In this document: positions 1-64,000 of the stretch, in pieces
Layout of the letters: every line of letters starts with the position of its first letter
Position numbering within the stretch: position 1 is the stretch's first letter
DNA from: Pararhodobacter zhoushanensis
Lineage (GTDB): Bacteria > Pseudomonadota > Alphaproteobacteria > Rhodobacterales > Rhodobacteraceae
DNA length: 64,000 bases
Assembly: GCF_003990445.1 (NCBI RefSeq)
Contig: NZ_REEZ01000005.1
Span: 62,001 to 126,000, forward strand
Direction of reading: 5' to 3'
Program-made: the position numbers and the translations under genes
The notes under the pieces: generated by a model
Databases searched by the model: none
The model's input: the letters and a program-made list of their open reading frames with translations, nothing else
Told to the model about the DNA's origin: nothing

Positions 1-660
1 GTCAAGCTGATGGCCGGGAGCTGGGGCACCCTGGGGGTGCTCAGCGAGGTGGCGTTCAAGCTGCTGCCCGCGCCGGAAAGCGCCGCGACGCTGGTGTTTG
101 ACGGTTTGGACAGCGTGCAGGCCGTCGAGATGTTCGCGGCGGCGCTGGGCTCGCCGTTCGAGGTCAATGGCGCGGCGCATTTGCCTGACGGGCGTTCGGT
201 GCTGCGGGTTGAAGGGTTTGCGAGTTCGGTGACTTACCGCGCGGGGGCTTTGGGCCGGCATCTGGCGCGGTTTGGCGCGCCGGGAGTGCTCGACAGCGAA
301 GAAAGCGCTGCCTTGTGGGTCTCGGTGCGCGATGTGGCGCCGTTTCATAATGGGGGCGGTGATGTGTGGCGGCTTTCGGTGAAACCCACGGACGCGCCGG
401 GGCTGGTGGCCAAGGCGGGGGGCGAGGCGCTCTATGACTGGGGCGGCGGGCTGGTCTGGCTGCGGGTCGCTGTCGGCACCGATCTGCGGGGGGCTTTGGG
501 CGGTTTTCAGGGCCACGCGACGCTGGTGCGCGCCAGTGCGGACACGCGGCGGGCACTCGCTCCGTTCCAGCCCGAACCCGCGCCGGTGGCGGCGCTGACC
601 CAAGGTCTGCGCGCCAAGTTCGACCCGCGCGGCATACTGAATCCCGGGCTGATGGAGTAA
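1..660 (+). CDS. glcE: Glycolate oxidase FAD-binding subunit GlcE (3' part)
   Basis: C-terminal 219 residues of the GlcE subunit of glycolate oxidase, which with GlcD and GlcF oxidises glycolate to glyoxylate at the membrane. The reading frame is open from base 1, so the N-terminal part of the FAD-binding domain lies outside the window. The visible start, with KLMAGSWGTLGVLSEVAFKL, matches the end of the FAD_binding_4 domain of the GlcD/GlcE family. The C-terminus (LRAKFDPRGILNPGLM) is the usual family ending. It is followed after 3 bases by glcF, so the two are cotranscribed; glcD is expected upstream. The call rests on this motif and on the neighbour. Confidence 0.9.
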   Translation, partial: VKLMAGSWGTLGVLSEVAFKLLPAPESAATLVFDGLDSVQAVEMFAAALGSPFEVNGAAHLPDGRSVLRVEGFASSVTYRAGALGRHLARFGAPGVLDSEESAALWVSVRDVAPFHNGGGDVWRLSVKPTDAPGLVAKAGGEALYDWGGGLVWLRVAVGTDLRGALGGFQGHATLVRASADTRRALAPFQPEPAPVAALTQGLRAKFDPRGILNPGLME

Positions 661-663
661 GCC

Positions 664-1974
664 ATGCAGACAACCTTCACGCCCGATCAGTTGCAAGTCC
701 CGGCGCTCAAACGCGCCAATGAGGTGCTGCGCGCCTGTGTGCATTGCGGCTTTTGTACCGCGACCTGCCCGACCTATCAGGTGCTGGGCGACGAGTTGGA
801 CAGCCCGCGCGGGCGGATCTATCTGATCAAGGACATGCTGGAACAGGGCCGCCCTGCCGATGCCAAGACGGTCAAGCATATCGACCGCTGTCTGAGCTGC
901 CTGTCGTGCATGACCACCTGCCCCTCGGGCGTGCATTACATGCATCTGGTTGATATTGCCCGGGATCATATCGAGAAGACCTACAAGCGCCCCCTCGGCG
1001 ACCGCTTTCTGCGCTGGGTGCTGGCCAAGGTGCTGCCGCATCCGACGCGGTTCCGGTTGGCGCTGCTGGGGGCCAAGTTCGGGCGGCCCTTCGCCTTTCT
1101 GATGCCCGACGCGCGGCTCAAGGCGATGCTGGCGATGGCGCCACGGGTGATCCCGCCGGTCAGCCGCAACGACGCGCCGCAGGTCTTTGCCGCGCAGGGC
1201 GCGCGGCGGATGCGCGTCGCGCTGATGACCGGCTGCGCGCAGCGGGCGCTCAACACCGATATCAACGACGCGACGATCCGCGTGCTGACCCGGCTGGGCT
1301 GCGAGGTGGTCGTTGCCCGGGGCGCGGGCTGCTGCGGGGCGCTGACCCATCACATGGGCAAGACGGACGAGAGCCACGCGGCGGCGGCAAAGAACATCCG
1401 CGCATGGATGGCCGAGGTGCAGGGCGCGGGGCTGGATGCGGTGGTGATCAACACCTCGGGCTGCGGCACCACGGTCAAGGATTACGGCCATATGTTCCGC
1501 AACGCTCCGCTGGCCGCCGATGCGGCGGTGATCGCGGGACTGGCGAAGGACGTGAGCGAAGTGCTGACAGCGCTCAAGCCCGAGGGCGCTGCACCGGAGC
1601 CTTTGCGCGTCGCCTACCATGCGGCGTGTTCGCTCCAGCACGGCCAGCAGATCAAGGATGCGCCCAAGGCGCTGCTGAAACGGCTGGGGTTCGAGGTGGT
1701 CGAACCGGCAGACGCGCATCTGTGTTGCGGGTCGGCGGGGACGTATAACCTGCTGCAACCCGAGATTTCGGGCAAGTTGAAGCGCCGCAAGGTGGCGACA
1801 CTGGAGGCGAAGGCGCCCGACGTGATCGCCGCCGGGAACATCGGCTGCATGATGCAGATCGGCTCGGGGACGGGGGTGCCGGTGGTGCATACGGTCGAGC
1901 TGGTGGACTGGGCGACGGGCGGCGTGCGGCCGCGGGGGTTGGGCGCGCGGGGCGGGGTGCCACGTTTGCGGTGA
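664..1974 (+). CDS. glcF: Glycolate oxidase iron-sulfur subunit GlcF
   Basis: Iron-sulfur subunit of glycolate oxidase, 436 residues, carrying electrons from the GlcDE flavin to the quinone pool. Two ferredoxin-type [4Fe-4S] motifs are visible: Cys25, 28, 31, 35 (CVHCGFCTATCP) and Cys76, 79, 82, 86 (CLSCLSCMTTCP). Two CCG cysteine-rich domains follow (GAGCCGALTHH and HLCCGSAGTYN), the arrangement of GlcF and related heterodisulfide reductase-like proteins. It starts 3 bases after glcE. The last 15 residues are Gly/Arg-rich and look like a lineage-specific tail. Confidence 0.95.
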   Translation: MQTTFTPDQLQVPALKRANEVLRACVHCGFCTATCPTYQVLGDELDSPRGRIYLIKDMLEQGRPADAKTVKHIDRCLSCLSCMTTCPSGVHYMHLVDIARDHIEKTYKRPLGDRFLRWVLAKVLPHPTRFRLALLGAKFGRPFAFLMPDARLKAMLAMAPRVIPPVSRNDAPQVFAAQGARRMRVALMTGCAQRALNTDINDATIRVLTRLGCEVVVARGAGCCGALTHHMGKTDESHAAAAKNIRAWMAEVQGAGLDAVVINTSGCGTTVKDYGHMFRNAPLAADAAVIAGLAKDVSEVLTALKPEGAAPEPLRVAYHAACSLQHGQQIKDAPKALLKRLGFEVVEPADAHLCCGSAGTYNLLQPEISGKLKRRKVATLEAKAPDVIAAGNIGCMMQIGSGTGVPVVHTVELVDWATGGVRPRGLGARGGVPRLR

Positions 1975-1980
1975 CCGGGT

Positions 1981-1999
1981 GGTGGGGTTTAACCCCACC
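1981..1999 (+). terminator. Hairpin after glcF, possible terminator
   Basis: A near-perfect palindrome (GGTGGGGTT, one base, AACCCCACC) begins 6 bases after the glcF stop. There is no T-run behind it, so Rho-independent termination is uncertain. It is the only strong structure at the end of the glc operon. Confidence 0.35.
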
Positions 2000-2178
2000 G
2001 CGCATGGTACAAACCTGAACCCTCAACTATCCGCCTGCCGCGGACGCCAATGCAAAATAGGAAAGACGTAACCCGCCGGACTTGGCGGGCGACAAGCAGG
2101 CGAACGCCTTCTTATTCCGCCGCATTTCGGCCACCATCCCGTTGCATTCTCGCGCTGATCCCGTAGAGCCTGCCCCGT

Positions 2179-2961
2179 ATGCGCACCCTCGTTCTGACCC
2201 TTGCCCTGCTCCTTCCCCTGCCGGCGACAGCGCAGCAGGACAGTCGTTTGCAGCCGCTGCAGACCGCCGATGCGAGCCGGGGATGGGAGGCGGTCGGTCG
2301 GCTCAACATGCAAGGCGTCGGGTTTTGCACAGCGACTCTGATTGCACCGGACCGGGTTCTGACGGCGGCGCATTGTCTGTTTGACCGGCGCACAGGCGCG
2401 CGGCTGGAGGATGCGCAGCTGGAGTTTCTGGCGGGCTGGCGCACCGGCCGGGCCGAGGCAATCCGCGGCGTGCGGCGGGCGGTGATCTGGCCGGAGTTCG
2501 ACTTTGCGGCGGGGGCGGCCATCGGCAATGTGCCCTCGGATATCGCGGTGCTGGAACTGGATCGTCCGGTGCGCACCACGGCGATCCATCCTTTCGACGT
2601 CGGCAATCATCCTGTGGCGGCGGGTACCTCGGTCGCGGTGGTGTCTTACGCGCGCGAGCGCGCAGAAAGCCCGTCGATCCAGCAAAGCTGCCAGGTGCTG
2701 GACCAGCGCACGGACGGGGTGTCCGTGTTTACCTGCGACATCGACTTCGGTTCCTCGGGCGCGCCGGTTTTTGCCGAAGAGGCAGGCGAGCTGCGGATCG
2801 TGTCGTTGATCTCGGCGCGTGTCGAGGGGCGCGACACCCCGATGTCGCTGGGCATGCAGCTGGACCGCCGCGTGCGCGAACTGGAAAGCTCGCTGGATGC
2901 CGGCCGCGCGGCGCAAGGCCCGCAGGGTGCGCGGGAATCGGCGCGGTTCGTGCGGCCGTAA
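2179..2961 (+). CDS. Secreted trypsin-like serine protease
   Basis: Protein of 260 residues with a Sec signal peptide (first ~19 residues, hydrophobic core LVLTLALLLPLPATA). A chymotrypsin-fold (S1) protease domain follows. The catalytic triad is visible: His65 in LTAAHC, Asp121 in SDIAVLEL and Ser193 in FGSSGAPVF, where the usual GDSGGP is replaced by GSSGAP. It is probably a periplasmic or exported endopeptidase; the substrate is unknown. It stands alone between glcF and hsp20 on the same strand, after about 200 bases without an evident gene. The start is the first ATG giving a full signal peptide. Confidence 0.85.
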   Translation: MRTLVLTLALLLPLPATAQQDSRLQPLQTADASRGWEAVGRLNMQGVGFCTATLIAPDRVLTAAHCLFDRRTGARLEDAQLEFLAGWRTGRAEAIRGVRRAVIWPEFDFAAGAAIGNVPSDIAVLELDRPVRTTAIHPFDVGNHPVAAGTSVAVVSYARERAESPSIQQSCQVLDQRTDGVSVFTCDIDFGSSGAPVFAEEAGELRIVSLISARVEGRDTPMSLGMQLDRRVRELESSLDAGRAAQGPQGARESARFVRP

Positions 2962-2978
2962 AGCGCGCATCGCGACCT

Positions 2979-3007
2979 CTTGAAACGTCGCAAATGCCTT
3001 CCCACAT
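2979..3007 (+). promoter_or_regulatory. RpoH (sigma-32)-like promoter of hsp20
   Basis: CTTGAAA at 2979-2985 and CCCACAT at 3001-3007 are separated by 15 bases and match the heat-shock sigma pattern (CTTGAAA / CCCCATnT). The same box spacing occurs before the second Hsp20 gene at 54457-54485. The start of transcription would fall near 3013, leaving a leader of about 90 bases. Confidence 0.6.
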
Positions 3008-3105
3008 CAGGGATACCGGACGCCCAGACGGGGTTCGGTATCCTGACGCCCGGCCGGCAGACCGGCGGGCAACACTCTGACATCGCTTATCAAAGGATGA
3101 CTCCC
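3008..3105 (+). promoter_or_regulatory. ROSE-like RNA thermometer in hsp20 leader
   Basis: The leader folds into three hairpins. Hairpin 1: GGATACCG (3011-3018) with CGGTATCC (3036-3043). Hairpin 2: around 3048-3070, GC-rich. Hairpin 3: CATCGCTT (3081-3088) with AAGGATG (3093-3099). In hairpin 3 the sequence TCGCT pairs with the Shine-Dalgarno AGGA (3094-3097) and leaves G3085 bulged. That is the diagnostic UYGCU/AGGA arrangement of ROSE thermometers, which block translation of small heat-shock genes at low temperature. Confidence 0.7.
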
Positions 3106-3567
3106 ATGCGTGCTTTTGACCGGACCCCCCTGTTTCGTGCCTCGGTTGGTTTTGACCAGATGGCCGATCTGATGGACCGTGTTCTGGCTGCCGAACCCGT
3201 GCAGCCGACCTACCCGCCCTACAACATCGAAAAGACCGATGAGAACGCCTATCGCATCTCGATCGCCGTCGCCGGGTTCGCGGCTGACGAGCTGAGCGTC
3301 GAGATGAAAGAGAACGGCCTGACCGTCTCTGGTCGCAAAGGCGAAGACACTGCCGAGCGCAGCTACCTGCATCGCGGCATCGCCACCCGCGCGTTCGAGC
3401 GCCGCTTCCATCTGGCCGACCATGTGCGCGTGACGGGGGCGACCCATGCCGATGGCATGCTGCACATCGACCTTGTGCGCGAGATCCCCGAGGCGCTCAA
3501 ACCGCGCCGGATTGAGATCGCGCGGGCCAGCGAAGCCAGCCAGTTGGTGGACGCGTCGGCGGCCTGA
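3106..3567 (+). CDS. Small heat-shock protein, Hsp20 family
   Basis: Hsp20/alpha-crystallin chaperone of 153 residues that holds unfolding proteins during heat stress. The alpha-crystallin domain runs from about residue 35 (YPPYNIEKTDENAYRISIAV) to 125, including the conserved AGF and the ERSYLHRGIATRAFERRF strand typical of class A proteobacterial Hsp20. The start at 3106 is chosen because AAAGGA at 3092-3097 precedes it and the leader upstream folds as a ROSE-like thermometer. The open frame extends upstream without signs of coding. A terminator follows at 3589. A second Hsp20 lies at 54556. Confidence 0.93.
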   Translation: MRAFDRTPLFRASVGFDQMADLMDRVLAAEPVQPTYPPYNIEKTDENAYRISIAVAGFAADELSVEMKENGLTVSGRKGEDTAERSYLHRGIATRAFERRFHLADHVRVTGATHADGMLHIDLVREIPEALKPRRIEIARASEASQLVDASAA

Positions 3568-3588
3568 CGGCGTTTTGATGTGAAAACG

Positions 3589-3617
3589 GGGCGCATCCTG
3601 CGGGATGCGCCCTTTTT
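3589..3617 (+). terminator. Rho-independent terminator of hsp20
   Basis: GGGCGCATCC (3589-3598) pairs with GGATGCGCCC (3603-3612), and five T residues follow. It lies 21 bases after the hsp20 stop and just before the end of the convergent gene at 3622. Confidence 0.85.
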
Positions 3618-3621
3618 GCTG

Positions 3622-3864
3622 TCAGCCGTGCAGGCCGTCGCGCGGCGGGCCAAGCACCCGACCGGCCATCCAGAAGGCCAGCGGACTGACGCCCAGCGAC
3701 AGCACAAAGGCGATCGGCCAGGCGGTGATAAACGCGCCGAGCCAGATCTTCAGAAAATCTGGCGCGGCGCCGGCGTGCACGAAGCCCATGATGCCACTCA
3801 TCAAGAAGGCCATCAGGCCCGAGATGAACAGCTGAGCGAGGAGGATAACTTTTCTGGACTGCAT
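3622..3864 (-). CDS. DUF2798 family membrane protein
   Basis: Short protein of 80 residues with two predicted membrane helices (ILLAQLFISGLMAFLMSGIM and a second around FITAWPIAFVLSLGVSPLAF), which matches the DUF2798 family. Its function is not known. The start at 3864 (MQSRKVI) is preferred over the longer open frame because AAGGAG sits 5 bases upstream (3870-3875 on the plus strand). It converges on hsp20, whose terminator separates the two genes. Confidence 0.75.
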   Translation of the reverse strand: MQSRKVILLAQLFISGLMAFLMSGIMGFVHAGAAPDFLKIWLGAFITAWPIAFVLSLGVSPLAFWMAGRVLGPPRDGLHG

Positions 3865-4101
3865 TGCAGCTCCTTTGCAGAGGAAGGGGCACGCAGCGCA
3901 GACGCGACAGCACCCCCGGGATCGGGTCGGTGCTGGGGGTTCGAAACGACTAAATCCCGCTATGCGGGGGCCGGGGTAACCGTACCGGCCAACCATTTTT
4001 CAGCTTTAGCTGTTTATGCGGCGCACGCTTTCAGGGCAAGGGAAACAACCGACCGGTGACCTTGTGGAGAGCCCTGCGGGCTCGTTCCCTTTCGTGCGTT
4101 T

Positions 4102-4260
4102 GAGGGGGCCAGCCCCCTCTGGCCCGTTCCGGGCCATTCACCCCCGGGATATTTGTGGACAGATGATGCACAGTTAACAAAGCGTAAACGCCCCATCATC
4201 TGTCCTTAAATATCCTGGGGGGTGAATTCGGCAGCGCCGAAGAGGGGGGCAAGGCCCCCC
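4102..4260. repeat. Composite palindromic intergenic repeat, copy A
   Basis: This fills most of the 429-base gap between the DUF2798 gene and the end of ecm. From outside in: G/C-block hairpins (4102-4119 and 4244-4260), outer arms TTCACCCCCGGGATATTT and its near complement (4137-4154, 4208-4226), and a perfect 12-base inner arm GGACAGATGATG (4157-4168) with CATCATCTGTCC (4194-4205). The core has GTTAAC (4173-4178) and GTAAAC (4184-4189). It is one of five related elements in the window and lies downstream of ecm. The rest of the gap (3865-4101) shows nothing gene-like. Confidence 0.85.
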
Positions 4261-4293
4261 TTTGCGCCGTTTGTCGCGGACGCTGGCGCTGAT

Positions 4294-6261
4294 TTACTGC
4301 GCGGCCACCGGGTGGTCGGCGACGAGGCCGACGATGTCCATCATGATCCGGTTCAGCTCGAAGTCCTTGGGCGTATAGACGGCGGCGACGCCGAGGGCGC
4401 GCAGGGTGGCGGCGTCGTCGTCGGGGATGATGCCGCCGACGACCACCGGCACGTCGCCCAGGTCGGCGGCGCGCATACGCTCCATCAGCTCGACGACCAA
4501 CGGGACGTGGCTGCCCGAGAGGATCGACAGCCCGACCACATGCGCCTCTTGCTCCAGCGCCGCCGCGACGATTTCGGCGGGGGTCAGGCGGATGCCTTCG
4601 TAATGGATGTCCATGCCGCAGTCGCGCGCACGGGCGGCGATCTGTTCCGCGCCGTTGGAATGGCCGTCCAGCCCTGGCTTGCCGACGACGAATTTCAGCC
4701 GGCGGCCCAGTTGAGTGCTGACCGCATCGACGGCGGCGCGGATCTCTTGCAGCCCTTCGGTGCGGTTCGACGGGTTGCGCGAGACGCCGGTGGGGGCGCG
4801 GTATTCGCCGAAGGCCTTGCGCACCACGAGTCCCCATTCGCCGGTGGTCGCGCCCGCCTTGGCCGCTTTGATCGAGGCGGGCATGACGTTCGCGCCTGAT
4901 GCCGCCACCGCGCGCAGTTCTTCCAACGCGGCCTGCACGGCAGCTTCATCGCGGCTGTTGCGCCAGGCGGTGAGGCGGGCGATCTGGTCGGCTTCGGCAT
5001 GCGCGTCGGCAACCATGATCGCGCCGTCGCCGGTGGTCAGCGGTGAGGGTTCGGTGGTGGTGAAGCGGTTCACGCCGACGACGGTGGTTTCGCTGCTTTC
5101 AATGCGCGCGATGCGCTCGGCATTGGCGTCGACCAGACGGCCCTTCATGTATTCGATCGCCTGCACCGCGCCGCCCATGTCGTCGATCAGCGCCAGTTCG
5201 GCCCGCGCGCCGTCTTTCAGCGCCGCGACCTTGGCGGCCACGACCGGGTTGCCGTCGAACAGATCGCCGTATTCCAGCAGGTCTGTCTCATAGGCCAGAA
5301 TCTGCTGCATTCTGAGCGACCATTGCTGATCCCATTTGCGCGGCAGCCCCAGCGCCTCGTTCCAGGCGGGAAGCTGGACAGCGCGGGCGCGGGCGTTTTT
5401 CGACAGGGTGACGGCGAGCGCCTCGATCAGGATACGGTAGACGTTGTTCTCGGGTTGCTGCTCGGTCAGGCCCAGGGAATTGACCTGCACGCCGTAGCGG
5501 AAGCGGCGATAGCGGGCGTCCTCGACGCCGTAGCGTTCAAGGCACAGCTCGTCCCACAGCTCGGTAAAGGCGCGCATCTTGCACAGCTCGGTGACGAAGC
5601 GGATGCCGGCGTTGACGAAGAAGCTGATGCGGCCGACCATCTCGGGGAAGTGCTCGGCGGGGACTTTGCCCTTGAGGTCATCGAGCACCGCACAAGCCGT
5701 CGCCAACGCGAAGGCCAGCTCCTGCTCGGGCGTCGCGCCGGCCTCTTGCAGGTGGTAGGAACACACGTTCATCGGGTTCCATTTGGGCAGGTGCTCGCGC
5801 GTATAGGCCGCGACATCGGTGATCATCCGCAGGGAGGGTTTCGGCGGGCAGATATAGGTCCCGCGCGAGAGGTATTCCTTGATGATGTCGTTCTGCACCG
5901 TGCCCTGCAGTTGGGTGACATCCGCGCCCTGCTCCTCGGCCACAGCAATATAGAGCGCCAGCAGCCACGGCGCGGTCGCGTTGATGGTCATCGACGTGTT
6001 CATCTGTTCCAGCGGAATCGCGTCGAACAGCATGCGCATGTCGCCCAGATGGCTGACCGGCACACCGACCTTGCCGACCTCGCCGCGCGCCAGTTCGTGA
6101 TCGCTGTCATAGCCGGTCTGGGTAGGCAGATCGAAGGCGACCGACAGGCCGGTCTGCCCTTTGGACAGGTTGGTGCGGTAGAGTTCATTCGAGGCCGTCG
6201 CCGTCGAGTGGCCGGCATAGGTGCGAAACAGCCAGGGCTTGTCCTTGGGGGTCTGGGTCAT
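4294..6261 (-). CDS. ecm: Ethylmalonyl-CoA mutase
   Basis: Coenzyme-B12-dependent (2R)-ethylmalonyl-CoA mutase, 655 residues, making methylsuccinyl-CoA in the ethylmalonyl-CoA pathway for growth on C2 compounds and acetate. The N-terminal TIM-barrel mutase domain begins WLFRTYAGHSTATASNELY and contains FDLPTQTGYDSDH. The C-terminal B12 domain has the DxHxxG motif (GLDGHSNG, His534 as lower axial ligand), SxL (LSILSGSH) and GG (VVVGGIIP). The sequence is much closer to Ecm than to methylmalonyl-CoA mutase. Start 6261 has GGAGG upstream; the open frame continues to 6474 but looks non-coding there. The upstream region shares a motif with ccr. MeaB, the likely chaperone, is at 55491. Confidence 0.93.
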   Translation of the reverse strand: MTQTPKDKPWLFRTYAGHSTATASNELYRTNLSKGQTGLSVAFDLPTQTGYDSDHELARGEVGKVGVPVSHLGDMRMLFDAIPLEQMNTSMTINATAPWLLALYIAVAEEQGADVTQLQGTVQNDIIKEYLSRGTYICPPKPSLRMITDVAAYTREHLPKWNPMNVCSYHLQEAGATPEQELAFALATACAVLDDLKGKVPAEHFPEMVGRISFFVNAGIRFVTELCKMRAFTELWDELCLERYGVEDARYRRFRYGVQVNSLGLTEQQPENNVYRILIEALAVTLSKNARARAVQLPAWNEALGLPRKWDQQWSLRMQQILAYETDLLEYGDLFDGNPVVAAKVAALKDGARAELALIDDMGGAVQAIEYMKGRLVDANAERIARIESSETTVVGVNRFTTTEPSPLTTGDGAIMVADAHAEADQIARLTAWRNSRDEAAVQAALEELRAVAASGANVMPASIKAAKAGATTGEWGLVVRKAFGEYRAPTGVSRNPSNRTEGLQEIRAAVDAVSTQLGRRLKFVVGKPGLDGHSNGAEQIAARARDCGMDIHYEGIRLTPAEIVAAALEQEAHVVGLSILSGSHVPLVVELMERMRAADLGDVPVVVGGIIPDDDAATLRALGVAAVYTPKDFELNRIMMDIVGLVADHPVAAQ

Positions 6262-6274
6262 GCTTGGCCTCCGA

Positions 6275-6354
6275 TTGCTGCAACCGCTGCGCAATATTCT
6301 TGCCAAGTGGATGCCGCACACGCAAGATCGTGTCAAGGCGGAATTTGCTGCAAC
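6275..6354. promoter_or_regulatory. Candidate operator of ecm, motif shared with ccr
   Basis: TGCTGCAACCGCTGCG at 6276-6291 differs in only two bases from TGCTGCAACTGCTGCA upstream of ccr (9593-9608). A further TTGCTGCAA, a palindrome around one base, lies at 6345-6353. Both are in the short region upstream of the ecm start. The repeated TGCTGCA-like unit with 9-base periodicity suggests a regulator common to the two ethylmalonyl-CoA pathway genes. No such regulator is identified in the window. Confidence 0.45.
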
Positions 6355-6370
6355 GCGGCGTCGCCAAAGG

Positions 6371-6967
6371 TCAGCGCGCGCCCGCACCCGCGACCGGAAA
6401 CTCCATCCGCAGGGCCGAGCTGAACCCGAACAGCCAGCGAAACGGCCCCAGTGACTCGCGTGAGACCGGCGCAAAGCCTTCGCGGCGATAGAGCGCCTCG
6501 GCGCGGGGGTTGGTGTCGATCACATCCAGCCGCACCACCCGGTCGCCGCGCTGCGCGGCCTCGGCCTTGATCGCGGCCAGCAAGGCCGTGCCGACACCCT
6601 GACCGCGCGCCTGCGCGCTGACGCAGATGCCGTCCATCTGCAACACGCCCGGTTCCAACTCTCGCTCAAGCAGTGCCAGCAGCGGACCGCGCCAGAGCGC
6701 GCCGGGCCAGCCGTAGACCCGCGCGAGATCCGCCAGACCGCCCGCAACCAGACCACCGGCGTCGGTTTTGAAGCCCGCGAGGCCCAGCAACTGGCCGTCT
6801 GCATCCACGGCGCTGATCGCAAACTCGGGCACGATGACCTGCGCGAAGAAACGCAGCGCCTTATCCTCGGGCCGCATCAGACGGCCCAGCTTGCCGCCGA
6901 AGGCCTGCCAGTAAAGGGCGGCGGCGGTGTCGATCTGGTCCGAGGGGATGCCGTGGATAATCTTCAT
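6371..6967 (-). CDS. GNAT family N-acetyltransferase
   Basis: Acetyltransferase of the GNAT superfamily, 198 residues. The acetyl-CoA pyrophosphate-binding loop is seen as QARGQGVGTALLAAI (motif A, R/QxxGxG/A). A beta-strand before it (LQMDGICVSAQ) and the C-terminal ALYRREGFAPV are usual for the fold. The acceptor substrate is unknown. Its start overlaps the stop of the upstream zinc-finger gene by 4 bases (ATGA), so translation is probably coupled. It lies upstream of ecm on the same strand with a gap of about 110 bases. Confidence 0.85.
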   Translation of the reverse strand: MKIIHGIPSDQIDTAAALYWQAFGGKLGRLMRPEDKALRFFAQVIVPEFAISAVDADGQLLGLAGFKTDAGGLVAGGLADLARVYGWPGALWRGPLLALLERELEPGVLQMDGICVSAQARGQGVGTALLAAIKAEAAQRGDRVVRLDVIDTNPRAEALYRREGFAPVSRESLGPFRWLFGFSSALRMEFPVAGAGAR

Positions 6968-7233
6968 TTCAGCTGACTGTCCTTGCTGCCACGGCGGTTG
7001 ATGCCGCCGCGCGGTTTGAAGGCTGCGTCTCGCTCATTCTGGCAGTCGATGCAGAGCGTGACGCCCGGGATCGCGCTGCGCCGGGGTTCGGGGATGGGCT
7101 CTTCGCACTCGGTGCAGTGCGTGCGGCTTTCACCCGCCGGGCGTTTTTGCGCGCGCAGCCGGGCGAGTTCGTCGCTGATCGACGCCTCGATCTGCTCGTT
7201 CACCGCGCCGTCTTTTGCCCATCCGCCTGCCAT
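6964..7233 (-). CDS. DksA/TraR C4-type zinc finger protein (YbiI-like)
   Basis: Small protein of 89 residues with one C4 zinc finger (HCTECEEPIPEP ... LCIDCQNERD, spacing C-x2-C-x17-C-x2-C), the signature of the short DksA/TraR group such as YbiI. It lacks the long coiled coil of true DksA, so action on RNA polymerase is not established. The start MAGGWAKDG at 7233 fits the family; the open frame reaches 7275. The stop overlaps the start of the GNAT gene. Confidence 0.8.
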   Translation of the reverse strand: MAGGWAKDGAVNEQIEASISDELARLRAQKRPAGESRTHCTECEEPIPEPRRSAIPGVTLCIDCQNERDAAFKPRGGINRRGSKDSQLK

Positions 7234-7350
7234 GGCCGCATCCTTTCGCTCTGCCCTGTAAAGGTAGGGTCGCACCCGGAGGCTGAGAAGACCCGCTGTT
7301 GTTCTTCTTTGCAGAGGGTTTTACCGTCGGCGCAAAGGAAAGGCCCTGCC

Positions 7351-8043
7351 ATGCCCCGACTTCAGCCCTTTGCCCCCGATCTCTGGCTGGCCGACGGCAC
7401 GCCGATCACCGCCGCGCTGGGGTTTCGCTATCCGATTCGCATGGCGGTGTTGCGCTTGGGGTCAGGCGGGCTGGTGCTGTGGTCGCCGGTGCAGGCCGAA
7501 CCAGACCTGCGCGACGAGATCGCGGCGCTGGGGCCGGTTGAGGCGATCGTCGCGCCCAACGCGCTTCATCACGTGTTTCTGGGTGAATGGGTCGAGGCGT
7601 TCCCGCAGGCCGCCCTCTACGCCGCGCCGAAACTGCGCGCAAAGCGACCCGATCTGTCGTTTGCCGCCGAGCTACCGGACCAGACGCCTGCGCATTGGGA
7701 GGGGCAACTTGACGCCGTGCTGGTGCCCAATTCCATCGCGCCCGAGGTGGTGCTCTTTCACCCTGCCAGCGGCACAGTCCTGACCGCCGATCTGCTGCAA
7801 AACATGCCCGCCGACTGGTATCACGGCTGGCGCGCGCTGATCGCGCGGCTGGACCACATGACCGGGCCGCTGCCGGGCGTGCCGGTCAAATTCCGTCTGG
7901 CGATGCGCAACGATGTGGCGCGGGCCGGGTTGCGGCGGCTGCTGGACTGGCCCGCCGAGCGGGTGGTGATGGCGCATGGAACACCGGTGGCTGAGGGTGG
8001 GCGTGCCTATCTGGCCGGCGTCTTTGGCCCCATGCTGCGTTAG
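7351..8043 (+). CDS. DUF4336 domain-containing protein
   Basis: Protein of 230 residues matching the DUF4336 family: the N-terminus begins PFAPDLWLADG, followed by a strand (MAVLRLGSGGLVLWSPV), NALHHVFLGEWVEAFP and a C-terminal VVMAHGTPV. The family resembles metallo-beta-lactamase folds, here with ALHH and MAHG at metal-site positions, but no activity is established. The start at 7351 follows AAAGGAAAGG; the open frame begins at 7117 but overlaps the divergent zinc-finger gene. The gene stands 52 bases before the acyltransferase. Confidence 0.75.
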   Translation: MPRLQPFAPDLWLADGTPITAALGFRYPIRMAVLRLGSGGLVLWSPVQAEPDLRDEIAALGPVEAIVAPNALHHVFLGEWVEAFPQAALYAAPKLRAKRPDLSFAAELPDQTPAHWEGQLDAVLVPNSIAPEVVLFHPASGTVLTADLLQNMPADWYHGWRALIARLDHMTGPLPGVPVKFRLAMRNDVARAGLRRLLDWPAERVVMAHGTPVAEGGRAYLAGVFGPMLR

Positions 8044-8095
8044 GTCGCGTGCGCGGTGCATTGTCCCCGGCCTCGCTTGGTGACACTCTCGCGGC

Positions 8096-9538
8096 ATGTT
8101 CCAACGTGTTGAAATCCCGCTGTGGTTGCTCAGCCTGATCCTGCTCTTCGCAGCGGTCGCGTTTCTGTCGCATTTTCTGTTCCCCTCGGTCCGCTGGTTC
8201 CTGCGCCGCCGGATGGAGCGCGCGGTCGAGGAGCTGAACAAGCGGCTTGAGCGCCCGATCCAGCCGTTCAAGCTGATGCGGCGGCAGGATAATGTGATCC
8301 GGCTGGTCTATGACCCGCAGGTGATGGCCGCCGTCGCCGACTATGCGCGCGAGCAGGGCATTCCGCGTTCTGTCGCCTTCGAGATGGCGCGCCGCCATGC
8401 GCGCGAGATCGTGCCGGGGTTTTCAACCGCCACCTATTTCGGCTTCGCCATCCGCGTAGCGCGGGGTCTCAGCCGGTTGTTCTATAAGGTGCATCTGGGG
8501 CGCGGCGATGCGCAAACGCTGCGCGACATTGACCCCAAGTCGGCGGTGGTTTTCGTCATGAACCACCGCAGCAACATGGATTATGTGCTGGTGACATGGC
8601 TGGCAGCGGATCGCTCGACGCTCAGCTACGCTGTGGGCGAATGGGCGCGGGTCTGGCCGCTCAGGGCGCTGATCCGGGGGATGGGCGCGTATTTCATCCG
8701 GCGACGCTATTCCAGCACGCTCTACCGTGCGGTGCTGGCGCGCTATGTGCAGATGTCGGTGCAGGAAGGCGTCACGCAGGCGATGTTCCCCGAAGGCGGG
8801 CTCAGCCTGACCGGGGCGGTGGGGTCGGCCAAGAAGGGTTTGCTGCACTACATCGTGCGCGCCTTCGAGCCGGACGAGGAACAGGACGTCGTCTTTGTTC
8901 CCGTTGCGCTGAACTATGACCGGGTGCTTGAGGATGAGGTGCTGATCGCGGCCGGCACAACCGGCAGCCGCCGCTTCCGGCTGCGGCTGGGTGAGGCGGC
9001 GGGGTGGTTCTTCTGGATCCTGTGGCAAAAACTGCTGCGCCGGACCAGCACTTATGGCCACGCGGCGGTGTGCTATGGCGCACCGTTGTCGCTGCGCGCG
9101 CATCTTACCGGCCAGACCGATATCGGATCCGAGCGCAGCACCGAGGTGTTGGCCGAGGAACTGATGACCCGAATCCGCGCCGCCGTGCCCTTGCTGCCGG
9201 TTCCGCTGACCGCTGCGGCCATGACGCGGCTGGGCGGAAGCGCCAGCCTGCTGGAACTGGAGAGCGGGGTCAGCACGCTGGTCGACGAAGCGCGCGCCAA
9301 AGGGGCAACGTTGCACCTGCCCGGCGGCACCGTGGTCGAGGCCGTTCGTTTCGCTGCCGAGGCGCTGCAGCGCCACAAGATCGTGCTTCGGGACGCGGAC
9401 GTGTTGCGGATCGCGCCGGGCAAGGAGGCGGCGTTGGCCTATTACGCGGCATCGGTTGAGCAGCGGCTTTCCGAACCCGGTGCCGATCTTTCCGAGGGGC
9501 TGGTGCCCCTGACACTCCCGGATGTCACCGAGACATAA
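8096..9538 (+). CDS. Glycerol-3-phosphate/1-acylglycerol-3-phosphate acyltransferase family protein
   Basis: Acyltransferase of the PlsB/PlsC superfamily, 480 residues, presumably acylating a lysophospholipid or glycerol phosphate at the inner membrane. There is an N-terminal membrane helix (IPLWLLSLILLFAAVAFLSH). The catalytic motif NHxxxxD is at MNHRSNMDYVL and the FPEGG motif at AMFPEGGLSLTG. It is longer than PlsC (about 240) and shorter than PlsB (about 800), resembling the intermediate-length group common in Rhodobacterales. The acyl acceptor cannot be told from sequence. ccr follows on the same strand after 109 bases with its own regulatory motif. Confidence 0.75.
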   Translation: MFQRVEIPLWLLSLILLFAAVAFLSHFLFPSVRWFLRRRMERAVEELNKRLERPIQPFKLMRRQDNVIRLVYDPQVMAAVADYAREQGIPRSVAFEMARRHAREIVPGFSTATYFGFAIRVARGLSRLFYKVHLGRGDAQTLRDIDPKSAVVFVMNHRSNMDYVLVTWLAADRSTLSYAVGEWARVWPLRALIRGMGAYFIRRRYSSTLYRAVLARYVQMSVQEGVTQAMFPEGGLSLTGAVGSAKKGLLHYIVRAFEPDEEQDVVFVPVALNYDRVLEDEVLIAAGTTGSRRFRLRLGEAAGWFFWILWQKLLRRTSTYGHAAVCYGAPLSLRAHLTGQTDIGSERSTEVLAEELMTRIRAAVPLLPVPLTAAAMTRLGGSASLLELESGVSTLVDEARAKGATLHLPGGTVVEAVRFAAEALQRHKIVLRDADVLRIAPGKEAALAYYAASVEQRLSEPGADLSEGLVPLTLPDVTET

Positions 9539-9590
9539 AGTTTCAATACTGACGTTTGTGGGGTTGCATTGTTGCGCGACCGATTCTATG

Positions 9591-9610
9591 CATGCTGCAA
9601 CTGCTGCATG
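9591..9610. promoter_or_regulatory. Candidate operator of ccr, motif shared with ecm
   Basis: TGCTGCAACTGCTGCA at 9593-9608 has two TGCTGCA units 9 bases apart and sits in an imperfect palindrome with CATG ends. It lies 40-55 bases before the ccr start and matches the site before ecm in 14 of 16 bases. Confidence 0.45.
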
Positions 9611-9647
9611 ATTTCTGCATTGCGGCACAGTGAATCAGGAGTGACTC

Positions 9648-10937
9648 ATGGCGCTTGATGTGAATCCCGGTATCGTCCCCTACGATGCACCCGAAAAAGA
9701 CCTCTACGAGATCGGTGAAATGCCGCCGCTGGGCTATGTGCCGCCGAAAATGTACGCGTGGTCGATCCGCCGCGAACGTCACGGCGAACCGGACAAGTCG
9801 TTTCAGGTCGAGGTTGTCGATACCTGGAAGATCGACAGCTACGAGGTGCTGGTTCTGGTGATGGCTGCGGGCGTCAATTATAACGGCGTCTGGGCTGGTC
9901 TCGGCGTGCCGATCAGCCCGTTCGACGGCCACAAGCAGCCCTACCACATTGCCGGTTCGGATGCCTCGGGCATCGTCTGGGCCGTTGGCGACAAGGTGAA
10001 AACCTGGAAAGTCGGCGACGAGGTGGTCATCCACTGCAATCAGGACGATGGCGACGACGAGGAATGCAACGGCGGCGATCCGATGTTCTCGCCCACCCAG
10101 CGCATCTGGGGTTATGAGACGCCGGACGGCAGCTTCGCGCAGTTCACCCGCGTGCAGGCGCAGCAGCTCATGCCGCGTCCCAAGCACCTGACCTGGGAAG
10201 AGGCCGCCTGCTACACGCTGACGCTGGCTACCGCGTACCGGATGCTGTTCGGCCACCACCCGCACGAGCTGAAGCCGGGCCAGAACGTGCTGGTCTGGGG
10301 CGCGTCGGGCGGTCTGGGTTCCTTCGCGATCCAGCTGATCAACGCGGCGGGGGCGAATGCCATCGGGGTGATCTCGGATGAGGACAAGCGCGAGTTTGTC
10401 ATGGGGCTGGGCGCCAAGGGCGTGATCAACCGCAAGGACTTCAAGTGCTGGGGGCAGCTGCCCACGGTCAATACACCCGAATACAACGAGTGGCTGAAAG
10501 AGGCGCGCAAGTTCGGCAAGGCGATCTGGGAGATCACCGGCAAGGGCGTCAGTGTCGACATGGTGTTCGAGCATCCCGGCGAGGCGACCTTCCCGGTTTC
10601 GGCGCTGGTGTGCAAGAAGGGCGGCATGGTGGTGATCTGCGCGGGCACCAGCGGCTTCAACTGCACCTTCGACGTGCGCTACATGTGGATGCACCAGAAG
10701 CGCTTACAGGGTTCGCATTTTGCGCATCTCAAACAGGCCTCATCGGCAAACCGCCTGATGATGGAGCGGCGCATTGATCCGTGCATGTCCGAGGTGTTCC
10801 CTTGGGCCGATATTCCCGCCGCGCATGTGAAAATGTTGCGCAATCAGCATAAGCCGGGCAACATGGCGGTTCTGGTGCAAGCACCGACCACGGGGCTGCG
10901 CACCTTCGAGGACGCGCTCGAAGCCGGCCGCCGCTGA
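9648..10937 (+). CDS. ccr: Crotonyl-CoA carboxylase/reductase
   Basis: Key enzyme of the ethylmalonyl-CoA pathway, 429 residues: NADPH-dependent reductive carboxylation of crotonyl-CoA to (2S)-ethylmalonyl-CoA. It is a medium-chain dehydrogenase/reductase with the N-terminal family block DLYEIGEMPPLGYVPPKMYA, the acidic insert QDDGDDEECNGGDPM and the nucleotide-binding loop VWGASGGLGSFAIQL. The C-terminal LRTFEDALEAGR is also typical. AGGAG precedes the start at about 9 bases. A strong terminator follows at 10960. With ecm 3.4 kb away and meaB in the window, the organism should assimilate acetate by this route. Confidence 0.96.
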   Translation: MALDVNPGIVPYDAPEKDLYEIGEMPPLGYVPPKMYAWSIRRERHGEPDKSFQVEVVDTWKIDSYEVLVLVMAAGVNYNGVWAGLGVPISPFDGHKQPYHIAGSDASGIVWAVGDKVKTWKVGDEVVIHCNQDDGDDEECNGGDPMFSPTQRIWGYETPDGSFAQFTRVQAQQLMPRPKHLTWEEAACYTLTLATAYRMLFGHHPHELKPGQNVLVWGASGGLGSFAIQLINAAGANAIGVISDEDKREFVMGLGAKGVINRKDFKCWGQLPTVNTPEYNEWLKEARKFGKAIWEITGKGVSVDMVFEHPGEATFPVSALVCKKGGMVVICAGTSGFNCTFDVRYMWMHQKRLQGSHFAHLKQASSANRLMMERRIDPCMSEVFPWADIPAAHVKMLRNQHKPGNMAVLVQAPTTGLRTFEDALEAGRR

Positions 10938-10959
10938 ACCCTCGCAGAGACGTCCGGTC

Positions 10960-10989
10960 AGGGACCACCCTTCTGGGTGGTCCCTTTTT
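10960..10989 (+). terminator. Rho-independent terminator of ccr
   Basis: AGGGACCACCC and GGGTGGTCCC pair around TTCT, followed by a run of five T. It ends the ccr transcript 22 bases after the stop codon. Confidence 0.92.
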
Positions 10990-11068
10990 GTTCGCAAAAC
11001 TTGCGGTGCGAAACCTTTTCTAAACTCTGTGGTCTCAGGCTCTGCTCCAGGTAACAAGGAGCAGCGCG

Positions 11069-11230
11069 GTGCCGCATGAATGGATGTTCAGGACGCTTGA
11101 AAACCTGCAGAGTTATGCGCGTCTGCATGGCATGGAAAAACTTGTCGAACATCTTGATCAAGGGCGCCTTTTAGCCGAGCTGGAGATCGCCAATCAGGGG
11201 CCGGTTCCCCCGCGTGAACATCTGCACTGA
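11069..11230 (+). CDS. Small conserved-looking hypothetical protein, 53 aa
   Basis: Short gene with a GTG start and a good ribosome site: AAGGAG at 11056-11061, 7 bases before the GTG. The product (start VPHEWMFRTLENLQSYARLH) is predicted almost entirely helical and mildly acidic, with the middle KLVEHLDQGRLLAELEIANQ. Codon use matches the neighbours. I do not recognise a named family, though short proteins of this look occur in Rhodobacteraceae. It lies alone between the ccr terminator and an FAD oxidoreductase, so it has its own promoter or belongs with the downstream gene. Confidence 0.6.
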   Translation: MPHEWMFRTLENLQSYARLHGMEKLVEHLDQGRLLAELEIANQGPVPPREHLH

Positions 11231-11289
11231 CCCATTGCAGGGCGCGCGCGGCTGGCCTAGCTTGGCGCTGATTTCAGCCCGAGGGCATC

Positions 11290-12561
11290 GTGCTTTCTTA
11301 TCCCGATACGTTCTACAGCCGAACCTTGGCTGACACCCGGTCACGGCCTCTTTTGCACGGCGATATCACTGCCGATTGCGTCATCGTGGGCGCGGGATTC
11401 GCGGGTCTGTTCACCGCGCTGACGCTGGCGCGGGGCGGCATGCGGGTCGTCGTGCTCGACTCGCAGTCGGTGGGGTTCGGTGCGTCAGGGCGCAACGGCG
11501 GCTTTGTGTCCGACGGGTTTGCCAGCAGTGCGGCGGCGATCCGCCAGCGCGTCGGAACACAGCATGCGGCGGCCTTGCAGGCGCTTTCGGTCGAAGGGGT
11601 GGACATCATGCGCCGGACCATCGCCGATCTGGCGATCCCCGGGGCAGATCCGGTCCCCGGCATCCTGCGCCTGCGCCGTTTTGACCGCGCGGCGGACCTG
11701 CAGGCCGAAGCGGGCGCGGACAGCCCCTATCTGGACCGAACGGTGATCGGGGCGCACATACGCTCGACGCGCTATCTGCACGGGATCGAAGACCGCAGCG
11801 GGTTCCACATCCACCCGCTCAACACCCTGCGCGGCATCGCGGTCGAGGTTGAGCGCCTGGGGGGCCGGATCTTTGAGAACAGCCCGGTGATCGGCACCGA
11901 TCTGAACGGGCCGGTCAAAAGCGTCAGCACGCAGCAGGGCCGCGTCACGGCCGAGCGGGTGGTCTTTGCGATGGGCGGCTATACCGGCCCGCTGGTGCCG
12001 CGCCTGCGCCGCGCGATCTTGCCGATTGCCACCTATGTGATGGTCTCGGAACCGGCGCCTGATCTGCTGGCAACCGCCATCCAGACCCGCATGGCCATCG
12101 GCGACGACCGCCGCGCCAGTGACTATTACCGGCTGGTTGCGGATGGCCAGCGGCTGCTCTGGGGCGGTCGGATCACCACCCGCGCCGCCAATATTCCCGG
12201 CATCACGCAGTCCCTGCGGGCCGAGATGCTGGGCGCATATCCGCAGCTCGCGCCCCTTAAGACCGAACTCGCGTGGAGCGGGCTGATGGCCTATGCGCGC
12301 CACCGCATGCCGCAGATCGGCAAGCTTGGCCCCAAGGTCTGGTACGTGACCGGGTTCGGCGGCCACGGGCTGAACACCACGGCAATCGGCGGCACGGTTC
12401 TGGGCGAAAAGCTGTTGGGGGAATCGGATCGCATCGCGTTGTTTGCCGAATACGGGCTGGACTGGGCCGGTGGCCCTGCCGGGCTGGTCGCTGCGCAGGG
12501 CACCTATTGGGCGTTGCAGGTGCAGGACTGGTGGCGCGAGCGCGCGGCGGTGCGGGGTTAA
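11290..12561 (+). CDS. FAD-dependent oxidoreductase (PuuB/OrdL-like)
   Basis: Flavoprotein of the DAO (glycine/D-amino acid oxidase) family, 423 residues, most similar in layout to gamma-glutamylputrescine oxidase and OrdL-type amine oxidases. The dinucleotide-binding motif is at residues 30-45 (CVIVGAGFAGLFTALTLA), followed by GFGASGRNGGFVSDGF, typical of this subgroup. The C-terminal flavin-contact segment is GFGGHGLNTTAIGG. It probably oxidises an amine or polyamine conjugate in the cytoplasm; the substrate is inferred only from family. The start is GTG at 11290. A PEP-mutase family gene follows 60 bases later. Confidence 0.82.
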   Translation: MLSYPDTFYSRTLADTRSRPLLHGDITADCVIVGAGFAGLFTALTLARGGMRVVVLDSQSVGFGASGRNGGFVSDGFASSAAAIRQRVGTQHAAALQALSVEGVDIMRRTIADLAIPGADPVPGILRLRRFDRAADLQAEAGADSPYLDRTVIGAHIRSTRYLHGIEDRSGFHIHPLNTLRGIAVEVERLGGRIFENSPVIGTDLNGPVKSVSTQQGRVTAERVVFAMGGYTGPLVPRLRRAILPIATYVMVSEPAPDLLATAIQTRMAIGDDRRASDYYRLVADGQRLLWGGRITTRAANIPGITQSLRAEMLGAYPQLAPLKTELAWSGLMAYARHRMPQIGKLGPKVWYVTGFGGHGLNTTAIGGTVLGEKLLGESDRIALFAEYGLDWAGGPAGLVAAQGTYWALQVQDWWRERAAVRG

Positions 12562-12621
12562 ATGTTCCCTTTGCGTTCTTTCTGAGCTAGGCTTCCGCGA
12601 AAGGCCACGCGGGAGAGAGCC

Positions 12622-13461
12622 ATGGATCAGACGGCAAAATTCGAGGCTTTTCAGGCCCTGCACGCGCGCGACGGGGCGTTTGTCGTGGCGAACCCGTGGG
12701 ATGCGGGGTCGGCCCGTCTGCTGGCTCATCTGGGTTTCGAGGCTTTGGCGACCACCAGCGCGGGCTATGCGTTTTCGGTCGGGCGGCGCGACTCGTTCGC
12801 CGGGTTGAGCCGCACGGAGCTGCTGGAGAACGCCCGCCAGATCGTCGACGCCTGCGATCTGCCGGTCAGCGTCGATCTTGAGGACGGCTTCGGCCCCGCG
12901 CCCGAAACCTGCGCCCAGACGATCCGCCTGGCGGTGGAAGTCGGGCTGGTCGGCGGCTCGATCGAGGATGCCACCGGCGATCCCGCCGCGCCGATCTACG
13001 ATCTGACCCATGCCGTCGAACGGGTCCATGCCGCCGCCGAGGCGGCGCGGGGCCTGCCGTTTCTGCTGACCGCGCGGGCCGAGAATTTCCTGTGGGACCG
13101 CCCCGATCTGGAAGACACCATTGCCCGGCTTCAGGCCTTCGCAAAGGCCGGGGCGGATGTGCTTTATGCGCCCGGCCTGCCCGATCTGGCCGCGATCCGC
13201 GCCGTCTGTGCGGCTGTGGACAAGCCGGTCAACGTGGTGATGGGCCTGAAAGGGCCGCGCTATTCGGTGGCTCAACTGGCCGCGGCCGGGGTGCGGCGGA
13301 TCAGCGTCGGCGGCTCTTTTGCCCGGGCGGCATTCGGCGGATTGCAGCGCGCGGCGCAAGAGGTGCTGGGGGCAGGGACGTTCAGCTATGCTCAGGACGC
13401 CATGTCCGGCGCCGAACTGACCGCGTTGATGTCCGACGACAGGCCGCAAAGCCGGCTCTGA
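12622..13461 (+). CDS. Isocitrate lyase/phosphoenolpyruvate mutase family protein
   Basis: TIM-barrel enzyme of the ICL/PEP mutase superfamily, 279 residues. Family marks are the N-terminal VANPWDAGSARLLAHLGF, metal-site segment VSVDLEDGFGPAPE, GGSIEDATGD and LTARAENFLW. The group includes oxaloacetate decarboxylases, PEP phosphonomutases and 2-methylisocitrate lyases; this short subgroup has no assigned reaction, and the KKCGH motif of lyases is not seen. GGGAGAGA provides a ribosome site. It may be cotranscribed with the FAD oxidoreductase. Confidence 0.85.
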   Translation: MDQTAKFEAFQALHARDGAFVVANPWDAGSARLLAHLGFEALATTSAGYAFSVGRRDSFAGLSRTELLENARQIVDACDLPVSVDLEDGFGPAPETCAQTIRLAVEVGLVGGSIEDATGDPAAPIYDLTHAVERVHAAAEAARGLPFLLTARAENFLWDRPDLEDTIARLQAFAKAGADVLYAPGLPDLAAIRAVCAAVDKPVNVVMGLKGPRYSVAQLAAAGVRRISVGGSFARAAFGGLQRAAQEVLGAGTFSYAQDAMSGAELTALMSDDRPQSRL

Positions 13462-13514
13462 CGGGAAGCGGCAACTTTGTTTGAACCTTGTGCGGGGAAC
13501 GCCCGACACAAGAG

Positions 13515-13535
13515 AGCCCATTGTGGGTTTTTTTT
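13515..13535 (+). terminator. Short Rho-independent terminator
   Basis: A short stem (AGCCCA / TGGGTT around TTG) runs into eight T residues at 13528-13535. It lies between the PEP-mutase family gene and the small secreted protein. Confidence 0.55.
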
Positions 13536-13554
13536 CAACCAAAGGACTTTCAGA

Positions 13555-13857
13555 ATGATCCGTTACATTGCCATCACCGCCACCGCCCTCAGCATCGCCA
13601 CCGCCGTTCCTGCCAGCGCCGGTCCGATCACCACACTGGGCGAGTGCTACACCGCCGTGCTCAACTGGTGCGTCAACACCTTCCCTGATCATGCCGACGA
13701 ATGCGGACAATCCTCGGGTTTTGATGCCTGCGATGAGGAATTCGGCAATGCCGCACACAGCACGGGCCTGAGCATCCAGCGCACCGGCCCCGTCATACCT
13801 GCGCGCACCTTTGCCCGCCTTGTCGCCGGTGCCCGACTGGTGCGCACCTCGCGCTGA
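13555..13857 (+). CDS. Small secreted cysteine-containing protein
   Basis: Protein of 100 residues with a clear Sec signal peptide (first ~21 residues, YIAITATALSIATAVPASAG). The mature part has four cysteines within about 35 residues (GECYT, NWCVN, DECGQ, DACDE), consistent with two periplasmic disulfides. No family is recognised. The start is the first ATG giving the signal peptide, preceded by AAAGGA at 13541-13546. It is framed by two terminators and so probably monocistronic. Confidence 0.7.
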   Translation: MIRYIAITATALSIATAVPASAGPITTLGECYTAVLNWCVNTFPDHADECGQSSGFDACDEEFGNAAHSTGLSIQRTGPVIPARTFARLVAGARLVRTSR

Positions 13858-13878
13858 TCTGTTTCGTCTGTGTGGTCG

Positions 13879-13919
13879 AAAGCCGTCAGGCCCCAACGGG
13901 TTCTGGCGGCTTTACTTTT
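13879..13919 (+). terminator. Rho-independent terminator
   Basis: AAAGCCGTCAG (13879-13889) pairs with CTGGCGGCTTT (13903-13913), one G-T pair, followed by a T-rich stretch. It closes the gene for the small secreted protein. Confidence 0.75.
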
Positions 13920-13965
13920 GCCGGGGGCTGTCGTCCAAAGGGCGCGTCAAAGCGCCTGAGGGTTT

Positions 13966-14586
13966 ATGTTTGCTGCCGTGTTTGCCGGGTTCCTGACCGG
14001 CCTCAGCCTGATTGCCGCCATCGGCGCACAGAACGCGTTCGTGCTGCGCCAAGGGTTGCGGCGCGAACATATCGGCGTGGTCGTGGCACTGTGCGCCGGG
14101 TCCGATGCGCTGCTGATTGCCGCCGGGGTTCTGGGCTTCAACGCGGCAGCGGACCGCCTGCCGTGGCTTGAGCCGGTGATGCTGTGGGGTGGGGTGGTGT
14201 TCCTGCTGGTCTATGGCGCGCTGCGGTTTCGCGCGGCGCTGAAAGGCGGCGAGGCGCTGGCCGCCGCGCAGGACGCGCCGGTGCCGCTGCGCCGGGTGGT
14301 GCTGACCTGCCTCGCGCTGACATGGCTCAACCCGCATGTGTATCTGGACACGTTGGCGCTGCTCGGCGCGCTGTCGTCGCAATATGCGCCGCACGAGGGG
14401 CTGTTTGGCTCGGGCGCGATGGTCGCTTCGGTGGTGTTCTTCGCCGCGCTTGGCTACGGGGCGCGGCTGTTGGCACCGGTGCTGGCGCGGCCCCGCGCCT
14501 GGGTGGTGGTTGAGCTCATGATCGGCGCGGTCATGTGGGCGATTGCGGTCAGTCTGATTGTGCAAGCGATGGGAGCAAGTTCATGA
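13966..14586 (+). CDS. LysE/ArgO family amino acid exporter
   Basis: Inner-membrane exporter of 206 residues in the LysE/ArgO family, exporting basic amino acids such as lysine or arginine. Six hydrophobic helices can be traced. The signature IGAQNAFVLRQGLRREH near residue 20 and WLNPHVYLDTLALLG in the middle are diagnostic of the LysE/ArgO subgroup rather than the broader RhtB group. Its stop overlaps the OsmC start by 4 bases (ATGA). Which amino acid is exported is not decided. Confidence 0.88.
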   Translation: MFAAVFAGFLTGLSLIAAIGAQNAFVLRQGLRREHIGVVVALCAGSDALLIAAGVLGFNAAADRLPWLEPVMLWGGVVFLLVYGALRFRAALKGGEALAAAQDAPVPLRRVVLTCLALTWLNPHVYLDTLALLGALSSQYAPHEGLFGSGAMVASVVFFAALGYGARLLAPVLARPRAWVVVELMIGAVMWAIAVSLIVQAMGASS

Positions 14587-15053
14587 AACATCACGCCTAT
14601 TCCTCAAAGATTCGCTGGACCGGCAACACCGGCGAGGGCACGGCGCATTACCGCGCCTATACCCGCGACTGGCAGGTGGCGGTGCCGGGCAAGCCGGTGA
14701 TCGAGTGCTCGAATGACCCGCTGCTGGGCGGGAACAAGGGTCTGATGAACCCCGAGGACATGCTGCTGAGCGCTTTGGCGGGCTGTCATATGCTGTGGTA
14801 TCTGCATCTGGCATCCGAGGCAGGGATCGTGGTCACCGCGTATGAGGATGATCCCGAGGGCACCGGAGAGCTGGCGCCCGACGGTGCCGCGCGCTTCGTC
14901 GGTGTCACACTGCGCCCCCGGATTACTGTCAAACCGGGCGCGGATCTGGCGCGGGCCGAGGCGATTCACCATGAGATCCACAAGGTCTGCTTTATCGCCC
15001 GGTCGGTGAATTTTCCGGTTCAGATCGACGCTGCGTTCTCGATCGAGGGCTGA
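14583..15053 (+). CDS. OsmC family protein
   Basis: OsmC/Ohr superfamily protein, 156 residues. The two redox cysteines are visible: Cys in ALAGCHMLWYLHLA and Cys in IHKVCFIARSVNFPV, the pair that reduces hydroperoxides in this family. The segment MNPEDMLLSALAGCHM is the family hallmark. It starts within the lysE stop, so the two are coupled. The last 34 bases overlap the end of the convergent chaC gene. It is distinct from the Ohr at 47781, which has its own regulator. Confidence 0.88.
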   Translation: MKHHAYSSKIRWTGNTGEGTAHYRAYTRDWQVAVPGKPVIECSNDPLLGGNKGLMNPEDMLLSALAGCHMLWYLHLASEAGIVVTAYEDDPEGTGELAPDGAARFVGVTLRPRITVKPGADLARAEAIHHEIHKVCFIARSVNFPVQIDAAFSIEG

Positions 15054-15733
15054 TCAGCGGGGCGTTCGGGCAGCCGTTCCAACCGCTCGGCCACCATCGC
15101 CTGCAACCGCCACAGATGGCTGTCGTGGATGCCGACCTCGGCCAGATGTTCGACGGTGTTGAGCAGGTATTCGGCCATCGTGCCGATGGTGCCGACGGAG
15201 GTCGCCAGCTTGTCTGCGACCTCGTCGATGCAGCCCTCGGGGCAATAGGCCACCCAGCTGCGGTCCATGGTAAAGGCTATCGCCCGCACCACGCCCTGAT
15301 CCGTCTTGCAGCGCACCCAGCTGGGCGGGCGGGGCGGCTCTTTTTGCAAGAGTGACACCAGATCGGCGTGCTCGTTGCCCGGCTCCATCCGCAGCGCAAC
15401 CCCGTGGCACGACCCGCCGCGATCCAATGACAGCATCTGGCCCGGTGCCTCGGGCGAGCCACGAAAGCGCAGCATCGGCCCCAGACAGAAGCTGCGGTGC
15501 CAGCCGTGGATCAGCGCCGCGCGCCGCTCGGCCACGGGCATGCGCGGGTTCCAGATCAGCGAGCCGCTGGCAAAGACCCACAGGCCCGACGGATCGGCCT
15601 GCGCCAGAAGCTGAGTAGCCATGTCGGTGTAGTAGGCGTCCGGCGTCGGCTCGTCCGGCAGGGGCCCTTCCGATTCCACGCGGGGCGGGAGGCGGTCGAC
15701 AAGGGCGCGGGTCAGTTTGATCGAATGAGGCAT
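15020..15733 (-). CDS. chaC: Gamma-glutamylcyclotransferase, ChaC-like
   Basis: Protein of 237 residues of the ChaC family (glutathione-specific gamma-glutamylcyclotransferase), which breaks glutathione into 5-oxoproline and Cys-Gly. The N-terminal substrate-binding loop is WVFASGSLIWNP (family YGSLIW). GWHRSFCLGPMLRFRGSPE and LSLDRGGSCHGVALR are further family blocks. The start at 15733 (ATG) is preferred over the TTG at 15739. It converges on osmC with a 34-base coding overlap, so antisense pairing of the mRNAs is possible. Confidence 0.85.
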   Translation of the reverse strand: MPHSIKLTRALVDRLPPRVESEGPLPDEPTPDAYYTDMATQLLAQADPSGLWVFASGSLIWNPRMPVAERRAALIHGWHRSFCLGPMLRFRGSPEAPGQMLSLDRGGSCHGVALRMEPGNEHADLVSLLQKEPPRPPSWVRCKTDQGVVRAIAFTMDRSWVAYCPEGCIDEVADKLATSVGTIGTMAEYLLNTVEHLAEVGIHDSHLWRLQAMVAERLERLPERPADQPSIENAASI

Positions 15734-15856
15734 GCCCAAAAGCTAGGCGCGGCACTGTAGCCGGTCGAGAGAAATGCCTGTGCGCTGCTGCACGGGCAGG
15801 GCTGCAGGAATGCGCGGACCGGTGATGCTTAATTTTGCGGCGTTTTGAGAAGATGG

Positions 15857-15885
15857 TTGACAGATGCGCCTTTTGACGGAATCAT
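15857..15885 (+). promoter_or_regulatory. Candidate promoter of the oxygenase/thiolase operon
   Basis: TTGACA at 15857-15862 is followed after 17 bases by a weak -10 (AATCAT, 15880-15885). It lies about 45 bases before the first ribosome site of the 14-gene operon, whose first start is at 15935 with a GGGGGGAGA site. The -10 is poor, so an activator may be needed. Confidence 0.35.
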
Positions 15886-15934
15886 GAGTTCAATAACGGT
15901 ATCTAAATTCCGCGGGCGCATTGGGGGGAGAACC

Positions 15935-17431
15935 ATGAGTCACGACGTGATCAAGACCTTTACCGGCAACATCGAGGCCGGCGATCACCCTTATCTGCAA
16001 GGCCCCTGGGCGCCCTTGCATGAAGAGGTCAATGCTGATGACCTAATCGTGCTTGAGGGCACGGTGCCTGACGACATCGACGGGGTCTACCTGCGCAACA
16101 CGCAGAACCCGCTGCATCAGGCGCTGTCGCGCTATCACCCGTTCGACGGTGACGGCATGATCCACATGGCGGCCTTCCGTGATGGCAAGGTGCAGTATCG
16201 CAACCGATATATCGAAACCAAGGGCTTGCAGGCCGAGATTGAAAGCGGCGAGCGGCTCTGGGCCGGGCTGATGGAGGCTCCAAGCCTGTCCAAACGCCCC
16301 GGCTGGGGCGCGCATGGGGCGATGAAGGATGCCAGCAGCACGGACGTGGTGGTGCACGCGGGCAAAGCGCTGACGACCTACTTTCAGTGCGGCGAAGGCT
16401 ACCGGCTGGACCCGCTGACGCTGGCGCAGGCGGGCGTGCCCGAGTGGTCGCCCGAGGATGGCATCTCGGCCCATACCAAGGTCGATGAGCAGACCGGCGA
16501 ACTTCTGTTCTTCAACTACTCGAAAAAGCCGCCCTACATGCATTACGGCGTGGTCGACCGGAACGACCAGCTGGTGCATTACACACCGATCCCGCTGCCC
16601 GGCCCGCGCCTGCCGCATGACATGGCCTATACGCAGAACTACGCGATCCTGAACGATTTTCCGCTGTACTGGGATCCTGAGGCGCTCAAGCAGGACAAGC
16701 ATGTCGTGCGCTTCTACAAGGACCAGCCGTCGCGCTTTGCGGTGATCCCGCGTCGCGGTGGCGTGGATGATATTATGTGGTTCGAGGCCGCGCCGACCTT
16801 CGTGCTGCATTGGCTCAACGCCTATGAAGAGGGCGACGAGATCGTGCTGGACGGGTATTTCCAGGAAGACCCGATGCCCACCAACTACGAGGGGGCGCTG
16901 CCGGGCTATGAGCGGATGATGTCCTACCTCGACCAGTTCAAGATGGGCACCAAGCTGCACCGCTGGCGCTTCAACCTGAAGACCGGCAAGACGACCGAGC
17001 AGCGGCTGGACGACCGGATCATGGAATTCGGCATGTTCAACCAGAAGTATGCCGGGCGTCCTTACCGCTATGCCTATTCCGCGCTGCAGGTGCCGGGCTG
17101 GTTCATCTTCAACGGCTACCTCAAGACCGATCTGCACACCGGCGAAAGCTGGGAGATCCGGCTGCCCGAAGGGCAGTTCGCCAGCGAAGCGCCCTTTGCG
17201 CCGCGGATCAATGCCAAGGATGAGGATGACGGCTATCTGGTCACCTTCATCATCAATGAAACCACCGGCAAGTCCGAGGTCGCGCTGATCGACTGCAAGC
17301 GTTTTTCCGACGGGCCGATCTGCCGGGTGCAACTGCCGCATCAGATGGCCTCAGGGACGCATTCGTGCTGGGCCAACGGCGTTGATTTTCGCGACGGCGG
17401 CATTCTGGCCCGCGCCGCGATGGGAGGATAA
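15935..17431 (+). CDS. Carotenoid oxygenase family protein (first of a tandem pair)
   Basis: Non-haem iron dioxygenase of the RPE65/carotenoid cleavage family, 498 residues, which includes apocarotenoid, lignostilbene and isoeugenol cleaving enzymes. The four iron-binding histidines of the seven-blade propeller are in place: His180 (ISAHTKVD), His228 (LPHDMAYTQNY), His292 (VLHWLNA) and His476 (GTHSCW). GVYLRNTQNPLHQ and HPFDGDGMIHM are N-terminal family blocks. The start at 15935 has a purine-rich ribosome site; the open frame extends to 15845. It heads an operon of CoA-dependent degradation genes, so cleavage of a double bond in a plant-derived phenylpropene or stilbene is at least as likely as carotenoid cleavage. 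Confidence 0.88.
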   Translation: MSHDVIKTFTGNIEAGDHPYLQGPWAPLHEEVNADDLIVLEGTVPDDIDGVYLRNTQNPLHQALSRYHPFDGDGMIHMAAFRDGKVQYRNRYIETKGLQAEIESGERLWAGLMEAPSLSKRPGWGAHGAMKDASSTDVVVHAGKALTTYFQCGEGYRLDPLTLAQAGVPEWSPEDGISAHTKVDEQTGELLFFNYSKKPPYMHYGVVDRNDQLVHYTPIPLPGPRLPHDMAYTQNYAILNDFPLYWDPEALKQDKHVVRFYKDQPSRFAVIPRRGGVDDIMWFEAAPTFVLHWLNAYEEGDEIVLDGYFQEDPMPTNYEGALPGYERMMSYLDQFKMGTKLHRWRFNLKTGKTTEQRLDDRIMEFGMFNQKYAGRPYRYAYSALQVPGWFIFNGYLKTDLHTGESWEIRLPEGQFASEAPFAPRINAKDEDDGYLVTFIINETTGKSEVALIDCKRFSDGPICRVQLPHQMASGTHSCWANGVDFRDGGILARAAMGG

Positions 17432-17433
17432 TC

Positions 17434-18918
17434 ATGAGTGTAAATCATATCCCCGACGAGCAGGACTGGTTCGTCCCGAACGCCAGCATGGCCGGGCCTT
17501 TCGCGCCCAACAATGTGGAAAGCGTCGAGCAGGATCTTGAGGTCATCGGCGAACTGCCCAGCGATCTCAACGGTCTTTATGTGCGCAACGGGCCGTCGCC
17601 CGCCCATGCGCCGCATGGCAAGTACCACTGGTTCGACGGTGACGGTATGCTGCATGCTGTCCGGTTCGAGGGGGGCAAGGCGACCTACCGCAACCGGTTC
17701 GTGCAGACCGACGGGTTGAAGGCCGAGAATGCTGCCGGTGAACCCCTGTGGCCGGGTCTGAAAGAGCGCATGCCCGAGGGCGTGCTGCCCGATGACGCGA
17801 TGAAGAACGTGTCCAACACCGATGTAAAGTTCCACAACGGCAAGCTTTACTCGATGTGGTATCGCGGCGGCGCGGTCTATACCGTCGATCCCGGCAGTCT
17901 GGTGACGCTGGGCAAGCTGGAGCAAGACCCGCGTCTGGTAGGGCTGCAAATCTCGGCCCACAGCCGGGTGGATGAGGCGACGGGCGAGTTCATCTTCTTC
18001 GCCTATGGCAACCGCCACCCCTACATGCATTACGGCGTGATCGGCGCCGATGGCGCGCTGAAAACCTTCATGCCGGTCGAGCTGCCCGGCCCGCGCCTGC
18101 CGCATGATTGCGCGATCACGCAGAATTACACGATCCTGCATGACTTCCCGCTGATCAACACGCCCGCTGCGCTGGAACGGGGCCGCTACAGCCTTGAGTT
18201 CCATCAGGATTGGCCGACCCGCTACGCCGTCATCCCGCGCCACGGCACGCCCGAGCAGATCCGCTGGTTCGAGTTCAAGCCGCGCTACATGCTGCACGTC
18301 GCCAACGCCTGGGAAGAGGTCAACGCGCAGGGCGAGACCGAGATCGTCATGCTGGGCACACCCTATGTGAACCCGCGCGGCTATGATGGCGGGCTTGATG
18401 TGCAGAAACTCCTCTACACCATCGGCACGCAGGGCACGGACTATGAGCTCTACCAGTGGCGCATGAACCTGACCACGGGCATGACCCGTGAAGGGGTGGT
18501 CGATGACATCCTGAACACCGAATTCCCGATGATCAACACGGCGTTTCAGGGCCGCAAGAACCGCTTCACCTATAACGTGCTGATGGGCCGCCCGCGCACG
18601 CTGGAGCAGCCGCATTTCGCCGGGTTGGTGAAGTACGATCTGCAGACCGGGGCCGCGCTCGCCTATCATCCGGGTGAGGGGTACTGGTTTTCCGAGGCCC
18701 CCTTCGCGCCGCGTGACGGGGCCACGGAAGAGGACGACGGCTATGTCGTGGGCTTCGTGTGGAACGGGCTGGCGAACCGCTCCGAGGTCTGGGTCACCGA
18801 CGCGCGCGACATCGCCAAGGGGCCGGTCGCGCGGGTGATCCTGAAGCACCGGGTGCCGCACGGGTTCCACTCGTGCTGGGTGCGCGGCGATCAGCTGACC
18901 GCAGCGCAGGTTGCGTGA
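17434..18918 (+). CDS. Carotenoid oxygenase family protein (second of a tandem pair)
   Basis: Second member of the same family, 494 residues, starting 2 bases after the first. All four iron ligands are present: His176 (ISAHSRVD), His224 (LPHDCAITQNY), His288 (MLHVANA) and His479 (GFHSCW). N-terminal blocks GLYVRNGPSPAHAPHG and HWFDGDGMLHAV are closer to the classical family consensus than in the first copy. The two proteins share overall layout but differ widely, which suggests different substrates or a heteromer rather than a recent duplication. The stop TGA shares its A with the ATG of the next gene. Confidence 0.9.
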   Translation: MSVNHIPDEQDWFVPNASMAGPFAPNNVESVEQDLEVIGELPSDLNGLYVRNGPSPAHAPHGKYHWFDGDGMLHAVRFEGGKATYRNRFVQTDGLKAENAAGEPLWPGLKERMPEGVLPDDAMKNVSNTDVKFHNGKLYSMWYRGGAVYTVDPGSLVTLGKLEQDPRLVGLQISAHSRVDEATGEFIFFAYGNRHPYMHYGVIGADGALKTFMPVELPGPRLPHDCAITQNYTILHDFPLINTPAALERGRYSLEFHQDWPTRYAVIPRHGTPEQIRWFEFKPRYMLHVANAWEEVNAQGETEIVMLGTPYVNPRGYDGGLDVQKLLYTIGTQGTDYELYQWRMNLTTGMTREGVVDDILNTEFPMINTAFQGRKNRFTYNVLMGRPRTLEQPHFAGLVKYDLQTGAALAYHPGEGYWFSEAPFAPRDGATEEDDGYVVGFVWNGLANRSEVWVTDARDIAKGPVARVILKHRVPHGFHSCWVRGDQLTAAQVA

Positions 18919-19325
18919 TGCTGCAAGGAACGTGGAAGCTGCTGGGTTGGGAAATCGAGTCAGAGGATGGGCGCGTTGCCCATCCTTTTGGCCCCGACGC
19001 CACGGGTCTGATCCATTACACTGCGGACGGTGGGATGGCGGCGTGTATCGCGCGCGCGGATCGTCCGCGCTGGAGCACCGGCAACCCGCGCAAAGCGCCC
19101 GAGGGGGAGCGGCTCGCGGCGTTCGAGAGCTATTTTCACTACGCCGGGACGTGGCGGATTGAAGAGCGCGACGGGCAAACCGTGGTGATCCATTCGGTCA
19201 CCCACAGCCTGAACCCCGATTTCGTCGGCTCGGAACAGGTCCGCAACGTTGATCTGCAGGGCGACCGCCTGACGTTGTCCGCACAGGAAGGCCCGCGCCA
19301 TCACCGGCTGCGGTGGAGGCGCTGA
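18918..19325 (+). CDS. Lipocalin-like domain protein
   Basis: Protein of 135 residues resembling the lipocalin-like domain family: N-terminal LQGTWKLLGWEIESEDG, then GLIHYTADGGMAACIARADR, a middle helix around FESYFHYAGTWRI and strands VVIHSVTHSLNPDFVGSEQVR and LTLSAQE. Members occur next to aromatic and polyketide catabolic genes, perhaps holding a hydrophobic ligand, but no activity is proven. It overlaps its neighbours on both sides by one base (TGATG), indicating translational coupling within the operon. No signal peptide is seen, so it should be cytoplasmic. Confidence 0.7.
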   Translation: MLQGTWKLLGWEIESEDGRVAHPFGPDATGLIHYTADGGMAACIARADRPRWSTGNPRKAPEGERLAAFESYFHYAGTWRIEERDGQTVVIHSVTHSLNPDFVGSEQVRNVDLQGDRLTLSAQEGPRHHRLRWRR

Positions 19326-20998
19326 TGTTTGACCATGCCAAGACCTTTGAGCGCGCGCAAGCTGCCTGCGCCAGCCGCGAATGCTGGTCGCCTTTCCCTG
19401 AGATGCCAAAGCTTTACCCCGATGCCGATATCGCCGCCCCCGCTGGGCTGGCCGCGTTCGAGGCGATGCTGGGCCAGCCCTTTGCGCTGGATCTGCCCGG
19501 CGTGACGGGCTGGGGGGGCGAAGAAATCTCGCCCTACACCCAAGCGCCGTTGGGCATCACCTATCCCCAAGCCGACCCCGATACCCTGTTCGCAGCCGCC
19601 AAGGCCGCGATCCCGTCTTGGGCCGCGGCGGACATCGACACCCGGCTGATGCTGTTGATGGAGGGGCTGGATCGCCTCTACCGCGACCATCTGTTCACGC
19701 TGGTTAACGCGGTCATGCACACCGCCGGGCAGAGCTATAACATGGCCTATGCCGGGTCCGGCGTGAACGCGCTGGATCGCGGGATCGAGGCGCTGGTTTA
19801 TGCCGAGCAGGCGATGCGCGCCGTGGCCCCCAGCGCGCGCTGGGCGCGGCGTTTCGGGCCGTCCGAGATTGCGCTGGAGAAAACCTATCGCCTGATCCCG
19901 CGCGGTGTGGCGGTGTGTTTCACCTGCGCCAGCTTTGCGACGTGGAACGCCTGGCCGTCGATGCTGGCCAGCCTCGCCACCGGCAACGCGGTGATTATCA
20001 AGCCGCATCCGGCCAGCGTGCTGCCGATGGCGATCACCGTGCGGGTGTTCCGCGCGTTGCTGGCGGAACAGGGGTTCGATCCTAATCTGGTGACGCTCTG
20101 TCTGGACACGGTCGCGGAACCCTTGGGCAAGGTGCTGATCAAGCACCAGGATTGCGCCATCGTGGATTTCACCGGCTCGGCCCGCTTCGGCCAATGGGTC
20201 GAGGCCAACGCGCACCCGGCGCTGGCCTTCACCGAAACCTCGGGCTGCAACACGGTCGTGCTGGCCGGGGCCGATGATCTGGACGCCGCGATCCGCGCGC
20301 TGGCCACGACGATGTGCATGTTCTCGGCGCAGATGTGCACCAGCCCGCAGAATGTCTATCTGCCGCCCGAGATTGACACGCCCGCAGGTCCCGTGCCGCG
20401 CGATGTGGTGGCCGGGAAGCTGGCCGATGCCATCGCAGCCCTGACGCAAGACCCGCGCAAGGCGTCGATGATCCTTGCCACCGTGCAGGCCGAACCGACG
20501 CTGGGGCTGATTGGGTGGGTGCGCGAACAGGCCCAGACGCGCGGCCGCGTGCTGCTCGACAGCCGCGCCTATCCGCACCCCGATTTCCCCGACGCCCGCA
20601 CGGCGACGCCTCTGCTGGTGCAACTGGGCAAGGACGCGCGCGATCTTTACGCCGAGGAACGCTTTGGCCCCATCGGCTTTGTCATCGACTGCGACAGTCC
20701 TGACGATGCGCTGGCGCAAGCCACCACGGACGCCCGCAACAACGGCGGGATCACCGGCTTCCTTTATGCCCGCGATGAGACGTTCATCACGCAGGCCGAG
20801 GATGCCTATGCGCAGGCCGGCGCCCAGCTGACCATCAACCTGACCGGCGCGATGCCGCTGAACTTTGCCGCTGCCTACAGCGATTACCACGTCACCGGCC
20901 TGAACGGCGCGGGCAATGCGACGCTGACCACGCTCGGTTTCGTCGCCCCGCGCTTTGCCGTGACGCAATCCAGACGACCCGTGAGGAATGATGCCTGA
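19325..20998 (+). CDS. PaaN-like aldehyde dehydrogenase (phenylacetate degradation type)
   Basis: Aldehyde dehydrogenase superfamily protein of 557 residues resembling the stand-alone PaaN group linked to phenylacetate ring opening. The N-terminal extension (FERAQAACASRECWSPFPEM) is typical. The nucleotide-binding block is IIKPHPASVLP, the catalytic Glu lies in FTETSGCN, and a cysteine in FSAQMCTSPQNVYLP takes the place of the nucleophile. There is no fused MaoC hydratase domain, unlike PaaZ. The start at 19325 shares a base with the previous stop. The paaABCDE oxygenase genes are absent from the window, so it may act on another CoA-linked aldehyde. Confidence 0.82.
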   Translation: MFDHAKTFERAQAACASRECWSPFPEMPKLYPDADIAAPAGLAAFEAMLGQPFALDLPGVTGWGGEEISPYTQAPLGITYPQADPDTLFAAAKAAIPSWAAADIDTRLMLLMEGLDRLYRDHLFTLVNAVMHTAGQSYNMAYAGSGVNALDRGIEALVYAEQAMRAVAPSARWARRFGPSEIALEKTYRLIPRGVAVCFTCASFATWNAWPSMLASLATGNAVIIKPHPASVLPMAITVRVFRALLAEQGFDPNLVTLCLDTVAEPLGKVLIKHQDCAIVDFTGSARFGQWVEANAHPALAFTETSGCNTVVLAGADDLDAAIRALATTMCMFSAQMCTSPQNVYLPPEIDTPAGPVPRDVVAGKLADAIAALTQDPRKASMILATVQAEPTLGLIGWVREQAQTRGRVLLDSRAYPHPDFPDARTATPLLVQLGKDARDLYAEERFGPIGFVIDCDSPDDALAQATTDARNNGGITGFLYARDETFITQAEDAYAQAGAQLTINLTGAMPLNFAAAYSDYHVTGLNGAGNATLTTLGFVAPRFAVTQSRRPVRNDA

Positions 20999-21908
20999 CA
21001 CCCTGCGCCTGCCGGTCTTTGCCGCGCCGATGTTCCTGATCTCGGGCCCCGATCTGGTGATCGCGGCCTGCAAGGCGGGGATTGTCGGAGCGTTTCCGAC
21101 CCCCAACGCCCGCACGCAAGAGCAGCTCGATGACTGGATGACCCGCATCACCGCTGCGGTGGGCGATGCGCCGTGGTGCGCCAATCTGGTGACGCATTCC
21201 ACAAACGCCCGCCTGCCGCAGGATCTGGAGATGATCGCCAAGCACAAGCCGCCCTTCGTGGTGACCGCGCTCGGCTCGCCCAAACCGGCGATCGAGACGG
21301 TGCATGCTTACGGCGGCAAGGTCATCGCCGATGTGACCACGGTGAAACTGGCGCGCAAGGCGGTCGAGGCCGGGGCGGACGGGCTGGCCTGCATCTGCGC
21401 GGGTGCGGGCGGGCATACAGGCACATTGTCGCCCTTTGCCTTTGTCAGCGCGGTGCGGTCGTTCTTTGACGGGATCGTCATTGTCGGCGGCGGGATCAGC
21501 GATGGCTGGGGCGTTGCCGGGGCCATCGCGGCGGGGGCGGATTACGTCTACATGGGCACCTCGTTCATCGCGGCCAGCGAGAGCATGGCGCCCGAGGCGT
21601 ACAAGGACATGGTCGTCGCCGCGCAAATCGACGATCTGCTGGTCAGCGCCGGGATTACCGGCACACCGGCCAGCTGGCTGAAACCATCGCTGCGCGCCAA
21701 CGGGCTGGACCCTGACGCCATGCCCGACGCGCCCAACCGTGCCTACGACAGCAACCAGAGCTTCAAGGGTAAGCGATGGGCGGATGTCTGGGCGGCGGGA
21801 CAGGGCGTCGGCGCGGTGACGGCAAGTGAGCCGGTTGCGGCGATTGTCGAGCGGCTGGCCGGTGAATTCGACCGCGCCGTGGTGCGCTTGGGGCGGGGGG
21901 TAGCATGA
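20988..21908 (+). CDS. Nitronate monooxygenase family flavoprotein
   Basis: FMN-dependent TIM-barrel protein, 306 residues, of the nitronate monooxygenase / 2-nitropropane dioxygenase-like family. Visible blocks are PVFAAPMFLISGPDLVIAAC, VVTALGSPKPAIETVHAYGG, the phosphate-binding GAGGHTGTLSPF and VGGGISDG, and YVYMGTSFIAASES. Such proteins sit in several acyl-CoA catabolic clusters, where they may detoxify or reduce enoyl or nitro compounds. It overlaps paaN by 11 bases; the second ATG at 20991 is better placed behind GAGGA. The true reaction is unknown. Confidence 0.8.
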   Translation: MMPDTLRLPVFAAPMFLISGPDLVIAACKAGIVGAFPTPNARTQEQLDDWMTRITAAVGDAPWCANLVTHSTNARLPQDLEMIAKHKPPFVVTALGSPKPAIETVHAYGGKVIADVTTVKLARKAVEAGADGLACICAGAGGHTGTLSPFAFVSAVRSFFDGIVIVGGGISDGWGVAGAIAAGADYVYMGTSFIAASESMAPEAYKDMVVAAQIDDLLVSAGITGTPASWLKPSLRANGLDPDAMPDAPNRAYDSNQSFKGKRWADVWAAGQGVGAVTASEPVAAIVERLAGEFDRAVVRLGRGVA

Positions 21909-23113
21909 CCTATATCTTAGGCAGTTCGCAAAGCGATTTCGCCCGCGCCTGGTCGCGGGAAGGGCTGGATCTGTCGGACATGATCCGCTCATCCGTTCTG
22001 GACGCGCTGGAGGATGCGCGGGTCGATGCGGGCCAGATCGCCAGCATCCATGTCGGCAACGCCTTTGGCGAGATGCAGCGCGGGCAGGCGCATCTGGGCG
22101 CGATGGTCGCGCAGATGGTGCCCGAGTTGTGGGGCGTGCCCGCGATGCGGCATGAGGGGGCCTGCGCGTCATCGTCCTTGGCGGTGCTGGCCGCGATGGC
22201 CGAGATCGAGGCGGGGCGGTACGACTGCGTGCTGGTGGTCGGGGCCGAGGAGTTCAAGAACACCAAGGGCGACGTGGCTTCGGTCAATCAGAACGCCGCG
22301 GGCTGGCAGGGGCGTGAGGATATCGACTGCAAATTCCTGTGGCCTGCGGTGTTTGGCTTGGCCGCGCAGGAATACGACCGGCGCTATGGGCTGGATCGCA
22401 AGTATCTGAACCGTATCGCGGAATTGAATTACGCAAATGCTCGAAAGAACCCGCTGGCGCAGACGCGCGGCTGGGAATTTACCGATCTCAGCTTCACCGA
22501 TGACGATTTCGCCAACCCGGTGATCGAGCCGGGCACACGGCGGCAGGATTGCGGGCAGATCACCGATGGCGCGGCCTCGCTGGTGCTGGCCTCGCCCGCC
22601 TTCGCCGCCGAGTGGTCGCGCCGCACCGGCAAGCGCGCGGCAAAGATCGCGGGCTGGGGGCATCACAACGCCGGGCTGCGGTTCCGCGACAAGCTGGAGC
22701 GCAGCGGCGAGTATGTCTTCCCGCATGTGCGCCAGACGATTACCGATGCGTGGAAACGCGCCGGGATCACCGGGATCGAGGCGGTCAGCGGGGTCGAGAC
22801 GCACGACTGTTTCACCACCACCGAATACATCGCCATCGACCATCTGGGCCTGACCGCGCCCGGCCAAAGCTGGCAGGCGGTCGAGGATGGCACCATCGAG
22901 CATGGCGGGCGCTGCCCGGTGAACATGTCCGGCGGGCTGATCGGCTGCGGGCATCCGGTGGGCGCCACCGGCACCCGCATGCTGCGTGACGCGGCGCGGC
23001 AGGTGCTGGGGCAAGCGGGCGCGCTGCAGATCGAGGGCGCGCGGCGGATGCAGACGGTGAATATTGGCGGCTCTTTCGGGACCGTCGTGAGTTTTGTGGT
23101 CGAGGCCCAGTAA
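21905..23113 (+). CDS. SCP-x type thiolase (acetyl-CoA acetyltransferase family)
   Basis: Thiolase superfamily protein, 402 residues, of the SCP2/SCP-x type. The nucleophilic cysteine is in HEGACASSSLAVL, the histidine motif in ETHDCFTTTEY, and the C-terminal loop is GGLIGCGHPVGATGTRM. This type often thiolyses branched or bulky 3-ketoacyl-CoA. It overlaps the preceding gene by 4 bases. A second, classical thiolase follows, so the pathway probably has two chain-shortening steps or substrates. Confidence 0.88.
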   Translation: MTYILGSSQSDFARAWSREGLDLSDMIRSSVLDALEDARVDAGQIASIHVGNAFGEMQRGQAHLGAMVAQMVPELWGVPAMRHEGACASSSLAVLAAMAEIEAGRYDCVLVVGAEEFKNTKGDVASVNQNAAGWQGREDIDCKFLWPAVFGLAAQEYDRRYGLDRKYLNRIAELNYANARKNPLAQTRGWEFTDLSFTDDDFANPVIEPGTRRQDCGQITDGAASLVLASPAFAAEWSRRTGKRAAKIAGWGHHNAGLRFRDKLERSGEYVFPHVRQTITDAWKRAGITGIEAVSGVETHDCFTTTEYIAIDHLGLTAPGQSWQAVEDGTIEHGGRCPVNMSGGLIGCGHPVGATGTRMLRDAARQVLGQAGALQIEGARRMQTVNIGGSFGTVVSFVVEAQ

Positions 23114-23143
23114 GAGGCCCGATCAAACGGAAGGGGGGACGCG

Positions 23144-24322
23144 ATGACCGAGATCGTCATCATCGACGCGCTGCGCACGCCGCGCGGGCGGGGGAATGCC
23201 AAGGGCGCATTGCATGGCGTGAAGCCGGTGGACCTGTTGGCCGCGCCCCTGCGGGCGCTGGCTGAACGGCACGGGCATCAACCGCTGGCCGATGCAATCT
23301 TTGGCTGCGTCACGCAAACCGCCGAGCAGGGGGCCAATATCGGCAAGCTGGGGCTGATCGCGGCGGGCTATCCTGACGCGGTGCCCGGCCTGACGATCAA
23401 CCGCTATTGCGCCAGTGGGATCACCGCCGTCGGTCTGGCCGCGCTGCGCGCGCAGGCGGCGGACGGGCTGGCAATTGGCGGCGGGGTCGAGAGCATGTCG
23501 CGGGTGCCGATGGCTTCGGACAAGGGCGCGCTGACCCATGATTTCGACTTTCAGAAGGCCGCCGGGCTGATCCCCATCGGTATCAGCGCCGACGCGGTCG
23601 CTACGGCTGAGGGTTTCACCCGCGCCGACTGCGACGCCTACGCGGCCGAGAGCCAGCGCCGGGCGGTGGCGGCGCGTGAGAGCGGGGCCTTTGCCGCGCT
23701 GGTGCAGGTCGGCGGGTTGACCGCCGACGAAACCCCGCGCGCCGGAACCAGTGCCGAGGGGCTGGCCGCGCTTGCCCCGGCCTTTGCCGAGATGGGCGAG
23801 AAATACGGGCTGGATGCAGCGATCATGGCGCATACCGGGTTGGACCGGGTGGAGCACGTCCACCACGCGGGCAATTCGCCCGCCATGGCCGACGGGGCCT
23901 CGGCGGTGCTGATGGGAACGGCGGCGGCGGCTGAGCGCGCCGGGCTGAAACCCCGCGCGCGCATTCTCGCGGTGGCCGAGCTGTCCGTGGACCGGGTGCT
24001 GGCGCTGACTGGCTCGGTCGAGGCGGCGCAGGCGGCGCTGGCGGAAGCGGGGCTCACCGCTGACGACATCGACCTCTTTGAAGTGAACGAAAGCTTCGCC
24101 GCCCTTGCTCTGCATTTCGCCCGCCACATGGGTGTCCCGCTCGACCGGCTCAACGTCAACGGTGGCGCGATTGCGCTGGGGCATGCGATGGGCTCGACCG
24201 GGGCCGCGCTGATAGGCACCGCGCTGGATGCGCTGGAACGCCGGGGCGAAAAGCGCGCCCTGATCGCGGCCTGCGGCGCGGCGGGCCTCGCCTCGGCCCT
24301 GATCATCGAGCGTATCGCATGA
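23144..24322 (+). CDS. Acetyl-CoA C-acyltransferase (3-ketoacyl-CoA thiolase)
   Basis: Classical thiolase of 392 residues, degradative PaaJ/FadA-like. The active cysteine is in NRYCASGITAVGLAAL, followed by GGVESMSRVPMASD. The His motif is GGAIALGHAMGSTG, with Ala where Pro is usual after the histidine. The second cysteine is in CGAAGLASALIIE and NESFAAL precedes. It probably releases acetyl-CoA at the end of the pathway. A 30-base gap separates it from the SCP-x thiolase, with AAGGGG as ribosome site; its stop overlaps the regulator start. Confidence 0.92.
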   Translation: MTEIVIIDALRTPRGRGNAKGALHGVKPVDLLAAPLRALAERHGHQPLADAIFGCVTQTAEQGANIGKLGLIAAGYPDAVPGLTINRYCASGITAVGLAALRAQAADGLAIGGGVESMSRVPMASDKGALTHDFDFQKAAGLIPIGISADAVATAEGFTRADCDAYAAESQRRAVAARESGAFAALVQVGGLTADETPRAGTSAEGLAALAPAFAEMGEKYGLDAAIMAHTGLDRVEHVHHAGNSPAMADGASAVLMGTAAAAERAGLKPRARILAVAELSVDRVLALTGSVEAAQAALAEAGLTADDIDLFEVNESFAALALHFARHMGVPLDRLNVNGGAIALGHAMGSTGAALIGTALDALERRGEKRALIAACGAAGLASALIIERIA

Positions 24323-25254
24323 GCCAACAGCCCGATCTTGATCTGATCCGCGACGCGCTGTCGACCTCGACGCTGAGCCATGCGCTCAAGCTGATCGGCG
24401 ACCGCTGGACGATGCAGATCCTGATGGGCGCCTTCATGGGCGTCAAACGCTTCGACGATTTCCAGACCAAGCTGGGCATCCCCCGGCGGACCCTGTCGGA
24501 ACGGCTCAAGGCCATGGTGCAGATGGATCTGCTGCGCCCGCGCCTGTATCAGGAACGGCCCGAGCGTTTCGCCTATCACCTGACCCACAAGGGCATGGCG
24601 ATCTATGAGGCGACGCTGATGACCTGGGACTGGGAGCAGCGTTTCGGGGAAAACCGGATCGAGCTGCCGACCCGGCTGGTCCACAAGACCTGCGGTCATG
24701 GCTTCATGCCGCAGATGACCTGCGAGGCCTGCGGCGAAGTGGTCACGCTGCGCGATCTGGATCTGGGGCTGAAGCCCAACCCGCATCTGCCGCATGACCC
24801 GGCAGCGCCAATGCGCACGCCCAAAGTGACGGTGAACGACGGCGCGATGGCCAATCTGGCGCTGCGCATGGACCGCTGGACCCTGATGATCATTTCGGCG
24901 CTGATCCTTGGCTGTCGGCATTTCGACCAGATCGCCCAGGTGCTGCGCATCAGCCCGCCGCTGCTCAGCCGCCGCCTGACCGCGATGATCGACGCGGGGC
25001 TGATGACGGTGGAACCCGACCGTGAGGATGGCCGCCGCCGCGTATATCTGCTGACCGCCGCCAGCCGGGGGTTGTTCCCGTATATCGTGCTGCTCAGCAC
25101 CTGGTCGTCCGAGCATCTGTTTCACGAGCAAAGCTCGATCCGTCCCCGCCACAAGGCCTGCGGCAAGGCCTTTATCCCCCGCGCGACCTGCGGCCATTGC
25201 CACGACCGGCTCAAGGCCTGGGACGTGCGTTTCGAGACAGGAGAGACCGCATGA
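24319..25254 (+). CDS. Duplicated HxlR-type regulator with two zinc-ribbon-like motifs
   Basis: Regulator of 311 residues consisting of two tandem winged-helix HxlR domains. The first (residues ~18-105) has KLIGDRWTMQILMGAFMGVK and GIPRRTLSERLKAM; the second (~175-265) has RMDRWTLMIISALILGCRHF and ISPPLLSRRLTAM. Each half ends in the same H-x2-C-x9-C-x2-C pattern: His122, Cys125, Cys135, Cys138 and His278, Cys281, Cys291, Cys294, likely to bind zinc or another metal. Usual HxlR proteins are about 110-150 residues and dimerise; this one may be a pseudo-dimer. It overlaps both neighbours by 4 bases, so it is made with the operon it presumably controls. Confidence 0.82.
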   Translation: MSQQPDLDLIRDALSTSTLSHALKLIGDRWTMQILMGAFMGVKRFDDFQTKLGIPRRTLSERLKAMVQMDLLRPRLYQERPERFAYHLTHKGMAIYEATLMTWDWEQRFGENRIELPTRLVHKTCGHGFMPQMTCEACGEVVTLRDLDLGLKPNPHLPHDPAAPMRTPKVTVNDGAMANLALRMDRWTLMIISALILGCRHFDQIAQVLRISPPLLSRRLTAMIDAGLMTVEPDREDGRRRVYLLTAASRGLFPYIVLLSTWSSEHLFHEQSSIRPRHKACGKAFIPRATCGHCHDRLKAWDVRFETGETA

Positions 25255-26135
25255 GCAGCGCGCTGGAACTCTTTGCGCAGCTGACCGTCAACGGCATCGC
25301 CGTGGGCGCGATCTATGCGCTGGTGGCCTTGGGGATCGTGCTGATCCACAAGGCAACCGAGGTGCTGAACTTCGCCCACGGGGATCTGCTGGTCCTGTCG
25401 GCCTTTTCGGCCTGGGCGCTGATCGAGGGGGCGGGCCTGCCGTTCTGGCTGGTGCTGCCCATCGTCGCGCTGGGCATCGGCGTGGTGTCTTACGGCATCG
25501 ACGCCGTGATCGTGCGCCGTATTGCCGGGCAGCCGCAATTCGCAGGCGTCATGCTGACCATCGCGTTGGCCTTCATGCTGCGCGGGTTGGTGATGATGGG
25601 CTTTGGCACGGATTCGCAAAGCTATGACACGCCGTGGTCGGGCCAATCCACCACCGTGCTGGGCGTCACCATCGCCGATCTGTCGCTGGTGATCATGGGC
25701 GTGGTCTTTGTCATCGCCGCGCTGCTGTGGGTGTTCTTTCGCAAGACCCGGCTGGGCGTGGCGATGCAGGCCGCCAGCCAGAATCAGTTGGCCGCGCATC
25801 TGAACGGGGTGCGGGTCAAGCGGCTGAACTCGCTGGTCTGGGCGCTGGCCGGGGTGACAGCGGCGATTGCCGGGATGTTTCTGGCCCCGGTCACGCTGGT
25901 CGATACCGCACTGTGGCTGATCACGCTCAAGGCGCTGGCGGCGATCGTGCTGGGCGGTTTCGGCAGCCTGCCGGGCGCGGTGCTGGGCGGCGTGCTGATT
26001 GGCCTGATCGAGCAATACGCGGGCGTCTATCTGCCCGACGGTTTCAAGGACATCGCGGCCTATTTGGTGCTGATCGCGGTGTTGATCCTCAAGCCCAACG
26101 GGCTGTTGGGCGATGCACACGGGCGGAGGGTCTGA
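25251..26135 (+). CDS. Branched-chain amino acid-type ABC transporter permease (LivH)
   Basis: Inner-membrane permease of 294 residues, LivH family. Hallmarks are LTVNGIAVGAIYALVALGIVLIHKATEVLNFAHGDLL near the N-terminus and ALAAIVLGGFGSLPGAVLGG in the cytoplasmic EAA-like loop. About eight hydrophobic helices are visible. It pairs with the LivM permease downstream. The start overlaps the regulator stop (ATGA). In this setting the transporter more likely imports an aromatic or other carboxylic acid than leucine. Confidence 0.92.
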   Translation: MSSALELFAQLTVNGIAVGAIYALVALGIVLIHKATEVLNFAHGDLLVLSAFSAWALIEGAGLPFWLVLPIVALGIGVVSYGIDAVIVRRIAGQPQFAGVMLTIALAFMLRGLVMMGFGTDSQSYDTPWSGQSTTVLGVTIADLSLVIMGVVFVIAALLWVFFRKTRLGVAMQAASQNQLAAHLNGVRVKRLNSLVWALAGVTAAIAGMFLAPVTLVDTALWLITLKALAAIVLGGFGSLPGAVLGGVLIGLIEQYAGVYLPDGFKDIAAYLVLIAVLILKPNGLLGDAHGRRV

Positions 26136-26138
26136 GCG

Positions 26139-27215
26139 ATGCGGTTCGATTATCATACACGCTACCGGCAGGGCTTTGCGCTGCTCAGGCATCCGTCCGA
26201 CTGGCTGGCTTACGGGTTGCTGGCCGTGGTGCTGCTGGCGCTGCCGTTCTTTGCGTCGACCTATCTGATCGGTGAGCTGGGCTATGTGCTGATCCTGTGC
26301 ATCGCCGCGATGGGGCTGATGGCGCTGACCGGCTTCACCGGCCAGGTCAGCCTGGGCCACGCCAGCTTTGTTGCCATCGGGGCCTATGCCCATGCGTGGC
26401 TGCTGGCGCAGGGCGTGCCGTTTGTGCTGGCGCTGCCGCTGGCCGGGGTGATCTCGGCCGAGGCAGGGCTGGTGGTGGGCATTCCGGCGATCCGGGTGTC
26501 GGGCCTGTATTTGGCGATGGTGACGCTGGCGTTTTCCATCGTGGTCGAGCAGGTCATCGGCATGTGGCGCGGGGTGACCGGCGGGTTCATGGGGATGCTG
26601 GTGGAAACGCCGCGCATCTTCGGTGTGTCGGTCGGTGCGCCGAAATACTTCTACTATGTCTGCCTGTTCGTCGCCGTTCTGGTGCTGCTGGCGCTGGCCA
26701 ATCTGATGCGCTCAGGGATCGGTCGCGCCTTTACCGGCGTGCGGGATTCCGAGGCGGCAGCCTATGCGCTGGGCATCGAGGTCAAGCGCGTCAAGGTCGG
26801 GGCCTTTGGCCTGTCCGCCGGCATCACCGGGCTGGCGGGCGCGCTGATGGCGCATCACATCGGCTATCTGACGCCGGACGCCTTTACCCTGCTGCTCTCG
26901 CTGGATCTGGTGCTGATGGTGGTCATCGGCGGCATGGGCAGCCTGCGCGGGGCAATCTTGGGCGCGGTGCTGATCAGCTTTCTGCCCAAGGGCGTGGCGC
27001 TGCTGAAATCCGCGCTGCCCGACGCGATGGCGCGGCAATCGGGGCTGGAGATCTTTGTCGCCGGTCTGGTGCTGGCGCTGTTCGTGCTGTTCGAGCCGAT
27101 GGGGCTGAATGGCCGCTGGCTGAAGCTGCGTGCGCTGTTTGAAAGCTTCCCGCTCTATCGCCGCGACACCTTCCGCCGTCAGAAAACCTATATGAAATCG
27201 GAGCGCAGCCGATGA
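26139..27215 (+). CDS. Branched-chain amino acid-type ABC transporter permease (LivM)
   Basis: Second permease subunit, LivM family, 358 residues. It begins with a hydrophilic stretch of about 25 residues before the first helix. Family blocks are LMALTGFTGQVSLGHASFVAIGAYAHAWL, IRVSGLYLAMVTLAFSIVVEQV and VIGGMGSLRGAILGAVLISF. The C-terminus is basic (FESFPLYRRDTFRRQKTY). Start 3 bases after livH; stop overlaps the ATPase gene by 4 bases. Confidence 0.92.
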   Translation: MRFDYHTRYRQGFALLRHPSDWLAYGLLAVVLLALPFFASTYLIGELGYVLILCIAAMGLMALTGFTGQVSLGHASFVAIGAYAHAWLLAQGVPFVLALPLAGVISAEAGLVVGIPAIRVSGLYLAMVTLAFSIVVEQVIGMWRGVTGGFMGMLVETPRIFGVSVGAPKYFYYVCLFVAVLVLLALANLMRSGIGRAFTGVRDSEAAAYALGIEVKRVKVGAFGLSAGITGLAGALMAHHIGYLTPDAFTLLLSLDLVLMVVIGGMGSLRGAILGAVLISFLPKGVALLKSALPDAMARQSGLEIFVAGLVLALFVLFEPMGLNGRWLKLRALFESFPLYRRDTFRRQKTYMKSERSR

Positions 27216-27976
27216 CCGGACCCTTGCTGGAACTCGACAAAGTGGCGCTGCATTTCGGCGGGCTGGCGGCGATCTCGGATCTGTCAATCAGTGTGAATGC
27301 CGGTGAGGTGCTGGCGGTGATCGGGCCGAACGGCGCGGGCAAGACCTCGATGCTCAATCTGGTCACGCGGGTGTTCGAAGCGACCAAGGGCCGCATCCTG
27401 TTCAAAGGGCAGGACATCGCCCGCGCGCCGCGCTCGAAGATCGCGCATCTGGGAATCGCGCGGACGTTTCAGAACATCGAGCTGTTCGATGCCGCCAGCG
27501 TTCTGGACAACCTGCTGCTGGGCCGTCACCGCTTTGGTGCCGGGGCGTGGTGGCAGCAGGTGCTGCGGACGCCGGGCCTGACGCGGCGCGAAGAAGACCA
27601 CCGCGCCAAGGTCGAAACGGTGATCGAGTTTCTGGATCTGTCGGCATGGCGCAACGCGCAGGTGGCCAGCCTGCCTTACGGCGTGCGCAAGGTGGTCGAG
27701 CTGGGCCGCGCCCTGTGTTCCGAGCCCGAGATCCTGTTTCTGGACGAGCCCGCTTCGGGCCTGAACCCTGAGGAAACGCGCGATCTGGCGTTCTGGATCG
27801 ACGATATCCGCAGCGATCTGGGCATCACCGTGGTGATGATCGAACACGACATGTCGCTGGTCAGTGCCGTTGCCGACCGCGTGGTCTGCATGGCGCAGGG
27901 GCGGGTGCTGGCGCAGGGCACCTCGGCCGAGGTGCAGGCCCATCCCGATGTCATCAGCGCCTATCTGGGGACGTGA
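27212..27976 (+). CDS. ABC transporter ATP-binding protein (LivG)
   Basis: Cytoplasmic ATPase of 254 residues, LivG type. Walker A is IGPNGAGKTSMLN, the signature region is replaced by LPYGVRKVVELGRALCSEP (degenerate ABC signature, frequent in this subgroup), Walker B is ILFLDEPASGLNPEE, and the switch His is in VVMIEHDMSLV. The C-terminal EVQAHPDVISAYLGT is the LivG ending. It couples to LivF downstream by a GTGA overlap. Confidence 0.93.
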   Translation: MTGPLLELDKVALHFGGLAAISDLSISVNAGEVLAVIGPNGAGKTSMLNLVTRVFEATKGRILFKGQDIARAPRSKIAHLGIARTFQNIELFDAASVLDNLLLGRHRFGAGAWWQQVLRTPGLTRREEDHRAKVETVIEFLDLSAWRNAQVASLPYGVRKVVELGRALCSEPEILFLDEPASGLNPEETRDLAFWIDDIRSDLGITVVMIEHDMSLVSAVADRVVCMAQGRVLAQGTSAEVQAHPDVISAYLGT

Positions 27977-28749
27977 GCATGCTCTTGGACGTACAAAATC
28001 TGGAAACCTGGTACGGGCCGATTGCCGCGATGAAAGGCGTCAATCTGACCGTGGCCGAGGGGCGCATCACCGCCGTGCTGGGCGCCAATGGTGCGGGCAA
28101 GACGACGCTGCTCAATACGCTGGCCGGGGTGGTCGATCCGTTCAAGGGCAAGGTGCTGTTTGAGGGGGTCGAGGTTCAGGGGCTGGACGCCGACGCGGTG
28201 GCCCGGCGCGGGCTGGTTCTGGTGCCCGAGGGGCGGCAGGTCTACCCGTTCCTGTCGGTGCGCGACAACCTGATGATGGGCGCTTTTGCCCGCCGTGACC
28301 GCGACGCGATTGCGCGGGACATCGAGCGGGTCCACCAGTGGTTTCCCCGGCTGAAAGAGCGTGACACGCAGCACGCGGGGCTTCTGTCGGGCGGCGAGCA
28401 GCAGATGGTGGCGATTGGCCGCGCCTATCTGTCCGCGCCCAAGCTGTTGATGCTGGATGAGCCCAGCCTCGGCCTGTCGCCGATGCTGACGCAGGAAATC
28501 TTCACCATCATCCGCCGGATCAGGGATGAGACCGGCACCGCCGTGCTGGTGGTCGAACAGAACGCCGCCGTCGCGCTCAAGCATGGTGATGACGGCTATA
28601 TCATGGAGCTGGGGCGCATCGTCGCCGCCGATACCTGCGCCGCGCTGAGCGAAAAGGAAGACGTGCGCGAGGCCTATCTGGGCGGCGGCGGGGGCGAGGG
28701 CCTGTCAGGCACCGCGCAGCGCTGGAAGCGGAGGAAGACCTGGAGATGA
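27973..28749 (+). CDS. ABC transporter ATP-binding protein (LivF)
   Basis: Second ATPase, LivF type, 258 residues. Walker A is LGANGAGKTTLLN, signature LLSGGEQQMVAIGRAYLS, Walker B LLMLDEPSLGLSP, and switch His region VLVVEQNAAVALKHG. It starts with GTG at 27973, overlapping the LivG stop; an ATG two codons in is the alternative. The C-terminus is extended by a Gly-rich tail and ends within the ATG of the ligase gene. Confidence 0.92.
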   Translation: MSMLLDVQNLETWYGPIAAMKGVNLTVAEGRITAVLGANGAGKTTLLNTLAGVVDPFKGKVLFEGVEVQGLDADAVARRGLVLVPEGRQVYPFLSVRDNLMMGAFARRDRDAIARDIERVHQWFPRLKERDTQHAGLLSGGEQQMVAIGRAYLSAPKLLMLDEPSLGLSPMLTQEIFTIIRRIRDETGTAVLVVEQNAAVALKHGDDGYIMELGRIVAADTCAALSEKEDVREAYLGGGGGEGLSGTAQRWKRRKTWR

Positions 28750-30581
28750 ACGCGATGACCCCGCTGCCCGTCAGCTTTATCGGCCATGACACCCCCGCCC
28801 GCGTGTTCCGCGCCCGTGTTGCCGAATGGGGCGACCAGCCCGCTCTGCGCCACAAGCTGCGCGGGCTGTGGCAGAGCTACAGCTGGACCGAGTATTACGC
28901 CCGCGCCCGCGCCTTCGGGCTGGCGCTGAACGCGCTGGGTGTGGCGCGGGGCGAGTGTATCGCCGTGCTGGCCGAGAACCGCCCGGAATGGCTGTTCGCC
29001 GATCTGGGCGCGCAATGCATGGGGATTGTCGGCAACGGCGTCTACCCCACCGCCGCGCCGGAACAGCTGCGCTATATCCTGACGGATTCCGATTGCCGGG
29101 TGCTGGTGGTGGAAAATCAGGAGCAGTTGGAAAAGGCGCTCTCGGTCCGCGCCGACTGCCCCAAACTGCTGCGCATTCTGGTGATCGAGCGCGAGGGCCT
29201 GCGCAAGCTGGACGATCCGGCGGTCGAGTTCTTCGACGATTTCGTCAAGCGCGGTGAGGGTCTGGCGGCGACGCAGGCAGCCCTGTTCGAAGAAGCAATC
29301 GACGCCAGCCGCCCGCAGGATCTGGCGTTTCTGGTCTATACCTCGGGCACCACGGGCGCGCCCAAGGGCGCGATGATCTCGAACCGCAACGTCGTGTTCC
29401 AGATGAGCAAAGCGCCGGAATATCTGGACGCCAAGCCGGGCGACAAGTCGCTCAGCTTCCTGCCGCTGTGCCATATCGCCGAGCGCATGGCCTCGGTCTT
29501 CAACGCGATCGCGCTGGGCCTGATCGTGCATTTCCCCGAAAACGCGGGTACCGTCACCAATGACATCCGCGAAGTCGCGCCGCATGTCGTCTTCGCCCCG
29601 CCGCGCTTCTGGGAGAAGATGAACAGCCAGATCGAGCTGTTCCTGCGCGATGCTATCGCCCCCGCGCGCTGGGTCTACGCCCAGGCGCTGGCGCGGGGCG
29701 CGGCCAGCGTCGAGGCGCAGCTTGAAGGGCGCAAGCCGCCGTCGCAGGGTCCGGTGACGCGGCTGCTGACCCGGCTTGCCTTCCGCAACATCCGCATCTT
29801 TCTGGGTCTGCAAAATTGCCGCAGCGCGCTGACCGGCGCGGCCCCGGTACCGCCCGATCTGATCCGCTGGTTCCTGTCCATTGGCATCGAACTGCGCGAG
29901 GCTTTCGGCATGACCGAAACGGCGGGCTTCGCCGCCTCGACCCCCAAGGGCGCGATCCGGCTGGGGTGGGCGGGCACCCCCGCTGGCGGCACCGAGATCC
30001 GCATCGGTGACGCGGGCGAGATCCTGATCCGGGGCGACAACGTCTTTGCCGGGTACTGGCGCAACGCTGAGAAAACCGCCGAGACCGTGACGGCTGACGG
30101 CTGGTTGCACACCGGCGATTGCGGTGAAATCAGCGCCGAGGGCTATCTGGCGATCCGTGACCGGATCAAGGACATCATCATCACCGCCGGCGGCAAGAAC
30201 ATCACGCCGACGCAGATCGAAAGCCAGCTCAAATTCAGCCCCTATATCACCGACGCGGTGGTCATCGGCGAGGGCAAGCGCTTCATTACTGCGCTGGTGA
30301 TGATCGACCTCGAACACGTCGCGCGCTTCGCGCAGGATCAGGCGATCCCCTACACCGATTTCGCAAGCCTGACCCGCGCGCCCGCCGTGGTCGATCTGAT
30401 CCGCGGCGAGATCGAGGCGGTGAACCCGCGTCTCGCCCGCGTCGAGCAGATCAAGAATTTCCGCATCATCGACCAGCTTCTCACAGCCGAAGACGAAGAG
30501 CTGACCCCGACGATGAAGCTGAAACGCAAAGTCATCGCGCAGAAATACGCGACGCTTATCAACGGCATGTACCCGTCCTGA
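28746..30581 (+). CDS. AMP-dependent acyl-CoA synthetase (long-chain/FAA1-like)
   Basis: Adenylate-forming ligase of 611 residues that would activate an imported acid to its CoA thioester. The P-loop is LVYTSGTTGAPKGAMISNRN, A5 is FGMTETAGFA, A7 is WLHTGDCGEIS, A8 is RIKDIIITAGGKNITP and the A10 lysine is in TPTMKLKRKVIAQKY. Length and linker resemble the FAA1/long-chain group rather than short 4-coumarate:CoA ligases. Gene position directly after the Liv transporter suggests that its substrate is the transported compound. Confidence 0.9.
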   Translation: MNAMTPLPVSFIGHDTPARVFRARVAEWGDQPALRHKLRGLWQSYSWTEYYARARAFGLALNALGVARGECIAVLAENRPEWLFADLGAQCMGIVGNGVYPTAAPEQLRYILTDSDCRVLVVENQEQLEKALSVRADCPKLLRILVIEREGLRKLDDPAVEFFDDFVKRGEGLAATQAALFEEAIDASRPQDLAFLVYTSGTTGAPKGAMISNRNVVFQMSKAPEYLDAKPGDKSLSFLPLCHIAERMASVFNAIALGLIVHFPENAGTVTNDIREVAPHVVFAPPRFWEKMNSQIELFLRDAIAPARWVYAQALARGAASVEAQLEGRKPPSQGPVTRLLTRLAFRNIRIFLGLQNCRSALTGAAPVPPDLIRWFLSIGIELREAFGMTETAGFAASTPKGAIRLGWAGTPAGGTEIRIGDAGEILIRGDNVFAGYWRNAEKTAETVTADGWLHTGDCGEISAEGYLAIRDRIKDIIITAGGKNITPTQIESQLKFSPYITDAVVIGEGKRFITALVMIDLEHVARFAQDQAIPYTDFASLTRAPAVVDLIRGEIEAVNPRLARVEQIKNFRIIDQLLTAEDEELTPTMKLKRKVIAQKYATLINGMYPS

Positions 30582-30651
30582 GGCGGCAGGAGGGAAGGAG
30601 GAGCATGTTCGTGATCACAGCAACCCGCCATGTCCATCAAGGGAGGACGCC

Positions 30652-31824
30652 ATGTCTATGAATCGTCGTCAGATGCTTGCCACCAGCGCCGCTGCGCTGG
30701 CTTTGGGCGGCAGCCTGCGCCCGGCGCGCGCCGCCGGTGTTTCGGCCGGTGAGATCGTCGTCGGCACCCATCTCGACCTGTCCGGTCCCGCCGCTGCGGG
30801 CATGCCCGCGCTGCGCAATGCGACTGAGCTGGCGCTGGCGCAGGCGAATGCCGAAGGCGGCATCCACGGCCGTCAGGTCCGCCTGATCGTCGAGGATAAC
30901 GGCAGCCAGCCGCAGCTGGCGGTGCGCGCCGTGCAGAAACTGATCCGCTCGGACGAGGTCTTCGCGCTGCTCAACCCGTTCGGCTCGGGCACCAACGCCG
31001 CCACCATCGGCGCGGCGGTCGAGTCGGGCACCGTGGTCTTTGGCCCCTGGGCCGCGTCGGCGATCATGCATCAGGTCGCGGGCGGCTCGCCGCTGTTGTT
31101 CACCACCGTGCAGAACTACAACACCACGACCGAGCGCGCGCTGAACTGGGCGCTGCCCGAGTGGGGCTCGCAGCGCGTCGGCGTGATCTACATGGAGGGT
31201 CCGTTCGGCGACCTGATCCGCGCAGGCGTCACCCCGGCGCTGGCCGCCGCAGGTCTGACTGTGACCGAGGAAGCCGCTTACCGCCCCGGCGACATCGACT
31301 TTTCCAGTCAGGTGGCGCGGATGCGGGCGGCCAACGTCGACACGATTATCGCGGCCACGATCACCCGCGAGACGGTGGGTGTCATGGCCGAGATCAAGCG
31401 GCTGGGCTGGGACGGCGTCAAGGTGCTGACGGCGATTCCGGGCCGCTCGACCGTGGTGGCGCGTCTGGGCGGGGCCGATACCGAGGGGCTTTACGGCGTC
31501 GGCGGCTGGCGTCTGCACGGCGAGGATACCACCGACACCGGCGCGCAGGCCTTCATCGCAGCCTATCGTGAGGCTTACGGCGCGGTGCCGGACGAGAACG
31601 CGGCGAATGCGTATTCCTACACCAACTGGTTCCTGAACTCGTTGCGCGCTGCCGGTGAGGATCTGACCACCGACAGCTTCGTCGAGGGCGCGCGCGCCAC
31701 GTCCCACGACGACTTCACCACCTACACCGAGCAAAGCTTCGTCGAGAACCACGCGATGCCGGAAATGGTCTCGGTTGACCGGATCGAAAACGGCGTCTGG
31801 GTGCCGCAGACCGAACCGTTCTGA
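30652..31824 (+). CDS. ABC transporter substrate-binding protein (Liv-type)
   Basis: Periplasmic binding protein of the LivJ/K family (type 1 fold), 390 residues. The N-terminus carries a probable twin-arginine signal (NRRQMLATSAAALALGG, cleavage near ARAAG), so it may be exported folded. The mature start EIVVGTHLDLSGPAAAGMPA and GGIHGRQVRLIVEDNGSQP are family blocks. A ribosome site GGGAGG is 6 bases upstream. It is the last gene of the operon, 70 bases after the ligase, followed by a strong terminator. The ligand should be the operon substrate. Confidence 0.9.
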   Translation: MSMNRRQMLATSAAALALGGSLRPARAAGVSAGEIVVGTHLDLSGPAAAGMPALRNATELALAQANAEGGIHGRQVRLIVEDNGSQPQLAVRAVQKLIRSDEVFALLNPFGSGTNAATIGAAVESGTVVFGPWAASAIMHQVAGGSPLLFTTVQNYNTTTERALNWALPEWGSQRVGVIYMEGPFGDLIRAGVTPALAAAGLTVTEEAAYRPGDIDFSSQVARMRAANVDTIIAATITRETVGVMAEIKRLGWDGVKVLTAIPGRSTVVARLGGADTEGLYGVGGWRLHGEDTTDTGAQAFIAAYREAYGAVPDENAANAYSYTNWFLNSLRAAGEDLTTDSFVEGARATSHDDFTTYTEQSFVENHAMPEMVSVDRIENGVWVPQTEPF

Positions 31825-31843
31825 TCCACGCTCACCAACGCTG

Positions 31844-31876
31844 CCCCGCGCCCGGTCCGCCCGGCGCGGGGTTTTT
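31844..31876 (+). terminator. Rho-independent terminator of the 14-gene operon
   Basis: CCCCGCGCC (31844-31852) pairs with GGCGCGGGG (31863-31871), followed by five T. It ends the transcript that begins before 15935. Confidence 0.9.
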
Positions 31877-31991
31877 CATGGTTGCGCAAAGGATATCCCT
31901 CAGGCGCGCTTCGGGCAGGGCAAGATTGCCCCTGTGGTCAGAGTGACCTAGGGTCGGTCACTCCCCGCGCATGCCCGGTTCAGCCGGGCCG

Positions 31992-32924
31992 ATGAAAGAT
32001 GACGCCATGGCCTCAGATCCCGCCCTTGTTCGGCCCGCGCGGCCCATCTTGGTAAACTGCCCGACGTTTGACGAAAACAGCGGCGGTGTGATTGTGCTGC
32101 ATGCGCTGGTTGATCGGCTGCGCACGCTTGGAGTCGAGGCGTATGCCGTTCAGATCCCGAAAGACTATGCGGCGGTGAAATCGCCTGTAGTCCGCGCCTT
32201 GCGACGCTGGAACAGTCGCAGGAAGCAGCGCGGCTTTCAGACCCATCCCTCGCTGGATGTTCCGCTTGCTCCGCCCGGGCGCGTTAACGAGGCGATCGTT
32301 GTTTACCCCGAGACGGTTTCAGGAAACCCGCTGGGTGCGTCCCGCGTGGCGCGCTGGTTGCTGAACCGGCCCGGACTGTTGGGCGGGGATGCAGAGATCG
32401 CGGCAGGGGAAGAGGTGTTCTTCTACCAGCAGGCCTTTGCGCAGGACGTTCAGGGCCTTCCCGCCGACAGGTTGCTGCAATTGCGCTGGCTGCGCGACGA
32501 TATTTACAAAGATCGCGGTGGTCCAAGATCGGGTGCCTGTCGGATGATCCGCAAGGGAACCGACACGCTGGATCAGATCCCGCACCCTGATGATGCGATC
32601 CCGCTGGATGAGAAAAGCCACGCCGAAATCGCCGAGGTCTTCAACAGGACAACGGTCTTCTACTGCCACGATCCTTACACGATGTACGCCTATTACGCCG
32701 CGCTTTGCGGCTGTACCCCCGTCGTCATCCCCAAGCCCGGACTCAGCGCGCAAGAATGGCGGGCCGGGTTTGAGTTGAAGCACGGGGTCGCGTATGGCGT
32801 GGACGAGATCGCGTGGGCGAAGGCGACGCGTGGCCAGCTGATCGCCGACATGGCGGCGGCGAAGGCCTCGGAAACCGAAACGGTGGTGCAGTTTCTGGCG
32901 GTGCTTCAGGCGCGTTTCGGCTAG
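31992..32924 (+). CDS. Putative glycosyltransferase, surface polysaccharide type
   Basis: Protein of about 310 residues that I place only broadly. It begins RPILVNCPTFDENSGGVIVLHALVDRLRTLGV, like the N-terminal domain of GT-B glycosyltransferases and related LPS proteins with a conserved SGGxxxLH loop. The C-terminal part has TTVFYCHDPYTMYAYYAALCGCTPVVIPKPG, like the nucleotide-sugar half of such enzymes. No ribosome site marks the start; ATG codons at 31971, 31992 and 32007 are all possible. Downstream NeuD-like and DegT-like genes support a role in surface sugar synthesis. Confidence 0.6.
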   Translation: MKDDAMASDPALVRPARPILVNCPTFDENSGGVIVLHALVDRLRTLGVEAYAVQIPKDYAAVKSPVVRALRRWNSRRKQRGFQTHPSLDVPLAPPGRVNEAIVVYPETVSGNPLGASRVARWLLNRPGLLGGDAEIAAGEEVFFYQQAFAQDVQGLPADRLLQLRWLRDDIYKDRGGPRSGACRMIRKGTDTLDQIPHPDDAIPLDEKSHAEIAEVFNRTTVFYCHDPYTMYAYYAALCGCTPVVIPKPGLSAQEWRAGFELKHGVAYGVDEIAWAKATRGQLIADMAAAKASETETVVQFLAVLQARFG

Positions 32925-32955
32925 GGTGCGGTCAAGAGCGGACAGGGAGACAACG

Positions 32956-33606
32956 GTGCGCGACATTGCGATTTACGGCTGCGGCGGGTTCGGGCGCGAG
33001 GTGTTGCAGATCATCCATGCGTTGAACGCGCAGGTGCCGCAGTGGACGTGTCTTGGTTTTGTGGTCGATCCGGGCATCGCGCATCCTGACACGGTGCACG
33101 GCCTGCCGGTGGTCGAGGATATCGCGATGCTGGAACGGGGGACGCGCGCCGATCTGGCCATCGGCATCGGCGCGCCGCTGGTCCGCCGCCGCGTGGCCGA
33201 CCGGATGGCGGCCAACGGCCACGCCTTTCCCGCGCTGGTTCACCCGCGTGCGTGGCTTGGCGAAAATATCTCGCTAGGCGAGGGGGTTCTGGTCTGCGCG
33301 GGGGCCTGCCTGACGACGGACATCACCGTTGACGCCCATGTTCACATCAATCTGTGCGCGACGGTCGGTCATGATGCCGTACTGGGCGCTTGTTCAACCA
33401 TCAGCCCCGGCGCGAATATTTCAGGCAATGTCACCTTGGGGGCTGGCGTCGATATCGGCACCGGCGCGACGGTCATTCAAGGCGTCAACATAGGAGAAGG
33501 CGCTGTGATCGGGGCGGGCGCGGCGGTTGTCCGCGCGATACCGCCCCTTTGCACAGCCGTCGGCGTGCCCGCCAAAATCATCAAGACCGGCGCGGCTGCG
33601 CTATAG
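32956..33606 (+). CDS. NeuD/PglD-like sugar O- or N-acyltransferase
   Basis: Acyltransferase of 216 residues, NeuD/PglD family: an N-terminal nucleotide-like fold (IAIYGCGGFGREVLQII) followed by a left-handed beta-helix of hexapeptide repeats (WLGENISLGEGVLVCAGA to GAVIGAGAAVVRAIPP). His in CATVGHDAVLG is the likely catalytic base. Such enzymes acetylate amino sugars for glycans or sialic acids. The GTG start at 32956 is chosen for the AGGGAGA 6 bases upstream; an upstream GTG at 32926 is possible. The end overlaps the convergent DegT-like gene by 6 bases. Confidence 0.85.
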   Translation: MRDIAIYGCGGFGREVLQIIHALNAQVPQWTCLGFVVDPGIAHPDTVHGLPVVEDIAMLERGTRADLAIGIGAPLVRRRVADRMAANGHAFPALVHPRAWLGENISLGEGVLVCAGACLTTDITVDAHVHINLCATVGHDAVLGACSTISPGANISGNVTLGAGVDIGTGATVIQGVNIGEGAVIGAGAAVVRAIPPLCTAVGVPAKIIKTGAAAL

Positions 33607-34620
33607 CAACCGCGCGATTTCGGCTTCCAGCGCGCTGTCAGACAGGCCTGCGACATCCGGGTGGGTCGGGATGTTCACCAGATGCGCATACAGGGCCAAG
33701 GTCTGGGGCAGGTTGGCGAGAGGTTTGTAATATTTGCCAAACGTCAGCTCACCGGGCTCGCTGATCCGTTCCAGCGGGATCTCTTTGGGCGCAAGGTAGC
33801 CCCAGCTCATCGCCGGGGCCGTCGGGCCAAACGGCCGAAGCGGCACAAGGCCCAGACCGCTGGCGATCCGGTGCACACGCTCGGCCTGTTCAAGGTATTG
33901 CGGCTCCCATTGTGACACCGTCTCAAGCCGGTCGATCAGGAAGGCACAGGCAATATCCGAGATCTTGCCATTGTTGAGCCAGCAGCCGGGGTCTTGGGGC
34001 GCGGGTCCGTAGTTGAGCAGGCTGTAGAACTCCTCGGCGCTGTCCGCAGGTGTGATCGCCAGCCCGCCCTCGCCCATGCCGTAGGGTTTGGTGTGGTGCA
34101 GGCTCAGCGCTTGCCACGGCCAGTCCGGCATGGTGCGGCTGATGCCTGCGGCGTTGTCGATGAGCAGAAACTTCCCGGTTTCGCGTGCAAAGGCGATATA
34201 GTCGCTGAAACCCTCGAACAGTCCGAAGGGGTTAACGACGATGATGCCGTCAAAGCTGTCCTGTGGCAGCGCCCGCACCGCATCGAGATCCAGCAGCCCC
34301 TGACGGGTGCAATCGACAAGCGCCATATCCGCGAAATAGCCGCGCCCGAGGTTCTGAAAGCTGAACGCCGAACCAACCCATTTGAGCCTGCGCCCCTGAC
34401 GCAGGGACAAGAGTTTCGCCATGGCCTCAAGTGCGATGCCCGCGTTCGAGCAGGGCGTCACCGAGCGGGTGCTGTCCAGACCGAAATGCGCCGCGTAATT
34501 TTGCGCAAGCATGGTGTACAAGGGACCGCGGTTCGCCCAGGTGTTCTGCGCGGCGCACAGCTCAAGCAGGGTCGAGATGCGCGCCATATCCGGTGCTTTT
34601 TGATTAACAAATTTTATCAT
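33601..34620 (-). CDS. DegT/DnrJ/EryC1/StrS-like sugar aminotransferase
   Basis: PLP-dependent aminotransferase-like protein, 339 residues, probably making an amino sugar. The fold and motif order match DegT/StrS enzymes: PCSNAGIALEAMAKLL, GSAFSFQNLGRGYFADM, IIVVNPFGLFEGF, the PLP-contacting Asp155 in LLIDNAAG and the Schiff-base Lys178 in LSLHHTKPYGMGEGG. It is shorter than the usual 370-400 residues. It faces the NeuD-like gene; an aminotransferase and an acetyltransferase together suit an N-acetylated amino sugar. The start is ATG at 34620 without a clear ribosome site; 34587 is an alternative. Confidence 0.78.
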   Translation of the reverse strand: MIKFVNQKAPDMARISTLLELCAAQNTWANRGPLYTMLAQNYAAHFGLDSTRSVTPCSNAGIALEAMAKLLSLRQGRRLKWVGSAFSFQNLGRGYFADMALVDCTRQGLLDLDAVRALPQDSFDGIIVVNPFGLFEGFSDYIAFARETGKFLLIDNAAGISRTMPDWPWQALSLHHTKPYGMGEGGLAITPADSAEEFYSLLNYGPAPQDPGCWLNNGKISDIACAFLIDRLETVSQWEPQYLEQAERVHRIASGLGLVPLRPFGPTAPAMSWGYLAPKEIPLERISEPGELTFGKYYKPLANLPQTLALYAHLVNIPTHPDVAGLSDSALEAEIARLL

Positions 34621-35084
34621 TGCGGAGCGGTTTCACTGTTAAGGGCACAAAGGGTCAGTACTGCGGTCTTCAGGGTGTCGAAAAGCGGCTTGAACGTCAC
34701 AAGTGGTTGTCATCGGCGACTGAGGCAAACCTCAGCGAGTTTCCGCTCGCCGGTTGATAGGGGCTAGCCAGCGCAAACGTGACCTTAGTTCGCGCGATCA
34801 CAGAAACCTAGCGCGAACAGGCATTGGCCCAACGCCCAGATGCTGACGCCGGTGGCGGGCAAGGCTTCGACAGGCTGCAGGGGCGCGCGCCGATGGACCC
34901 CTTGCTCAGCCTCGGCAACAGCCGTCGTCCATGTCAAATTCGTCGTGTTCTGGCTTTGACCGTGAACGAGCCGGGGCGGATGCGATTGACGACGGCCTCG
35001 ACAACCCCCATTCATCCCGGGCCCCATTCATCCCGGGCTCGGCCCGACAGATCAGAGGCACCGCTTACAGATGAGGATTTTCTG
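34621..35084. other. Non-coding stretch between the sugar genes and the YgiC-like gene
   Basis: This 464-base gap separates divergent genes. I see no convincing small gene, RNA gene or terminator in it. It holds a 16-base perfect tandem duplication at 35007-35038, just upstream of the YgiC-like gene, and must contain promoters in both directions. Confidence 0.6.
35007..35038. repeat. Tandem duplication of a 16-base unit
   Basis: CCCATTCATCCCGGGC occurs twice without spacing (35007-35022 and 35023-35038), 46 bases before the start of the glutathionylspermidine synthase-like gene. Each unit includes the palindrome CCCGGG. It is either a replication slip or a doubled protein-binding site. Confidence 0.9.
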
Positions 35085-36278
35085 ATGGACCGTATCGAAC
35101 TCGGTGCCCGCCCGGACTGGAAAGAGAAAGCCCGCGACGCTGGCTTCACCTTTGCCGAGATGCACGGCGAGCCCTATTGGTCGGAGGAGTCGGTCTATGC
35201 CTTCACCTTGGAGCAGGTCGAGCGCGACATCGAGGACCCTTCCACCGAATTGCACGCGATGTGCCGCGAGGCTGTCGAGCGTATTGTCGGCTCGCAAGAG
35301 CTGATGGAGCGTTTGGCGATCCCGCTCGAACACCGCGATCTCGTCGCGATGTCATGGGCGACGGGTGACCCGGAACTCTATGGCCGGTTCGATCTGATCT
35401 ATGACGGCACCGGGCCGGCAAAGATGATCGAATACAACGCTGATACGCCCACCTCGCTGTATGAGAGCGCTGCCTTTCAGTGGCAGTGGCTGGAAGACCA
35501 GATCGCCGCCGGCGTGCTGCCCGATGACAGCGACCAGTTCAACGGCATTCACGAGGCGCTGGTCGCGCGCTTTGCCGAGATCTTCGACGAAGGCGAGCAT
35601 GTGCATTTCACCTCATTCGCGAACGCGCCCGAGGATTATGCCACGACCGAAAGCATGGCATGGGCCGCGCGCGAGGCAGGACTTGGCGCGCATTATGTCC
35701 CCATCGACAAGATCGGCCTCACCGATCAGGGCCAGTTCTGTGATGCGGACGCCCAAGTGATCGGGGCGCTGTTCAAGCTCTACCCCTGGGAAGACATGTT
35801 GCGCGACGATTTCGCCACTCACATTGCGGGCGCACACTGTCGCTTTCTGGAACCGGCGTGGAAGGCCGTCGTTTCCAACAAGGGGATCCTGGCGGTGCTG
35901 TGGGAAATGTTTGAGGGGCATCCGAACCTGTTGCCCGCCTTCTTTGCCGAGGACATCGAGCGCGGTGGCCCGCGTGTCGATCGCGCGGCGGACCTGCTGA
36001 GCCTTGGCACCGTCCGCAAGCCGATCTTCTCGCGCGAAGGCTCCAGCATCACGATTGCGCGGGGGGCCGATACGATTGCCGCCGCCGAGGATAATCGCTA
36101 CGGTGCGCATCCTATGGTTGTTCAGGCTTATCAAGAGATCACTGACTTTGGGGGCTACCATCCGGTGGTCGGTTCGTGGATCGTCGGCGAAAAATGCGTC
36201 GGAATGGGGCTGCGCGAAGACCGCGCGCGCATTACCCAGGATCTGAGCCGCTTCAAGCCTCACTTCATTCGCGCCTGA
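35085..36278 (+). CDS. Glutathionylspermidine synthase family protein (YgiC-like)
   Basis: ATP-grasp type protein of 397 residues, like the C-terminal synthetase of glutathionylspermidine synthase and E. coli YgiC/YjfC. Family features are GEPYWSEESVYAFTLEQVERDIE, RFDLIYDGTGPAKMIEYNADTPTSLYESA, WAAREAGLGAHYVPIDKIGL and the C-terminal KPIFSREGSSITI and WIVGEKCVGMGLRED. It would join an amine to a peptide carboxylate with ATP; the substrate is unknown. GAGGA 7 bases upstream supports the start at 35085. The next gene encodes a YgiB-like lipoprotein, the same pairing as in E. coli but in reverse order. Confidence 0.87.
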   Translation: MDRIELGARPDWKEKARDAGFTFAEMHGEPYWSEESVYAFTLEQVERDIEDPSTELHAMCREAVERIVGSQELMERLAIPLEHRDLVAMSWATGDPELYGRFDLIYDGTGPAKMIEYNADTPTSLYESAAFQWQWLEDQIAAGVLPDDSDQFNGIHEALVARFAEIFDEGEHVHFTSFANAPEDYATTESMAWAAREAGLGAHYVPIDKIGLTDQGQFCDADAQVIGALFKLYPWEDMLRDDFATHIAGAHCRFLEPAWKAVVSNKGILAVLWEMFEGHPNLLPAFFAEDIERGGPRVDRAADLLSLGTVRKPIFSREGSSITIARGADTIAAAEDNRYGAHPMVVQAYQEITDFGGYHPVVGSWIVGEKCVGMGLREDRARITQDLSRFKPHFIRA

Positions 36279-36372
36279 GATCCGGGCAACCTCGCTTGCC
36301 CCGACAGTAATGCCCGCGAAACCAGACGGCGCGATATGGAAAATCAGGCGTTCCGCCCCATATCAGTCACTC

Positions 36373-36990
36373 ATGACAAGGACCCTTACGTTGAAACCAG
36401 TACTGCCCCGCACCAAGCGGTCCTCCGCAATTCGCCTCACCCTTCTGGGTGCCGCTGCATTCGGTATGGTTGGCTGCACGCCTGAGACCGTCGAAACGCA
36501 TGTGTTTCCGACGCTTGAGGAATGCACGGCCTCTGCGACCGGAGACAGCGGGTATTCATCGCGCGAATGCAGTGAAGCCTTTGCCTTGGCCGAGGTCGCC
36601 CATGCCGAAACCGCGCCACGCTACAACGAACGCGCCCTTTGTGAAGAGCAGCACGGCGGAGAATGCGTTGCCGATCCCAGTGCCGCCGCGTCGGGAGGGG
36701 GCAGCATCTTCATGCCGCTAATGATGGGGTACATGATGGGCAGCATGATGAACAACGGCAGGGCGACGATGGGCGCACAACCGCTCTATCGCAACTCGAC
36801 CGGCGGATTTTCCACGGCGTCCGGGGCGACCAATCTCAACGGCAACCGCGGTGCTGTCAGTCTTGCCCCGTCAAACTTCCGGGCCGCGCCCACGACGACA
36901 GGAGCCGCCCCCATGACGCGTGCCTCGGTCCGCGCAACCGGTGGCTTTGGCGCAGGACGTACGGGTGGAGGCGCCAGCTTCGGGGGGTGA
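36373..36990 (+). CDS. DUF1190 (YgiB-like) lipoprotein
   Basis: Protein of 205 residues with a long basic N-terminus and a lipoprotein signal (LLGAAAFGMVGC), giving an acylated cysteine. The mature part has the DUF1190/YgiB blocks HVFPTLEECTASA, CSEAFALAEVAHAETAPRYN and CEEQHGGEC. It ends in a Gly/Ser/Thr-rich low-complexity tail with a methionine-rich patch (MPLMMGYMMGSMM). The function is unknown; the recurrent linkage to YgiC-like ligases suggests a shared envelope role. ATG 36373 is the first giving the complete signal; the open frame begins at 36310. Confidence 0.82.
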   Translation: MTRTLTLKPVLPRTKRSSAIRLTLLGAAAFGMVGCTPETVETHVFPTLEECTASATGDSGYSSRECSEAFALAEVAHAETAPRYNERALCEEQHGGECVADPSAAASGGGSIFMPLMMGYMMGSMMNNGRATMGAQPLYRNSTGGFSTASGATNLNGNRGAVSLAPSNFRAAPTTTGAAPMTRASVRATGGFGAGRTGGGASFGG

Positions 36991-37073
36991 TCCCGCCGAA
37001 GCTGCTGCGTTTGAACACCTCGCCGCTACCGGGCGTGTTTCCCGACATCACCCCGCGACGGCCCCGCTTTCGC

Positions 37074-37754
37074 TCAGATTTCAAGCGCGGACAGCACGGC
37101 CTCGCGGTTGATCTGGTGTTTTTCCAGCGCGAAGGTCAGGCCGCCGACGTCCATCGCCAGCACGCGATCCGCAACGGCAAGGATCATCGAGATGTTCTGC
37201 TCTAGCAGCAGAACCGCCGTCCCGGCCTGACGTTTCGCGTCAATCAGCGCCTGCATCCGCGCGATATTCTCGGGTTGCACGCCCTCGGACGGCTCGTCGA
37301 GCACCAGCGCTGTGCCCGGCATCAGCATTGCCCGGGCGAAACCAAGGATCTTGCGCTCGCCGCCTGACATGGATCCAGCGGTCTGGGTCATCCGTTCGGC
37401 CAGCCGGGGGAAATGGCGGGTGATCGCGGCGATCTGCGCCGGGGTCGCGCCGCTCAACAGCAGGTTTTCATGCACGCTGAGCGTGTCAAAGACCATGCCG
37501 GTCTGCGGCATCGACACGACGCCGGCGCGCGCGCGACCCCAAGCGGCAAGCGGTCGGATGGGACGGTCGCCCAACCGGATCACACCCCCCGCCAAGGGCA
37601 GTTCGCCGGTGATCAGCCGGGCGAGTGTCGTCTTGCCCGTGCCGTTACGGCCGACGATGGCGACAACTTCGCCTGCGGCCACGCTCAGCGACAGCTCGCG
37701 GTGGATCAAGGTGTCGCCATAGCCGCCGCTGATCTTGTCCAGTTGCACCGTCAT
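37074..37754 (-). CDS. ABC transporter ATP-binding protein (LivF-like)
   Basis: ATPase of 226 residues in the second Liv-type transporter of the window. Walker A is VGRNGTGKTTLAR, signature GSMSGGERKILGFARAML, Walker B ALVLDEPSEGVQP and switch region VLLLEQNISMI. It starts inside the stop of the fused permease-ATPase gene (4-base overlap) and is the last gene of the amidase operon. Its signature motif is intact, unlike many LivG proteins. No terminator is evident in the short gap to the YgiB-like gene at the other side. Confidence 0.9.
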   Translation of the reverse strand: MTVQLDKISGGYGDTLIHRELSLSVAAGEVVAIVGRNGTGKTTLARLITGELPLAGGVIRLGDRPIRPLAAWGRARAGVVSMPQTGMVFDTLSVHENLLLSGATPAQIAAITRHFPRLAERMTQTAGSMSGGERKILGFARAMLMPGTALVLDEPSEGVQPENIARMQALIDAKRQAGTAVLLLEQNISMILAVADRVLAMDVGGLTFALEKHQINREAVLSALEI

Positions 37755-39499
37755 TTGTGTCCCCCGGCATAAACGGCCGTGACCTGTGGATCGGCGCGGA
37801 TGACCGCAAGTGTTCCCTGCGCCAGAACCCGGCCCTGATGCAGAACCGCCACCTCACTCGCCAGCGCCTCGACCAGAGCCATGTCGTGTTCGATGATCAA
37901 CACGGCAGCACCGCTGCGTTGCTGATAGGCACGGATCAGGCGAACCATGATCTGCGTCTCGGCCGGGGACATGCCTGCCGCCGGTTCGTCCAGCAGGACC
38001 AGACGGGGATCGGGTGCGAGGGTCAGCGCAAGCTCCAGCAGTTGCCGATGGCCCTGTGGCAGGTGTTCGGCGCTCTTGAGCCACGCGGCAGCCAGCGGCA
38101 CGTCGGGGTCGTCCAGCAACGCAGCAAGCGTGTCGCCCTGCCAGCGCAGCGGTGCGGGGCGCAGCGCGTCGCGCCAGTTCAGGCGACCGGCGAGCATCGC
38201 CAGTTGCAGGTTCTGCGCCACGGTTAGCCCGGCGAATACCGTCGGCACCTGCATTTTGCGCGCGATGCCTTGCGCCAGCATCTGATGCGGCGCCCGACCG
38301 GTCAGGCGTCGACCGCCCAGCGACACAACGCCCTTCTGGGTTGGCATCCGCCCGGTGATGGCGTTCAGCATGGTTGTCTTGCCCGCGCCATTCGGCCCGA
38401 TCACGCACAGCACGCCCTGTGGAGCGGCGCGCAGCGACAGACCGTCGAGGATCGTCACGGTGCCAGCCGACAGGCCGACATCGCTCAGCTCAAGCGCGCC
38501 GGTTGCGGTGCTGGCGCGCGAGGCAGGCGCGGCCAGGGGCGGCAGAGCTTTCGGGCGTGGGCCAAGGCCAAGACGGTGCAGCGCGCGGTTGACCAGGTCC
38601 ATTGCGCCACCGGGCAGGAACAGGATGACCAGCAGAAACACAGCCGCAACCGCAACCTCCCACCACGCCACGGTGTCGCGCAGCGTGGCCGAGGCCCAGC
38701 CGATGACCACTGCGCCCAGCAGTGGCCCGAGCGGCGACATCCGGCCCCCGACCGCTGCCCAGATAACCAGTTCGGCTGACAGCGCAAAGCCGATCGCCTG
38801 CGGTGTGACGATACCCTGATGGCTGGCATAGAGCGCTCCGGCAAGCGAGGTGACAAACGCCGACACCGCAAAGGCCCAGCCTTTGACGCGGTGCAGGGCG
38901 AAACCCAGCAGCTCCAGCCGTCCCTCTTGCGCCACCAATCCGCGCAGGATCAGCCCGGCGGGCAGACGGTCGATCAGCAGAAAGCCGCAGCTGACCAGCA
39001 TGACCAGCGCAACGATGACGTAATAGAAGGCCCCGAACGGGTCCAGACCGGCCAGCGGGGCATAGCCCGACAGCCCGTTGAAGCCGCCGGTGAGCGCTGG
39101 TGTGGTCTCGGCGATCTGCCCGGCGATCAGCACCAGTGCCAGCGTCACCAGCGAGAACCCCGGACCCGACCCGATACGCCCGCGAAACAGCAGCACCGCA
39201 AGGCCGAAGGCCAGCGCGCCACAGGCGAGGGCGGTGATCAGCATGGCGAGCAGGTTGACCAGCAGGGCGCCGTCGGTCACCCGCAACACCGCCGCCGCGC
39301 TATAGGCCCCCAGCCCGAAGAACAGCGCATTGCCCAGAGGCAGGAAGCCGCCGCGTCCCCAGGCAAAGCCAACGCCTTGCGCGGCAATGCCATAGATCAG
39401 GAACAGCCCGATCTGCCAGGCGAAGAAGGCTCCGCCCAGCACCGGAACCAGCAGCAAAGCTGCCAGAAGCGCCAGATTAACGCCGACGATAGAGCCCAT
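37751..39499 (-). CDS. Fused LivM-type permease and LivG-type ATPase
   Basis: A 582-residue protein joining two usually separate subunits. Residues ~1-310 are a LivM-type permease (about nine hydrophobic helices, with VGFAWGRGGFLPLGNALFFGLGAYSAAAV and GGRMSPLGPLLGAVVIG). Residues ~340-580 are a LivG-type ATPase with Walker A IGPNGAGKTTMLN, signature region LPQGHRQLLELALTL, Walker B LVLLDEPAAGMSP and VLIIEHDMALVEAL. The linker is rich in Ala/Pro. The frame is continuous with no sign of a sequencing join. It overlaps the LivH gene upstream by 23 bases and LivF downstream by 4. Such fusions are known but uncommon. Confidence 0.92.
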   Translation of the reverse strand: MGSIVGVNLALLAALLLVPVLGGAFFAWQIGLFLIYGIAAQGVGFAWGRGGFLPLGNALFFGLGAYSAAAVLRVTDGALLVNLLAMLITALACGALAFGLAVLLFRGRIGSGPGFSLVTLALVLIAGQIAETTPALTGGFNGLSGYAPLAGLDPFGAFYYVIVALVMLVSCGFLLIDRLPAGLILRGLVAQEGRLELLGFALHRVKGWAFAVSAFVTSLAGALYASHQGIVTPQAIGFALSAELVIWAAVGGRMSPLGPLLGAVVIGWASATLRDTVAWWEVAVAAVFLLVILFLPGGAMDLVNRALHRLGLGPRPKALPPLAAPASRASTATGALELSDVGLSAGTVTILDGLSLRAAPQGVLCVIGPNGAGKTTMLNAITGRMPTQKGVVSLGGRRLTGRAPHQMLAQGIARKMQVPTVFAGLTVAQNLQLAMLAGRLNWRDALRPAPLRWQGDTLAALLDDPDVPLAAAWLKSAEHLPQGHRQLLELALTLAPDPRLVLLDEPAAGMSPAETQIMVRLIRAYQQRSGAAVLIIEHDMALVEALASEVAVLHQGRVLAQGTLAVIRADPQVTAVYAGGHK

Positions 39500-40328
39500 C
39501 GGGGTATCTCCACAAAAAGAGGATGGCCAGGCTCAGGACGCCCAGATATCCGGCGGTCTGGGTGAAGGCCGCGCTCAGCCCGGATTGCAGCCCGCCGATG
39601 ACCGAGGCCCCCAGCGCCAGACCTTCAAGCGAGCCAAGCCCGCCGACGATCAGTGCAAAGAACGACCGGATCAGCGCATCCAGCCCCATGCCCGGAGAGA
39701 TACTGAGCGTCGGGGCAAGCAACATGCCCGCCAGCCCTGCCATCAGGCAGCCGCTCACGAAAGCCATAGCCGAGAGCCGCGCGGTGTTGATGCCCACGGC
39801 CTGCGCCAGCGCCGGGTTGTCGACCATCGCCTTCAGCCGCAGGCCGGTTGCGCTGCGGCGATACCACAGCCACAGGCCCAGCCCGCCCGCCAGAACCAGC
39901 GCGATGACGGCCAGCCGGTAGGAGGGGTAGCCTATCGCGCCGATCTGCGTGACGCCGTCCAGCGGCGAGGCGACATTGCGGAACTGACGGCCAAAGACCA
40001 GCTCGGCGCCTTTGCGCATCAGGATCGACAGCGCCCAGGTCGCCAGCAGACTGTCAAACATCCGCGCATAGAGATGCCGCACCACCAGTCGCTCGACCAG
40101 CCAGGCGGTCAGACCAACCATCATCAGACAGATCGGCACAGCAGCAAGGGCCGGCAGGCCCAGTTGCGCTGCCAGAACCGGCGCATACGCACCCAGCATC
40201 ACGAACTCGCCATGCGCCATGTTCATGATGCGCAGCAGCCCGAAGACCAGCGCAAGCCCCAGCGCCATAAGCGCCAGGGCCGCGATCTGCCAGGTCGCGT
40301 TCAGGGTGAACAGGACCAGCGTGTCCAT
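39477..40328 (-). CDS. ABC transporter permease (LivH-type)
   Basis: Permease of 283 residues, LivH family: LMALGLALVFGLLRIMNMAHGEFVMLGAY at the N-terminus and ALIVGGLGSLEGLALGASVIGGL in the loop contacting the ATPase. About eight membrane helices. It starts 1 base after the binding-protein gene stop and overlaps the fused gene. The subgroup resembles urea/amide permeases (UrtB-like) more than classical LivH, which fits the amidase in the operon. Confidence 0.9.
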   Translation of the reverse strand: MDTLVLFTLNATWQIAALALMALGLALVFGLLRIMNMAHGEFVMLGAYAPVLAAQLGLPALAAVPICLMMVGLTAWLVERLVVRHLYARMFDSLLATWALSILMRKGAELVFGRQFRNVASPLDGVTQIGAIGYPSYRLAVIALVLAGGLGLWLWYRRSATGLRLKAMVDNPALAQAVGINTARLSAMAFVSGCLMAGLAGMLLAPTLSISPGMGLDALIRSFFALIVGGLGSLEGLALGASVIGGLQSGLSAAFTQTAGYLGVLSLAILFLWRYPDGLYRRR

Positions 40329-40329
40329 A

Positions 40330-41466
40330 TCAGTCGCAGGTCACGCCAGAGGGCACGGCGTCAAAGCTGGTGACCACCTCGAATGCGCCCGACGAGCCAT
40401 CAGCCAGATAGATCGTCTGCGCGACGTGGTTGCCGTCCAGCGTGGCCATGCCGCGCGGCGAGCTGAAGCTTGCGCCATCGGCCACCGCCGCAACGGCGTC
40501 GCTGTCGAGCGAGCCCGCCGCATTGCCCAGCGCCGCCATCAGCATCAGCCCGTCATAGACCGATTGCCCCATGCCGTTGGGTTGCGCGGCGTCTGCGCCG
40601 AACTGCGCGGTCAGCCGGTCGGTGTAGGCGCGCGCAGTGTCGCTGTCGATCGAGGCAAAGAAGCCCATCGACGCGAACAGCCGGTTGGCGTTCGCCGCGC
40701 CGATCCCGGCCAGCGTGTTCTCTTCGATCAGCGTCCCCAGCCGCAATGCCTGTGCATCAAGGCCAAAGGCGGCATAGGCGACGTTGAACCCGACCGAGTC
40801 GCCCCCGACCAGCGTGACCAGCACGGCATCCGCGCCCGAGGCCCGGATCCGGCCCAGAGACGCGTCAAAGTCCGATGAGCCCAGCGGCACGTATTCCTCA
40901 CCGACGACCGAGCCACCGCTGGCGGCGATGATCTCCTGCGCGGCGGCGTTGGTGTCGCGCGGCCAGTTGTAGTCATTGCCGATCAGATACCAGTTCGTCG
41001 CGCCTTCATGCTCGGCCAGCCACGGGATGACCGGTGCCAGCTGCTGCGCCGGGGTCTCGCCGGTGACATAAGTGCCGGGCGCACATTCGCCGCCCTCGTA
41101 GACGGCGGTGTAGACATAGGGGACCTGCCCGCGCAATTGCCCGACGATAGCGGCGCGCACGGCGCTGTCGTGCATGCCGACAAAGCCCTGCACGCCTTCG
41201 GCGCGCCACAGCCGCTGAACCGACTGCACCGCCTGCGCCGGCGGAAGGCCGACGTCGGCGAAGATCAGCTCGACCGGCTCGCCGTTGATGCCGCCCGCTG
41301 TGTTGATGTCTTCGGCTGCCAGTTGTGCCGCCTGCCGGGCCGAGGGTCCGAACAAGCCCGCCGGTCCGCTGTCGGGCACCAGAACGCCCAGCCGCACATC
41401 TGCCATCGCTGCCCCGGCGACGCCAAGGCTGAGGCCCAAAGCCGTCGTGATCAAAAGCCGTTTCAT
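40330..41466 (-). CDS. ABC transporter substrate-binding protein (amide/urea type)
   Basis: Periplasmic binding protein of 378 residues with a Sec signal peptide (LLITTALGLSLGVAGAAMA). The type 1 fold and blocks VRLGVLVPDSGPAGLFGPSARQAAQLAAEDINTAGGING and NWYLIGNDYNWPRDTN are those of the AmiC/FmdD/UrtA group, which binds amides or urea. A cysteine pair (GGECAPG and C-terminal VTCD) may form a disulfide. An amidase gene lies directly upstream in the same operon, so the ligand is probably an amide. Confidence 0.88.
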   Translation of the reverse strand: MKRLLITTALGLSLGVAGAAMADVRLGVLVPDSGPAGLFGPSARQAAQLAAEDINTAGGINGEPVELIFADVGLPPAQAVQSVQRLWRAEGVQGFVGMHDSAVRAAIVGQLRGQVPYVYTAVYEGGECAPGTYVTGETPAQQLAPVIPWLAEHEGATNWYLIGNDYNWPRDTNAAAQEIIAASGGSVVGEEYVPLGSSDFDASLGRIRASGADAVLVTLVGGDSVGFNVAYAAFGLDAQALRLGTLIEENTLAGIGAANANRLFASMGFFASIDSDTARAYTDRLTAQFGADAAQPNGMGQSVYDGLMLMAALGNAAGSLDSDAVAAVADGASFSSPRGMATLDGNHVAQTIYLADGSSGAFEVVTSFDAVPSGVTCD

Positions 41467-41496
41467 GTCAGTCTCCCTGTTTTGTTGATTTTTCAG

Positions 41497-42861
41497 TTAT
41501 TCTTGCAGCAACCGTTCCAATGCAGCGGCCACGCTCAAGAGCCGCCGGTCGCCATTGGCCACGCCGTCAAGCGCCAGCCCGACCGGCAAGCCGTCGCCCG
41601 GCAGCGGCAGGCTGATGCCGGGAATGCCCATGACCGAGCCGTGATCGGTGTTGCGGATGTAGGTGGCAAAGGTCGGTTCTTCCGCTCCATTGAGGGTGAC
41701 GGTCTCGTCCCCGCCAATCGGTCGCGCGCGCAGCGGCGTCGTTGGAAAGAGCGCTCCGTGCAGGTCCTGTTGCGCGAACCAGGCCGCCCATTTGCGCTGC
41801 ATCGCCGGACGGTGGATTTCCATCGCGGCGCGGTACGCGGCCTCGGGCATGGCACCGTCGCCAAGCTGGCTTTCAAGGATGCCGCGCACATCGGGTGACG
41901 CAACACCGGCCATCAACGCGTCGAATGAGATACCGCGCGCGGCGCAATAGACGGGCAGGTCGCGCATCGTCTCGAACAGGACGATTGGGAAGGACGCCGA
42001 GGCGTCATCTTCCCACAGATCCTCGGGGTCGCTTTCGATCAGCGTCACTCCGGCTGCGGCCAGCCGCCCCAGCGCGACCTCGCAGCGCTTGGCGACGGCG
42101 GGTTCAAGCCCTTCCCACAGCACGCGGCGGGGAACACCCAGACGGATTGCGTTTGACGGGACGCGCGTCAGTTCGGGGGAATTCTGCGTCATCACGGCAT
42201 CAAGCAGCGCCACATCCGCGACGCTGCGCCCCATCGGGCCGATGGTGTCGCGGGTCGGCGACAAGGGAACAACGCCGCCCTTGGGATAGCGGCCAGCGGT
42301 CGGGCGGAAACCGACGATGCCGCATAGGGCAGCGGGCACGCGCGCGGAACCGCCGGTATCCGTACCCAGGCCTGCCGGTACAATCCCGGCGGCAATCGCC
42401 GCCGCCGTGCCGCCCGACGAGCCGCCTGCGATCATCGCGGGGTCCAAGGGGTTCTTGACCGGACCAAAGGCCGCATTGTTCGAGGTGATGCCGAAAGCCA
42501 GTTCGTGCAGGTTGGATTTTCCGGCGACCAGCGCCCCTTCGGCACGCAGCCGCTCCAGCGGCGGGGCATCGGCAGCGGCAGGGCCGGTCAGCGCGGGTGT
42601 GCCGCCGGTCGTTGGCAGATCGGCGGTGTCGATGTTGTCCTTGATCGCCAGCGCCAGCCCTTCCAGTGTCCCGGCTTTGCCTTGGGCGCGGCGGGCATCG
42701 CTGGCCGCAGCTGCAGCGCGCAGGGCCTCGGCGTCGAGGGTGATAAAGGCATTCAGATCCGCGTGCCGCGCGGCACTGTCGAGGACAGCCTCGACATGGT
42801 CGCGTGCGGTCAGCGTCCCGCCTTCAAGGGCGGCAAGCGTTTCGGTCATCGAAAGGGGCAT
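41497..42861 (-). CDS. Amidase (amidase signature family)
   Basis: Amidase signature enzyme of 454 residues, hydrolysing an amide to acid and ammonia. The Ser-cisSer-Lys triad is visible: Lys in LALAIKDNIDTADLPTTGG, cis-Ser in AGGSSGGTAAAIAAG and nucleophile Ser in LGTDTGGSARVPAALCG. The layout resembles indoleacetamide hydrolases and related small amidases. GGAGA lies upstream of the start. It is 78 bases after the LuxR-type gene and 30 bases before the binding-protein gene. The whole set looks like an uptake and hydrolysis unit for an amide nitrogen source. Confidence 0.92.
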   Translation of the reverse strand: MPLSMTETLAALEGGTLTARDHVEAVLDSAARHADLNAFITLDAEALRAAAAASDARRAQGKAGTLEGLALAIKDNIDTADLPTTGGTPALTGPAAADAPPLERLRAEGALVAGKSNLHELAFGITSNNAAFGPVKNPLDPAMIAGGSSGGTAAAIAAGIVPAGLGTDTGGSARVPAALCGIVGFRPTAGRYPKGGVVPLSPTRDTIGPMGRSVADVALLDAVMTQNSPELTRVPSNAIRLGVPRRVLWEGLEPAVAKRCEVALGRLAAAGVTLIESDPEDLWEDDASASFPIVLFETMRDLPVYCAARGISFDALMAGVASPDVRGILESQLGDGAMPEAAYRAAMEIHRPAMQRKWAAWFAQQDLHGALFPTTPLRARPIGGDETVTLNGAEEPTFATYIRNTDHGSVMGIPGISLPLPGDGLPVGLALDGVANGDRRLLSVAAALERLLQE

Positions 42862-42939
42862 CGCATTCTCCGGTCTTTTGACCGAAGACTGCGCGCCAGC
42901 ACCCGATGCCGCTATCGTCAGTAATGATGAATTTCCCGG

Positions 42940-43686
42940 TTACATCTGGGTCAGGATATAGCCCAGCTGCCCGCGCCGCTGTGCGCCGGTTTTGCGAAAC
43001 ACCGCGCCGACATGCGTGCGCAGCGTCGACTTGGAAATGCACAGGGCGGCGCAGATGTCCTCATCTGACAGGCCGGTCACCACCATGTCGGCAATCTCCG
43101 CCTCGCGCTGGGTCAGGTTCCAGATGTCGAGCTTTTGCGAGAACCGCGCCGCCCCGCTGCCGTTGGCCAAGCGGTTGGCCCGAACCAGTGCATTAACCAG
43201 GCTCGGGCCGATGGCATCGACCAGAACGGCGTCGCGCGGGGTGAAGTCTTCCTTGCCCTGCGCGCGCCAGACCCGCAGATCGCCTATGTTCTTGCCACGG
43301 TCCCAGGCAAAAAAGTTCATGCCGTAATAGAGGCCGTCGCGGAACAGGAAGTCATTGAAGAACTCTGTTTTACGCAGACGGTTATGCGACATGATCGCAC
43401 TGACCGGGGTCGCCACGCGGCGGCGCTGCAATGTCGGGGTGATCGGATCATTGAACTGATAATAGGCTTCGTAATGCGACAGGTTTTCGGGCGTCATGTT
43501 GATATTGACACCCGCCACGAACTGATCGCGGCCATCGTCCCAGACATAGGACGCGAAATAGTCGGCATCCAGAAGCTCGACGAGCCATCGGCCGACCCGC
43601 ATGCGAACCTCTTCGTGCGAAAACTCGCCCGATAGTTCGCGCATGATGGCAAATACGAGATCCGATTCCTTGTGCGTCAGATTCAT
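42940..43686 (-). CDS. LuxR-family transcriptional regulator
   Basis: Regulator of 248 residues with a C-terminal LuxR helix-turn-helix (LTQREAEIADMVVTGLSDEDICAALCISKSTLRTHVGAVFRKTG). The N-terminal ~170 residues have no recognisable response-regulator receiver; they resemble a sensory GAF- or autoinducer-like fold rich in aromatic residues (YEAYYQFNDP, YYGMNFFAW). It lies first in the amidase operon on the same strand, so it probably controls amide use. The start at 43686 (MNLTHKES) is preferred over 43761, where the extra residues look non-coding. Confidence 0.85.
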   Translation of the reverse strand: MNLTHKESDLVFAIMRELSGEFSHEEVRMRVGRWLVELLDADYFASYVWDDGRDQFVAGVNINMTPENLSHYEAYYQFNDPITPTLQRRRVATPVSAIMSHNRLRKTEFFNDFLFRDGLYYGMNFFAWDRGKNIGDLRVWRAQGKEDFTPRDAVLVDAIGPSLVNALVRANRLANGSGAARFSQKLDIWNLTQREAEIADMVVTGLSDEDICAALCISKSTLRTHVGAVFRKTGAQRRGQLGYILTQM

Positions 43687-43939
43687 GTCACCCGCCTTTC
43701 GGCCATCCCTGCCGACCGATCTTCGCCCTGAAGCATAGGAGAAGAAGGGCCAATCACACAACGACTTGTGGAAAGCGGCAAATGACGCGGCTTGGGACGT
43801 GAGGCTTTGACCCTCTGATGCGGGGCGATCATCCTGCCCGGGCGAGATCTGGATGTCGGGAACCTTAGCGCCGATCTGCCCGGTCTTTGGCGCATCCGGC
43901 CCGCAAAGGACCGGATGCTGTTCTTGCGCTATGCCCGGA

Positions 43940-45166
43940 TCAGTGCGTCGCGCCGGACCCGCCCACGGCCACGATGGTATAGGGCGTGCCGTCTACGGGG
44001 ATCGTGCGTTCCTGTGCAAAGCTGTCGACGCCGACCAGCCGGACCAGACCCGCGCGCGGATCAGTCACTGCGATGTGGTCGCCTGCCACGGCCAGACGCG
44101 GGCGCGGGTCACGCCAGTGGCCATCCATCGAGTAGGGTTCTGTCAGGCGCAGACTCTGCGTGATCTCGCCAGCGATGACGTCCAGCAGGTGAAGCTGGCC
44201 GTCCTCGGTCAGCACATAGGCGTTGCGCGGGTTGGTCGGGTCGAGGGCGAAGTCCACCCGGCGGGTTGGCAGGTCGATCCGGCGGAAAGGCGCGTCGGTG
44301 CCCGGTTCGATCAGCACGACCGCTGCCGGGCCGAAGTTGCCGAGGAAGAACTGCAGAACCGTGCCGCCTTGAAGGGTCGAGACATTGCCCTCGCCAAGAT
44401 CGGCAGTTGAAACGTGTTCCAGCACTGGCGGCTCGGCGCCGGTCGAAGGGGTCGCGATGACCACGCCATCGCGGCAGCCGAACGCAAAGACCCGTGCCGA
44501 TTGCGCCTGCCCGTGGACACCCGGGCAGGGCACCACCGCGCCCACCGGTGCGCCCTGACGGTCGATCACCCTGAGGCCGACGCGCGGCTCGTCCGGCGAT
44601 TCGTGCGGGACCGATACAACGATATAGTCGCCCATCGGCGCAGCAAGGCCGTGATGCGCGGCGCCGGGTGCAAGAACCACCGGGTCAAACGCGCCGTCCA
44701 GCACGGCGCTTTCCGGGAACAACGACACGCTTCCGGTGCCATCGTCGAAAAGCGCAATCGTCCCCGAGCCTTCGATCACATGCGCAGGGCGGGTGCCGGT
44801 GATCGCCGTGTCCAGCAGACGCGCGTCGGTCACGTGCAAGTCGCGGTGGTCGCCGTGATCCTCGACGTCGATGCCGGTGTCGATGACGGCAACCGCGCCA
44901 GCGTCTCCTTGTACGGCGAAGATCGTGCGCCCGCTGGTGCTGCGGGTCAGTGCGGGGGTCATGTCGATCCGGAAGGTGCCTGCATCGGCGCCGTCTTCCA
45001 GGTCAATGGCGCGAACCACGCCTTCGGCATGATCGCCGATAAAGAGCCGGTAGTGCGTATCCGCAGAATCAGCGTTGTGATCCTGGGCGGCCGAGCCACC
45101 AGCAGCGAGCGCAGTCGCGGCGGCAGAGGCCATCAGCAGGGTAGCAAGGTATCTGGAACGGTTCAT
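43940..45166 (-). CDS. aztD: Periplasmic zinc metallochaperone AztD
   Basis: Beta-propeller protein of 408 residues with a signal peptide (LATLLMASAAATALAAGGSAAQ), matching AztD, which passes zinc to the AztC binding protein in Paracoccus and relatives. Marks are the N-terminal acidic/His segment DHNADSADTHYRLFIGDH, VIDTGIDVEDHGDHRDLHVTDA, LTEPYSMDGHWRDPRPRLAVAGD and the C-terminal GTPYTIVAVGGSGATH. Start 45166 is chosen because GAGGAG (45173-45178) is 6 bases before it but directly touches the alternative ATG at 45172. The transporter genes aztABC are not in the window. A candidate Zur site lies upstream. Confidence 0.85.
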   Translation of the reverse strand: MNRSRYLATLLMASAAATALAAGGSAAQDHNADSADTHYRLFIGDHAEGVVRAIDLEDGADAGTFRIDMTPALTRSTSGRTIFAVQGDAGAVAVIDTGIDVEDHGDHRDLHVTDARLLDTAITGTRPAHVIEGSGTIALFDDGTGSVSLFPESAVLDGAFDPVVLAPGAAHHGLAAPMGDYIVVSVPHESPDEPRVGLRVIDRQGAPVGAVVPCPGVHGQAQSARVFAFGCRDGVVIATPSTGAEPPVLEHVSTADLGEGNVSTLQGGTVLQFFLGNFGPAAVVLIEPGTDAPFRRIDLPTRRVDFALDPTNPRNAYVLTEDGQLHLLDVIAGEITQSLRLTEPYSMDGHWRDPRPRLAVAGDHIAVTDPRAGLVRLVGVDSFAQERTIPVDGTPYTIVAVGGSGATH

Positions 45167-45199
45167 CCGCATCTCCTCAATCTAAGGTGAGTCGATAGG

Positions 45200-45213
45200 T
45201 ATGATATAACATA
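45200..45213. promoter_or_regulatory. Candidate Zur operator of aztD
   Basis: TATGATATAACATA at 45200-45213 is a palindrome with one mismatched pair, inside an AT-rich stretch that is exceptional for this G+C-rich region and repeats ATAACATA. It lies 34 bases before the aztD start. The pattern resembles alphaproteobacterial Zur boxes (GTTAT/ATAAC halves). Confidence 0.5.
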
Positions 45214-45418
45214 ACATAATGCAAACAGGTCGTCAGTTCCGCTGGGCACGCATCGAACGCCGCTGCATGTGCCGATCATCACCCCGACGGCCTGATTCAG
45301 GTTTTCAGGTCGCGCGAATGGGACTGGTGTAGCGCTATGAGGGATAAGGTTTGTCGCAACATGCGGGCTCTACGCCGCCATATCTGCTGACTGTCACCAT
45401 AACCTGTTGAAAGTGTTA

Positions 45419-45502
45419 TGGTGGGCGACCCTGGAATCGAACCAGGCGTGGGTCTCCCCGGCGGAGTTACAGTCCGCTGCCGCACCTTGCAGCACGTCGC
45501 CC
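45419..45502 (-). tRNA. tRNA-Tyr (GTA)
   Basis: Complete type II tRNA of 84 bases with the CCA end encoded. Acceptor stem GGGCGAC/GTCGCCC, anticodon stem GCGGA/TCCGC with loop CTGTAAC giving anticodon GTA, a long variable arm (GGG-AGA-CCC) and T-stem CCTGG/CCAGG with loop TTCGATT. The long variable arm is normal for bacterial tRNA-Tyr. It stands alone between aztD and rlmB. Confidence 0.96.
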
Positions 45503-45739
45503 GACGCTGCGCGGGGAATACCGAAGGGGGCAGGGGGCGTCAAGGGTCGAAAGCGCGGGAAAAACGGGGTTTGCGTGCGGTTTCACTGTGGCGGTGCTTT
45601 TGAGGGCGGATGAGTAATTGGCACAAGGTGAGGAGGCGGGAACGGTGCCGTGCGTGGCGGGATCGGGCCGCGATTGTGACGACTGACTTGCGCGCGCGGG
45701 CTGCCCGGCGCAATAAGGCGTTTTTCCGGGGGCAAAGCG

Positions 45740-46519
45740 ATGAAAAAACCGGCCTGGGTAATTGACAAGGAACGCGCCAAACGCGCCTCGGCGGCGGAAA
45801 CCGTCTGGCTGTTCGGCCTGCACGCCGTGCGCGATGCGCTGGTCAATCCGCAGCGCGAGCGGTTGCGGCTGCTGGTCACCAAGAACGCCGCCGACAAGCT
45901 CGCCGACGCGATTGCGACCTCGGGTATGGAGCCCGAGATCGAGGACCCGCGCAAATTCTCTGCCCCCCTTGCCCCCGATTCGGTTCATCAGGGCGCGGCG
46001 CTTGAGGTCAAGGCGCTGGACTGGGGCAGTTTTGAGGATGTCTGCGCCTCGGGTGCGGGCGCGCCGGTGGTGGTGTTGCTCGACCGGGTGACCGACCCGC
46101 ATAACGTCGGCGCGATCCTGCGCTCGGCCGAGGTGTTCGGCGCGCGCGCCGTGGTGGCTCCGCGCCACCATTCCGCGCCCGAGACCGGGGCGCTGGCCAA
46201 GACCGCCTCGGGTGCGCTTGAACGCCAGCCGTATCTCCGGGTGACCAATCTGGCCGATGCCATGCTGTCGCTCAAGAAGATGGGCTTCACCCTGCTGGGC
46301 CTGGATGGCGAAGCCGAGCAGACGCTGGCCGAAGGCCTTGCGGCTGTGGGCGACCGGCCCGTGGCGCTGGTGCTGGGGGCCGAAGGGCCGGGGCTGCGCG
46401 AGAAGACCCGTGAGACCTGCGATGCGCTGGTGCGGGTGCCTTATGCGGGTGGCTTCGGCTCGCTCAACGTGTCGAACGCGGCGGCGGTTTCTTTGTACGC
46501 GGCGACGGTGGGGCGTTAA
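45740..46519 (+). CDS. rlmB: 23S rRNA (guanosine-2'-O)-methyltransferase RlmB-like
   Basis: SPOUT-class RNA ribose methyltransferase of the TrmH/RlmB group, 259 residues; RlmB methylates G2251 of 23S rRNA. The N-terminal substrate-binding domain contains VWLFGLHAVRDALVNPQRERLRLLV. The trefoil-knot motifs are LDRVTDPHNVGAILRSAEVFGA (motif 1), ALVLGAEGPGLREKT (motif 2) and VPYAGGFGSLNVSNAAAVSLY (motif 3). It is monocistronic, with tRNA-Tyr upstream on the other strand and a terminator about 130 bases downstream. Confidence 0.93.
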   Translation: MKKPAWVIDKERAKRASAAETVWLFGLHAVRDALVNPQRERLRLLVTKNAADKLADAIATSGMEPEIEDPRKFSAPLAPDSVHQGAALEVKALDWGSFEDVCASGAGAPVVVLLDRVTDPHNVGAILRSAEVFGARAVVAPRHHSAPETGALAKTASGALERQPYLRVTNLADAMLSLKKMGFTLLGLDGEAEQTLAEGLAAVGDRPVALVLGAEGPGLREKTRETCDALVRVPYAGGFGSLNVSNAAAVSLYAATVGR

Positions 46520-46599
46520 GGCTTAAGGGCGGGTTAATCACGAAATCGCGACCGGTCTTTTATTTTCGCGAAGAGCGCTCATATTGTCACATGAAGCGT

Positions 46600-46676
46600 T
46601 GAGCAGGAACTCTCGCGTTTCCTCCACTGTCCCTCGTTCCCAACTCGCGCCCGGTTTTTACCGGGCGCTTTTTATT
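46600..46676 (+). ncRNA. Candidate small RNA with anti-Shine-Dalgarno loop
   Basis: Between rlmB and the next gene, GGAAC (46606-46610) can pair with GTTCC (46637-46641). The loop exposes TTTCCTCC, complementary to ribosome sites, and a strong terminator hairpin follows. The layout recalls the CCUCC-loop small RNAs of Rhodobacteraceae, but no clear promoter was found, so it could instead be the rlmB 3' end. Confidence 0.3.
46648..46675 (+). terminator. Rho-independent terminator downstream of rlmB
   Basis: GCGCCCGGT (46648-46656) pairs with ACCGGGCGC (46661-46669) around TTTT, followed by TTTTTATTT. It separates rlmB from the CoA-binding protein gene. Confidence 0.9.
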
Positions 46677-46731
46677 TCTCCTTGTTCTCAAGGCGATGCC
46701 GGGTGAGGGTGTCGCCAGACCGGAGCCTCAT

Positions 46732-47247
46732 ATGACCGATACTCTTCCCCCGAAGGACGGCGCGGTGCCGTCCTTTCCTGATGCCCCCGATGATGCGGCG
46801 CTGCGCAAGATCTTGCAGCGCATCAAGACCGTTGCTGTGGTCGGCGTATCGCCCAACCCGGTGCGCCCCAGCTATTTCGTCGCGCGCTATCTCAAGCTGA
46901 AGGGCAAGGCGGTGGTTCCGGTTAACCCGGGCCATGCGGGCGAGCAGCTGTTTGGCGCAACCGTGGTCGCCGATGTGACCGATCTGCCGCAAGCCGTGGA
47001 TACGCTGGATGTCTTTCGCCGCTCGGAACATGTCGCGCCCATCGTGCGGGCGGCGCTGGATCATCTGCCGGGGTTGAAAACCGTCTGGTTGCAGATCGGC
47101 GTCACCAGTGACGAGGCGCGGGCGATGTGTGCCGAGCGCGGGGTGGATTTCATCCAGAACCGCTGCCCCAAGATCGAGTATCAGCGCCTGTTCGGCGAGT
47201 TGCGCATGGGCGGTTTCAACACCGGCGTGATCAGCTCAAAGCTCTGA
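46732..47247 (+). CDS. CoA-binding domain protein (YccU-like)
   Basis: Protein of 171 residues with a single Rossmann CoA-binding domain: IKTVAVVGVSPNPVRPSYFVARYLKLKG, then VVPVNPGHAGEQLFG, and C-terminal NRCPKIEYQRL. It corresponds to the YccU group, related to the CoA-binding half of succinyl-CoA synthetase but without catalytic parts. The function is unknown. The start at 46732 follows GGAG at 46722. Its end overlaps the end of the convergent ohrR by 12 bases. Confidence 0.85.
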   Translation: MTDTLPPKDGAVPSFPDAPDDAALRKILQRIKTVAVVGVSPNPVRPSYFVARYLKLKGKAVVPVNPGHAGEQLFGATVVADVTDLPQAVDTLDVFRRSEHVAPIVRAALDHLPGLKTVWLQIGVTSDEARAMCAERGVDFIQNRCPKIEYQRLFGELRMGGFNTGVISSKL

Positions 47248-47673
47248 GCGCGGGTTCAGCCGGTCGCGCAGGGCGGTGATCTGGTCGCGCAGTTGCTTGG
47301 CCTCAGTCAAGGACAGGCCGGTTGCCTCGAAAAAGCAGCGCTGCACATCAAGTGCCTGCGGTTGCAGCGCCTGTCCCTTTTCGGTCAGCGAGATGCGCAC
47401 CTGACGCTCATCCACCGCGTCGCGGCGTCGCGCGATCAGGCCGGCGGTTTCCATGCGTTTCAACAGCGGGGTGAGCGTGTTCGTCTCCAGCCCCAATGCC
47501 GCCCCCAGTGCGCCCACGGTCTGCGGGCCGTCCTGCGTCCAGAGCGCCGACAGTACCAGATACTGCGGATAGGTCAGACCAAGCGGGTCGAGCAACGGCT
47601 TATACGCCGCCTGCATGGCCTGCTGGGCGGAGTAGAGCGAGAAACAGAGCATGTCGGCAGGGGCGAGGGTCAT
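47236..47673 (-). CDS. ohrR: Organic hydroperoxide resistance regulator OhrR (MarR family)
   Basis: MarR-family repressor of 145 residues, matching OhrR. The reactive N-terminal cysteine is Cys10 in DMLCFSLYSA, and Cys113 near the C-terminus suggests the two-cysteine type that forms a disulfide on peroxide sensing. The winged helix is around TVGALGAALGLETNTLTPLLKRMETAGLIARRRD. The start at 47673 gives the usual N-terminus. It is divergent from ohr, with a perfect palindrome just upstream of its own start and a second in the ohr promoter. Confidence 0.92.
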   Translation of the reverse strand: MTLAPADMLCFSLYSAQQAMQAAYKPLLDPLGLTYPQYLVLSALWTQDGPQTVGALGAALGLETNTLTPLLKRMETAGLIARRRDAVDERQVRISLTEKGQALQPQALDVQRCFFEATGLSLTEAKQLRDQITALRDRLNPRSEL

Positions 47674-47685
47674 CGTGTCAGGATA

Positions 47686-47699
47686 TATCGTGCACGATA
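47686..47699. promoter_or_regulatory. OhrR operator 1 (near ohrR)
   Basis: TATCGTGCACGATA is a perfect 14-base palindrome, 13 bases before the ohrR start. The core TCGTGCACGA recurs at 47744-47753 in the ohr promoter, so both genes are probably repressed by OhrR. Confidence 0.75.
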
Positions 47700-47712
47700 A
47701 AGGCGCAAGCGA

Positions 47713-47757
47713 TTGACATGCGCATCTCACGGCGCTATTTCTATCGTGCACGACATA
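47713..47757 (+). promoter_or_regulatory. ohr promoter with OhrR operator 2
   Basis: TTGACA at 47713-47718 is followed after 17 bases by TATTTC (47736-47741). The operator with core TCGTGCACGA (47744-47753, outer bases TATCGTGCACGACATA) sits right behind the -10, where binding blocks RNA polymerase. Confidence 0.7.
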
Positions 47758-47780
47758 ATCATAAGCGACAGGAGCTTTCC

Positions 47781-48209
47781 ATGAGCGTCGACGTTAAATA
47801 CCGCACTTCTGCCACCGCCAATGGCGGCGGTCGCACCGGAATCACCAGCCTTGATTCGGGCTCGCTGACCGTGACGATGGCCACCCCGACCGAAATGGGC
47901 GGCAACGGCAAAGGCCATAACCCTGAAGAACTGTTTGCGATGGGCTATGCCGGGTGCTTCCTCAGCGCCCTGCGCGCCGCAGCCCGCATGCAGAAACTGG
48001 GCACTGTGCCCGACGACGCGACCGTTTCGGCGCAGGTCGGCATCGGCGCGCGCAGCGAAGGCGGCTTCGGTCTGGAAGTCGCGTTGAAAGTCTCGCTGCC
48101 GGGCGTTGAAGACGAACTGGCGCAAAAAATGATCGAGGCCGCGCATGCCGTGTGCCCGTATTCGAACGCCACGCGCGGTAATATCGACGTCACGCTCGAG
48201 CGCGTCTGA
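47781..48209 (+). CDS. ohr: Organic hydroperoxide resistance protein Ohr
   Basis: Thiol peroxidase of 142 residues that reduces organic hydroperoxides. The redox pair is Cys59 (GYAGCFLSAL) and Cys125 (HAVCPYSNATRGNI), with Arg18 and Glu50 in the expected active-site positions. AGGAG at 47770 sets the start. It is divergent from ohrR and framed by the operators described. The protein is of normal length for the family. Confidence 0.96.
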   Translation: MSVDVKYRTSATANGGGRTGITSLDSGSLTVTMATPTEMGGNGKGHNPEELFAMGYAGCFLSALRAAARMQKLGTVPDDATVSAQVGIGARSEGGFGLEVALKVSLPGVEDELAQKMIEAAHAVCPYSNATRGNIDVTLERV

Positions 48210-48212
48210 CGC

Positions 48213-49001
48213 CTAGTCGAGCAGGGTCTGCACCAGCAAACTCTCGGGATCGGCCAGATCGTCGATCACGTTGAAATGGTGCAGGCCCGGCGCGGCGTGC
48301 CAGGGGCAGTCCCATTCCTCGGACAGCAGGCGCGCCTGCCACAGGAAGGCGGGGCGCTCCTGCGCGCCGACCCAGACGGTGCAGTCGACCTGCGGCCGTT
48401 TGGCCAGCAGGGCGGGGCTTTCCGCCGCCGCCTCAGTTGCATCCAGATGCAGCGTGTCGTTCATGCCGGTCTGCATCAGCGGGCGCAGATCCGCCAACGG
48501 CGAGATCGGCACCACGCGCACCAGCCGGTCAGCCCAGACCGGCGCACGATCCGCGCAGGCCATGCGCGCCGACAGGTGCCCGCCGGCGGAATGGCCGGTG
48601 ATGACGATCGGGCCGTCGATCATCTCGGCGGCCATGGTGATCGCCGCTTCTACCTCATCCGTCATCGACGCGATCCGCTCTTGGGGTGCCAGCGTATAGC
48701 CCGGTATGGCCACTGCCCAGTCCCGCGCCAGCGCACCCTCGGCCAGATGGGACCAGCTTGCCGGATCGAACGCCATCCAGTATCCCCCATGGATGAAGAC
48801 CATGAGCCCGACGGGTGTCGTCTCAGGCAGGAACAGATCGAAGGTTTGACGCTGGTCGGTGCCGTAGCGCAGGCCGGTCCGGGCCCGGTCGCCCAGTCTG
48901 AGGCGCAACGCGGCTGCCTCGTCAGCCCACCGTGGCGGATAGGTGGCGGCATCGGCGATGAAGTCGCCGTTCGCGTAGTCGCGGCTCAGGTCTTTGGTCA
49001 T
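48213..49001 (-). CDS. Alpha/beta hydrolase (kynurenine formamidase/esterase-like)
   Basis: Hydrolase of 262 residues with the oxyanion motif HGGYW (VFIHGGYWMAFD) and nucleophile elbow GHSAGGH. Further blocks are GYTLAPQERIASMTDEVEAAI and the C-terminal catalytic His in PGLHHFNVIDD. HGGxW is typical of kynurenine formamidases and related short esterases, so hydrolysis of N-formylkynurenine or a similar amide/ester is possible; no tryptophan catabolic genes lie nearby. Start 49001 (MTKDLSRDYANGD) is preferred over 49070. It converges on ohr with only 3 bases between. Confidence 0.82.
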   Translation of the reverse strand: MTKDLSRDYANGDFIADAATYPPRWADEAAALRLRLGDRARTGLRYGTDQRQTFDLFLPETTPVGLMVFIHGGYWMAFDPASWSHLAEGALARDWAVAIPGYTLAPQERIASMTDEVEAAITMAAEMIDGPIVITGHSAGGHLSARMACADRAPVWADRLVRVVPISPLADLRPLMQTGMNDTLHLDATEAAAESPALLAKRPQVDCTVWVGAQERPAFLWQARLLSEEWDCPWHAAPGLHHFNVIDDLADPESLLVQTLLD

Positions 49002-49087
49002 ACCGGGGTCATTACTTGTGTTGTTAAGTATTATGTGCTCTGGATATCCAAACGCCGTTCTGGCGGCCATTCGATGATGAGGACCCC

Positions 49088-50566
49088 ATGCTGGACCAAC
49101 CTACCGATCTTCGCGGCCTTCTCAAGGACCCCTCACTGCTCGAAACCCGCGCCTTTGTCGCGGGCGCGTGGATTGATGCGGACGACGGCGCGACCTTCGA
49201 CGTGATCAATCCGGCCCGTGGGGACGTCATCGCCCGCGTGGCCGACCTCAGCCGCGTCGAAACCGCGCGCGCCATCACGGCGGCGAATACCGCGATGAAG
49301 GACTGGGCAGCGCGCACGGGCAAGGAACGCGCGGCGGTGCTGCGCACATGGTACGACCTGATGGTAGCCAATGCCGACGATCTGGGCACCATCCTGACCG
49401 CCGAAATGGGCAAACCGCTGGCCGAAGCCAAAGGCGAGATCCTCTATGGCGCGTCTTTCGTCGAATGGTTCGGCGAAGAGGCCAAGCGCGTCTATGGCGA
49501 AACGATCCCCGGCCATATGCGCGACAAGCGGATTACCGTGCTGAAACAGCCGATCGGCGTCTGCGCCTCGATCACGCCGTGGAACTTCCCCAACGCGATG
49601 ATCGCGCGCAAGGTCGCCCCGGCGCTGGCGGCAGGCTGCGGCTTTGTCGCCCGCCCGGCGGCGGAAACGCCGCTTTCCGCGCTGGCGATGGCGGTGCTGG
49701 CGGAACGCGCCGGGCTGCCCAAGGGGATCTTGTCCGTCGTCACCTCGTCGCGCTCGTCCGACATCGGCAAGGAATTCTGCGAGAACCCGGTTGTGCGCAA
49801 GCTGACCTTCACCGGCTCGACCGAAGTGGGGCGTATCCTGCTGAAACAGGCCGCCGATCAGGTGATGAAATGCTCGATGGAACTGGGCGGCAATGCGCCC
49901 TTCATTGTGTTCGACGACGCCGATCTGGATGCGGCGGTCGAGGGCGCGATGATGTCCAAGTTCCGCAACAACGGCCAGACCTGCGTCTGCGCCAACCGGA
50001 TCTACGTGCAGGCCGGGGTCTATGACGCCTTCGCCGAAAAGCTGCGGGTGGCGGTCGAGAAGCTGAACGTCGGCGACGGGCTGGAGTCCGGCGTGACCAC
50101 CGGGCCGCTGATCAACGCCAAGGCGGTCGAAAAGGTGCAGGACCACATCAAGGACGTGCTCGACCATGGCGGCGCGCTGATGACCGGCGGCAAGCCGCAC
50201 GCACTGGGCGGGACGTTCTTTCAGCCGACGGTGGTGACCGGGGTAACCCAGTCGATGAAAGTCGCGCAGGAAGAGACCTTTGGGCCGCTGGCCCCCTTGT
50301 TCAAGTTCGAGACCGAAGAAGAGGCGATCGGCTACGCCAATGACACGATCTTCGGGCTGGCCTGCTATTTTTACGCCCGCGACATCGGCCGCGTGACCCG
50401 CGTGCAAGAGGCGCTGGAATACGGCATCGTCGGGGTGAACACCGGCCTCATCTCGACCGAGGTCGCACCCTTTGGCGGCGTCAAGCAATCCGGGCTGGGC
50501 CGTGAAGGCTCGCACCACGGGATCGAGGATTTCCTCGAACTCAAATACATCTGCCTGAGCGTCTGA
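49088..50566 (+). CDS. gabD: Succinate-semialdehyde dehydrogenase (GabD-like)
   Basis: Aldehyde dehydrogenase of 492 residues matching GabD, oxidising succinate semialdehyde to succinate. Visible motifs are ITPWNFPNAMIARKVAPALAAG, the catalytic Glu in MELGGNAPFIVFDDAD, the catalytic Cys in NNGQTCVCANRIY and the C-terminal PFGGVKQSGLGREGSHHG. The cofactor site reads VARPAAETP, with Arg where Lys is usual. No gabT is adjacent. Repeat B lies between it and the convergent purK. Confidence 0.9.
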   Translation: MLDQPTDLRGLLKDPSLLETRAFVAGAWIDADDGATFDVINPARGDVIARVADLSRVETARAITAANTAMKDWAARTGKERAAVLRTWYDLMVANADDLGTILTAEMGKPLAEAKGEILYGASFVEWFGEEAKRVYGETIPGHMRDKRITVLKQPIGVCASITPWNFPNAMIARKVAPALAAGCGFVARPAAETPLSALAMAVLAERAGLPKGILSVVTSSRSSDIGKEFCENPVVRKLTFTGSTEVGRILLKQAADQVMKCSMELGGNAPFIVFDDADLDAAVEGAMMSKFRNNGQTCVCANRIYVQAGVYDAFAEKLRVAVEKLNVGDGLESGVTTGPLINAKAVEKVQDHIKDVLDHGGALMTGGKPHALGGTFFQPTVVTGVTQSMKVAQEETFGPLAPLFKFETEEEAIGYANDTIFGLACYFYARDIGRVTRVQEALEYGIVGVNTGLISTEVAPFGGVKQSGLGREGSHHGIEDFLELKYICLSV

Positions 50567-50576
50567 GACCGGGAAA

Positions 50577-50729
50577 GGGGGGCTGTCAGCCCCCCTCTTC
50601 GCTTGCAGCGACTTCACCCCCCGAGGATATTTGCAGAGCAAAGAGCGGCGTTAACCTTTTGTTAACCGCCCCTCTTTGCTCTGTTAAATATCCCGGGGGA
50701 GCGCGAAGCGCGCGGGGGCAGCGCCCCCG
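50577..50729. repeat. Composite palindromic intergenic repeat, copy B
   Basis: Lies between convergent gabD and purK. Outer G/C hairpins are at 50577-50595 and 50714-50729. The outer arm TTCACCCCCCGAGGATATTT faces AAATATCCCGGGGG. The inner arm CAGAGCAAAGAG (50634-50645) pairs perfectly with CTCTTTGCTCTG (50672-50683). The core has GTTAAC at 50650-50655 and 50661-50666 within a 24-base near-palindrome. This is the most regular of the five copies. Confidence 0.88.
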
Positions 50730-51800
50730 TTACCCGCGTGTCACCCGGTTGACGTGGCCCATCTTGCGGCCCGGTCGGGCAGCGCCTTTGCCGTAGAGGT
50801 GGATCTGCGTGTCGGCCTCGCGCGACAGCGCGGGCACCCGGTCGACGTCATCGCCGATCAGGTTCTCCATCACCACATCCGCATAGCGCTGCCCATTGCC
50901 CAGCGGCCAGCCCGCCACGGCGCGGATGTGTTGCTCAAACTGGTCCACCGCGCAGCCCGCCTGCGTCCAGTGGCCCGAGTTATGCACGCGCGGAGCGATT
51001 TCGTTGACCACCAGCCCCTTGGGCGTCACGAACAGCTCCACCCCCATCACGCCGACATAATCGAGCGCATTCAGGATCTTACCGGCCAGCAACACGGCGT
51101 CCATGTGTTGACCGGGGGCCAGCCGTGCGGGCACTGTCGTGGTGCGCAGGATGCCGGCCTCGTGGACATTCTCGCCGGGGTCGTAGCACGAGACCTCGCC
51201 GTTCAGCCCGCGCGCGGCGATGACGGAGACCTCATGCGTGAAGCGCACGAAGCCCTCGAAGATCGCCTCGGCGCCGCCCATCTCGGGCAGCGCAGCGTCG
51301 GCCTGCCCGGCCTCCATGATCCGCGCCTGACCCTTGCCGTCATAACCCAGACGGCGGGTTTTCAGGATGGCGGGTGCGCCGTGCTCGGCCAGCGCCGCCT
51401 GCAACGCGGCCATATCGGGCACGTCGCAGTAAGGCGCGGTGGTCAGGCCCAGCCCGGTGAGGAAGTCCTTTTCCGTCAGCCGGTCCTGACTGATCGCCAG
51501 CGCGCGGCGGTTGGGGCGCACGGGGCGCAGGCTTTCCAGCAGGTCCAGCGTGGCGGTGGGGATGTTCTCGAATTCATAGGTGATCACATCGACCGAGGCG
51601 GCGAAGGCGCGCAGGGCGGCTTCGTCTTCCCAGTCTGCCGTCGTCACCCGTTCCGCCACATGCCCGGCGGGTGGGTTCGCGCCCGGATCGTAAACGTGGG
51701 TGCGCAGTCCCAGGCGGGACGCCGCGACGGACAGCATCCGGCCCAGCTGACCGCCGCCCAGGATACCGATGCAGGCGCCGGGGGCGAGGGGCTCACTCAT
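50730..51800 (-). CDS. purK: N5-carboxyaminoimidazole ribonucleotide synthase PurK
   Basis: ATP-grasp enzyme of 356 residues in purine synthesis, making N5-CAIR from AIR, bicarbonate and ATP. The N-terminal block [17 protein letters not shown] is diagnostic, followed by [11 protein letters not shown] and [15 protein letters not shown]-grasp segments include [13 protein letters not shown] and [13 protein letters not shown]. The start at 51800 overlaps the purE end by 8 bases. The product is converted by PurE, encoded just upstream. Confidence 0.95.
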
Positions 51801-52272
51801 CGCGGGGCTCCTGCGGGATGGAGTCGGACAGCGCCTGACGCCAGGCATCGACCCGCTCGGCCAGCGCTGCGTCACTCACCGCCAGCATCTGCGCCGCCAT
51901 CAGCCCGGCATTGGCAGCACCGCCGATGGCCATTGTCGCGACCGGATAGCCGCGCGGCATTTGCAGGATGGAATAGAGGCTGTCCACGCCCGACAGCGCC
52001 CGCGTCTGGATAGGCACGCCGATCACCGGCACCCGCGTCTTGGACGCCATCATGCCGGGCAGATGCGCAGCCCCTCCGGCCCCGGCGATGATCACCTTCA
52101 GCCCGCGCCCCGCTGCCGTCTTGCCATAGTCCCACAGCCGGTCCGGCGTGCGGTGGGCCGAGACGATCCGCGCCTCATAGGTGATGCCCAGCTCGTCCAG
52201 AATCGCCGCAGCCTCGCGCATCGTCGGCCAGTCCGATTGGCTGCCCATGATGAGTCCCACGTCCACGGTCAT
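51793..52272 (-). CDS. purE: 5-(carboxyamino)imidazole ribonucleotide mutase PurE
   Basis: Class I PurE of 159 residues, turning N5-CAIR into CAIR. Family marks are [14 protein letters not shown] at the N-terminus, [14 protein letters not shown] and [25 protein letters not shown]. It is the first gene of the purEK pair and faces away from the RNA methyltransferase gene. Length and start are standard. Confidence 0.96.
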
Positions 52273-52369
52273 CGCGCCCTCCGGATGTTGCTTTCGCGCG
52301 CCCTAGCATTTTGCGGGGCGGATGCAAAGACACTCGCGGATGCGGGCGTTTGACGCTATGGCTCGCGGC

Positions 52370-53485
52370 ATGATTGACACGCTGTTCCTGACCGCCGTTC
52401 CCGGCCTTGAAGCCACGCTTGCCGACGAGGCGCGCGCCGCCGGCTTCAAGGGCGTCACCGTCGTGCCCGGCGGGGTCGAGGCCAAGGGCGGCTGGCCCGA
52501 AGTCTGGCGCGCCAATCTGGTGCTGCGCGGGACCACGCGGGTGCTGGTGCGGATTGCCTCGTTCCGGGCGATGCATCTGGCGCAGCTGGACAAGCGGTCG
52601 CGCAAGGTGGACTGGGCGGGCGTGTTGCGCGCCGATCTGCCCGTGCGGGTCGAGACGACCTGCCGCCAGTCGAAGATTTACCACGCCAAGGCCGCCACCC
52701 AGCGCATCGAGACCGCGATTCGCGAGGAACTGGGCGCGCCCATCGTCCCCGCCGCCGCCGAGGCCGCCATCGTAGTCAAGGCGCGGATTGAGGATGATCT
52801 GGTGACGATCAGTCTGGATACCTCGGGCGAGAGCCTGCACAAGCGCGGCCACAAGGAGGCCGTCGGCAAGGCCCCGATGCGCGAGACGCTGGCAGCGCTG
52901 ATCCTGCGGCAGATGGGCTTTGACGGCAGCCAGACGGTGGTCGATCCGATGTGTGGCTCGGGCACCTTTGCGATCGAGGCGGCCGAGATTGCCGCCGGGC
53001 TGCAGCCGGGCCGCGACCGCGCTTTCGCGTTTCAGCAGTTGGCCAGCTATGACCCGGCGGGTTTCGCGGCGCTCAAGGGCACGCCTGCGGTGACGCCGGT
53101 GCTGCGGTTCTTCGGCTCGGACCGCGATCAGGGGGCGGTAGGTGGCGCGCGGGCGAATGCGGCGCGGGCCGGGGTCAGCGACTGGTGTCAGTTCGACCGC
53201 AAGCCGATCAGCGATCTGACGCCGCCCGAAGGCGCGGCGCCGGGGCTGGTGCTGGTGAACCCGCCCTGGGGCGCGCGGATTGGCGAGCGTAAGCTCTTGT
53301 TCGCGCTCTATGGCTCATTGGGGCGGGTGCTGGGCGAAGGATTCGCCGGTTGGCGGCTGGGGTTGGTGTCGCCGGATGCCGGGCTGGTCAAGGCGACCGG
53401 CCTGCCGCTGAAGCCGCTGGGCGCGCCCATCGACATGGGCGGCACCAAGGTTGTGCTCTGGGAGGGCACGATCCCGTCCCACTGA
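52370..53485 (+). CDS. THUMP-domain class I SAM-dependent RNA methyltransferase (RlmL-like)
   Basis: Methyltransferase of 371 residues resembling the N-terminal half of RlmL (23S rRNA m2G2445). An N-terminal THUMP-type domain (LFLTAVPGLEATLADEARAAGFKG, VRVETTCRQSKIYHAKAA) precedes the Rossmann SAM domain with VVDPMCGSGTFAIEAAE and the catalytic VLVNPPWGARIGE (NPPY-like with Trp). It recognises RNA and methylates guanine N2 by family inference. The start at 52370 is preferred; ATG 52358 and 52322 are in frame upstream. The RlmK half is absent. Confidence 0.87.
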   Translation: MIDTLFLTAVPGLEATLADEARAAGFKGVTVVPGGVEAKGGWPEVWRANLVLRGTTRVLVRIASFRAMHLAQLDKRSRKVDWAGVLRADLPVRVETTCRQSKIYHAKAATQRIETAIREELGAPIVPAAAEAAIVVKARIEDDLVTISLDTSGESLHKRGHKEAVGKAPMRETLAALILRQMGFDGSQTVVDPMCGSGTFAIEAAEIAAGLQPGRDRAFAFQQLASYDPAGFAALKGTPAVTPVLRFFGSDRDQGAVGGARANAARAGVSDWCQFDRKPISDLTPPEGAAPGLVLVNPPWGARIGERKLLFALYGSLGRVLGEGFAGWRLGLVSPDAGLVKATGLPLKPLGAPIDMGGTKVVLWEGTIPSH

Positions 53486-53491
53486 GCGCCG

Positions 53492-54028
53492 CTATTTGTT
53501 GGCGGCAGGCGCGGCATCGGGCTGCAGGTCGCCGATCTGGTTGCAGTCACCCAGAAAGTCATGGGTCGGAATATCCGCCCCGGCCAGCGGCAGGGTCAGT
53601 GTCGGGCGACCGGGCACGCCATAGGTCAACGCCGGTTGCATCATCAGGGCGTTCCAGAACGGATCGGTCAGATCAACCGCGAAGCTGACGCCCCAGATCC
53701 CCTCCTCCTGACGGATCACAGTTCCCTGATGGGTCGCGGAATACCCGGGAGCCTGAAAGGTGATGGCGACGTCGGCCCCGTCGGCCAAACCATCGACATC
53801 GGCACCGACGGTCACGCTGCCGTAAACCCAGTTCGCGCCGATTGCGCAAGTGACTGCCGCCTGAACTGCATCGGTCTGGGGGATGCCATAGGTCAGTCCC
53901 AGATAGGTATCGAGCGGCGAGGCTTCGATGTTGCGATCGTAGCTCCAGACCATCCCGTCCTGCGCGACGGCGGGCAGGGTGATGGCGGTGAAAAGGGCAG
54001 CGGTCAGCGCGAAAATCGGGCGGGTCAT
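53492..54028 (-). CDS. Hypothetical exported protein
   Basis: Protein of 178 residues with a Sec signal peptide (IFALTAALFTAITLPAVAQ). The mature part begins DGMVWSYDRNIEASPLDTYLGLTYGIPQTDAVQ and has two cysteines (VTCAIG, GDCNQI) that may form a disulfide. The rest is predicted mostly beta-strand. I do not recognise a family. Start 54028 is the first giving a proper signal and has GGAG 5 bases upstream; the longer open frame to 54112 looks spurious. It converges on the RNA methyltransferase gene with 6 bases between. Confidence 0.7.
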   Translation of the reverse strand: MTRPIFALTAALFTAITLPAVAQDGMVWSYDRNIEASPLDTYLGLTYGIPQTDAVQAAVTCAIGANWVYGSVTVGADVDGLADGADVAITFQAPGYSATHQGTVIRQEEGIWGVSFAVDLTDPFWNALMMQPALTYGVPGRPTLTLPLAGADIPTHDFLGDCNQIGDLQPDAAPAANK

Positions 54029-54165
54029 GGGCGCTCCATTGAAAAGGATGGGCAAGGGCCGGTGAGGAAAATTCAGGTCAAATAGATGCGCGAAGCGTAG
54101 CCGCATCAGCACCCGCCGCGCGAGTCTTTCAACAGCACGACACCCGGTTGTGAGGGAAAGTCGTC

Positions 54166-54384
54166 TCAGGCGATAATGTCGGGGGTCAGTTCGTCTTCGA
54201 TCCGCGCGATGGAATCTTTCAGCGAGAGCTTGCGCTTTTTCAGCCGCTTCATCGCCAGTTCATCACCCGTGCCCCGGTCGTGCATGGCAGCGATGGCCTC
54301 ATCCAGATCACGGTGCTCGCGGCGCAGAACCTCAAGTTTAACGCGCAGCACCTCTTCGTGGTTCAACTCGGTGGGAGCGTTCAT
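54166..54384 (-). CDS. DUF465 family protein (YdcH-like)
   Basis: Small protein of 72 residues with a DUF465 helical hairpin: LRREHRDLDEAIAAMH, a turn (DRGTGDEL) and AMKRLKKRKLSLKDSIARIEDEL. Members are cytoplasmic short coiled-coil-like proteins of unknown function. Start 54384 is the first plausible ATG; the open frame to 54483 has the look of non-coding sequence. It diverges from the second Hsp20 gene. Confidence 0.82.
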   Translation of the reverse strand: MNAPTELNHEEVLRVKLEVLRREHRDLDEAIAAMHDRGTGDELAMKRLKKRKLSLKDSIARIEDELTPDIIA

Positions 54385-54456
54385 TGCGGTTCGACTCGAT
54401 CTTATTTTTTCGCACTCTAGCGTGTTTTCGCTGCTCTGGCAAAGACTTCGCGCCCC

Positions 54457-54485
54457 CTTGCAGGGTCGGCGCAGGATGCACATAT
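54457..54485 (+). promoter_or_regulatory. RpoH (sigma-32)-like promoter of second hsp20
   Basis: CTTGCAG at 54457-54463 and CACATAT at 54479-54485 are 15 bases apart, the same spacing as before the first hsp20 (2979-3007). Transcription would start near 54492 and give a 60-base leader. Confidence 0.5.
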
Positions 54486-54490
54486 TCTTT

Positions 54491-54555
54491 CCATACCCCG
54501 GTCAGCCGCACTCTATGGGGGCCGGGACCCGCGTCGCTGTGATCAGGACAAGGCC
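54491..54555 (+). promoter_or_regulatory. ROSE-like RNA thermometer of second hsp20
   Basis: The hairpin next to the start pairs GTCGCTG (54533-54539) with CAGGAC (54544-54549): TCGCT faces the Shine-Dalgarno AGGA (54545-54548) with G54536 bulged and a four-base loop TGAT. This is the same UYGCU/AGGA arrangement as at 3083-3097. A second hairpin (CCATA/TATGG or CCCCGG/CCGGG) precedes it. Confidence 0.65.
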
Positions 54556-54969
54556 ATGACAAAATTTGCTTTTCCCTCGCATCCGTTGCTGTTGGGGTTT
54601 GAGCCGCTCGAACGGCTCGTTGAACGCACGGCGCGCGCCGGGGCTGAAGGGTATCCGCCCTTCAACATCGAACTCGCCGAGCCCAATCGGTTTGTGATCA
54701 CCCTGGCCGTCGCGGGCTTTGCGCTTGCCGATATCGCAGTGACACTGGAAGACAGGCAGCTGGTGATCCACGGCCAGCAGGACGATCCCGAGCCTGAGCG
54801 CGTCTTCCTGCACCGCGGCATTGCGACGCGTCAGTTTCGCCGGGTCTTCGCCCTGGCCGAGGGGGTCGAGGTCAGCGGCGCGCATATGGACAACGGCCTG
54901 CTGCAAATCACCCTGGAACGCTGCGAGCCCGAGACCGTTGTTCGTACGATCCCCATCACCCGTGGCTGA
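54556..54969 (+). CDS. Small heat-shock protein, Hsp20 family (second copy)
   Basis: Hsp20 chaperone of 137 residues. The alpha-crystallin domain begins YPPFNIELAEPNRFVITLAV and contains AGFALADIAV and ERVFLHRGIATRQFRRVF, clearly related to the gene at 3106. Two differing Hsp20 paralogues could form mixed oligomers. It has its own heat-type promoter and ROSE-like leader. The DUF1150 gene follows after 13 bases, a pairing common in Rhodobacterales. Confidence 0.94.
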   Translation: MTKFAFPSHPLLLGFEPLERLVERTARAGAEGYPPFNIELAEPNRFVITLAVAGFALADIAVTLEDRQLVIHGQQDDPEPERVFLHRGIATRQFRRVFALAEGVEVSGAHMDNGLLQITLERCEPETVVRTIPITRG

Positions 54970-54982
54970 AAGGACGCGAGAC

Positions 54983-55204
54983 ATGCAAACTCCCTATGCC
55001 TACACCCCGGAAGGCAAGATCGCCTATATCCGGCAAATCGATCCCGATACTCTGCCCGATGACATCCGCGCGCAGATCCCCGGCGGAACGCAGGTCTGGG
55101 GCGTGCACCGGGTGGACGGCGAATGCCTTGCGCTGACGCAGGACCGCCGATCGGCGTTCTTTGTGGCGCGTGAGAACGACCTCGAGCCGTTCAGCACGCA
55201 CTGA
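54983..55204 (+). CDS. DUF1150 family protein
   Basis: Protein of 73 residues typical of DUF1150: YTPEGKIAYIRQIDPDTLPDDIR, then VWGVHRVDGECLALTQDRRSAFFVARENDLEP. The function is unknown, but the family is regularly placed after Hsp20 in this order, as here, so it is probably part of the heat-shock transcript. AAAGGA lies upstream of the start. Repeat C lies downstream. Confidence 0.85.
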   Translation: MQTPYAYTPEGKIAYIRQIDPDTLPDDIRAQIPGGTQVWGVHRVDGECLALTQDRRSAFFVARENDLEPFSTH

Positions 55205-55273
55205 GCAGCGGGGGGGCGGCGCTCGCGGGCATCGAGCCCGCTCGCGCCGCGCTGGGCTGCCGCCCAGACCCGC

Positions 55274-55423
55274 CCGGGAGGATTTTCCATCCTCCCGGAC
55301 CCTCCTGGAGGATAGTTGAGGACAGAAAATGTGGTTAACGCGATCTTAACGCCGCATTTTCTGTCTAAAAAATATCCTCGGGGGTGAATTTGGCGTCAGC
55401 CAAAGAGGGGGCAGAAAACCCCC
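55274..55423. repeat. Composite palindromic intergenic repeat, copy C
   Basis: Located between the DUF1150 gene and meaB. The left hairpin is CCGGGAGGAT/ATCCTCCCGG (55274-55298), the right one GGGGGCAGAAAACCCCC (55407-55423). The inner arm GACAGAAAATG (55321-55331) pairs with CATTTTCTGTC (55355-55365). Relative to copy A, two bases changed in both arms so pairing is kept. The core has GTTAAC (55334-55339) and CTTAAC (55345-55350). Confidence 0.85.
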
Positions 55424-55490
55424 TTTCGCGGCCTTCCACTGGACAGCCCGTCGCCGGTTGGGCATCACGGTGGCAACTGAGAGGCCTGCC

Positions 55491-56495
55491 ATGAGTGAAC
55501 TCGCTACCCGCATCCTGTCTGCAGACCGCCGCGCCTTGGCGCGGGCGATTACCTTGGTGGAATCGACCCGCGCAGATCATCGGGTACAAGCAACCGAGTT
55601 GCTGGAGGAGTTGGCCGGGCACGGGCGGCAGGCGCTCAGGATCGGTCTGAGCGGCACGCCGGGGGTTGGCAAGTCGACCTTCATCGAGAGTTTCGGGACA
55701 TTGCTGGTCGAGCAGGGCCTCAAGGTTGCCGTGTTGGCGGTCGATCCGTCCTCGGCCCGCACCGGCGGCTCTATCCTGGGTGACAAGACGCGCATGGAGC
55801 GGCTGTCGCGCCTGCCTGGCGCCTTCATCCGGCCCTCACCCAGCCAGACCCATCTGGGCGGCGTGGCGCGGCGCACGCGCGAAGCCGTGGCGCTGTGCGA
55901 GGCGGCGGGTTTCGATGTGGTGCTCATCGAGACGGTGGGCGTCGGGCAATCCGAGACCGTGGTGGCCGAGTTGTCGGACGTGTTTGTGCTGCTGCTCGCC
56001 CCGGCAGGTGGCGATGAATTGCAGGGGGTCAAGCGCGGCATCATGGAAGCCGCCGACATGATCGTGGTGAACAAGGCCGACGGCGATCTGAAAGCCGCCG
56101 CACAGCGCACGCGCGCCGATTACGCCGGTGCCCTGCATCTGCTGCGCCCGCGGCCGCAGGATGCTCCGGGTTTCCCCAAGGCGATGACGGCCTCGGCGCT
56201 GGAAGAGCGGGGGCTGGATGCCGTCTGGGCCGAAATCACGGCGCTGTCGGGCTGGCGCAAGGAGCAGGGCCACTGGGACCGCCGCCGTGCCGAGCAGGCG
56301 CGCCACTGGTTTACCGAGGAGGTGCGGCAGGCGCTGCTGTCGCAGCTGCAGACCCCTGCCGCGCGCGCCCGCATGGCCGATTTCGCCGCTGCCGTCGCGC
56401 GGGGCGAGACCGCAGCAGGGGCTGCAGCACGGGCGATGGTATCTTCGCTCACGAAGTGTGGCGAATCCCTTGACGAGGGTGCGAATTCACCCTAA
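55491..56495 (+). CDS. meaB: Methylmalonyl-CoA mutase-associated GTPase MeaB
   Basis: G3E-type GTPase of 334 residues (MeaB/ArgK family), which loads and protects the B12 cofactor of acyl-CoA mutases. Walker A is GLSGTPGVGKSTFIE (residues ~53-67), switch segments are LAVDPSSARTGGSILGDKTRM and LIETVGVGQSE, and the base motif is VVNKADGD. In this organism it may serve both methylmalonyl-CoA mutase and the Ecm encoded at 4294. Start 55491 is the first ATG; the open frame begins at 55458. Confidence 0.92.
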   Translation: MSELATRILSADRRALARAITLVESTRADHRVQATELLEELAGHGRQALRIGLSGTPGVGKSTFIESFGTLLVEQGLKVAVLAVDPSSARTGGSILGDKTRMERLSRLPGAFIRPSPSQTHLGGVARRTREAVALCEAAGFDVVLIETVGVGQSETVVAELSDVFVLLLAPAGGDELQGVKRGIMEAADMIVVNKADGDLKAAAQRTRADYAGALHLLRPRPQDAPGFPKAMTASALEERGLDAVWAEITALSGWRKEQGHWDRRRAEQARHWFTEEVRQALLSQLQTPAARARMADFAAAVARGETAAGAAARAMVSSLTKCGESLDEGANSP

Positions 56496-56600
56496 GACCC
56501 CGTTCGATATTCCGGGCACTGCTTGCCAGTGCTCTAAGCTTTTGACGGCGCCCCCGCTTCGTGGACCCGGTGCCCGACTGAACCAGACGAGGATGACACC

Positions 56601-56882
56601 ATGTCGCGCCGCTGCGAATTGACCGGTAAAGGCCCGATGTCGGGCAACAACGTGAGCCACGCCAACAACCGTTCCAAGCGGCGCTTCCTGCCGAACTTGG
56701 TGGATGTCACGCTGGCGTCAGATGCCACGGGCCGTGCCTATAAACTGCGCATCTCGGCTGCTGCCCTGCGCTCGGTCGACCACCGTGGTGGCCTCGACTC
56801 GTTCCTTGCCAAGGCGAAAGATGTCGAACTGTCGACCCGCGCTCTGGCCATCAAGAAAGAGATCGCCAAGGCTGCTGCCTGA
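56601..56882 (+). CDS. rpmB: 50S ribosomal protein L28
   Basis: Ribosomal protein L28, 93 residues: [29 protein letters not shown] is the diagnostic start. The C-terminal extension ([27 protein letters not shown]) is normal for alphaproteobacteria. It is monocistronic and followed by a strong terminator. Confidence 0.98.
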
Positions 56883-56908
56883 TCCTTTCCAAGGCTGATA
56901 TTCGGAAG

Positions 56909-56929
56909 GCCCCGCTTCGGCGGGGCTTT
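56909..56929 (+). terminator. Rho-independent terminator of rpmB
   Basis: GCCCCGC (56909-56915) pairs with GCGGGGC (56920-56926) around TTCG, followed by TTT. The UUCG loop makes it very stable, though the T-run is short. Confidence 0.85.
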
Positions 56930-56962
56930 CCCTTATGAGGGCTTTGGTATTCAAACGGGGGC

Positions 56963-57400
56963 ATGATCCGTCTTGCCACCCCCGCTGACCTTGGGGCGAT
57001 TCGCGCCTGCGCCGAGGCTGCCTATGCCCGCTACATCCCGCGAATCGGGCGGCGTCCTGCGCCGATGGATGCCGATTACGCCACGCTGATCGCTGACGGG
57101 TGCGTCTGGGTTGCCGGTGACGGTGCTGCCCTTGCCTATGCGGCGTTCTGGCCGCTGGGCGATCATCTCTATCTTGATGCGATCGCCGTGCTGCCCGAAG
57201 CCGCTGGTCAGGGACTGGGCCGCGCGCTGATGGACCGCGCAGAGGCGCTCGCGCGGGCTCAAGGCTTGGGCGCGATCCGGCTCTACACCAATGCCGCGAT
57301 GACCGAGAACCTGACGCTTTACCCGTACCTCGGCTTCACCCAGACCGACCGCCGGGTCACCGACGGGTTCGACCGCGTGTATTTCGAAAAGCGGCTCTAA
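56963..57400 (+). CDS. GNAT family N-acetyltransferase
   Basis: Acetyltransferase of 145 residues. The N-terminus MIRLATPADLGAIRACAEAAYARY and acetyl-CoA loop LPEAAGQGLGRALMDRAEALA are GNAT features; LTLYPYLGFTQTDRRVTDGFDRVYFEKRL closes the fold in the way common to small-metabolite acetyltransferases of the PA4866/YhbS kind. The substrate is unknown. Its stop codon overlaps the end of the convergent MaoC-like gene by 4 bases. Confidence 0.88.
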   Translation: MIRLATPADLGAIRACAEAAYARYIPRIGRRPAPMDADYATLIADGCVWVAGDGAALAYAAFWPLGDHLYLDAIAVLPEAAGQGLGRALMDRAEALARAQGLGAIRLYTNAAMTENLTLYPYLGFTQTDRRVTDGFDRVYFEKRL

Positions 57401-58161
57401 AGGCCTGCCCAGCCTTCCATCGCCAGCACCCCATCGGCGCGCCGCACCCACAGATGCGCCTCGGCTCCGTCGATCCCCCCGCAAAGTGTGAACGGCGTTC
57501 CATCGGTGATCGGCGCCTTGGCGCGAAAGCGGAAGCCTTGGGGCAGGGCACCGCCTTCGACGCGCAGCAGATCCAGCAGCAGCGTTGCCAGCAGCGGGCC
57601 GTGCACGACGAGGCCGTCGTAGCCTTCGGTCGCGCAGAACGCCCGGTCATAATGGATGCGGTGGCCGTTGAAGGTGAGCGCCGAGTAGCGAAACAGCAGC
57701 ACGGGATCGGCGGTCATCCCCCGGCTGAGGGTCTCGCCCTCAGGGGCCTGCTCGACGGCACCTGGCGGAGCGTCGGCGCGGCGGTAGACGATGTCCTGAT
57801 CCTCGGTGATCAGCGGGCCGTCGGTATCGTGCCAGCGGTGGGCGACGGTGACAAAGGCGATGGGGCCGCTGCGGCCCTGTTTCTCGACCACCGAGGTCAC
57901 GACCGATGTGCGCGTGACCTCGGCCCCGATCCGCAGGGGCCGGTGAAAGGTTAGCTGACCTCCGGCCCACATCCGACGCGGCAGGGGGAGGGGCGGCAGG
58001 AAATGCCCCAGCGCCTGATGCCCGTCCGGCCCGGCCTGATCCAGAGGATAGACCGGCAGCGCGTGGAACCAGTGCCACAGGGGCGGCAGGGGTGTGCCGG
58101 GGGCGAAATTGTCGCCCCGGTTCAGCGTCGCCGCCATCGCCTGCGCCGGGAACGGGCGCAC
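57397..58161 (-). CDS. MaoC/FAS1-like dehydratase domain protein (mesaconyl-C4-CoA hydratase-like)
   Basis: Hot-dog fold protein of 254 residues resembling 3-methylfumaryl/mesaconyl-C4-CoA hydratases and HTD2-type dehydratases. Typical blocks are PLPPLWHWFHALPVYPLDQAGPDGH, LPPLPLPRRMWAGGQLTFHRPLRIG and the active-site-like FRYSALTFNGHRIHYDRAFCATEGYDGLVVHGPL. It would hydrate or dehydrate an acyl-CoA. The only in-frame standard start is GTG at 58161 (ATG at 58137 also possible), yet twelve codons upstream read WQPLVARASEIV as in coding sequence. It follows aroC by 35 bases. Confidence 0.78.
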   Translation of the reverse strand: MRPFPAQAMAATLNRGDNFAPGTPLPPLWHWFHALPVYPLDQAGPDGHQALGHFLPPLPLPRRMWAGGQLTFHRPLRIGAEVTRTSVVTSVVEKQGRSGPIAFVTVAHRWHDTDGPLITEDQDIVYRRADAPPGAVEQAPEGETLSRGMTADPVLLFRYSALTFNGHRIHYDRAFCATEGYDGLVVHGPLLATLLLDLLRVEGGALPQGFRFRAKAPITDGTPFTLCGGIDGAEAHLWVRRADGVLAMEGWAGL

Positions 58162-58196
58162 AATCTCACTCGCCCGGGCGACGAGGGGCTGCCAGC

Positions 58197-59300
58197 TTAC
58201 CCGATGGAGCCGCGCAGGCCCTCGCCCATCTGGGCGCGGTGCAACAGCAGCTGGTCGAGCAGCACGCAGGCCATCATCGCCTCGCCCACCGGAACGGCGC
58301 GGATGCCGACGCAGGGGTCGTGGCGGCCCTTGGTGACGACGTCGGTGTCCTGCCCGTCGAGGGTAACGGAATGGCGCGGGGTCAGGATCGACGAAGTCGG
58401 CTTGACCGCAAAGCGCACGACGACATCCTGCCCGGTCGAAATCCCGCCCAGCACGCCACCCGCGTGGTTCGAGCCATACTCGGGCCCGTTCGGCCCCATG
58501 CGGATCTCGTCGGCGTTCTCGACGCCGGTGAGCGCGGCCGAGGCCATCCCGGCGCCGATCTCGACACCTTTGACGGCGTTGATGGTCATCATCGCGCTGG
58601 CCAGCTCGCTGTCGAGCTTGGCATAGATCGGCGCACCCAGACCGGCGGGAACGCCGCGCGCGACGACCTCGACCACCGCACCGACCGAGTTGCCGGTCTT
58701 GCGCAGGGCGTCAAGATCATCTGCCCAGAGCCGCGCAGTCTCGGTATCGGGGCACCAGAAGGGATTGGCGGCAATGGCGTCCCAGTCGAAGCGCGCGCGG
58801 TCGATCAGGCGCGGGCCCATCTGCACCATATAGCCGGTAACGCTGAGGCCCGGGGCCAGCGCCGACAGCACCTGCCGCGCCACGCCGCCTGCCGCCACGC
58901 GCGCGGCGGTTTCGCGCGCGCTGGACCGTCCACCGCCGCGCGGATCGCGGATGCCGTATTTCTGCCAATAGGTGATGTCGGCATGGCCGGGGCGGAAGGT
59001 CTTTGCGATCTCGCCATAGTCTTTCGAGCGCTGATCGGTGTTGCGGATCATCAGCTGGATCGGCGTGCCGGTTGTACGGCCCTCATAGACGCCTGACAGG
59101 ATCTCGACCGCGTCAGCCTCGCGCCGTTGGGTGGTGAAGCGGTTCTGGCCGGGTTTGCGGGCGTCCATCCACGGCTGGATATCCGCCTCGGACAGCGGGA
59201 CGCCCGGCGGGCAGCCGTCCACGGTTGCGCCAAGGGCTGGTCCGTGGCTTTCGCCCCAGGTCATCACGCGGAACAGATGGCCAAAACTGTTGAACGACAT
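58197..59300 (-). CDS. aroC: Chorismate synthase
   Basis: Last enzyme of the shikimate pathway, 367 residues, making chorismate from EPSP with reduced FMN. Signatures are [42 protein letters not shown] and [19 protein letters not shown]. Start 59300 ([20 protein letters not shown]) is the family start with GGAG-type ribosome site AGGGGGCTCCT on the minus strand nearby. It is divergent from hrpB, with repeat D between, and precedes the MaoC-like gene. Confidence 0.97.
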
Positions 59301-59448
59301 AGGAGCCCCCTTTTCGCCGCCCGGTCTAGCCTTGGGCTGGCCCCCGCTCAAGCCCCAAGTGCGGGGCGGGATTTCGCCCTCGGTCTGGACGGCTTGCGCC
59401 GCCCCGGCCTCGGGCGACCCGGCGCGCCGCTGTCGCGGCGCGCAAGAA

Positions 59449-59610
59449 GGGGGGCCTTCAGCCCCCCTCTTCGACTAAAGCCGAATTCACCCCCCGGAGG
59501 ATATTTGAAGAGCAAAGAAAGGACATGTCAGGCTGGTTACAGACAATTTTACTCAAATTTGCGCCTCTTTGCTCGCTAAATATCCCGGGGGTCCGGGGGC
59601 TGGCCCCCGG
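59449..59610. repeat. Composite palindromic intergenic repeat, copy D
   Basis: Occupies part of the 374-base gap between divergent aroC and hrpB. G/C hairpins are at 59449-59467 and 59593-59610. Outer arms: GAATTCACCCCCCGGAGGATATTT and AAATATCCCGGGGG. Inner arm GAGCAAAGA (59510-59518) pairs with TCTTTGCTC (59566-59574), close to copy B. The core is longer and has lost GTTAAC. Here it sits in a shared promoter region rather than at gene ends. The rest of the gap (59301-59448, 59611-59674) shows no gene. Confidence 0.8.
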
Positions 59611-59674
59611 CGCTCGCAACCCGAACCGAGCGCGGGCTCTTCCCTTCACCCGTCCGGCCCCGCATAAAACCACC

Positions 59675-62125
59675 ATGCAATTTCCCGGCGCGCCCCTCCC
59701 CATCGATCCGCTTCTGCCCGCGCTGGTCGCGGCGTTGTCGGAGAAGGGGCAGGCTGTGCTGCAAGCGCCGCCCGGTGCCGGCAAGACCACGCGCGTACCG
59801 CTGGCGCTGTTGGCGGGCACCAAGGGCCGGATCGTTCTGCTCGAACCCCGCCGTCTTGCCGCCCGCGCCGCCGCCGAGCGCATGGCCGAAACACTGGGCG
59901 AATCCGTCGGCCAGACCGTTGGTTACCGCATCCGGGGCGAGGCGCAGGTGTCAAAGGCGACCCGGATCGAGGTGGTGACCGAGGGCATTCTGACCCGGAT
60001 GCTGCAATCCGACCCGTCGCTGGACGGCATCGGCGCGGTGATCTTTGACGAATTCCACGAACGGTCCCTGAACGCCGATCTGGGGTTGGCGCTGGTGTTG
60101 GAGGCGCGCTCGGCGCTGCGCCCGGATCTGCATCTGGTGGTGATGTCGGCGACGCTGGATGCCGCTCCGGTGGCGGCGCTGCTGGGGGGCGCGCCCTTGC
60201 TCACGGCTGAGGGGCGCGCTTACCCGGTCGAGACCCGTTGGCTGGACGCCCCGGTGCCGCGCGAGACCCGCTTGCCGCAGGCGGTGGCTGAGCTGACCCT
60301 CAAAGCACTGGCCGAGACCGAGGGCGGCATCCTTGTGTTCTTGCCCGGCGAAGGCGAGATCCGCCGCACCGCCGCGCTTCTGGCCTCACGCTTGCCCGCC
60401 GAGGTGCACCTGCACCCCCTCTTTGGCGCGATGGATTTCGCGGCGCAGCGCGCGGCGCTGGCCCCGGCGCAGAGCGGGCGCAAACTGGTGCTGGCGACGG
60501 CGATCGCCGAGACCTCGCTCACCATCCCCGACATCCGCGTGGTGGTTGACGGCGGGCAGGCGCGGCGGGCGCGGTTCGATCCGAATTCCGGCATGTCGCG
60601 GCTGGTGACCGAACGCGTCAGTCTGGCCGAGGCCGAACAGCGTCGGGGCCGGGGTGGGCGCGTGGCCGAGGGGATCTGCTACCGGCTATGGACCAAGGGG
60701 CAAGAGGGGGCGCTGCCCGCCTTCGCGCCCGCCGAGATCGAGACCGCCGACCTTACCGGACTGGCGCTGGATCTGGCGCTCTGGGGCTCGTCCGACCTCG
60801 CCTTTCTCACCCCGCCACCGCCCGGTCCTTTGGCCGAAGCACGGGCGCTGCTGCACGATCTTGGGGCGTTGTCCGGGGACCGCATCACCCCCCATGGCAA
60901 GGCCATGGCGGCGCTGCCGCTGCATCCGCGTCTGGCGCATATGCTCCTGCGGGCGGGCAAACCGGCGGCCACCCTTGCCGCCCTGATCGCCGACCGCGAC
61001 CCGCTGAACGGTGCCCCCGCCGATCTGTCGCTGCGGCTGAAGGCTTTGGAAAACCCGCGCGCCTATGCCAGCGACCACCCCTGGCCGCTGCAGCGCGAGA
61101 CGCTCGAGCGGATCCGGCAAGAGGCCAAACGTCTCGCCCGCCTTGCTCCTTCGGATCAGGGGCTGGACCCGGCCGAAATGGCCGCGCTGGCCTATCCCGA
61201 CCGGATCGGTCAGCGGCGCAAGGGCGACCAGCCGCGCTACTTGCTGTCGGGCGGCAAGGGGGCGGTGTTCGACGCCGCCGATCCGCTGGCCAACAGCCGC
61301 CTGATCGTGGCGACCGATCTGGATGGCGATCCGCGCGAGGCGCGGATACGCCAGGCATTGCCGATCAGCGAAGCCTCGCTGCGCGACCTGTTCGCCGAGC
61401 GGATCGTCTGGCAAGATCTCTGCGAATGGAGCCAGCGCGAAAACCGCATCACCGCAAAATCCCGCGAAACGCTGGGTGCTCTGGTGCTGGCAGAGCGCAA
61501 CTGGGCCGCACCGCCCGAGGCGCGGGCCAAGGCCGCCCTAGACGGGGTGCGCGCGCTGGGGCTGGCCTTGTGCGGCATGACCCCCGCCGCCCGCCGCCTG
61601 CAGTCGCGCGTGGCGCTGCTGCGCGCAGAAGGCACAGCCCTTCCGGATTTCACCGACGATGCCCTGACCGCCCGCGCCGAAGTCTGGCTGCTGCCGTATC
61701 TCACCAGGATCCGCACAGCGGATGACCTCAAGGCGCTGGACCTGACCGAGGCGCTGAAACACGCGCTGGACTGGGAGCAACAGCAACTGCTCGACCGACT
61801 CGCGCCTGCGCATTTCATCACACCGATGCACCGCAAGGTGCCCATCGACTATGCCCATGGCCAGCCCGAAATCAGCGTGCGGCTGCAGGAAATGTTCGGC
61901 ACCACCGAGCACCCCAGCATCGGCCCTCGCCGCCTGCCGCTGAAAGTGACGCTGCTCAGTCCCGGCCAGCGGCCCGTTCAGGTGACTACGGACTTGCCGC
62001 GCTTCTGGGACACGTCTTACGCCGATGTCCGCAAGGACATGCGTGGCCAATACCCGCGCCACCCCTGGCCGGAAAACCCGCGTGAAGCGGACCCGACGCT
62101 GCGCGCCAAGCCTCGGGGGACGTGA
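59675..62125 (+). CDS. hrpB: ATP-dependent helicase HrpB
   Basis: DEAH-box helicase of the HrpB type, 816 residues. Walker A is APPGAGKTTRVPLALL (residues ~31-46), the DExH box DEFHERSLNADLGLALVLEA, motif III MSATLD and motif VI EQRRGRGGRVAEG. The C-terminal HrpB-specific region (HALDWEQQQLLDRLAPAHF, PRLPLKVTLLSPGQRPVQVT) is present. Start 59675 (MQFPGAPLPIDP) is chosen because the longer open frame (59525) would run through repeat D. RNA substrates are not known. Confidence 0.93.
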   Translation: MQFPGAPLPIDPLLPALVAALSEKGQAVLQAPPGAGKTTRVPLALLAGTKGRIVLLEPRRLAARAAAERMAETLGESVGQTVGYRIRGEAQVSKATRIEVVTEGILTRMLQSDPSLDGIGAVIFDEFHERSLNADLGLALVLEARSALRPDLHLVVMSATLDAAPVAALLGGAPLLTAEGRAYPVETRWLDAPVPRETRLPQAVAELTLKALAETEGGILVFLPGEGEIRRTAALLASRLPAEVHLHPLFGAMDFAAQRAALAPAQSGRKLVLATAIAETSLTIPDIRVVVDGGQARRARFDPNSGMSRLVTERVSLAEAEQRRGRGGRVAEGICYRLWTKGQEGALPAFAPAEIETADLTGLALDLALWGSSDLAFLTPPPPGPLAEARALLHDLGALSGDRITPHGKAMAALPLHPRLAHMLLRAGKPAATLAALIADRDPLNGAPADLSLRLKALENPRAYASDHPWPLQRETLERIRQEAKRLARLAPSDQGLDPAEMAALAYPDRIGQRRKGDQPRYLLSGGKGAVFDAADPLANSRLIVATDLDGDPREARIRQALPISEASLRDLFAERIVWQDLCEWSQRENRITAKSRETLGALVLAERNWAAPPEARAKAALDGVRALGLALCGMTPAARRLQSRVALLRAEGTALPDFTDDALTARAEVWLLPYLTRIRTADDLKALDLTEALKHALDWEQQQLLDRLAPAHFITPMHRKVPIDYAHGQPEISVRLQEMFGTTEHPSIGPRRLPLKVTLLSPGQRPVQVTTDLPRFWDTSYADVRKDMRGQYPRHPWPENPREADPTLRAKPRGT

Positions 62126-62146
62126 GCGGGTGGCAGGTGTTGCAAA

Positions 62147-62299
62147 GGGCGTATTTAAGGCAGGCTGAAAAGCGATGTTGAACGCCGGCACGCATGAGTA
62201 TCGCGAATTTTAGATAAATTGTTCGCGCCTCTAACCGCTTTCATCTTGCCCTAAATACGCCGGGGGTGAGGCCGCAAGGCCGAGGGGGCTGGCCCCCTG
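62147..62299. repeat. Composite palindromic intergenic repeat, copy E
   Basis: Lies between convergent hrpB and the UbiH-like gene. GGCGTATTTA (62148-62157) pairs with TAAATACGCC (62252-62261), extended with mismatches by GGCAGGCTGAAAAGCG and CGCTTTCATCTTGCC. A G/C hairpin is at 62282-62299. The core is degenerate and AT-rich. It is the most diverged copy, recognised by layout and position. Confidence 0.6.
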
Positions 62300-62356
62300 C
62301 GCGCGGTACGCGCGCCGCGGCGAGAGGGGGCTCGATGCCCCCCGAGCCGCGACCTC

Positions 62357-63583
62357 TCAGACGGGTTCACCCTGCATCAGCCGCGGCTCGGCGGCATTCA
62401 GCCCGGCGGCTTCGCGGATGAAATGGCGGCGCAGGCCGGGCAGGGCGTTGACGGCGCCCAGCCCCAGACCCCGGACCGCCTCCAGCAGCGGGTTGCCGTT
62501 CGAAAACAGCCGGTTTACCGCATCCATCCCCAGCGCCATCCGCGTGACGTCGAACCGGCGCCAGGCCTGATAGCGCTCCAGCACATCCGGCGCGCCGATA
62601 TCCTCGCCGCGCCGCGCGGCCTCGATCAGCACTTCGGCCAGTGCAGCCACATCGCGCAGCCCCAGGTTCAAGCCCTGTCCGGCGATCGGATGCACGCCAT
62701 GCGCCGCATCGCCGACCAGCGCCAGCCGCTGCGCGACAAAGCGCTCGGCAATGGTCAGCCGCAGCGGATAGGCAAAGCGTTTTCCCGCCAGACCGATCTC
62801 GCCCAGAAAATCCCCGAACCGGGGGCGCAGGACTTCCAGATAGTCCGCGTCACTCAGCCCCTGGATCGCGTCAGCCGTGTCTGTCCGCTCGCTCCAGACT
62901 ATCGACGACCGGTTCCCCGGCAGTGGCAGGATCGCCAGCGGTCCCGGCGGCATGAAAAACTGATGCGCAACGCCCTCATGCGAGCGCTCATGCGCAAGCG
63001 CGCAGACCAGCCCGGTCTGGCCATAGTCCCAGCCCCAGCGCTTGATCCCGGCCCGCTGGGCCACGGCACTGTCGCGCCCGTCGCAGCCGACCAGCACGCG
63101 CGCGCGCAGCACGCGCCCGTCGTCCAGCGTTACCGCCACGCCCTGCGGCCCGGTCTCTTGCGCCACAACCCGTGCGCCAGAGTGCAGCGTCACACCCGGT
63201 GCGGCCGCCATCGCGTCGAGGAACGCGGCGTAGAGGTGCCGGTCTTCGACCATCTGCCCCATGACGCCTTCTTCGATTTCGGCGGCGTCAAAGCCCAGAA
63301 ACAGCGGCGACGGGCCTTGCCCGGCATGGCCCTGACTGGCTTTGATCCCCATTATCGGCTGCGTTTTATCTTTCAGGTCGCGCCAGATCCCCAGTGCCTG
63401 CAGCACCCGGACCGAGGCCAGCGCCAGCGCATAGGCGCGCCCGTCAAAGGCATCCTCGGCGCGCGACCCGGCGGGGCGCGCGTCGATCACCGCAACCGAC
63501 TGCCCCCCTTGGGCCAGCGCCAGCGCCAAAGCGGGGCCGTTCAGCCCGCCGCCCACAATCAGGATATCTGCGTCATGTTTCAT
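62357..63583 (-). CDS. UbiH/UbiF/VisC/COQ6 family FAD-dependent monooxygenase
   Basis: Aromatic-ring hydroxylase of 408 residues in ubiquinone synthesis. The FAD motif is DILIVGGGLNGPALALALAQGG, the family motif LVGCDGRDSAVAQRAGI corresponds to DG, and the second FAD motif is LALVGDAAHGVHPIAGQGLNLGLRDVAAL. Which ring position is hydroxylated (UbiH, UbiF, UbiI or UbiL type) cannot be told from sequence. ATG 63583 is preferred over the open frame start at 63619. Confidence 0.88.
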   Translation of the reverse strand: MKHDADILIVGGGLNGPALALALAQGGQSVAVIDARPAGSRAEDAFDGRAYALALASVRVLQALGIWRDLKDKTQPIMGIKASQGHAGQGPSPLFLGFDAAEIEEGVMGQMVEDRHLYAAFLDAMAAAPGVTLHSGARVVAQETGPQGVAVTLDDGRVLRARVLVGCDGRDSAVAQRAGIKRWGWDYGQTGLVCALAHERSHEGVAHQFFMPPGPLAILPLPGNRSSIVWSERTDTADAIQGLSDADYLEVLRPRFGDFLGEIGLAGKRFAYPLRLTIAERFVAQRLALVGDAAHGVHPIAGQGLNLGLRDVAALAEVLIEAARRGEDIGAPDVLERYQAWRRFDVTRMALGMDAVNRLFSNGNPLLEAVRGLGLGAVNALPGLRRHFIREAAGLNAAEPRLMQGEPV

Positions 63584-63666
63584 GCCCGACAAACTAGCCA
63601 CGCGCGCGGGATTGTCCATGCGACGCGCGCGCGCTAGCGTCTGCCGAGCATCAAACGGGGGCAGGT

Positions 63667-64000
63667 ATGAGCGAGAAGTGGCGCAGCATGAGCGCAGCGG
63701 CGCTGGGGCGCGGCATCGGGGCGGGCGAGATTTGCCCGGTGGACCTGACCGAAGCCTTTCTGGACGCCATCACGGCGCACCCTTACCGCGACCGGATCTA
63801 TGCGCGCACCATGAAACAGCAGGCGCTGGACACAGCCGCCGCGGCGCGGGGCCGGGCCAAGCTGGGCCTACGGCGCGGGGTGCTGGATGGGGTGCCGGTC
63901 TCGTGGAAGGATCTGTTCGACACCGCCGGGGTGGCAACCGAATCAGGCAGCCTGCTGCTCAAAGGGCGCACGCCCCTGCATGACGCCGAGGTGGTCAGCC
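63667..64000 (+). CDS. Amidase (amidase signature family), 5' part
   Basis: First 111 residues of an amidase signature enzyme; the rest lies beyond the window. The catalytic Lys is in GVLDGVPVSWKDLFDTAGVATESGS, the family motif. An N-terminal helical stretch (MSAAALGRGIGAGEICPVDLTEAFLDAI) fits amidases. It is divergent from the UbiH-like gene with a short gap. It is distinct from the amidase at 41497. GGGGGCAGGT precedes the start. Confidence 0.85.
   Translation, partial: MSEKWRSMSAAALGRGIGAGEICPVDLTEAFLDAITAHPYRDRIYARTMKQQALDTAAAARGRAKLGLRRGVLDGVPVSWKDLFDTAGVATESGSLLLKGRTPLHDAEVVS

Follow-up and report, generated by a model that had tools for sequence, protein, structure and literature searches.

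Within a 64,000-nucleotide stretch of the Pararhodobacter zhoushanensis genome (the window, meaning the whole stretch of DNA that was analyzed), five inverted-repeat elements raise the question of what kind of repeat they represent and what keeps their arms as they are. We recovered all five elements of the preliminary description at their places, and the arms of A to E were identified by sequence reading together with a repeat search (Table 1). We also confirmed that GAGCAAAGA is common to B and D and that GC-block hairpins lie beside the elements. The outer arms had been described as containing CACCCCC and GGATATTT; this does not hold for every arm, since the left arm of C has GGATAGTT with a CCCTCCTGGA flank, and E has GCGTATTT/AAATACGC. 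The GTTAAC core, described for A to C, is absent from D and E.

Table 1 Parts of the five elements in the window (positions in the window; strand where one was assigned)
Feature	Position	Strand	Description	Basis
Element A left flank	4102..4139	.	GC hairpin, small hairpin and start of CACCCCC linker ('A' cassette)	Sequence
Element A left half-site	4147..4168	+	GGATATTT, spacer GTG, word GACAGATGATG	Sequence, repeat search
Element A right half-site	4194..4215	-	GGATATTT, spacer AAG, word GACAGATGATG (read on the - strand)	Identical in sister genome
Element A right flank	4216..4262	.	GGGGGTGAATTC linker, small hairpin, GC hairpin	Sequence
Element B left flank	50577..50624	.	'A' cassette: GC hairpin, small hairpin, CACCCCCC linker	
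Element B left half-site	50625..50644	+	GGATATTT, spacer GCA, word GAGCAAAGA	Sequence
Element B core	50651..50667	.	Two GTTAAC 5 nt apart (TTAA-N7-TTAA); predicted hairpin tip	
Element B right half-site	50673..50693	-	GGATATTT, 4-nt spacer, word GAGCAAAGA	Sequence
Element B right flank	50694..50730	.	GC hairpins; ends at stop of convergent gene 50730-51800 (-)	
Element C left flank	55274..55309	.	'B1' cassette: GGGAGGATTTTCCATCCTCCC hairpin, CCCTCCTGGA linker	Sequence
Element C left half-site	55310..55331	+	GGATAGTT (one mismatch), spacer GAG, word GACAGAAAATG	Sequence
Element C right half-site	55355..55377	-	GGATATTT, 4-nt spacer, word GACAGAAAATG	Sequence
Element D left half-site	59499..59518	+	GGATATTT, spacer GAA, word GAGCAAAGA	Sequence
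Element D right half-site	59566..59585	-	GGATATTT, spacer AGC, word GAGCAAAGA	Same word in sister genome
Element E left arm	62149..62170	+	Divergent class: GCGTATTT, AAG, GCAGGCTGAAA	Sequence, repeat search
Element E right arm	62239..62260	-	GCGTATTT, spacer AGG, GCAAGATGAAA	Sequence, repeat search

Single-strand folding compared with dinucleotide shuffles gave z values of -8.8, -11.0, -6.7, -3.6, and -3.7 for A to E, and an equally good fold was reached by 1 of 200 shuffles for D and by 0 of 200 for each of A, B, C, and E. No GMGTATTT-type element with a gap of 40 to 70 was found in the same genome, a search whose reach excludes E-like copies because the gap of E is itself longer.

Family architecture and inner words

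The five elements are members of a large interspersed mosaic repeat family of Rhodobacteraceae. More than a handful of further copies had been expected, and this was borne out by the strict pattern GGATATTT-N40-70-AAATATCC, which has 73 exact matches in the P. zhoushanensis genome (4.83 Mb, 56 contigs) versus 0 for the reversed pattern used as a control. Half-sites (GGATATTT-NNN-word), searched with up to 2 mismatches tolerated, totaled 301 over three word-class searches: 173 with GACAGANNATR (100 of these places listed), 66 with GAGCAAAGAR, and 62 with GCATAAAGTTG. The anatomy was read from 55 of the 73 strict copies with their flanks. Forty-nine of these came from the strict matches listed (50 places of the 73) and were picked without regard to words, and six were picked for a known matching word pair.

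With its flanking hairpins, the repeat is about 200 bp long and consists, from outside to inside, of a GC-hairpin cassette, a C-rich linker, the invariant GGATATTT, a free 3-nt spacer, a word, and a loop, followed by the mirror image. GC-rich hairpin cassettes stand outside every one of the 55 copies. By a simple linker rule, the 'A' cassette is present on at least one side in 52 of them and on both sides in 5, the other side being most often one of three further cassette types. The spacer is 4 nt long in only 2 of 110 halves, the loop region contains TTAA-N7-TTAA at 27 of the 55 loci, and interiors are nearly identical at dispersed loci. The element measures 63 to 74 bp at 49 loci, and halves lie up to about 165 bp apart at others; a rigid dimer on both halves is unlikely because of the 63- to 74-bp span.

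The inner arm in this genome is drawn from a set of four discrete words, each of them almost invariant. The word has about ten letters and differs between lineages, and the element ends hardly change. One of the four words is present in exact form in 109 of the 110 halves, and in 97 of 98 once the six word-chosen loci are dropped. The change from A to C, which had been read as compensated point changes in facing arms, is therefore a word switch, GACAGATGATG and GACAGAAAATG being two of these recurring exact words. The left and right words agree at 36 of the 55 loci versus 13.9 expected, and at 30 of 49 versus 12.2 without the word-chosen loci (maximum of 5,000 shuffles, 23); in the sister genome G311, they agree at 39 of 50 loci among the matches listed, versus 16.3 expected. 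Unlike words occupy the two halves at 19 of the 55 loci and, among the matches listed, at 11 of 50 loci in G311, and the arms of such heterotypic copies do not pair fully. The three spacer positions pair no more often than by chance (39, 35, and 63 of 97, versus 43.8, 43.6, and 68.2 expected).

Some half-sites stand alone. We fetched 20 half-sites without a listed partner together with their surroundings and judged them by eye: 16 had no second half, and 4 had a degenerate one. At 6 of the 16 solitary halves, a gene that ends toward the half has its stop codon no more than about 10 nt from the word. Despite the two mismatches tolerated, the word is exact in 66 of 66 half-sites with GAGCAAAGA and 62 of 62 with GCATAAAGTTG, and no decayed word within 2 mismatches was found in either class. 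Since exact words occur in solitary halves and mixed copies are frequent, the frozen words are not accounted for by pairing; either the word must be read, or only intact words can be copied.

In the sequence searched, the words also hardly occur elsewhere. The genome contains 62 occurrences of GCATAAAGTTG, all of them at the 62 half-sites (reversed control, 8), and outside half-sites the four words occur 1, 0, 1, and 0 times in 233 kb of the genome. Because all occurrences of the exact 11-mer GCATAAAGTTG are half-sites, a trans-acting locus bearing it is absent from this genome; for the other three words, the check covered the 233 kb.

Word replacement at fixed sites and range among relatives

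The sister genome G311 is about 93% identical to that of P. zhoushanensis, and all five window sites are occupied in it. At the left half of C, the 8-mer is GGATAGTT here and GGATATTTTCA in G311; at the left half of D, the word is GAGCAAAGA here and GACAGAAAATG there. Flank matching between the 55 loci and 50 listed G311 loci gave 28 orthologous pairs, to which window elements A and D were added (30 pairs); the count is limited to pairs that match the strict pattern in both genomes and therefore misses decayed sites. At 14 of the 30 two-sided sites, one half or both carry a different word, with both halves changed at 7; without the word-chosen loci and the pair of window sites, 12 of 25 pairs differ. 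Three of the 14 differences are GACAGAAAAT versus GACAGATGAT, which are two letters apart and could be point changes. The main replacement class is GCATAAAGTTG here and GAGCAAAGA in G311 (13 of 60 halves), and of 20 GCATAAAGTTG halves of the present genome in orthologous two-sided pairs, 16 have a different word in G311. The sequence 200 to 700 bp away has an identity of about 0.9 or higher in most pairs, with 0.64 and 0.67 on one side of L004 and L010.

Solitary halves show the same behavior. Among the 20 partnerless loci, 14 could be aligned with G311; the word was changed in 4 of 11 solitary halves (L259, L272, L274, and L277) and unchanged in 7, and it was changed at 1 of the 3 aligned loci that are two-sided. 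In 34 unchanged halves, differences fall on 2 of 327 word positions, versus 21 of 102 in the spacer (P = 2e-12) and 37 of 204 in the six bases after the word (P = 2e-14), so that fast change beside a frozen word is seen even at unchanged sites. Replacement of whole interiors or of halves at fixed places strongly suggests copying between sites. Of the copying that had been proposed for the element as a hairpin, what finds support is another form, replacement of the interior at fixed sites.

In the comparison with relatives of about 80% identity, which covers sites D and E, D was occupied with other words in both genomes in which the neighbors adjoin (G295 and G305), and E was occupied in three of three (G222, G296, and G303). 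At E, the outer arms are GAGTATTT/AAATACTC in these three genomes versus GCGTATTT/AAATACGC here, and the inner arms of G296 and G303 differ by one compensated pair.

The strict pattern is present in 87 of 295 Rhodobacteraceae genomes, nearly one per genus (reversed control, 1), and in 12 of 19 genomes of the genus. Within the genus, G295, G305, and G311 have many copies, as does the present genome, and the strict pattern finds none in G304 and G308. Element interiors of G295 and G296 are the same as those at P. aggregans and P. marinus loci, so that the genus is probably Pararhodobacter. The copy number reaches hundreds in some family genomes. Lineages have words of their own; among the matches listed, we found GCCCAAAGAAG in G128, CCACTTGGA in G290, and CCAATAAGAAG in G232. 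Some listed matches (e.g., in G142, G172, G033, and G248) have no inner stem and look like chance matches. Named genomes gave at least 116 matching stretches, from which 80 loci were analyzed; the carriers include Gemmobacter, Rhodobacter capsulatus, Paracoccus, Thioclava, Salipiger, Rhodovulum, Pararhodobacter, and others. A few carrier bins are labeled otherwise, e.g., as Sphingomonadales. The class set comprised 289 genomes, 4 of which, including the present one, belong to the family; among the other 285, the pattern matched in 14 (reversed control, 4 genomes), with an inner stem in register in G456 only. Phage records gave no match; 10 plasmid records matched, covering 19 to 21% of the query, and viral contigs gave 2 matching stretches.

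Across 81 elements of named genomes, word positions 11 to 18, 20, and 21 pair beyond all 500 shuffles, which leave the kinship among the elements uncorrected. Position 19 is nearly invariant, its observed pairing being reached by 60 of 500 shuffles; for the spacer positions, the corresponding numbers are 43, 3, and 142. Selection for pairing, as had been put forward, is thus upheld in part: pairing is kept family-wide at 10 of 11 word positions, whereas heterotypic pairs and solitary halves are found in the P. zhoushanensis genome. Similarly, the claim that arm changes preserve pairing is true of site E, where the change between species is compensated, but mismatched pairs are common within this genome.

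Position at gene ends and possible explanations

Genes were predicted with a simple codon-usage caller that was trained on the window and used without retraining for the elements of named genomes. None of the 55 copies lies inside a predicted gene; 29 are between convergent, 25 between codirectional, and 1 between divergent genes. Convergent places are in excess (29/55 versus 10/62; P = 3e-5) over the background in the window, where 10 of 62 neighboring gene pairs are convergent and 10 divergent. The 76 elements placed in named genomes gave 30 convergent, 45 codirectional, and 1 divergent place; of the 461 background pairs in the same loci, 58 are convergent and 75 divergent (convergent, 30/76 versus 58/461; P = 1e-7). 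At least one neighboring gene ends toward the element in 54 of 55 and 75 of 76 cases, respectively. Window element D is an exception, lying between divergent genes and being kept there in relatives. At codirectional places, the orientation of the cassette toward transcription is not significantly biased (15 versus 23; P = 0.26). The flanking GC hairpins end in a short TTT or TCTT, and no long U-tract follows the central palindrome. When neighboring proteins were compared all against all, the largest cluster comprised 6 loci, and no cognate gene was obvious.

One gene end illustrates the variation. The left flank of B starts 10 nt past the stop codon of a gene that ends at 50566. In G295, this gene is followed by a GC hairpin and TTTT only; a cassette with an element or half-element follows it in P. 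zhoushanensis, G311, G303, G296, and G305, the half being solitary with different words in G303 and G296 and degenerate in G305.

Since the elements are placed after stop codons beside terminator-like hairpins, a putative role at the transcription end or mRNA 3' end is the most economical function. Bidirectional termination or end protection, listed earlier among the candidate functions, agrees with the excess of elements at gene 3' ends and in convergent places.

We therefore favor, with slightly less than even confidence, a composite explanation: a terminator-linked mosaic hairpin in which ectopic gene conversion would swap the cores and a reader would hold the word constant. RNA of the element, transcribed in either direction, would form a long hairpin within a string of hairpins and act as a two-way transcription-end or mRNA 3'-end structure, and such a role as RNA would account for the pairing being kept. 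Word-bearing interiors and half-interiors would be copied between sites by ectopic homologous recombination guided by the common flanking cassettes and GGATATTT, gene conversion via common cassettes being the plain mechanism for the replacement. The word would be constrained by a reader, either a protein or the conversion machinery, a part of the proposal put forward because the spacer and core beside the word vary freely.

The pairing kept family-wide and at site E speaks for the hairpin, whereas heterotypic pairs and solitary half-elements mean that pairing cannot be the sole constraint. Several observations sit less well with the composite explanation. The long hairpin is out of reach for solitary halves, whose words are nevertheless exact; unlike words are found in this genome and in G311 at the frequencies given above; and there is the lack of a significant cassette orientation and of a long U-tract, together with the position of D between divergent genes. 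Besides, swaps at solitary halves share homology on the cassette side only, so that two-sided gene conversion fits less well there.

If the composite explanation is right, the element has two parts under different rules, an 8-mer constant in the family and a word frozen per genome and replaced between lineages. It would then be an abundant post-gene feature of a large and well-studied family (Rhodobacter, Paracoccus, Thioclava, Salipiger, Leisingera, and others). Sister genomes would allow the concerted evolution of a cis-element to be measured directly, and a reader or copying machinery could be sought by pull-down or genetics.

A broader possibility, which we regard as somewhat unlikely, is a genome-wide recognition system with dialects, in which about 300 half-sites with few words are recognized by a fast-evolving reader and the words are rewritten in place. 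If this is true, the dialect of an entire lineage changes while the sites stay where they are.

A related and likewise rather doubtful alternative takes the halves as DNA half-sites for a sequence-specific protein, one domain reading GGATATTT and another the word, with the 3-nt spacer uncontacted. Several paralogues, for the four words here, with quickly evolving specificity could produce lineage dialects, much as a receptor does for DNA uptake sequences; a site would work whether paired or solitary, and the post-gene position would reflect avoidance of coding and promoter DNA. An invariant word beside a free spacer, exact words in solitary halves, strand-indifferent placement, discrete and interchangeable words, and the confinement of GCATAAAGTTG to half-sites all suit this reading, and the variable distance between halves is harmless if each is bound alone. 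However, it does not by itself explain the same-word excess, nor the compensated arms at site E, where the word is outside those genomes' listed words.

It is unlikely that the family is a selfish, nonautonomous mobile or converting repeat with no host function, its words serving as ends for a transposase or recombinase and GCATAAAGTTG being a recent invader. The many GCATAAAGTTG halves with another word in the sister genome, the dispersed near-identical interiors with mosaic cassettes, and the presence or absence at the gene end at 50566 are consistent with it, but D and E have kept their places across about 20% divergence, the words within 2 mismatches include no decayed ones, and no gene of PF01797, the only transposase family searched, was found in this genome.

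Quasipalindrome template switching in replication, keeping arms alike without selection on the word, is very improbable: the same-word excess and homotypic-to-homotypic replacement accord with it, but it would equalize the 3-nt spacer too and cannot hold words constant in solitary halves, and the unpaired spacer disfavors quasipalindrome correction as the sole cause.

Comparison with known systems

In their working, the repeats are most like REP/BIME repeats and, as regards dialects, DNA uptake sequences, although a defining feature of each fails. As far as the available part of the source describes them, REP/BIME occur as hundreds of short intergenic palindromes per genome in mosaic combinations, with palindromicity kept across strain-different sequences, sequence families particular to genomes, and a head motif GT(A/G)G before the palindrome (PMC2817692). 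The Rhodobacteraceae repeats resemble REP/RAYT (REPIN) systems, so described, in being short palindromes in many intergenic copies, in mosaic makeup, and in palindromicity kept while genome-particular sequences vary. They differ in the two-layer arm of constant 8-mer and variable word with its free 3-nt spacer, in the long flanking hairpin cassettes, and in words that switch at fixed sites. The head motif given in that part of the source is absent, half-sites opening with a C-run and then GGATATTT. A RAYT (Y1, PF01797) gene search gave 0 matches in the P. zhoushanensis genome and matches in 5 of 14 control genomes; for lack of this gene, a REP/RAYT system was rejected.

DNA uptake dialects of Neisseriaceae, in the portion of the source used here, are short words that hardly vary in one species but differ from those of its relatives; a genome may have more than one dialect, and the words occur as inverted pairs at transcription terminators and as single copies (PMC3630211). 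The lineage-specific word, its constancy in one genome, and the paired and single copies are alike on that description. In contrast, there are about 300 half-sites here versus thousands, and every GCATAAAGTTG stands behind a GGATATTT-like 8-mer. Over the 233 kb of this genome, coding DNA shows no scatter of the words, so context-independent dispersal is not seen; with GCATAAAGTTG in half-sites only and two stray words, a DNA-uptake-like dispersal was rejected.

Clustered-hairpin intrinsic terminators have several hairpins in a row past the stop codon (PMC8355165), and the row of hairpins downstream of the stop codon is a likeness on the part of that description available; the same part, in contrast, describes no repeat family with fixed and switching words. 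In a search of the open-licence literature, we recognized no title among those listed as describing the family, which is no proof of its being unpublished. RIME elements of Rhizobiales are alphaproteobacterial intergenic mosaic palindromes, and the likeness of the present repeats to them is by description only. Rfam gave 0 matches in the window at the gathering threshold; at 10 loci searched with E values up to 1, miRNA-type families lay over the elements with E values of 1.6e-7 to 0.03, below their gathering scores.

Core sequences and outer hairpins

Paired TTAA sites in the form TTAA-N7-TTAA were found in the cores of 27 of the 55 copies fetched from the P. zhoushanensis genome, including element B, and no other short TTAA spacing was detected in the cores of these copies. 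This arrangement is that of the CtrA box, but it is equally that of a hairpin tip whose loop is 5 nt long. Elements D and E, and copies in relatives, carry another type of core, with the form AATTTnnnnnAAATT. In the small outer hairpins of the commonest (A) cassettes, reading by eye indicated that the stem sequence varies and that pairing is kept (TTCGGC/GCCGAA, TTTGGC/GCCAAA, TGCGCG/CGCGCA, and TTGGCC/GGCCAA).

Positions of cores and elements
Feature	Position	Element or genome
TTAA-N7-TTAA core	window 50651-50667	element B
AATTTnnnnnAAATT-form core	window 59540-59562	element D
AATTTnnnnnAAATT-form core	window 62205-62225	element E
AATTTnnnnnAAATT-form core	loci L197, L201, L204, L207	
Single copy, stem TGAAGTGAT	G456:C93:6846-6911	G456
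Long two-sided element	G000:C53:13904-14070	own genome
Long two-sided element	G000:C1:305250-305413	own genome

Distribution and unusual copies

A single copy of the design was found in G456, a genome that belongs to the same class but to a different family. The strict pattern (constant 8-mer, 40- to 70-nt gap, and inverted copy) gave no match in G304 and G308, two genomes of the same genus as P. zhoushanensis, both rated 100% complete, which may reflect loss of the element or changed outer arms. The pattern was matched in two contigs of the viral collection IMG/VR (L293 and L294), which may be prophages or host DNA wrongly assigned.

At approximately 165 bp, two two-sided elements of the own genome exceed the usual length more than twofold. 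The RNase P RNA gene (L011, 957-1392, minus strand) adjoins an element.
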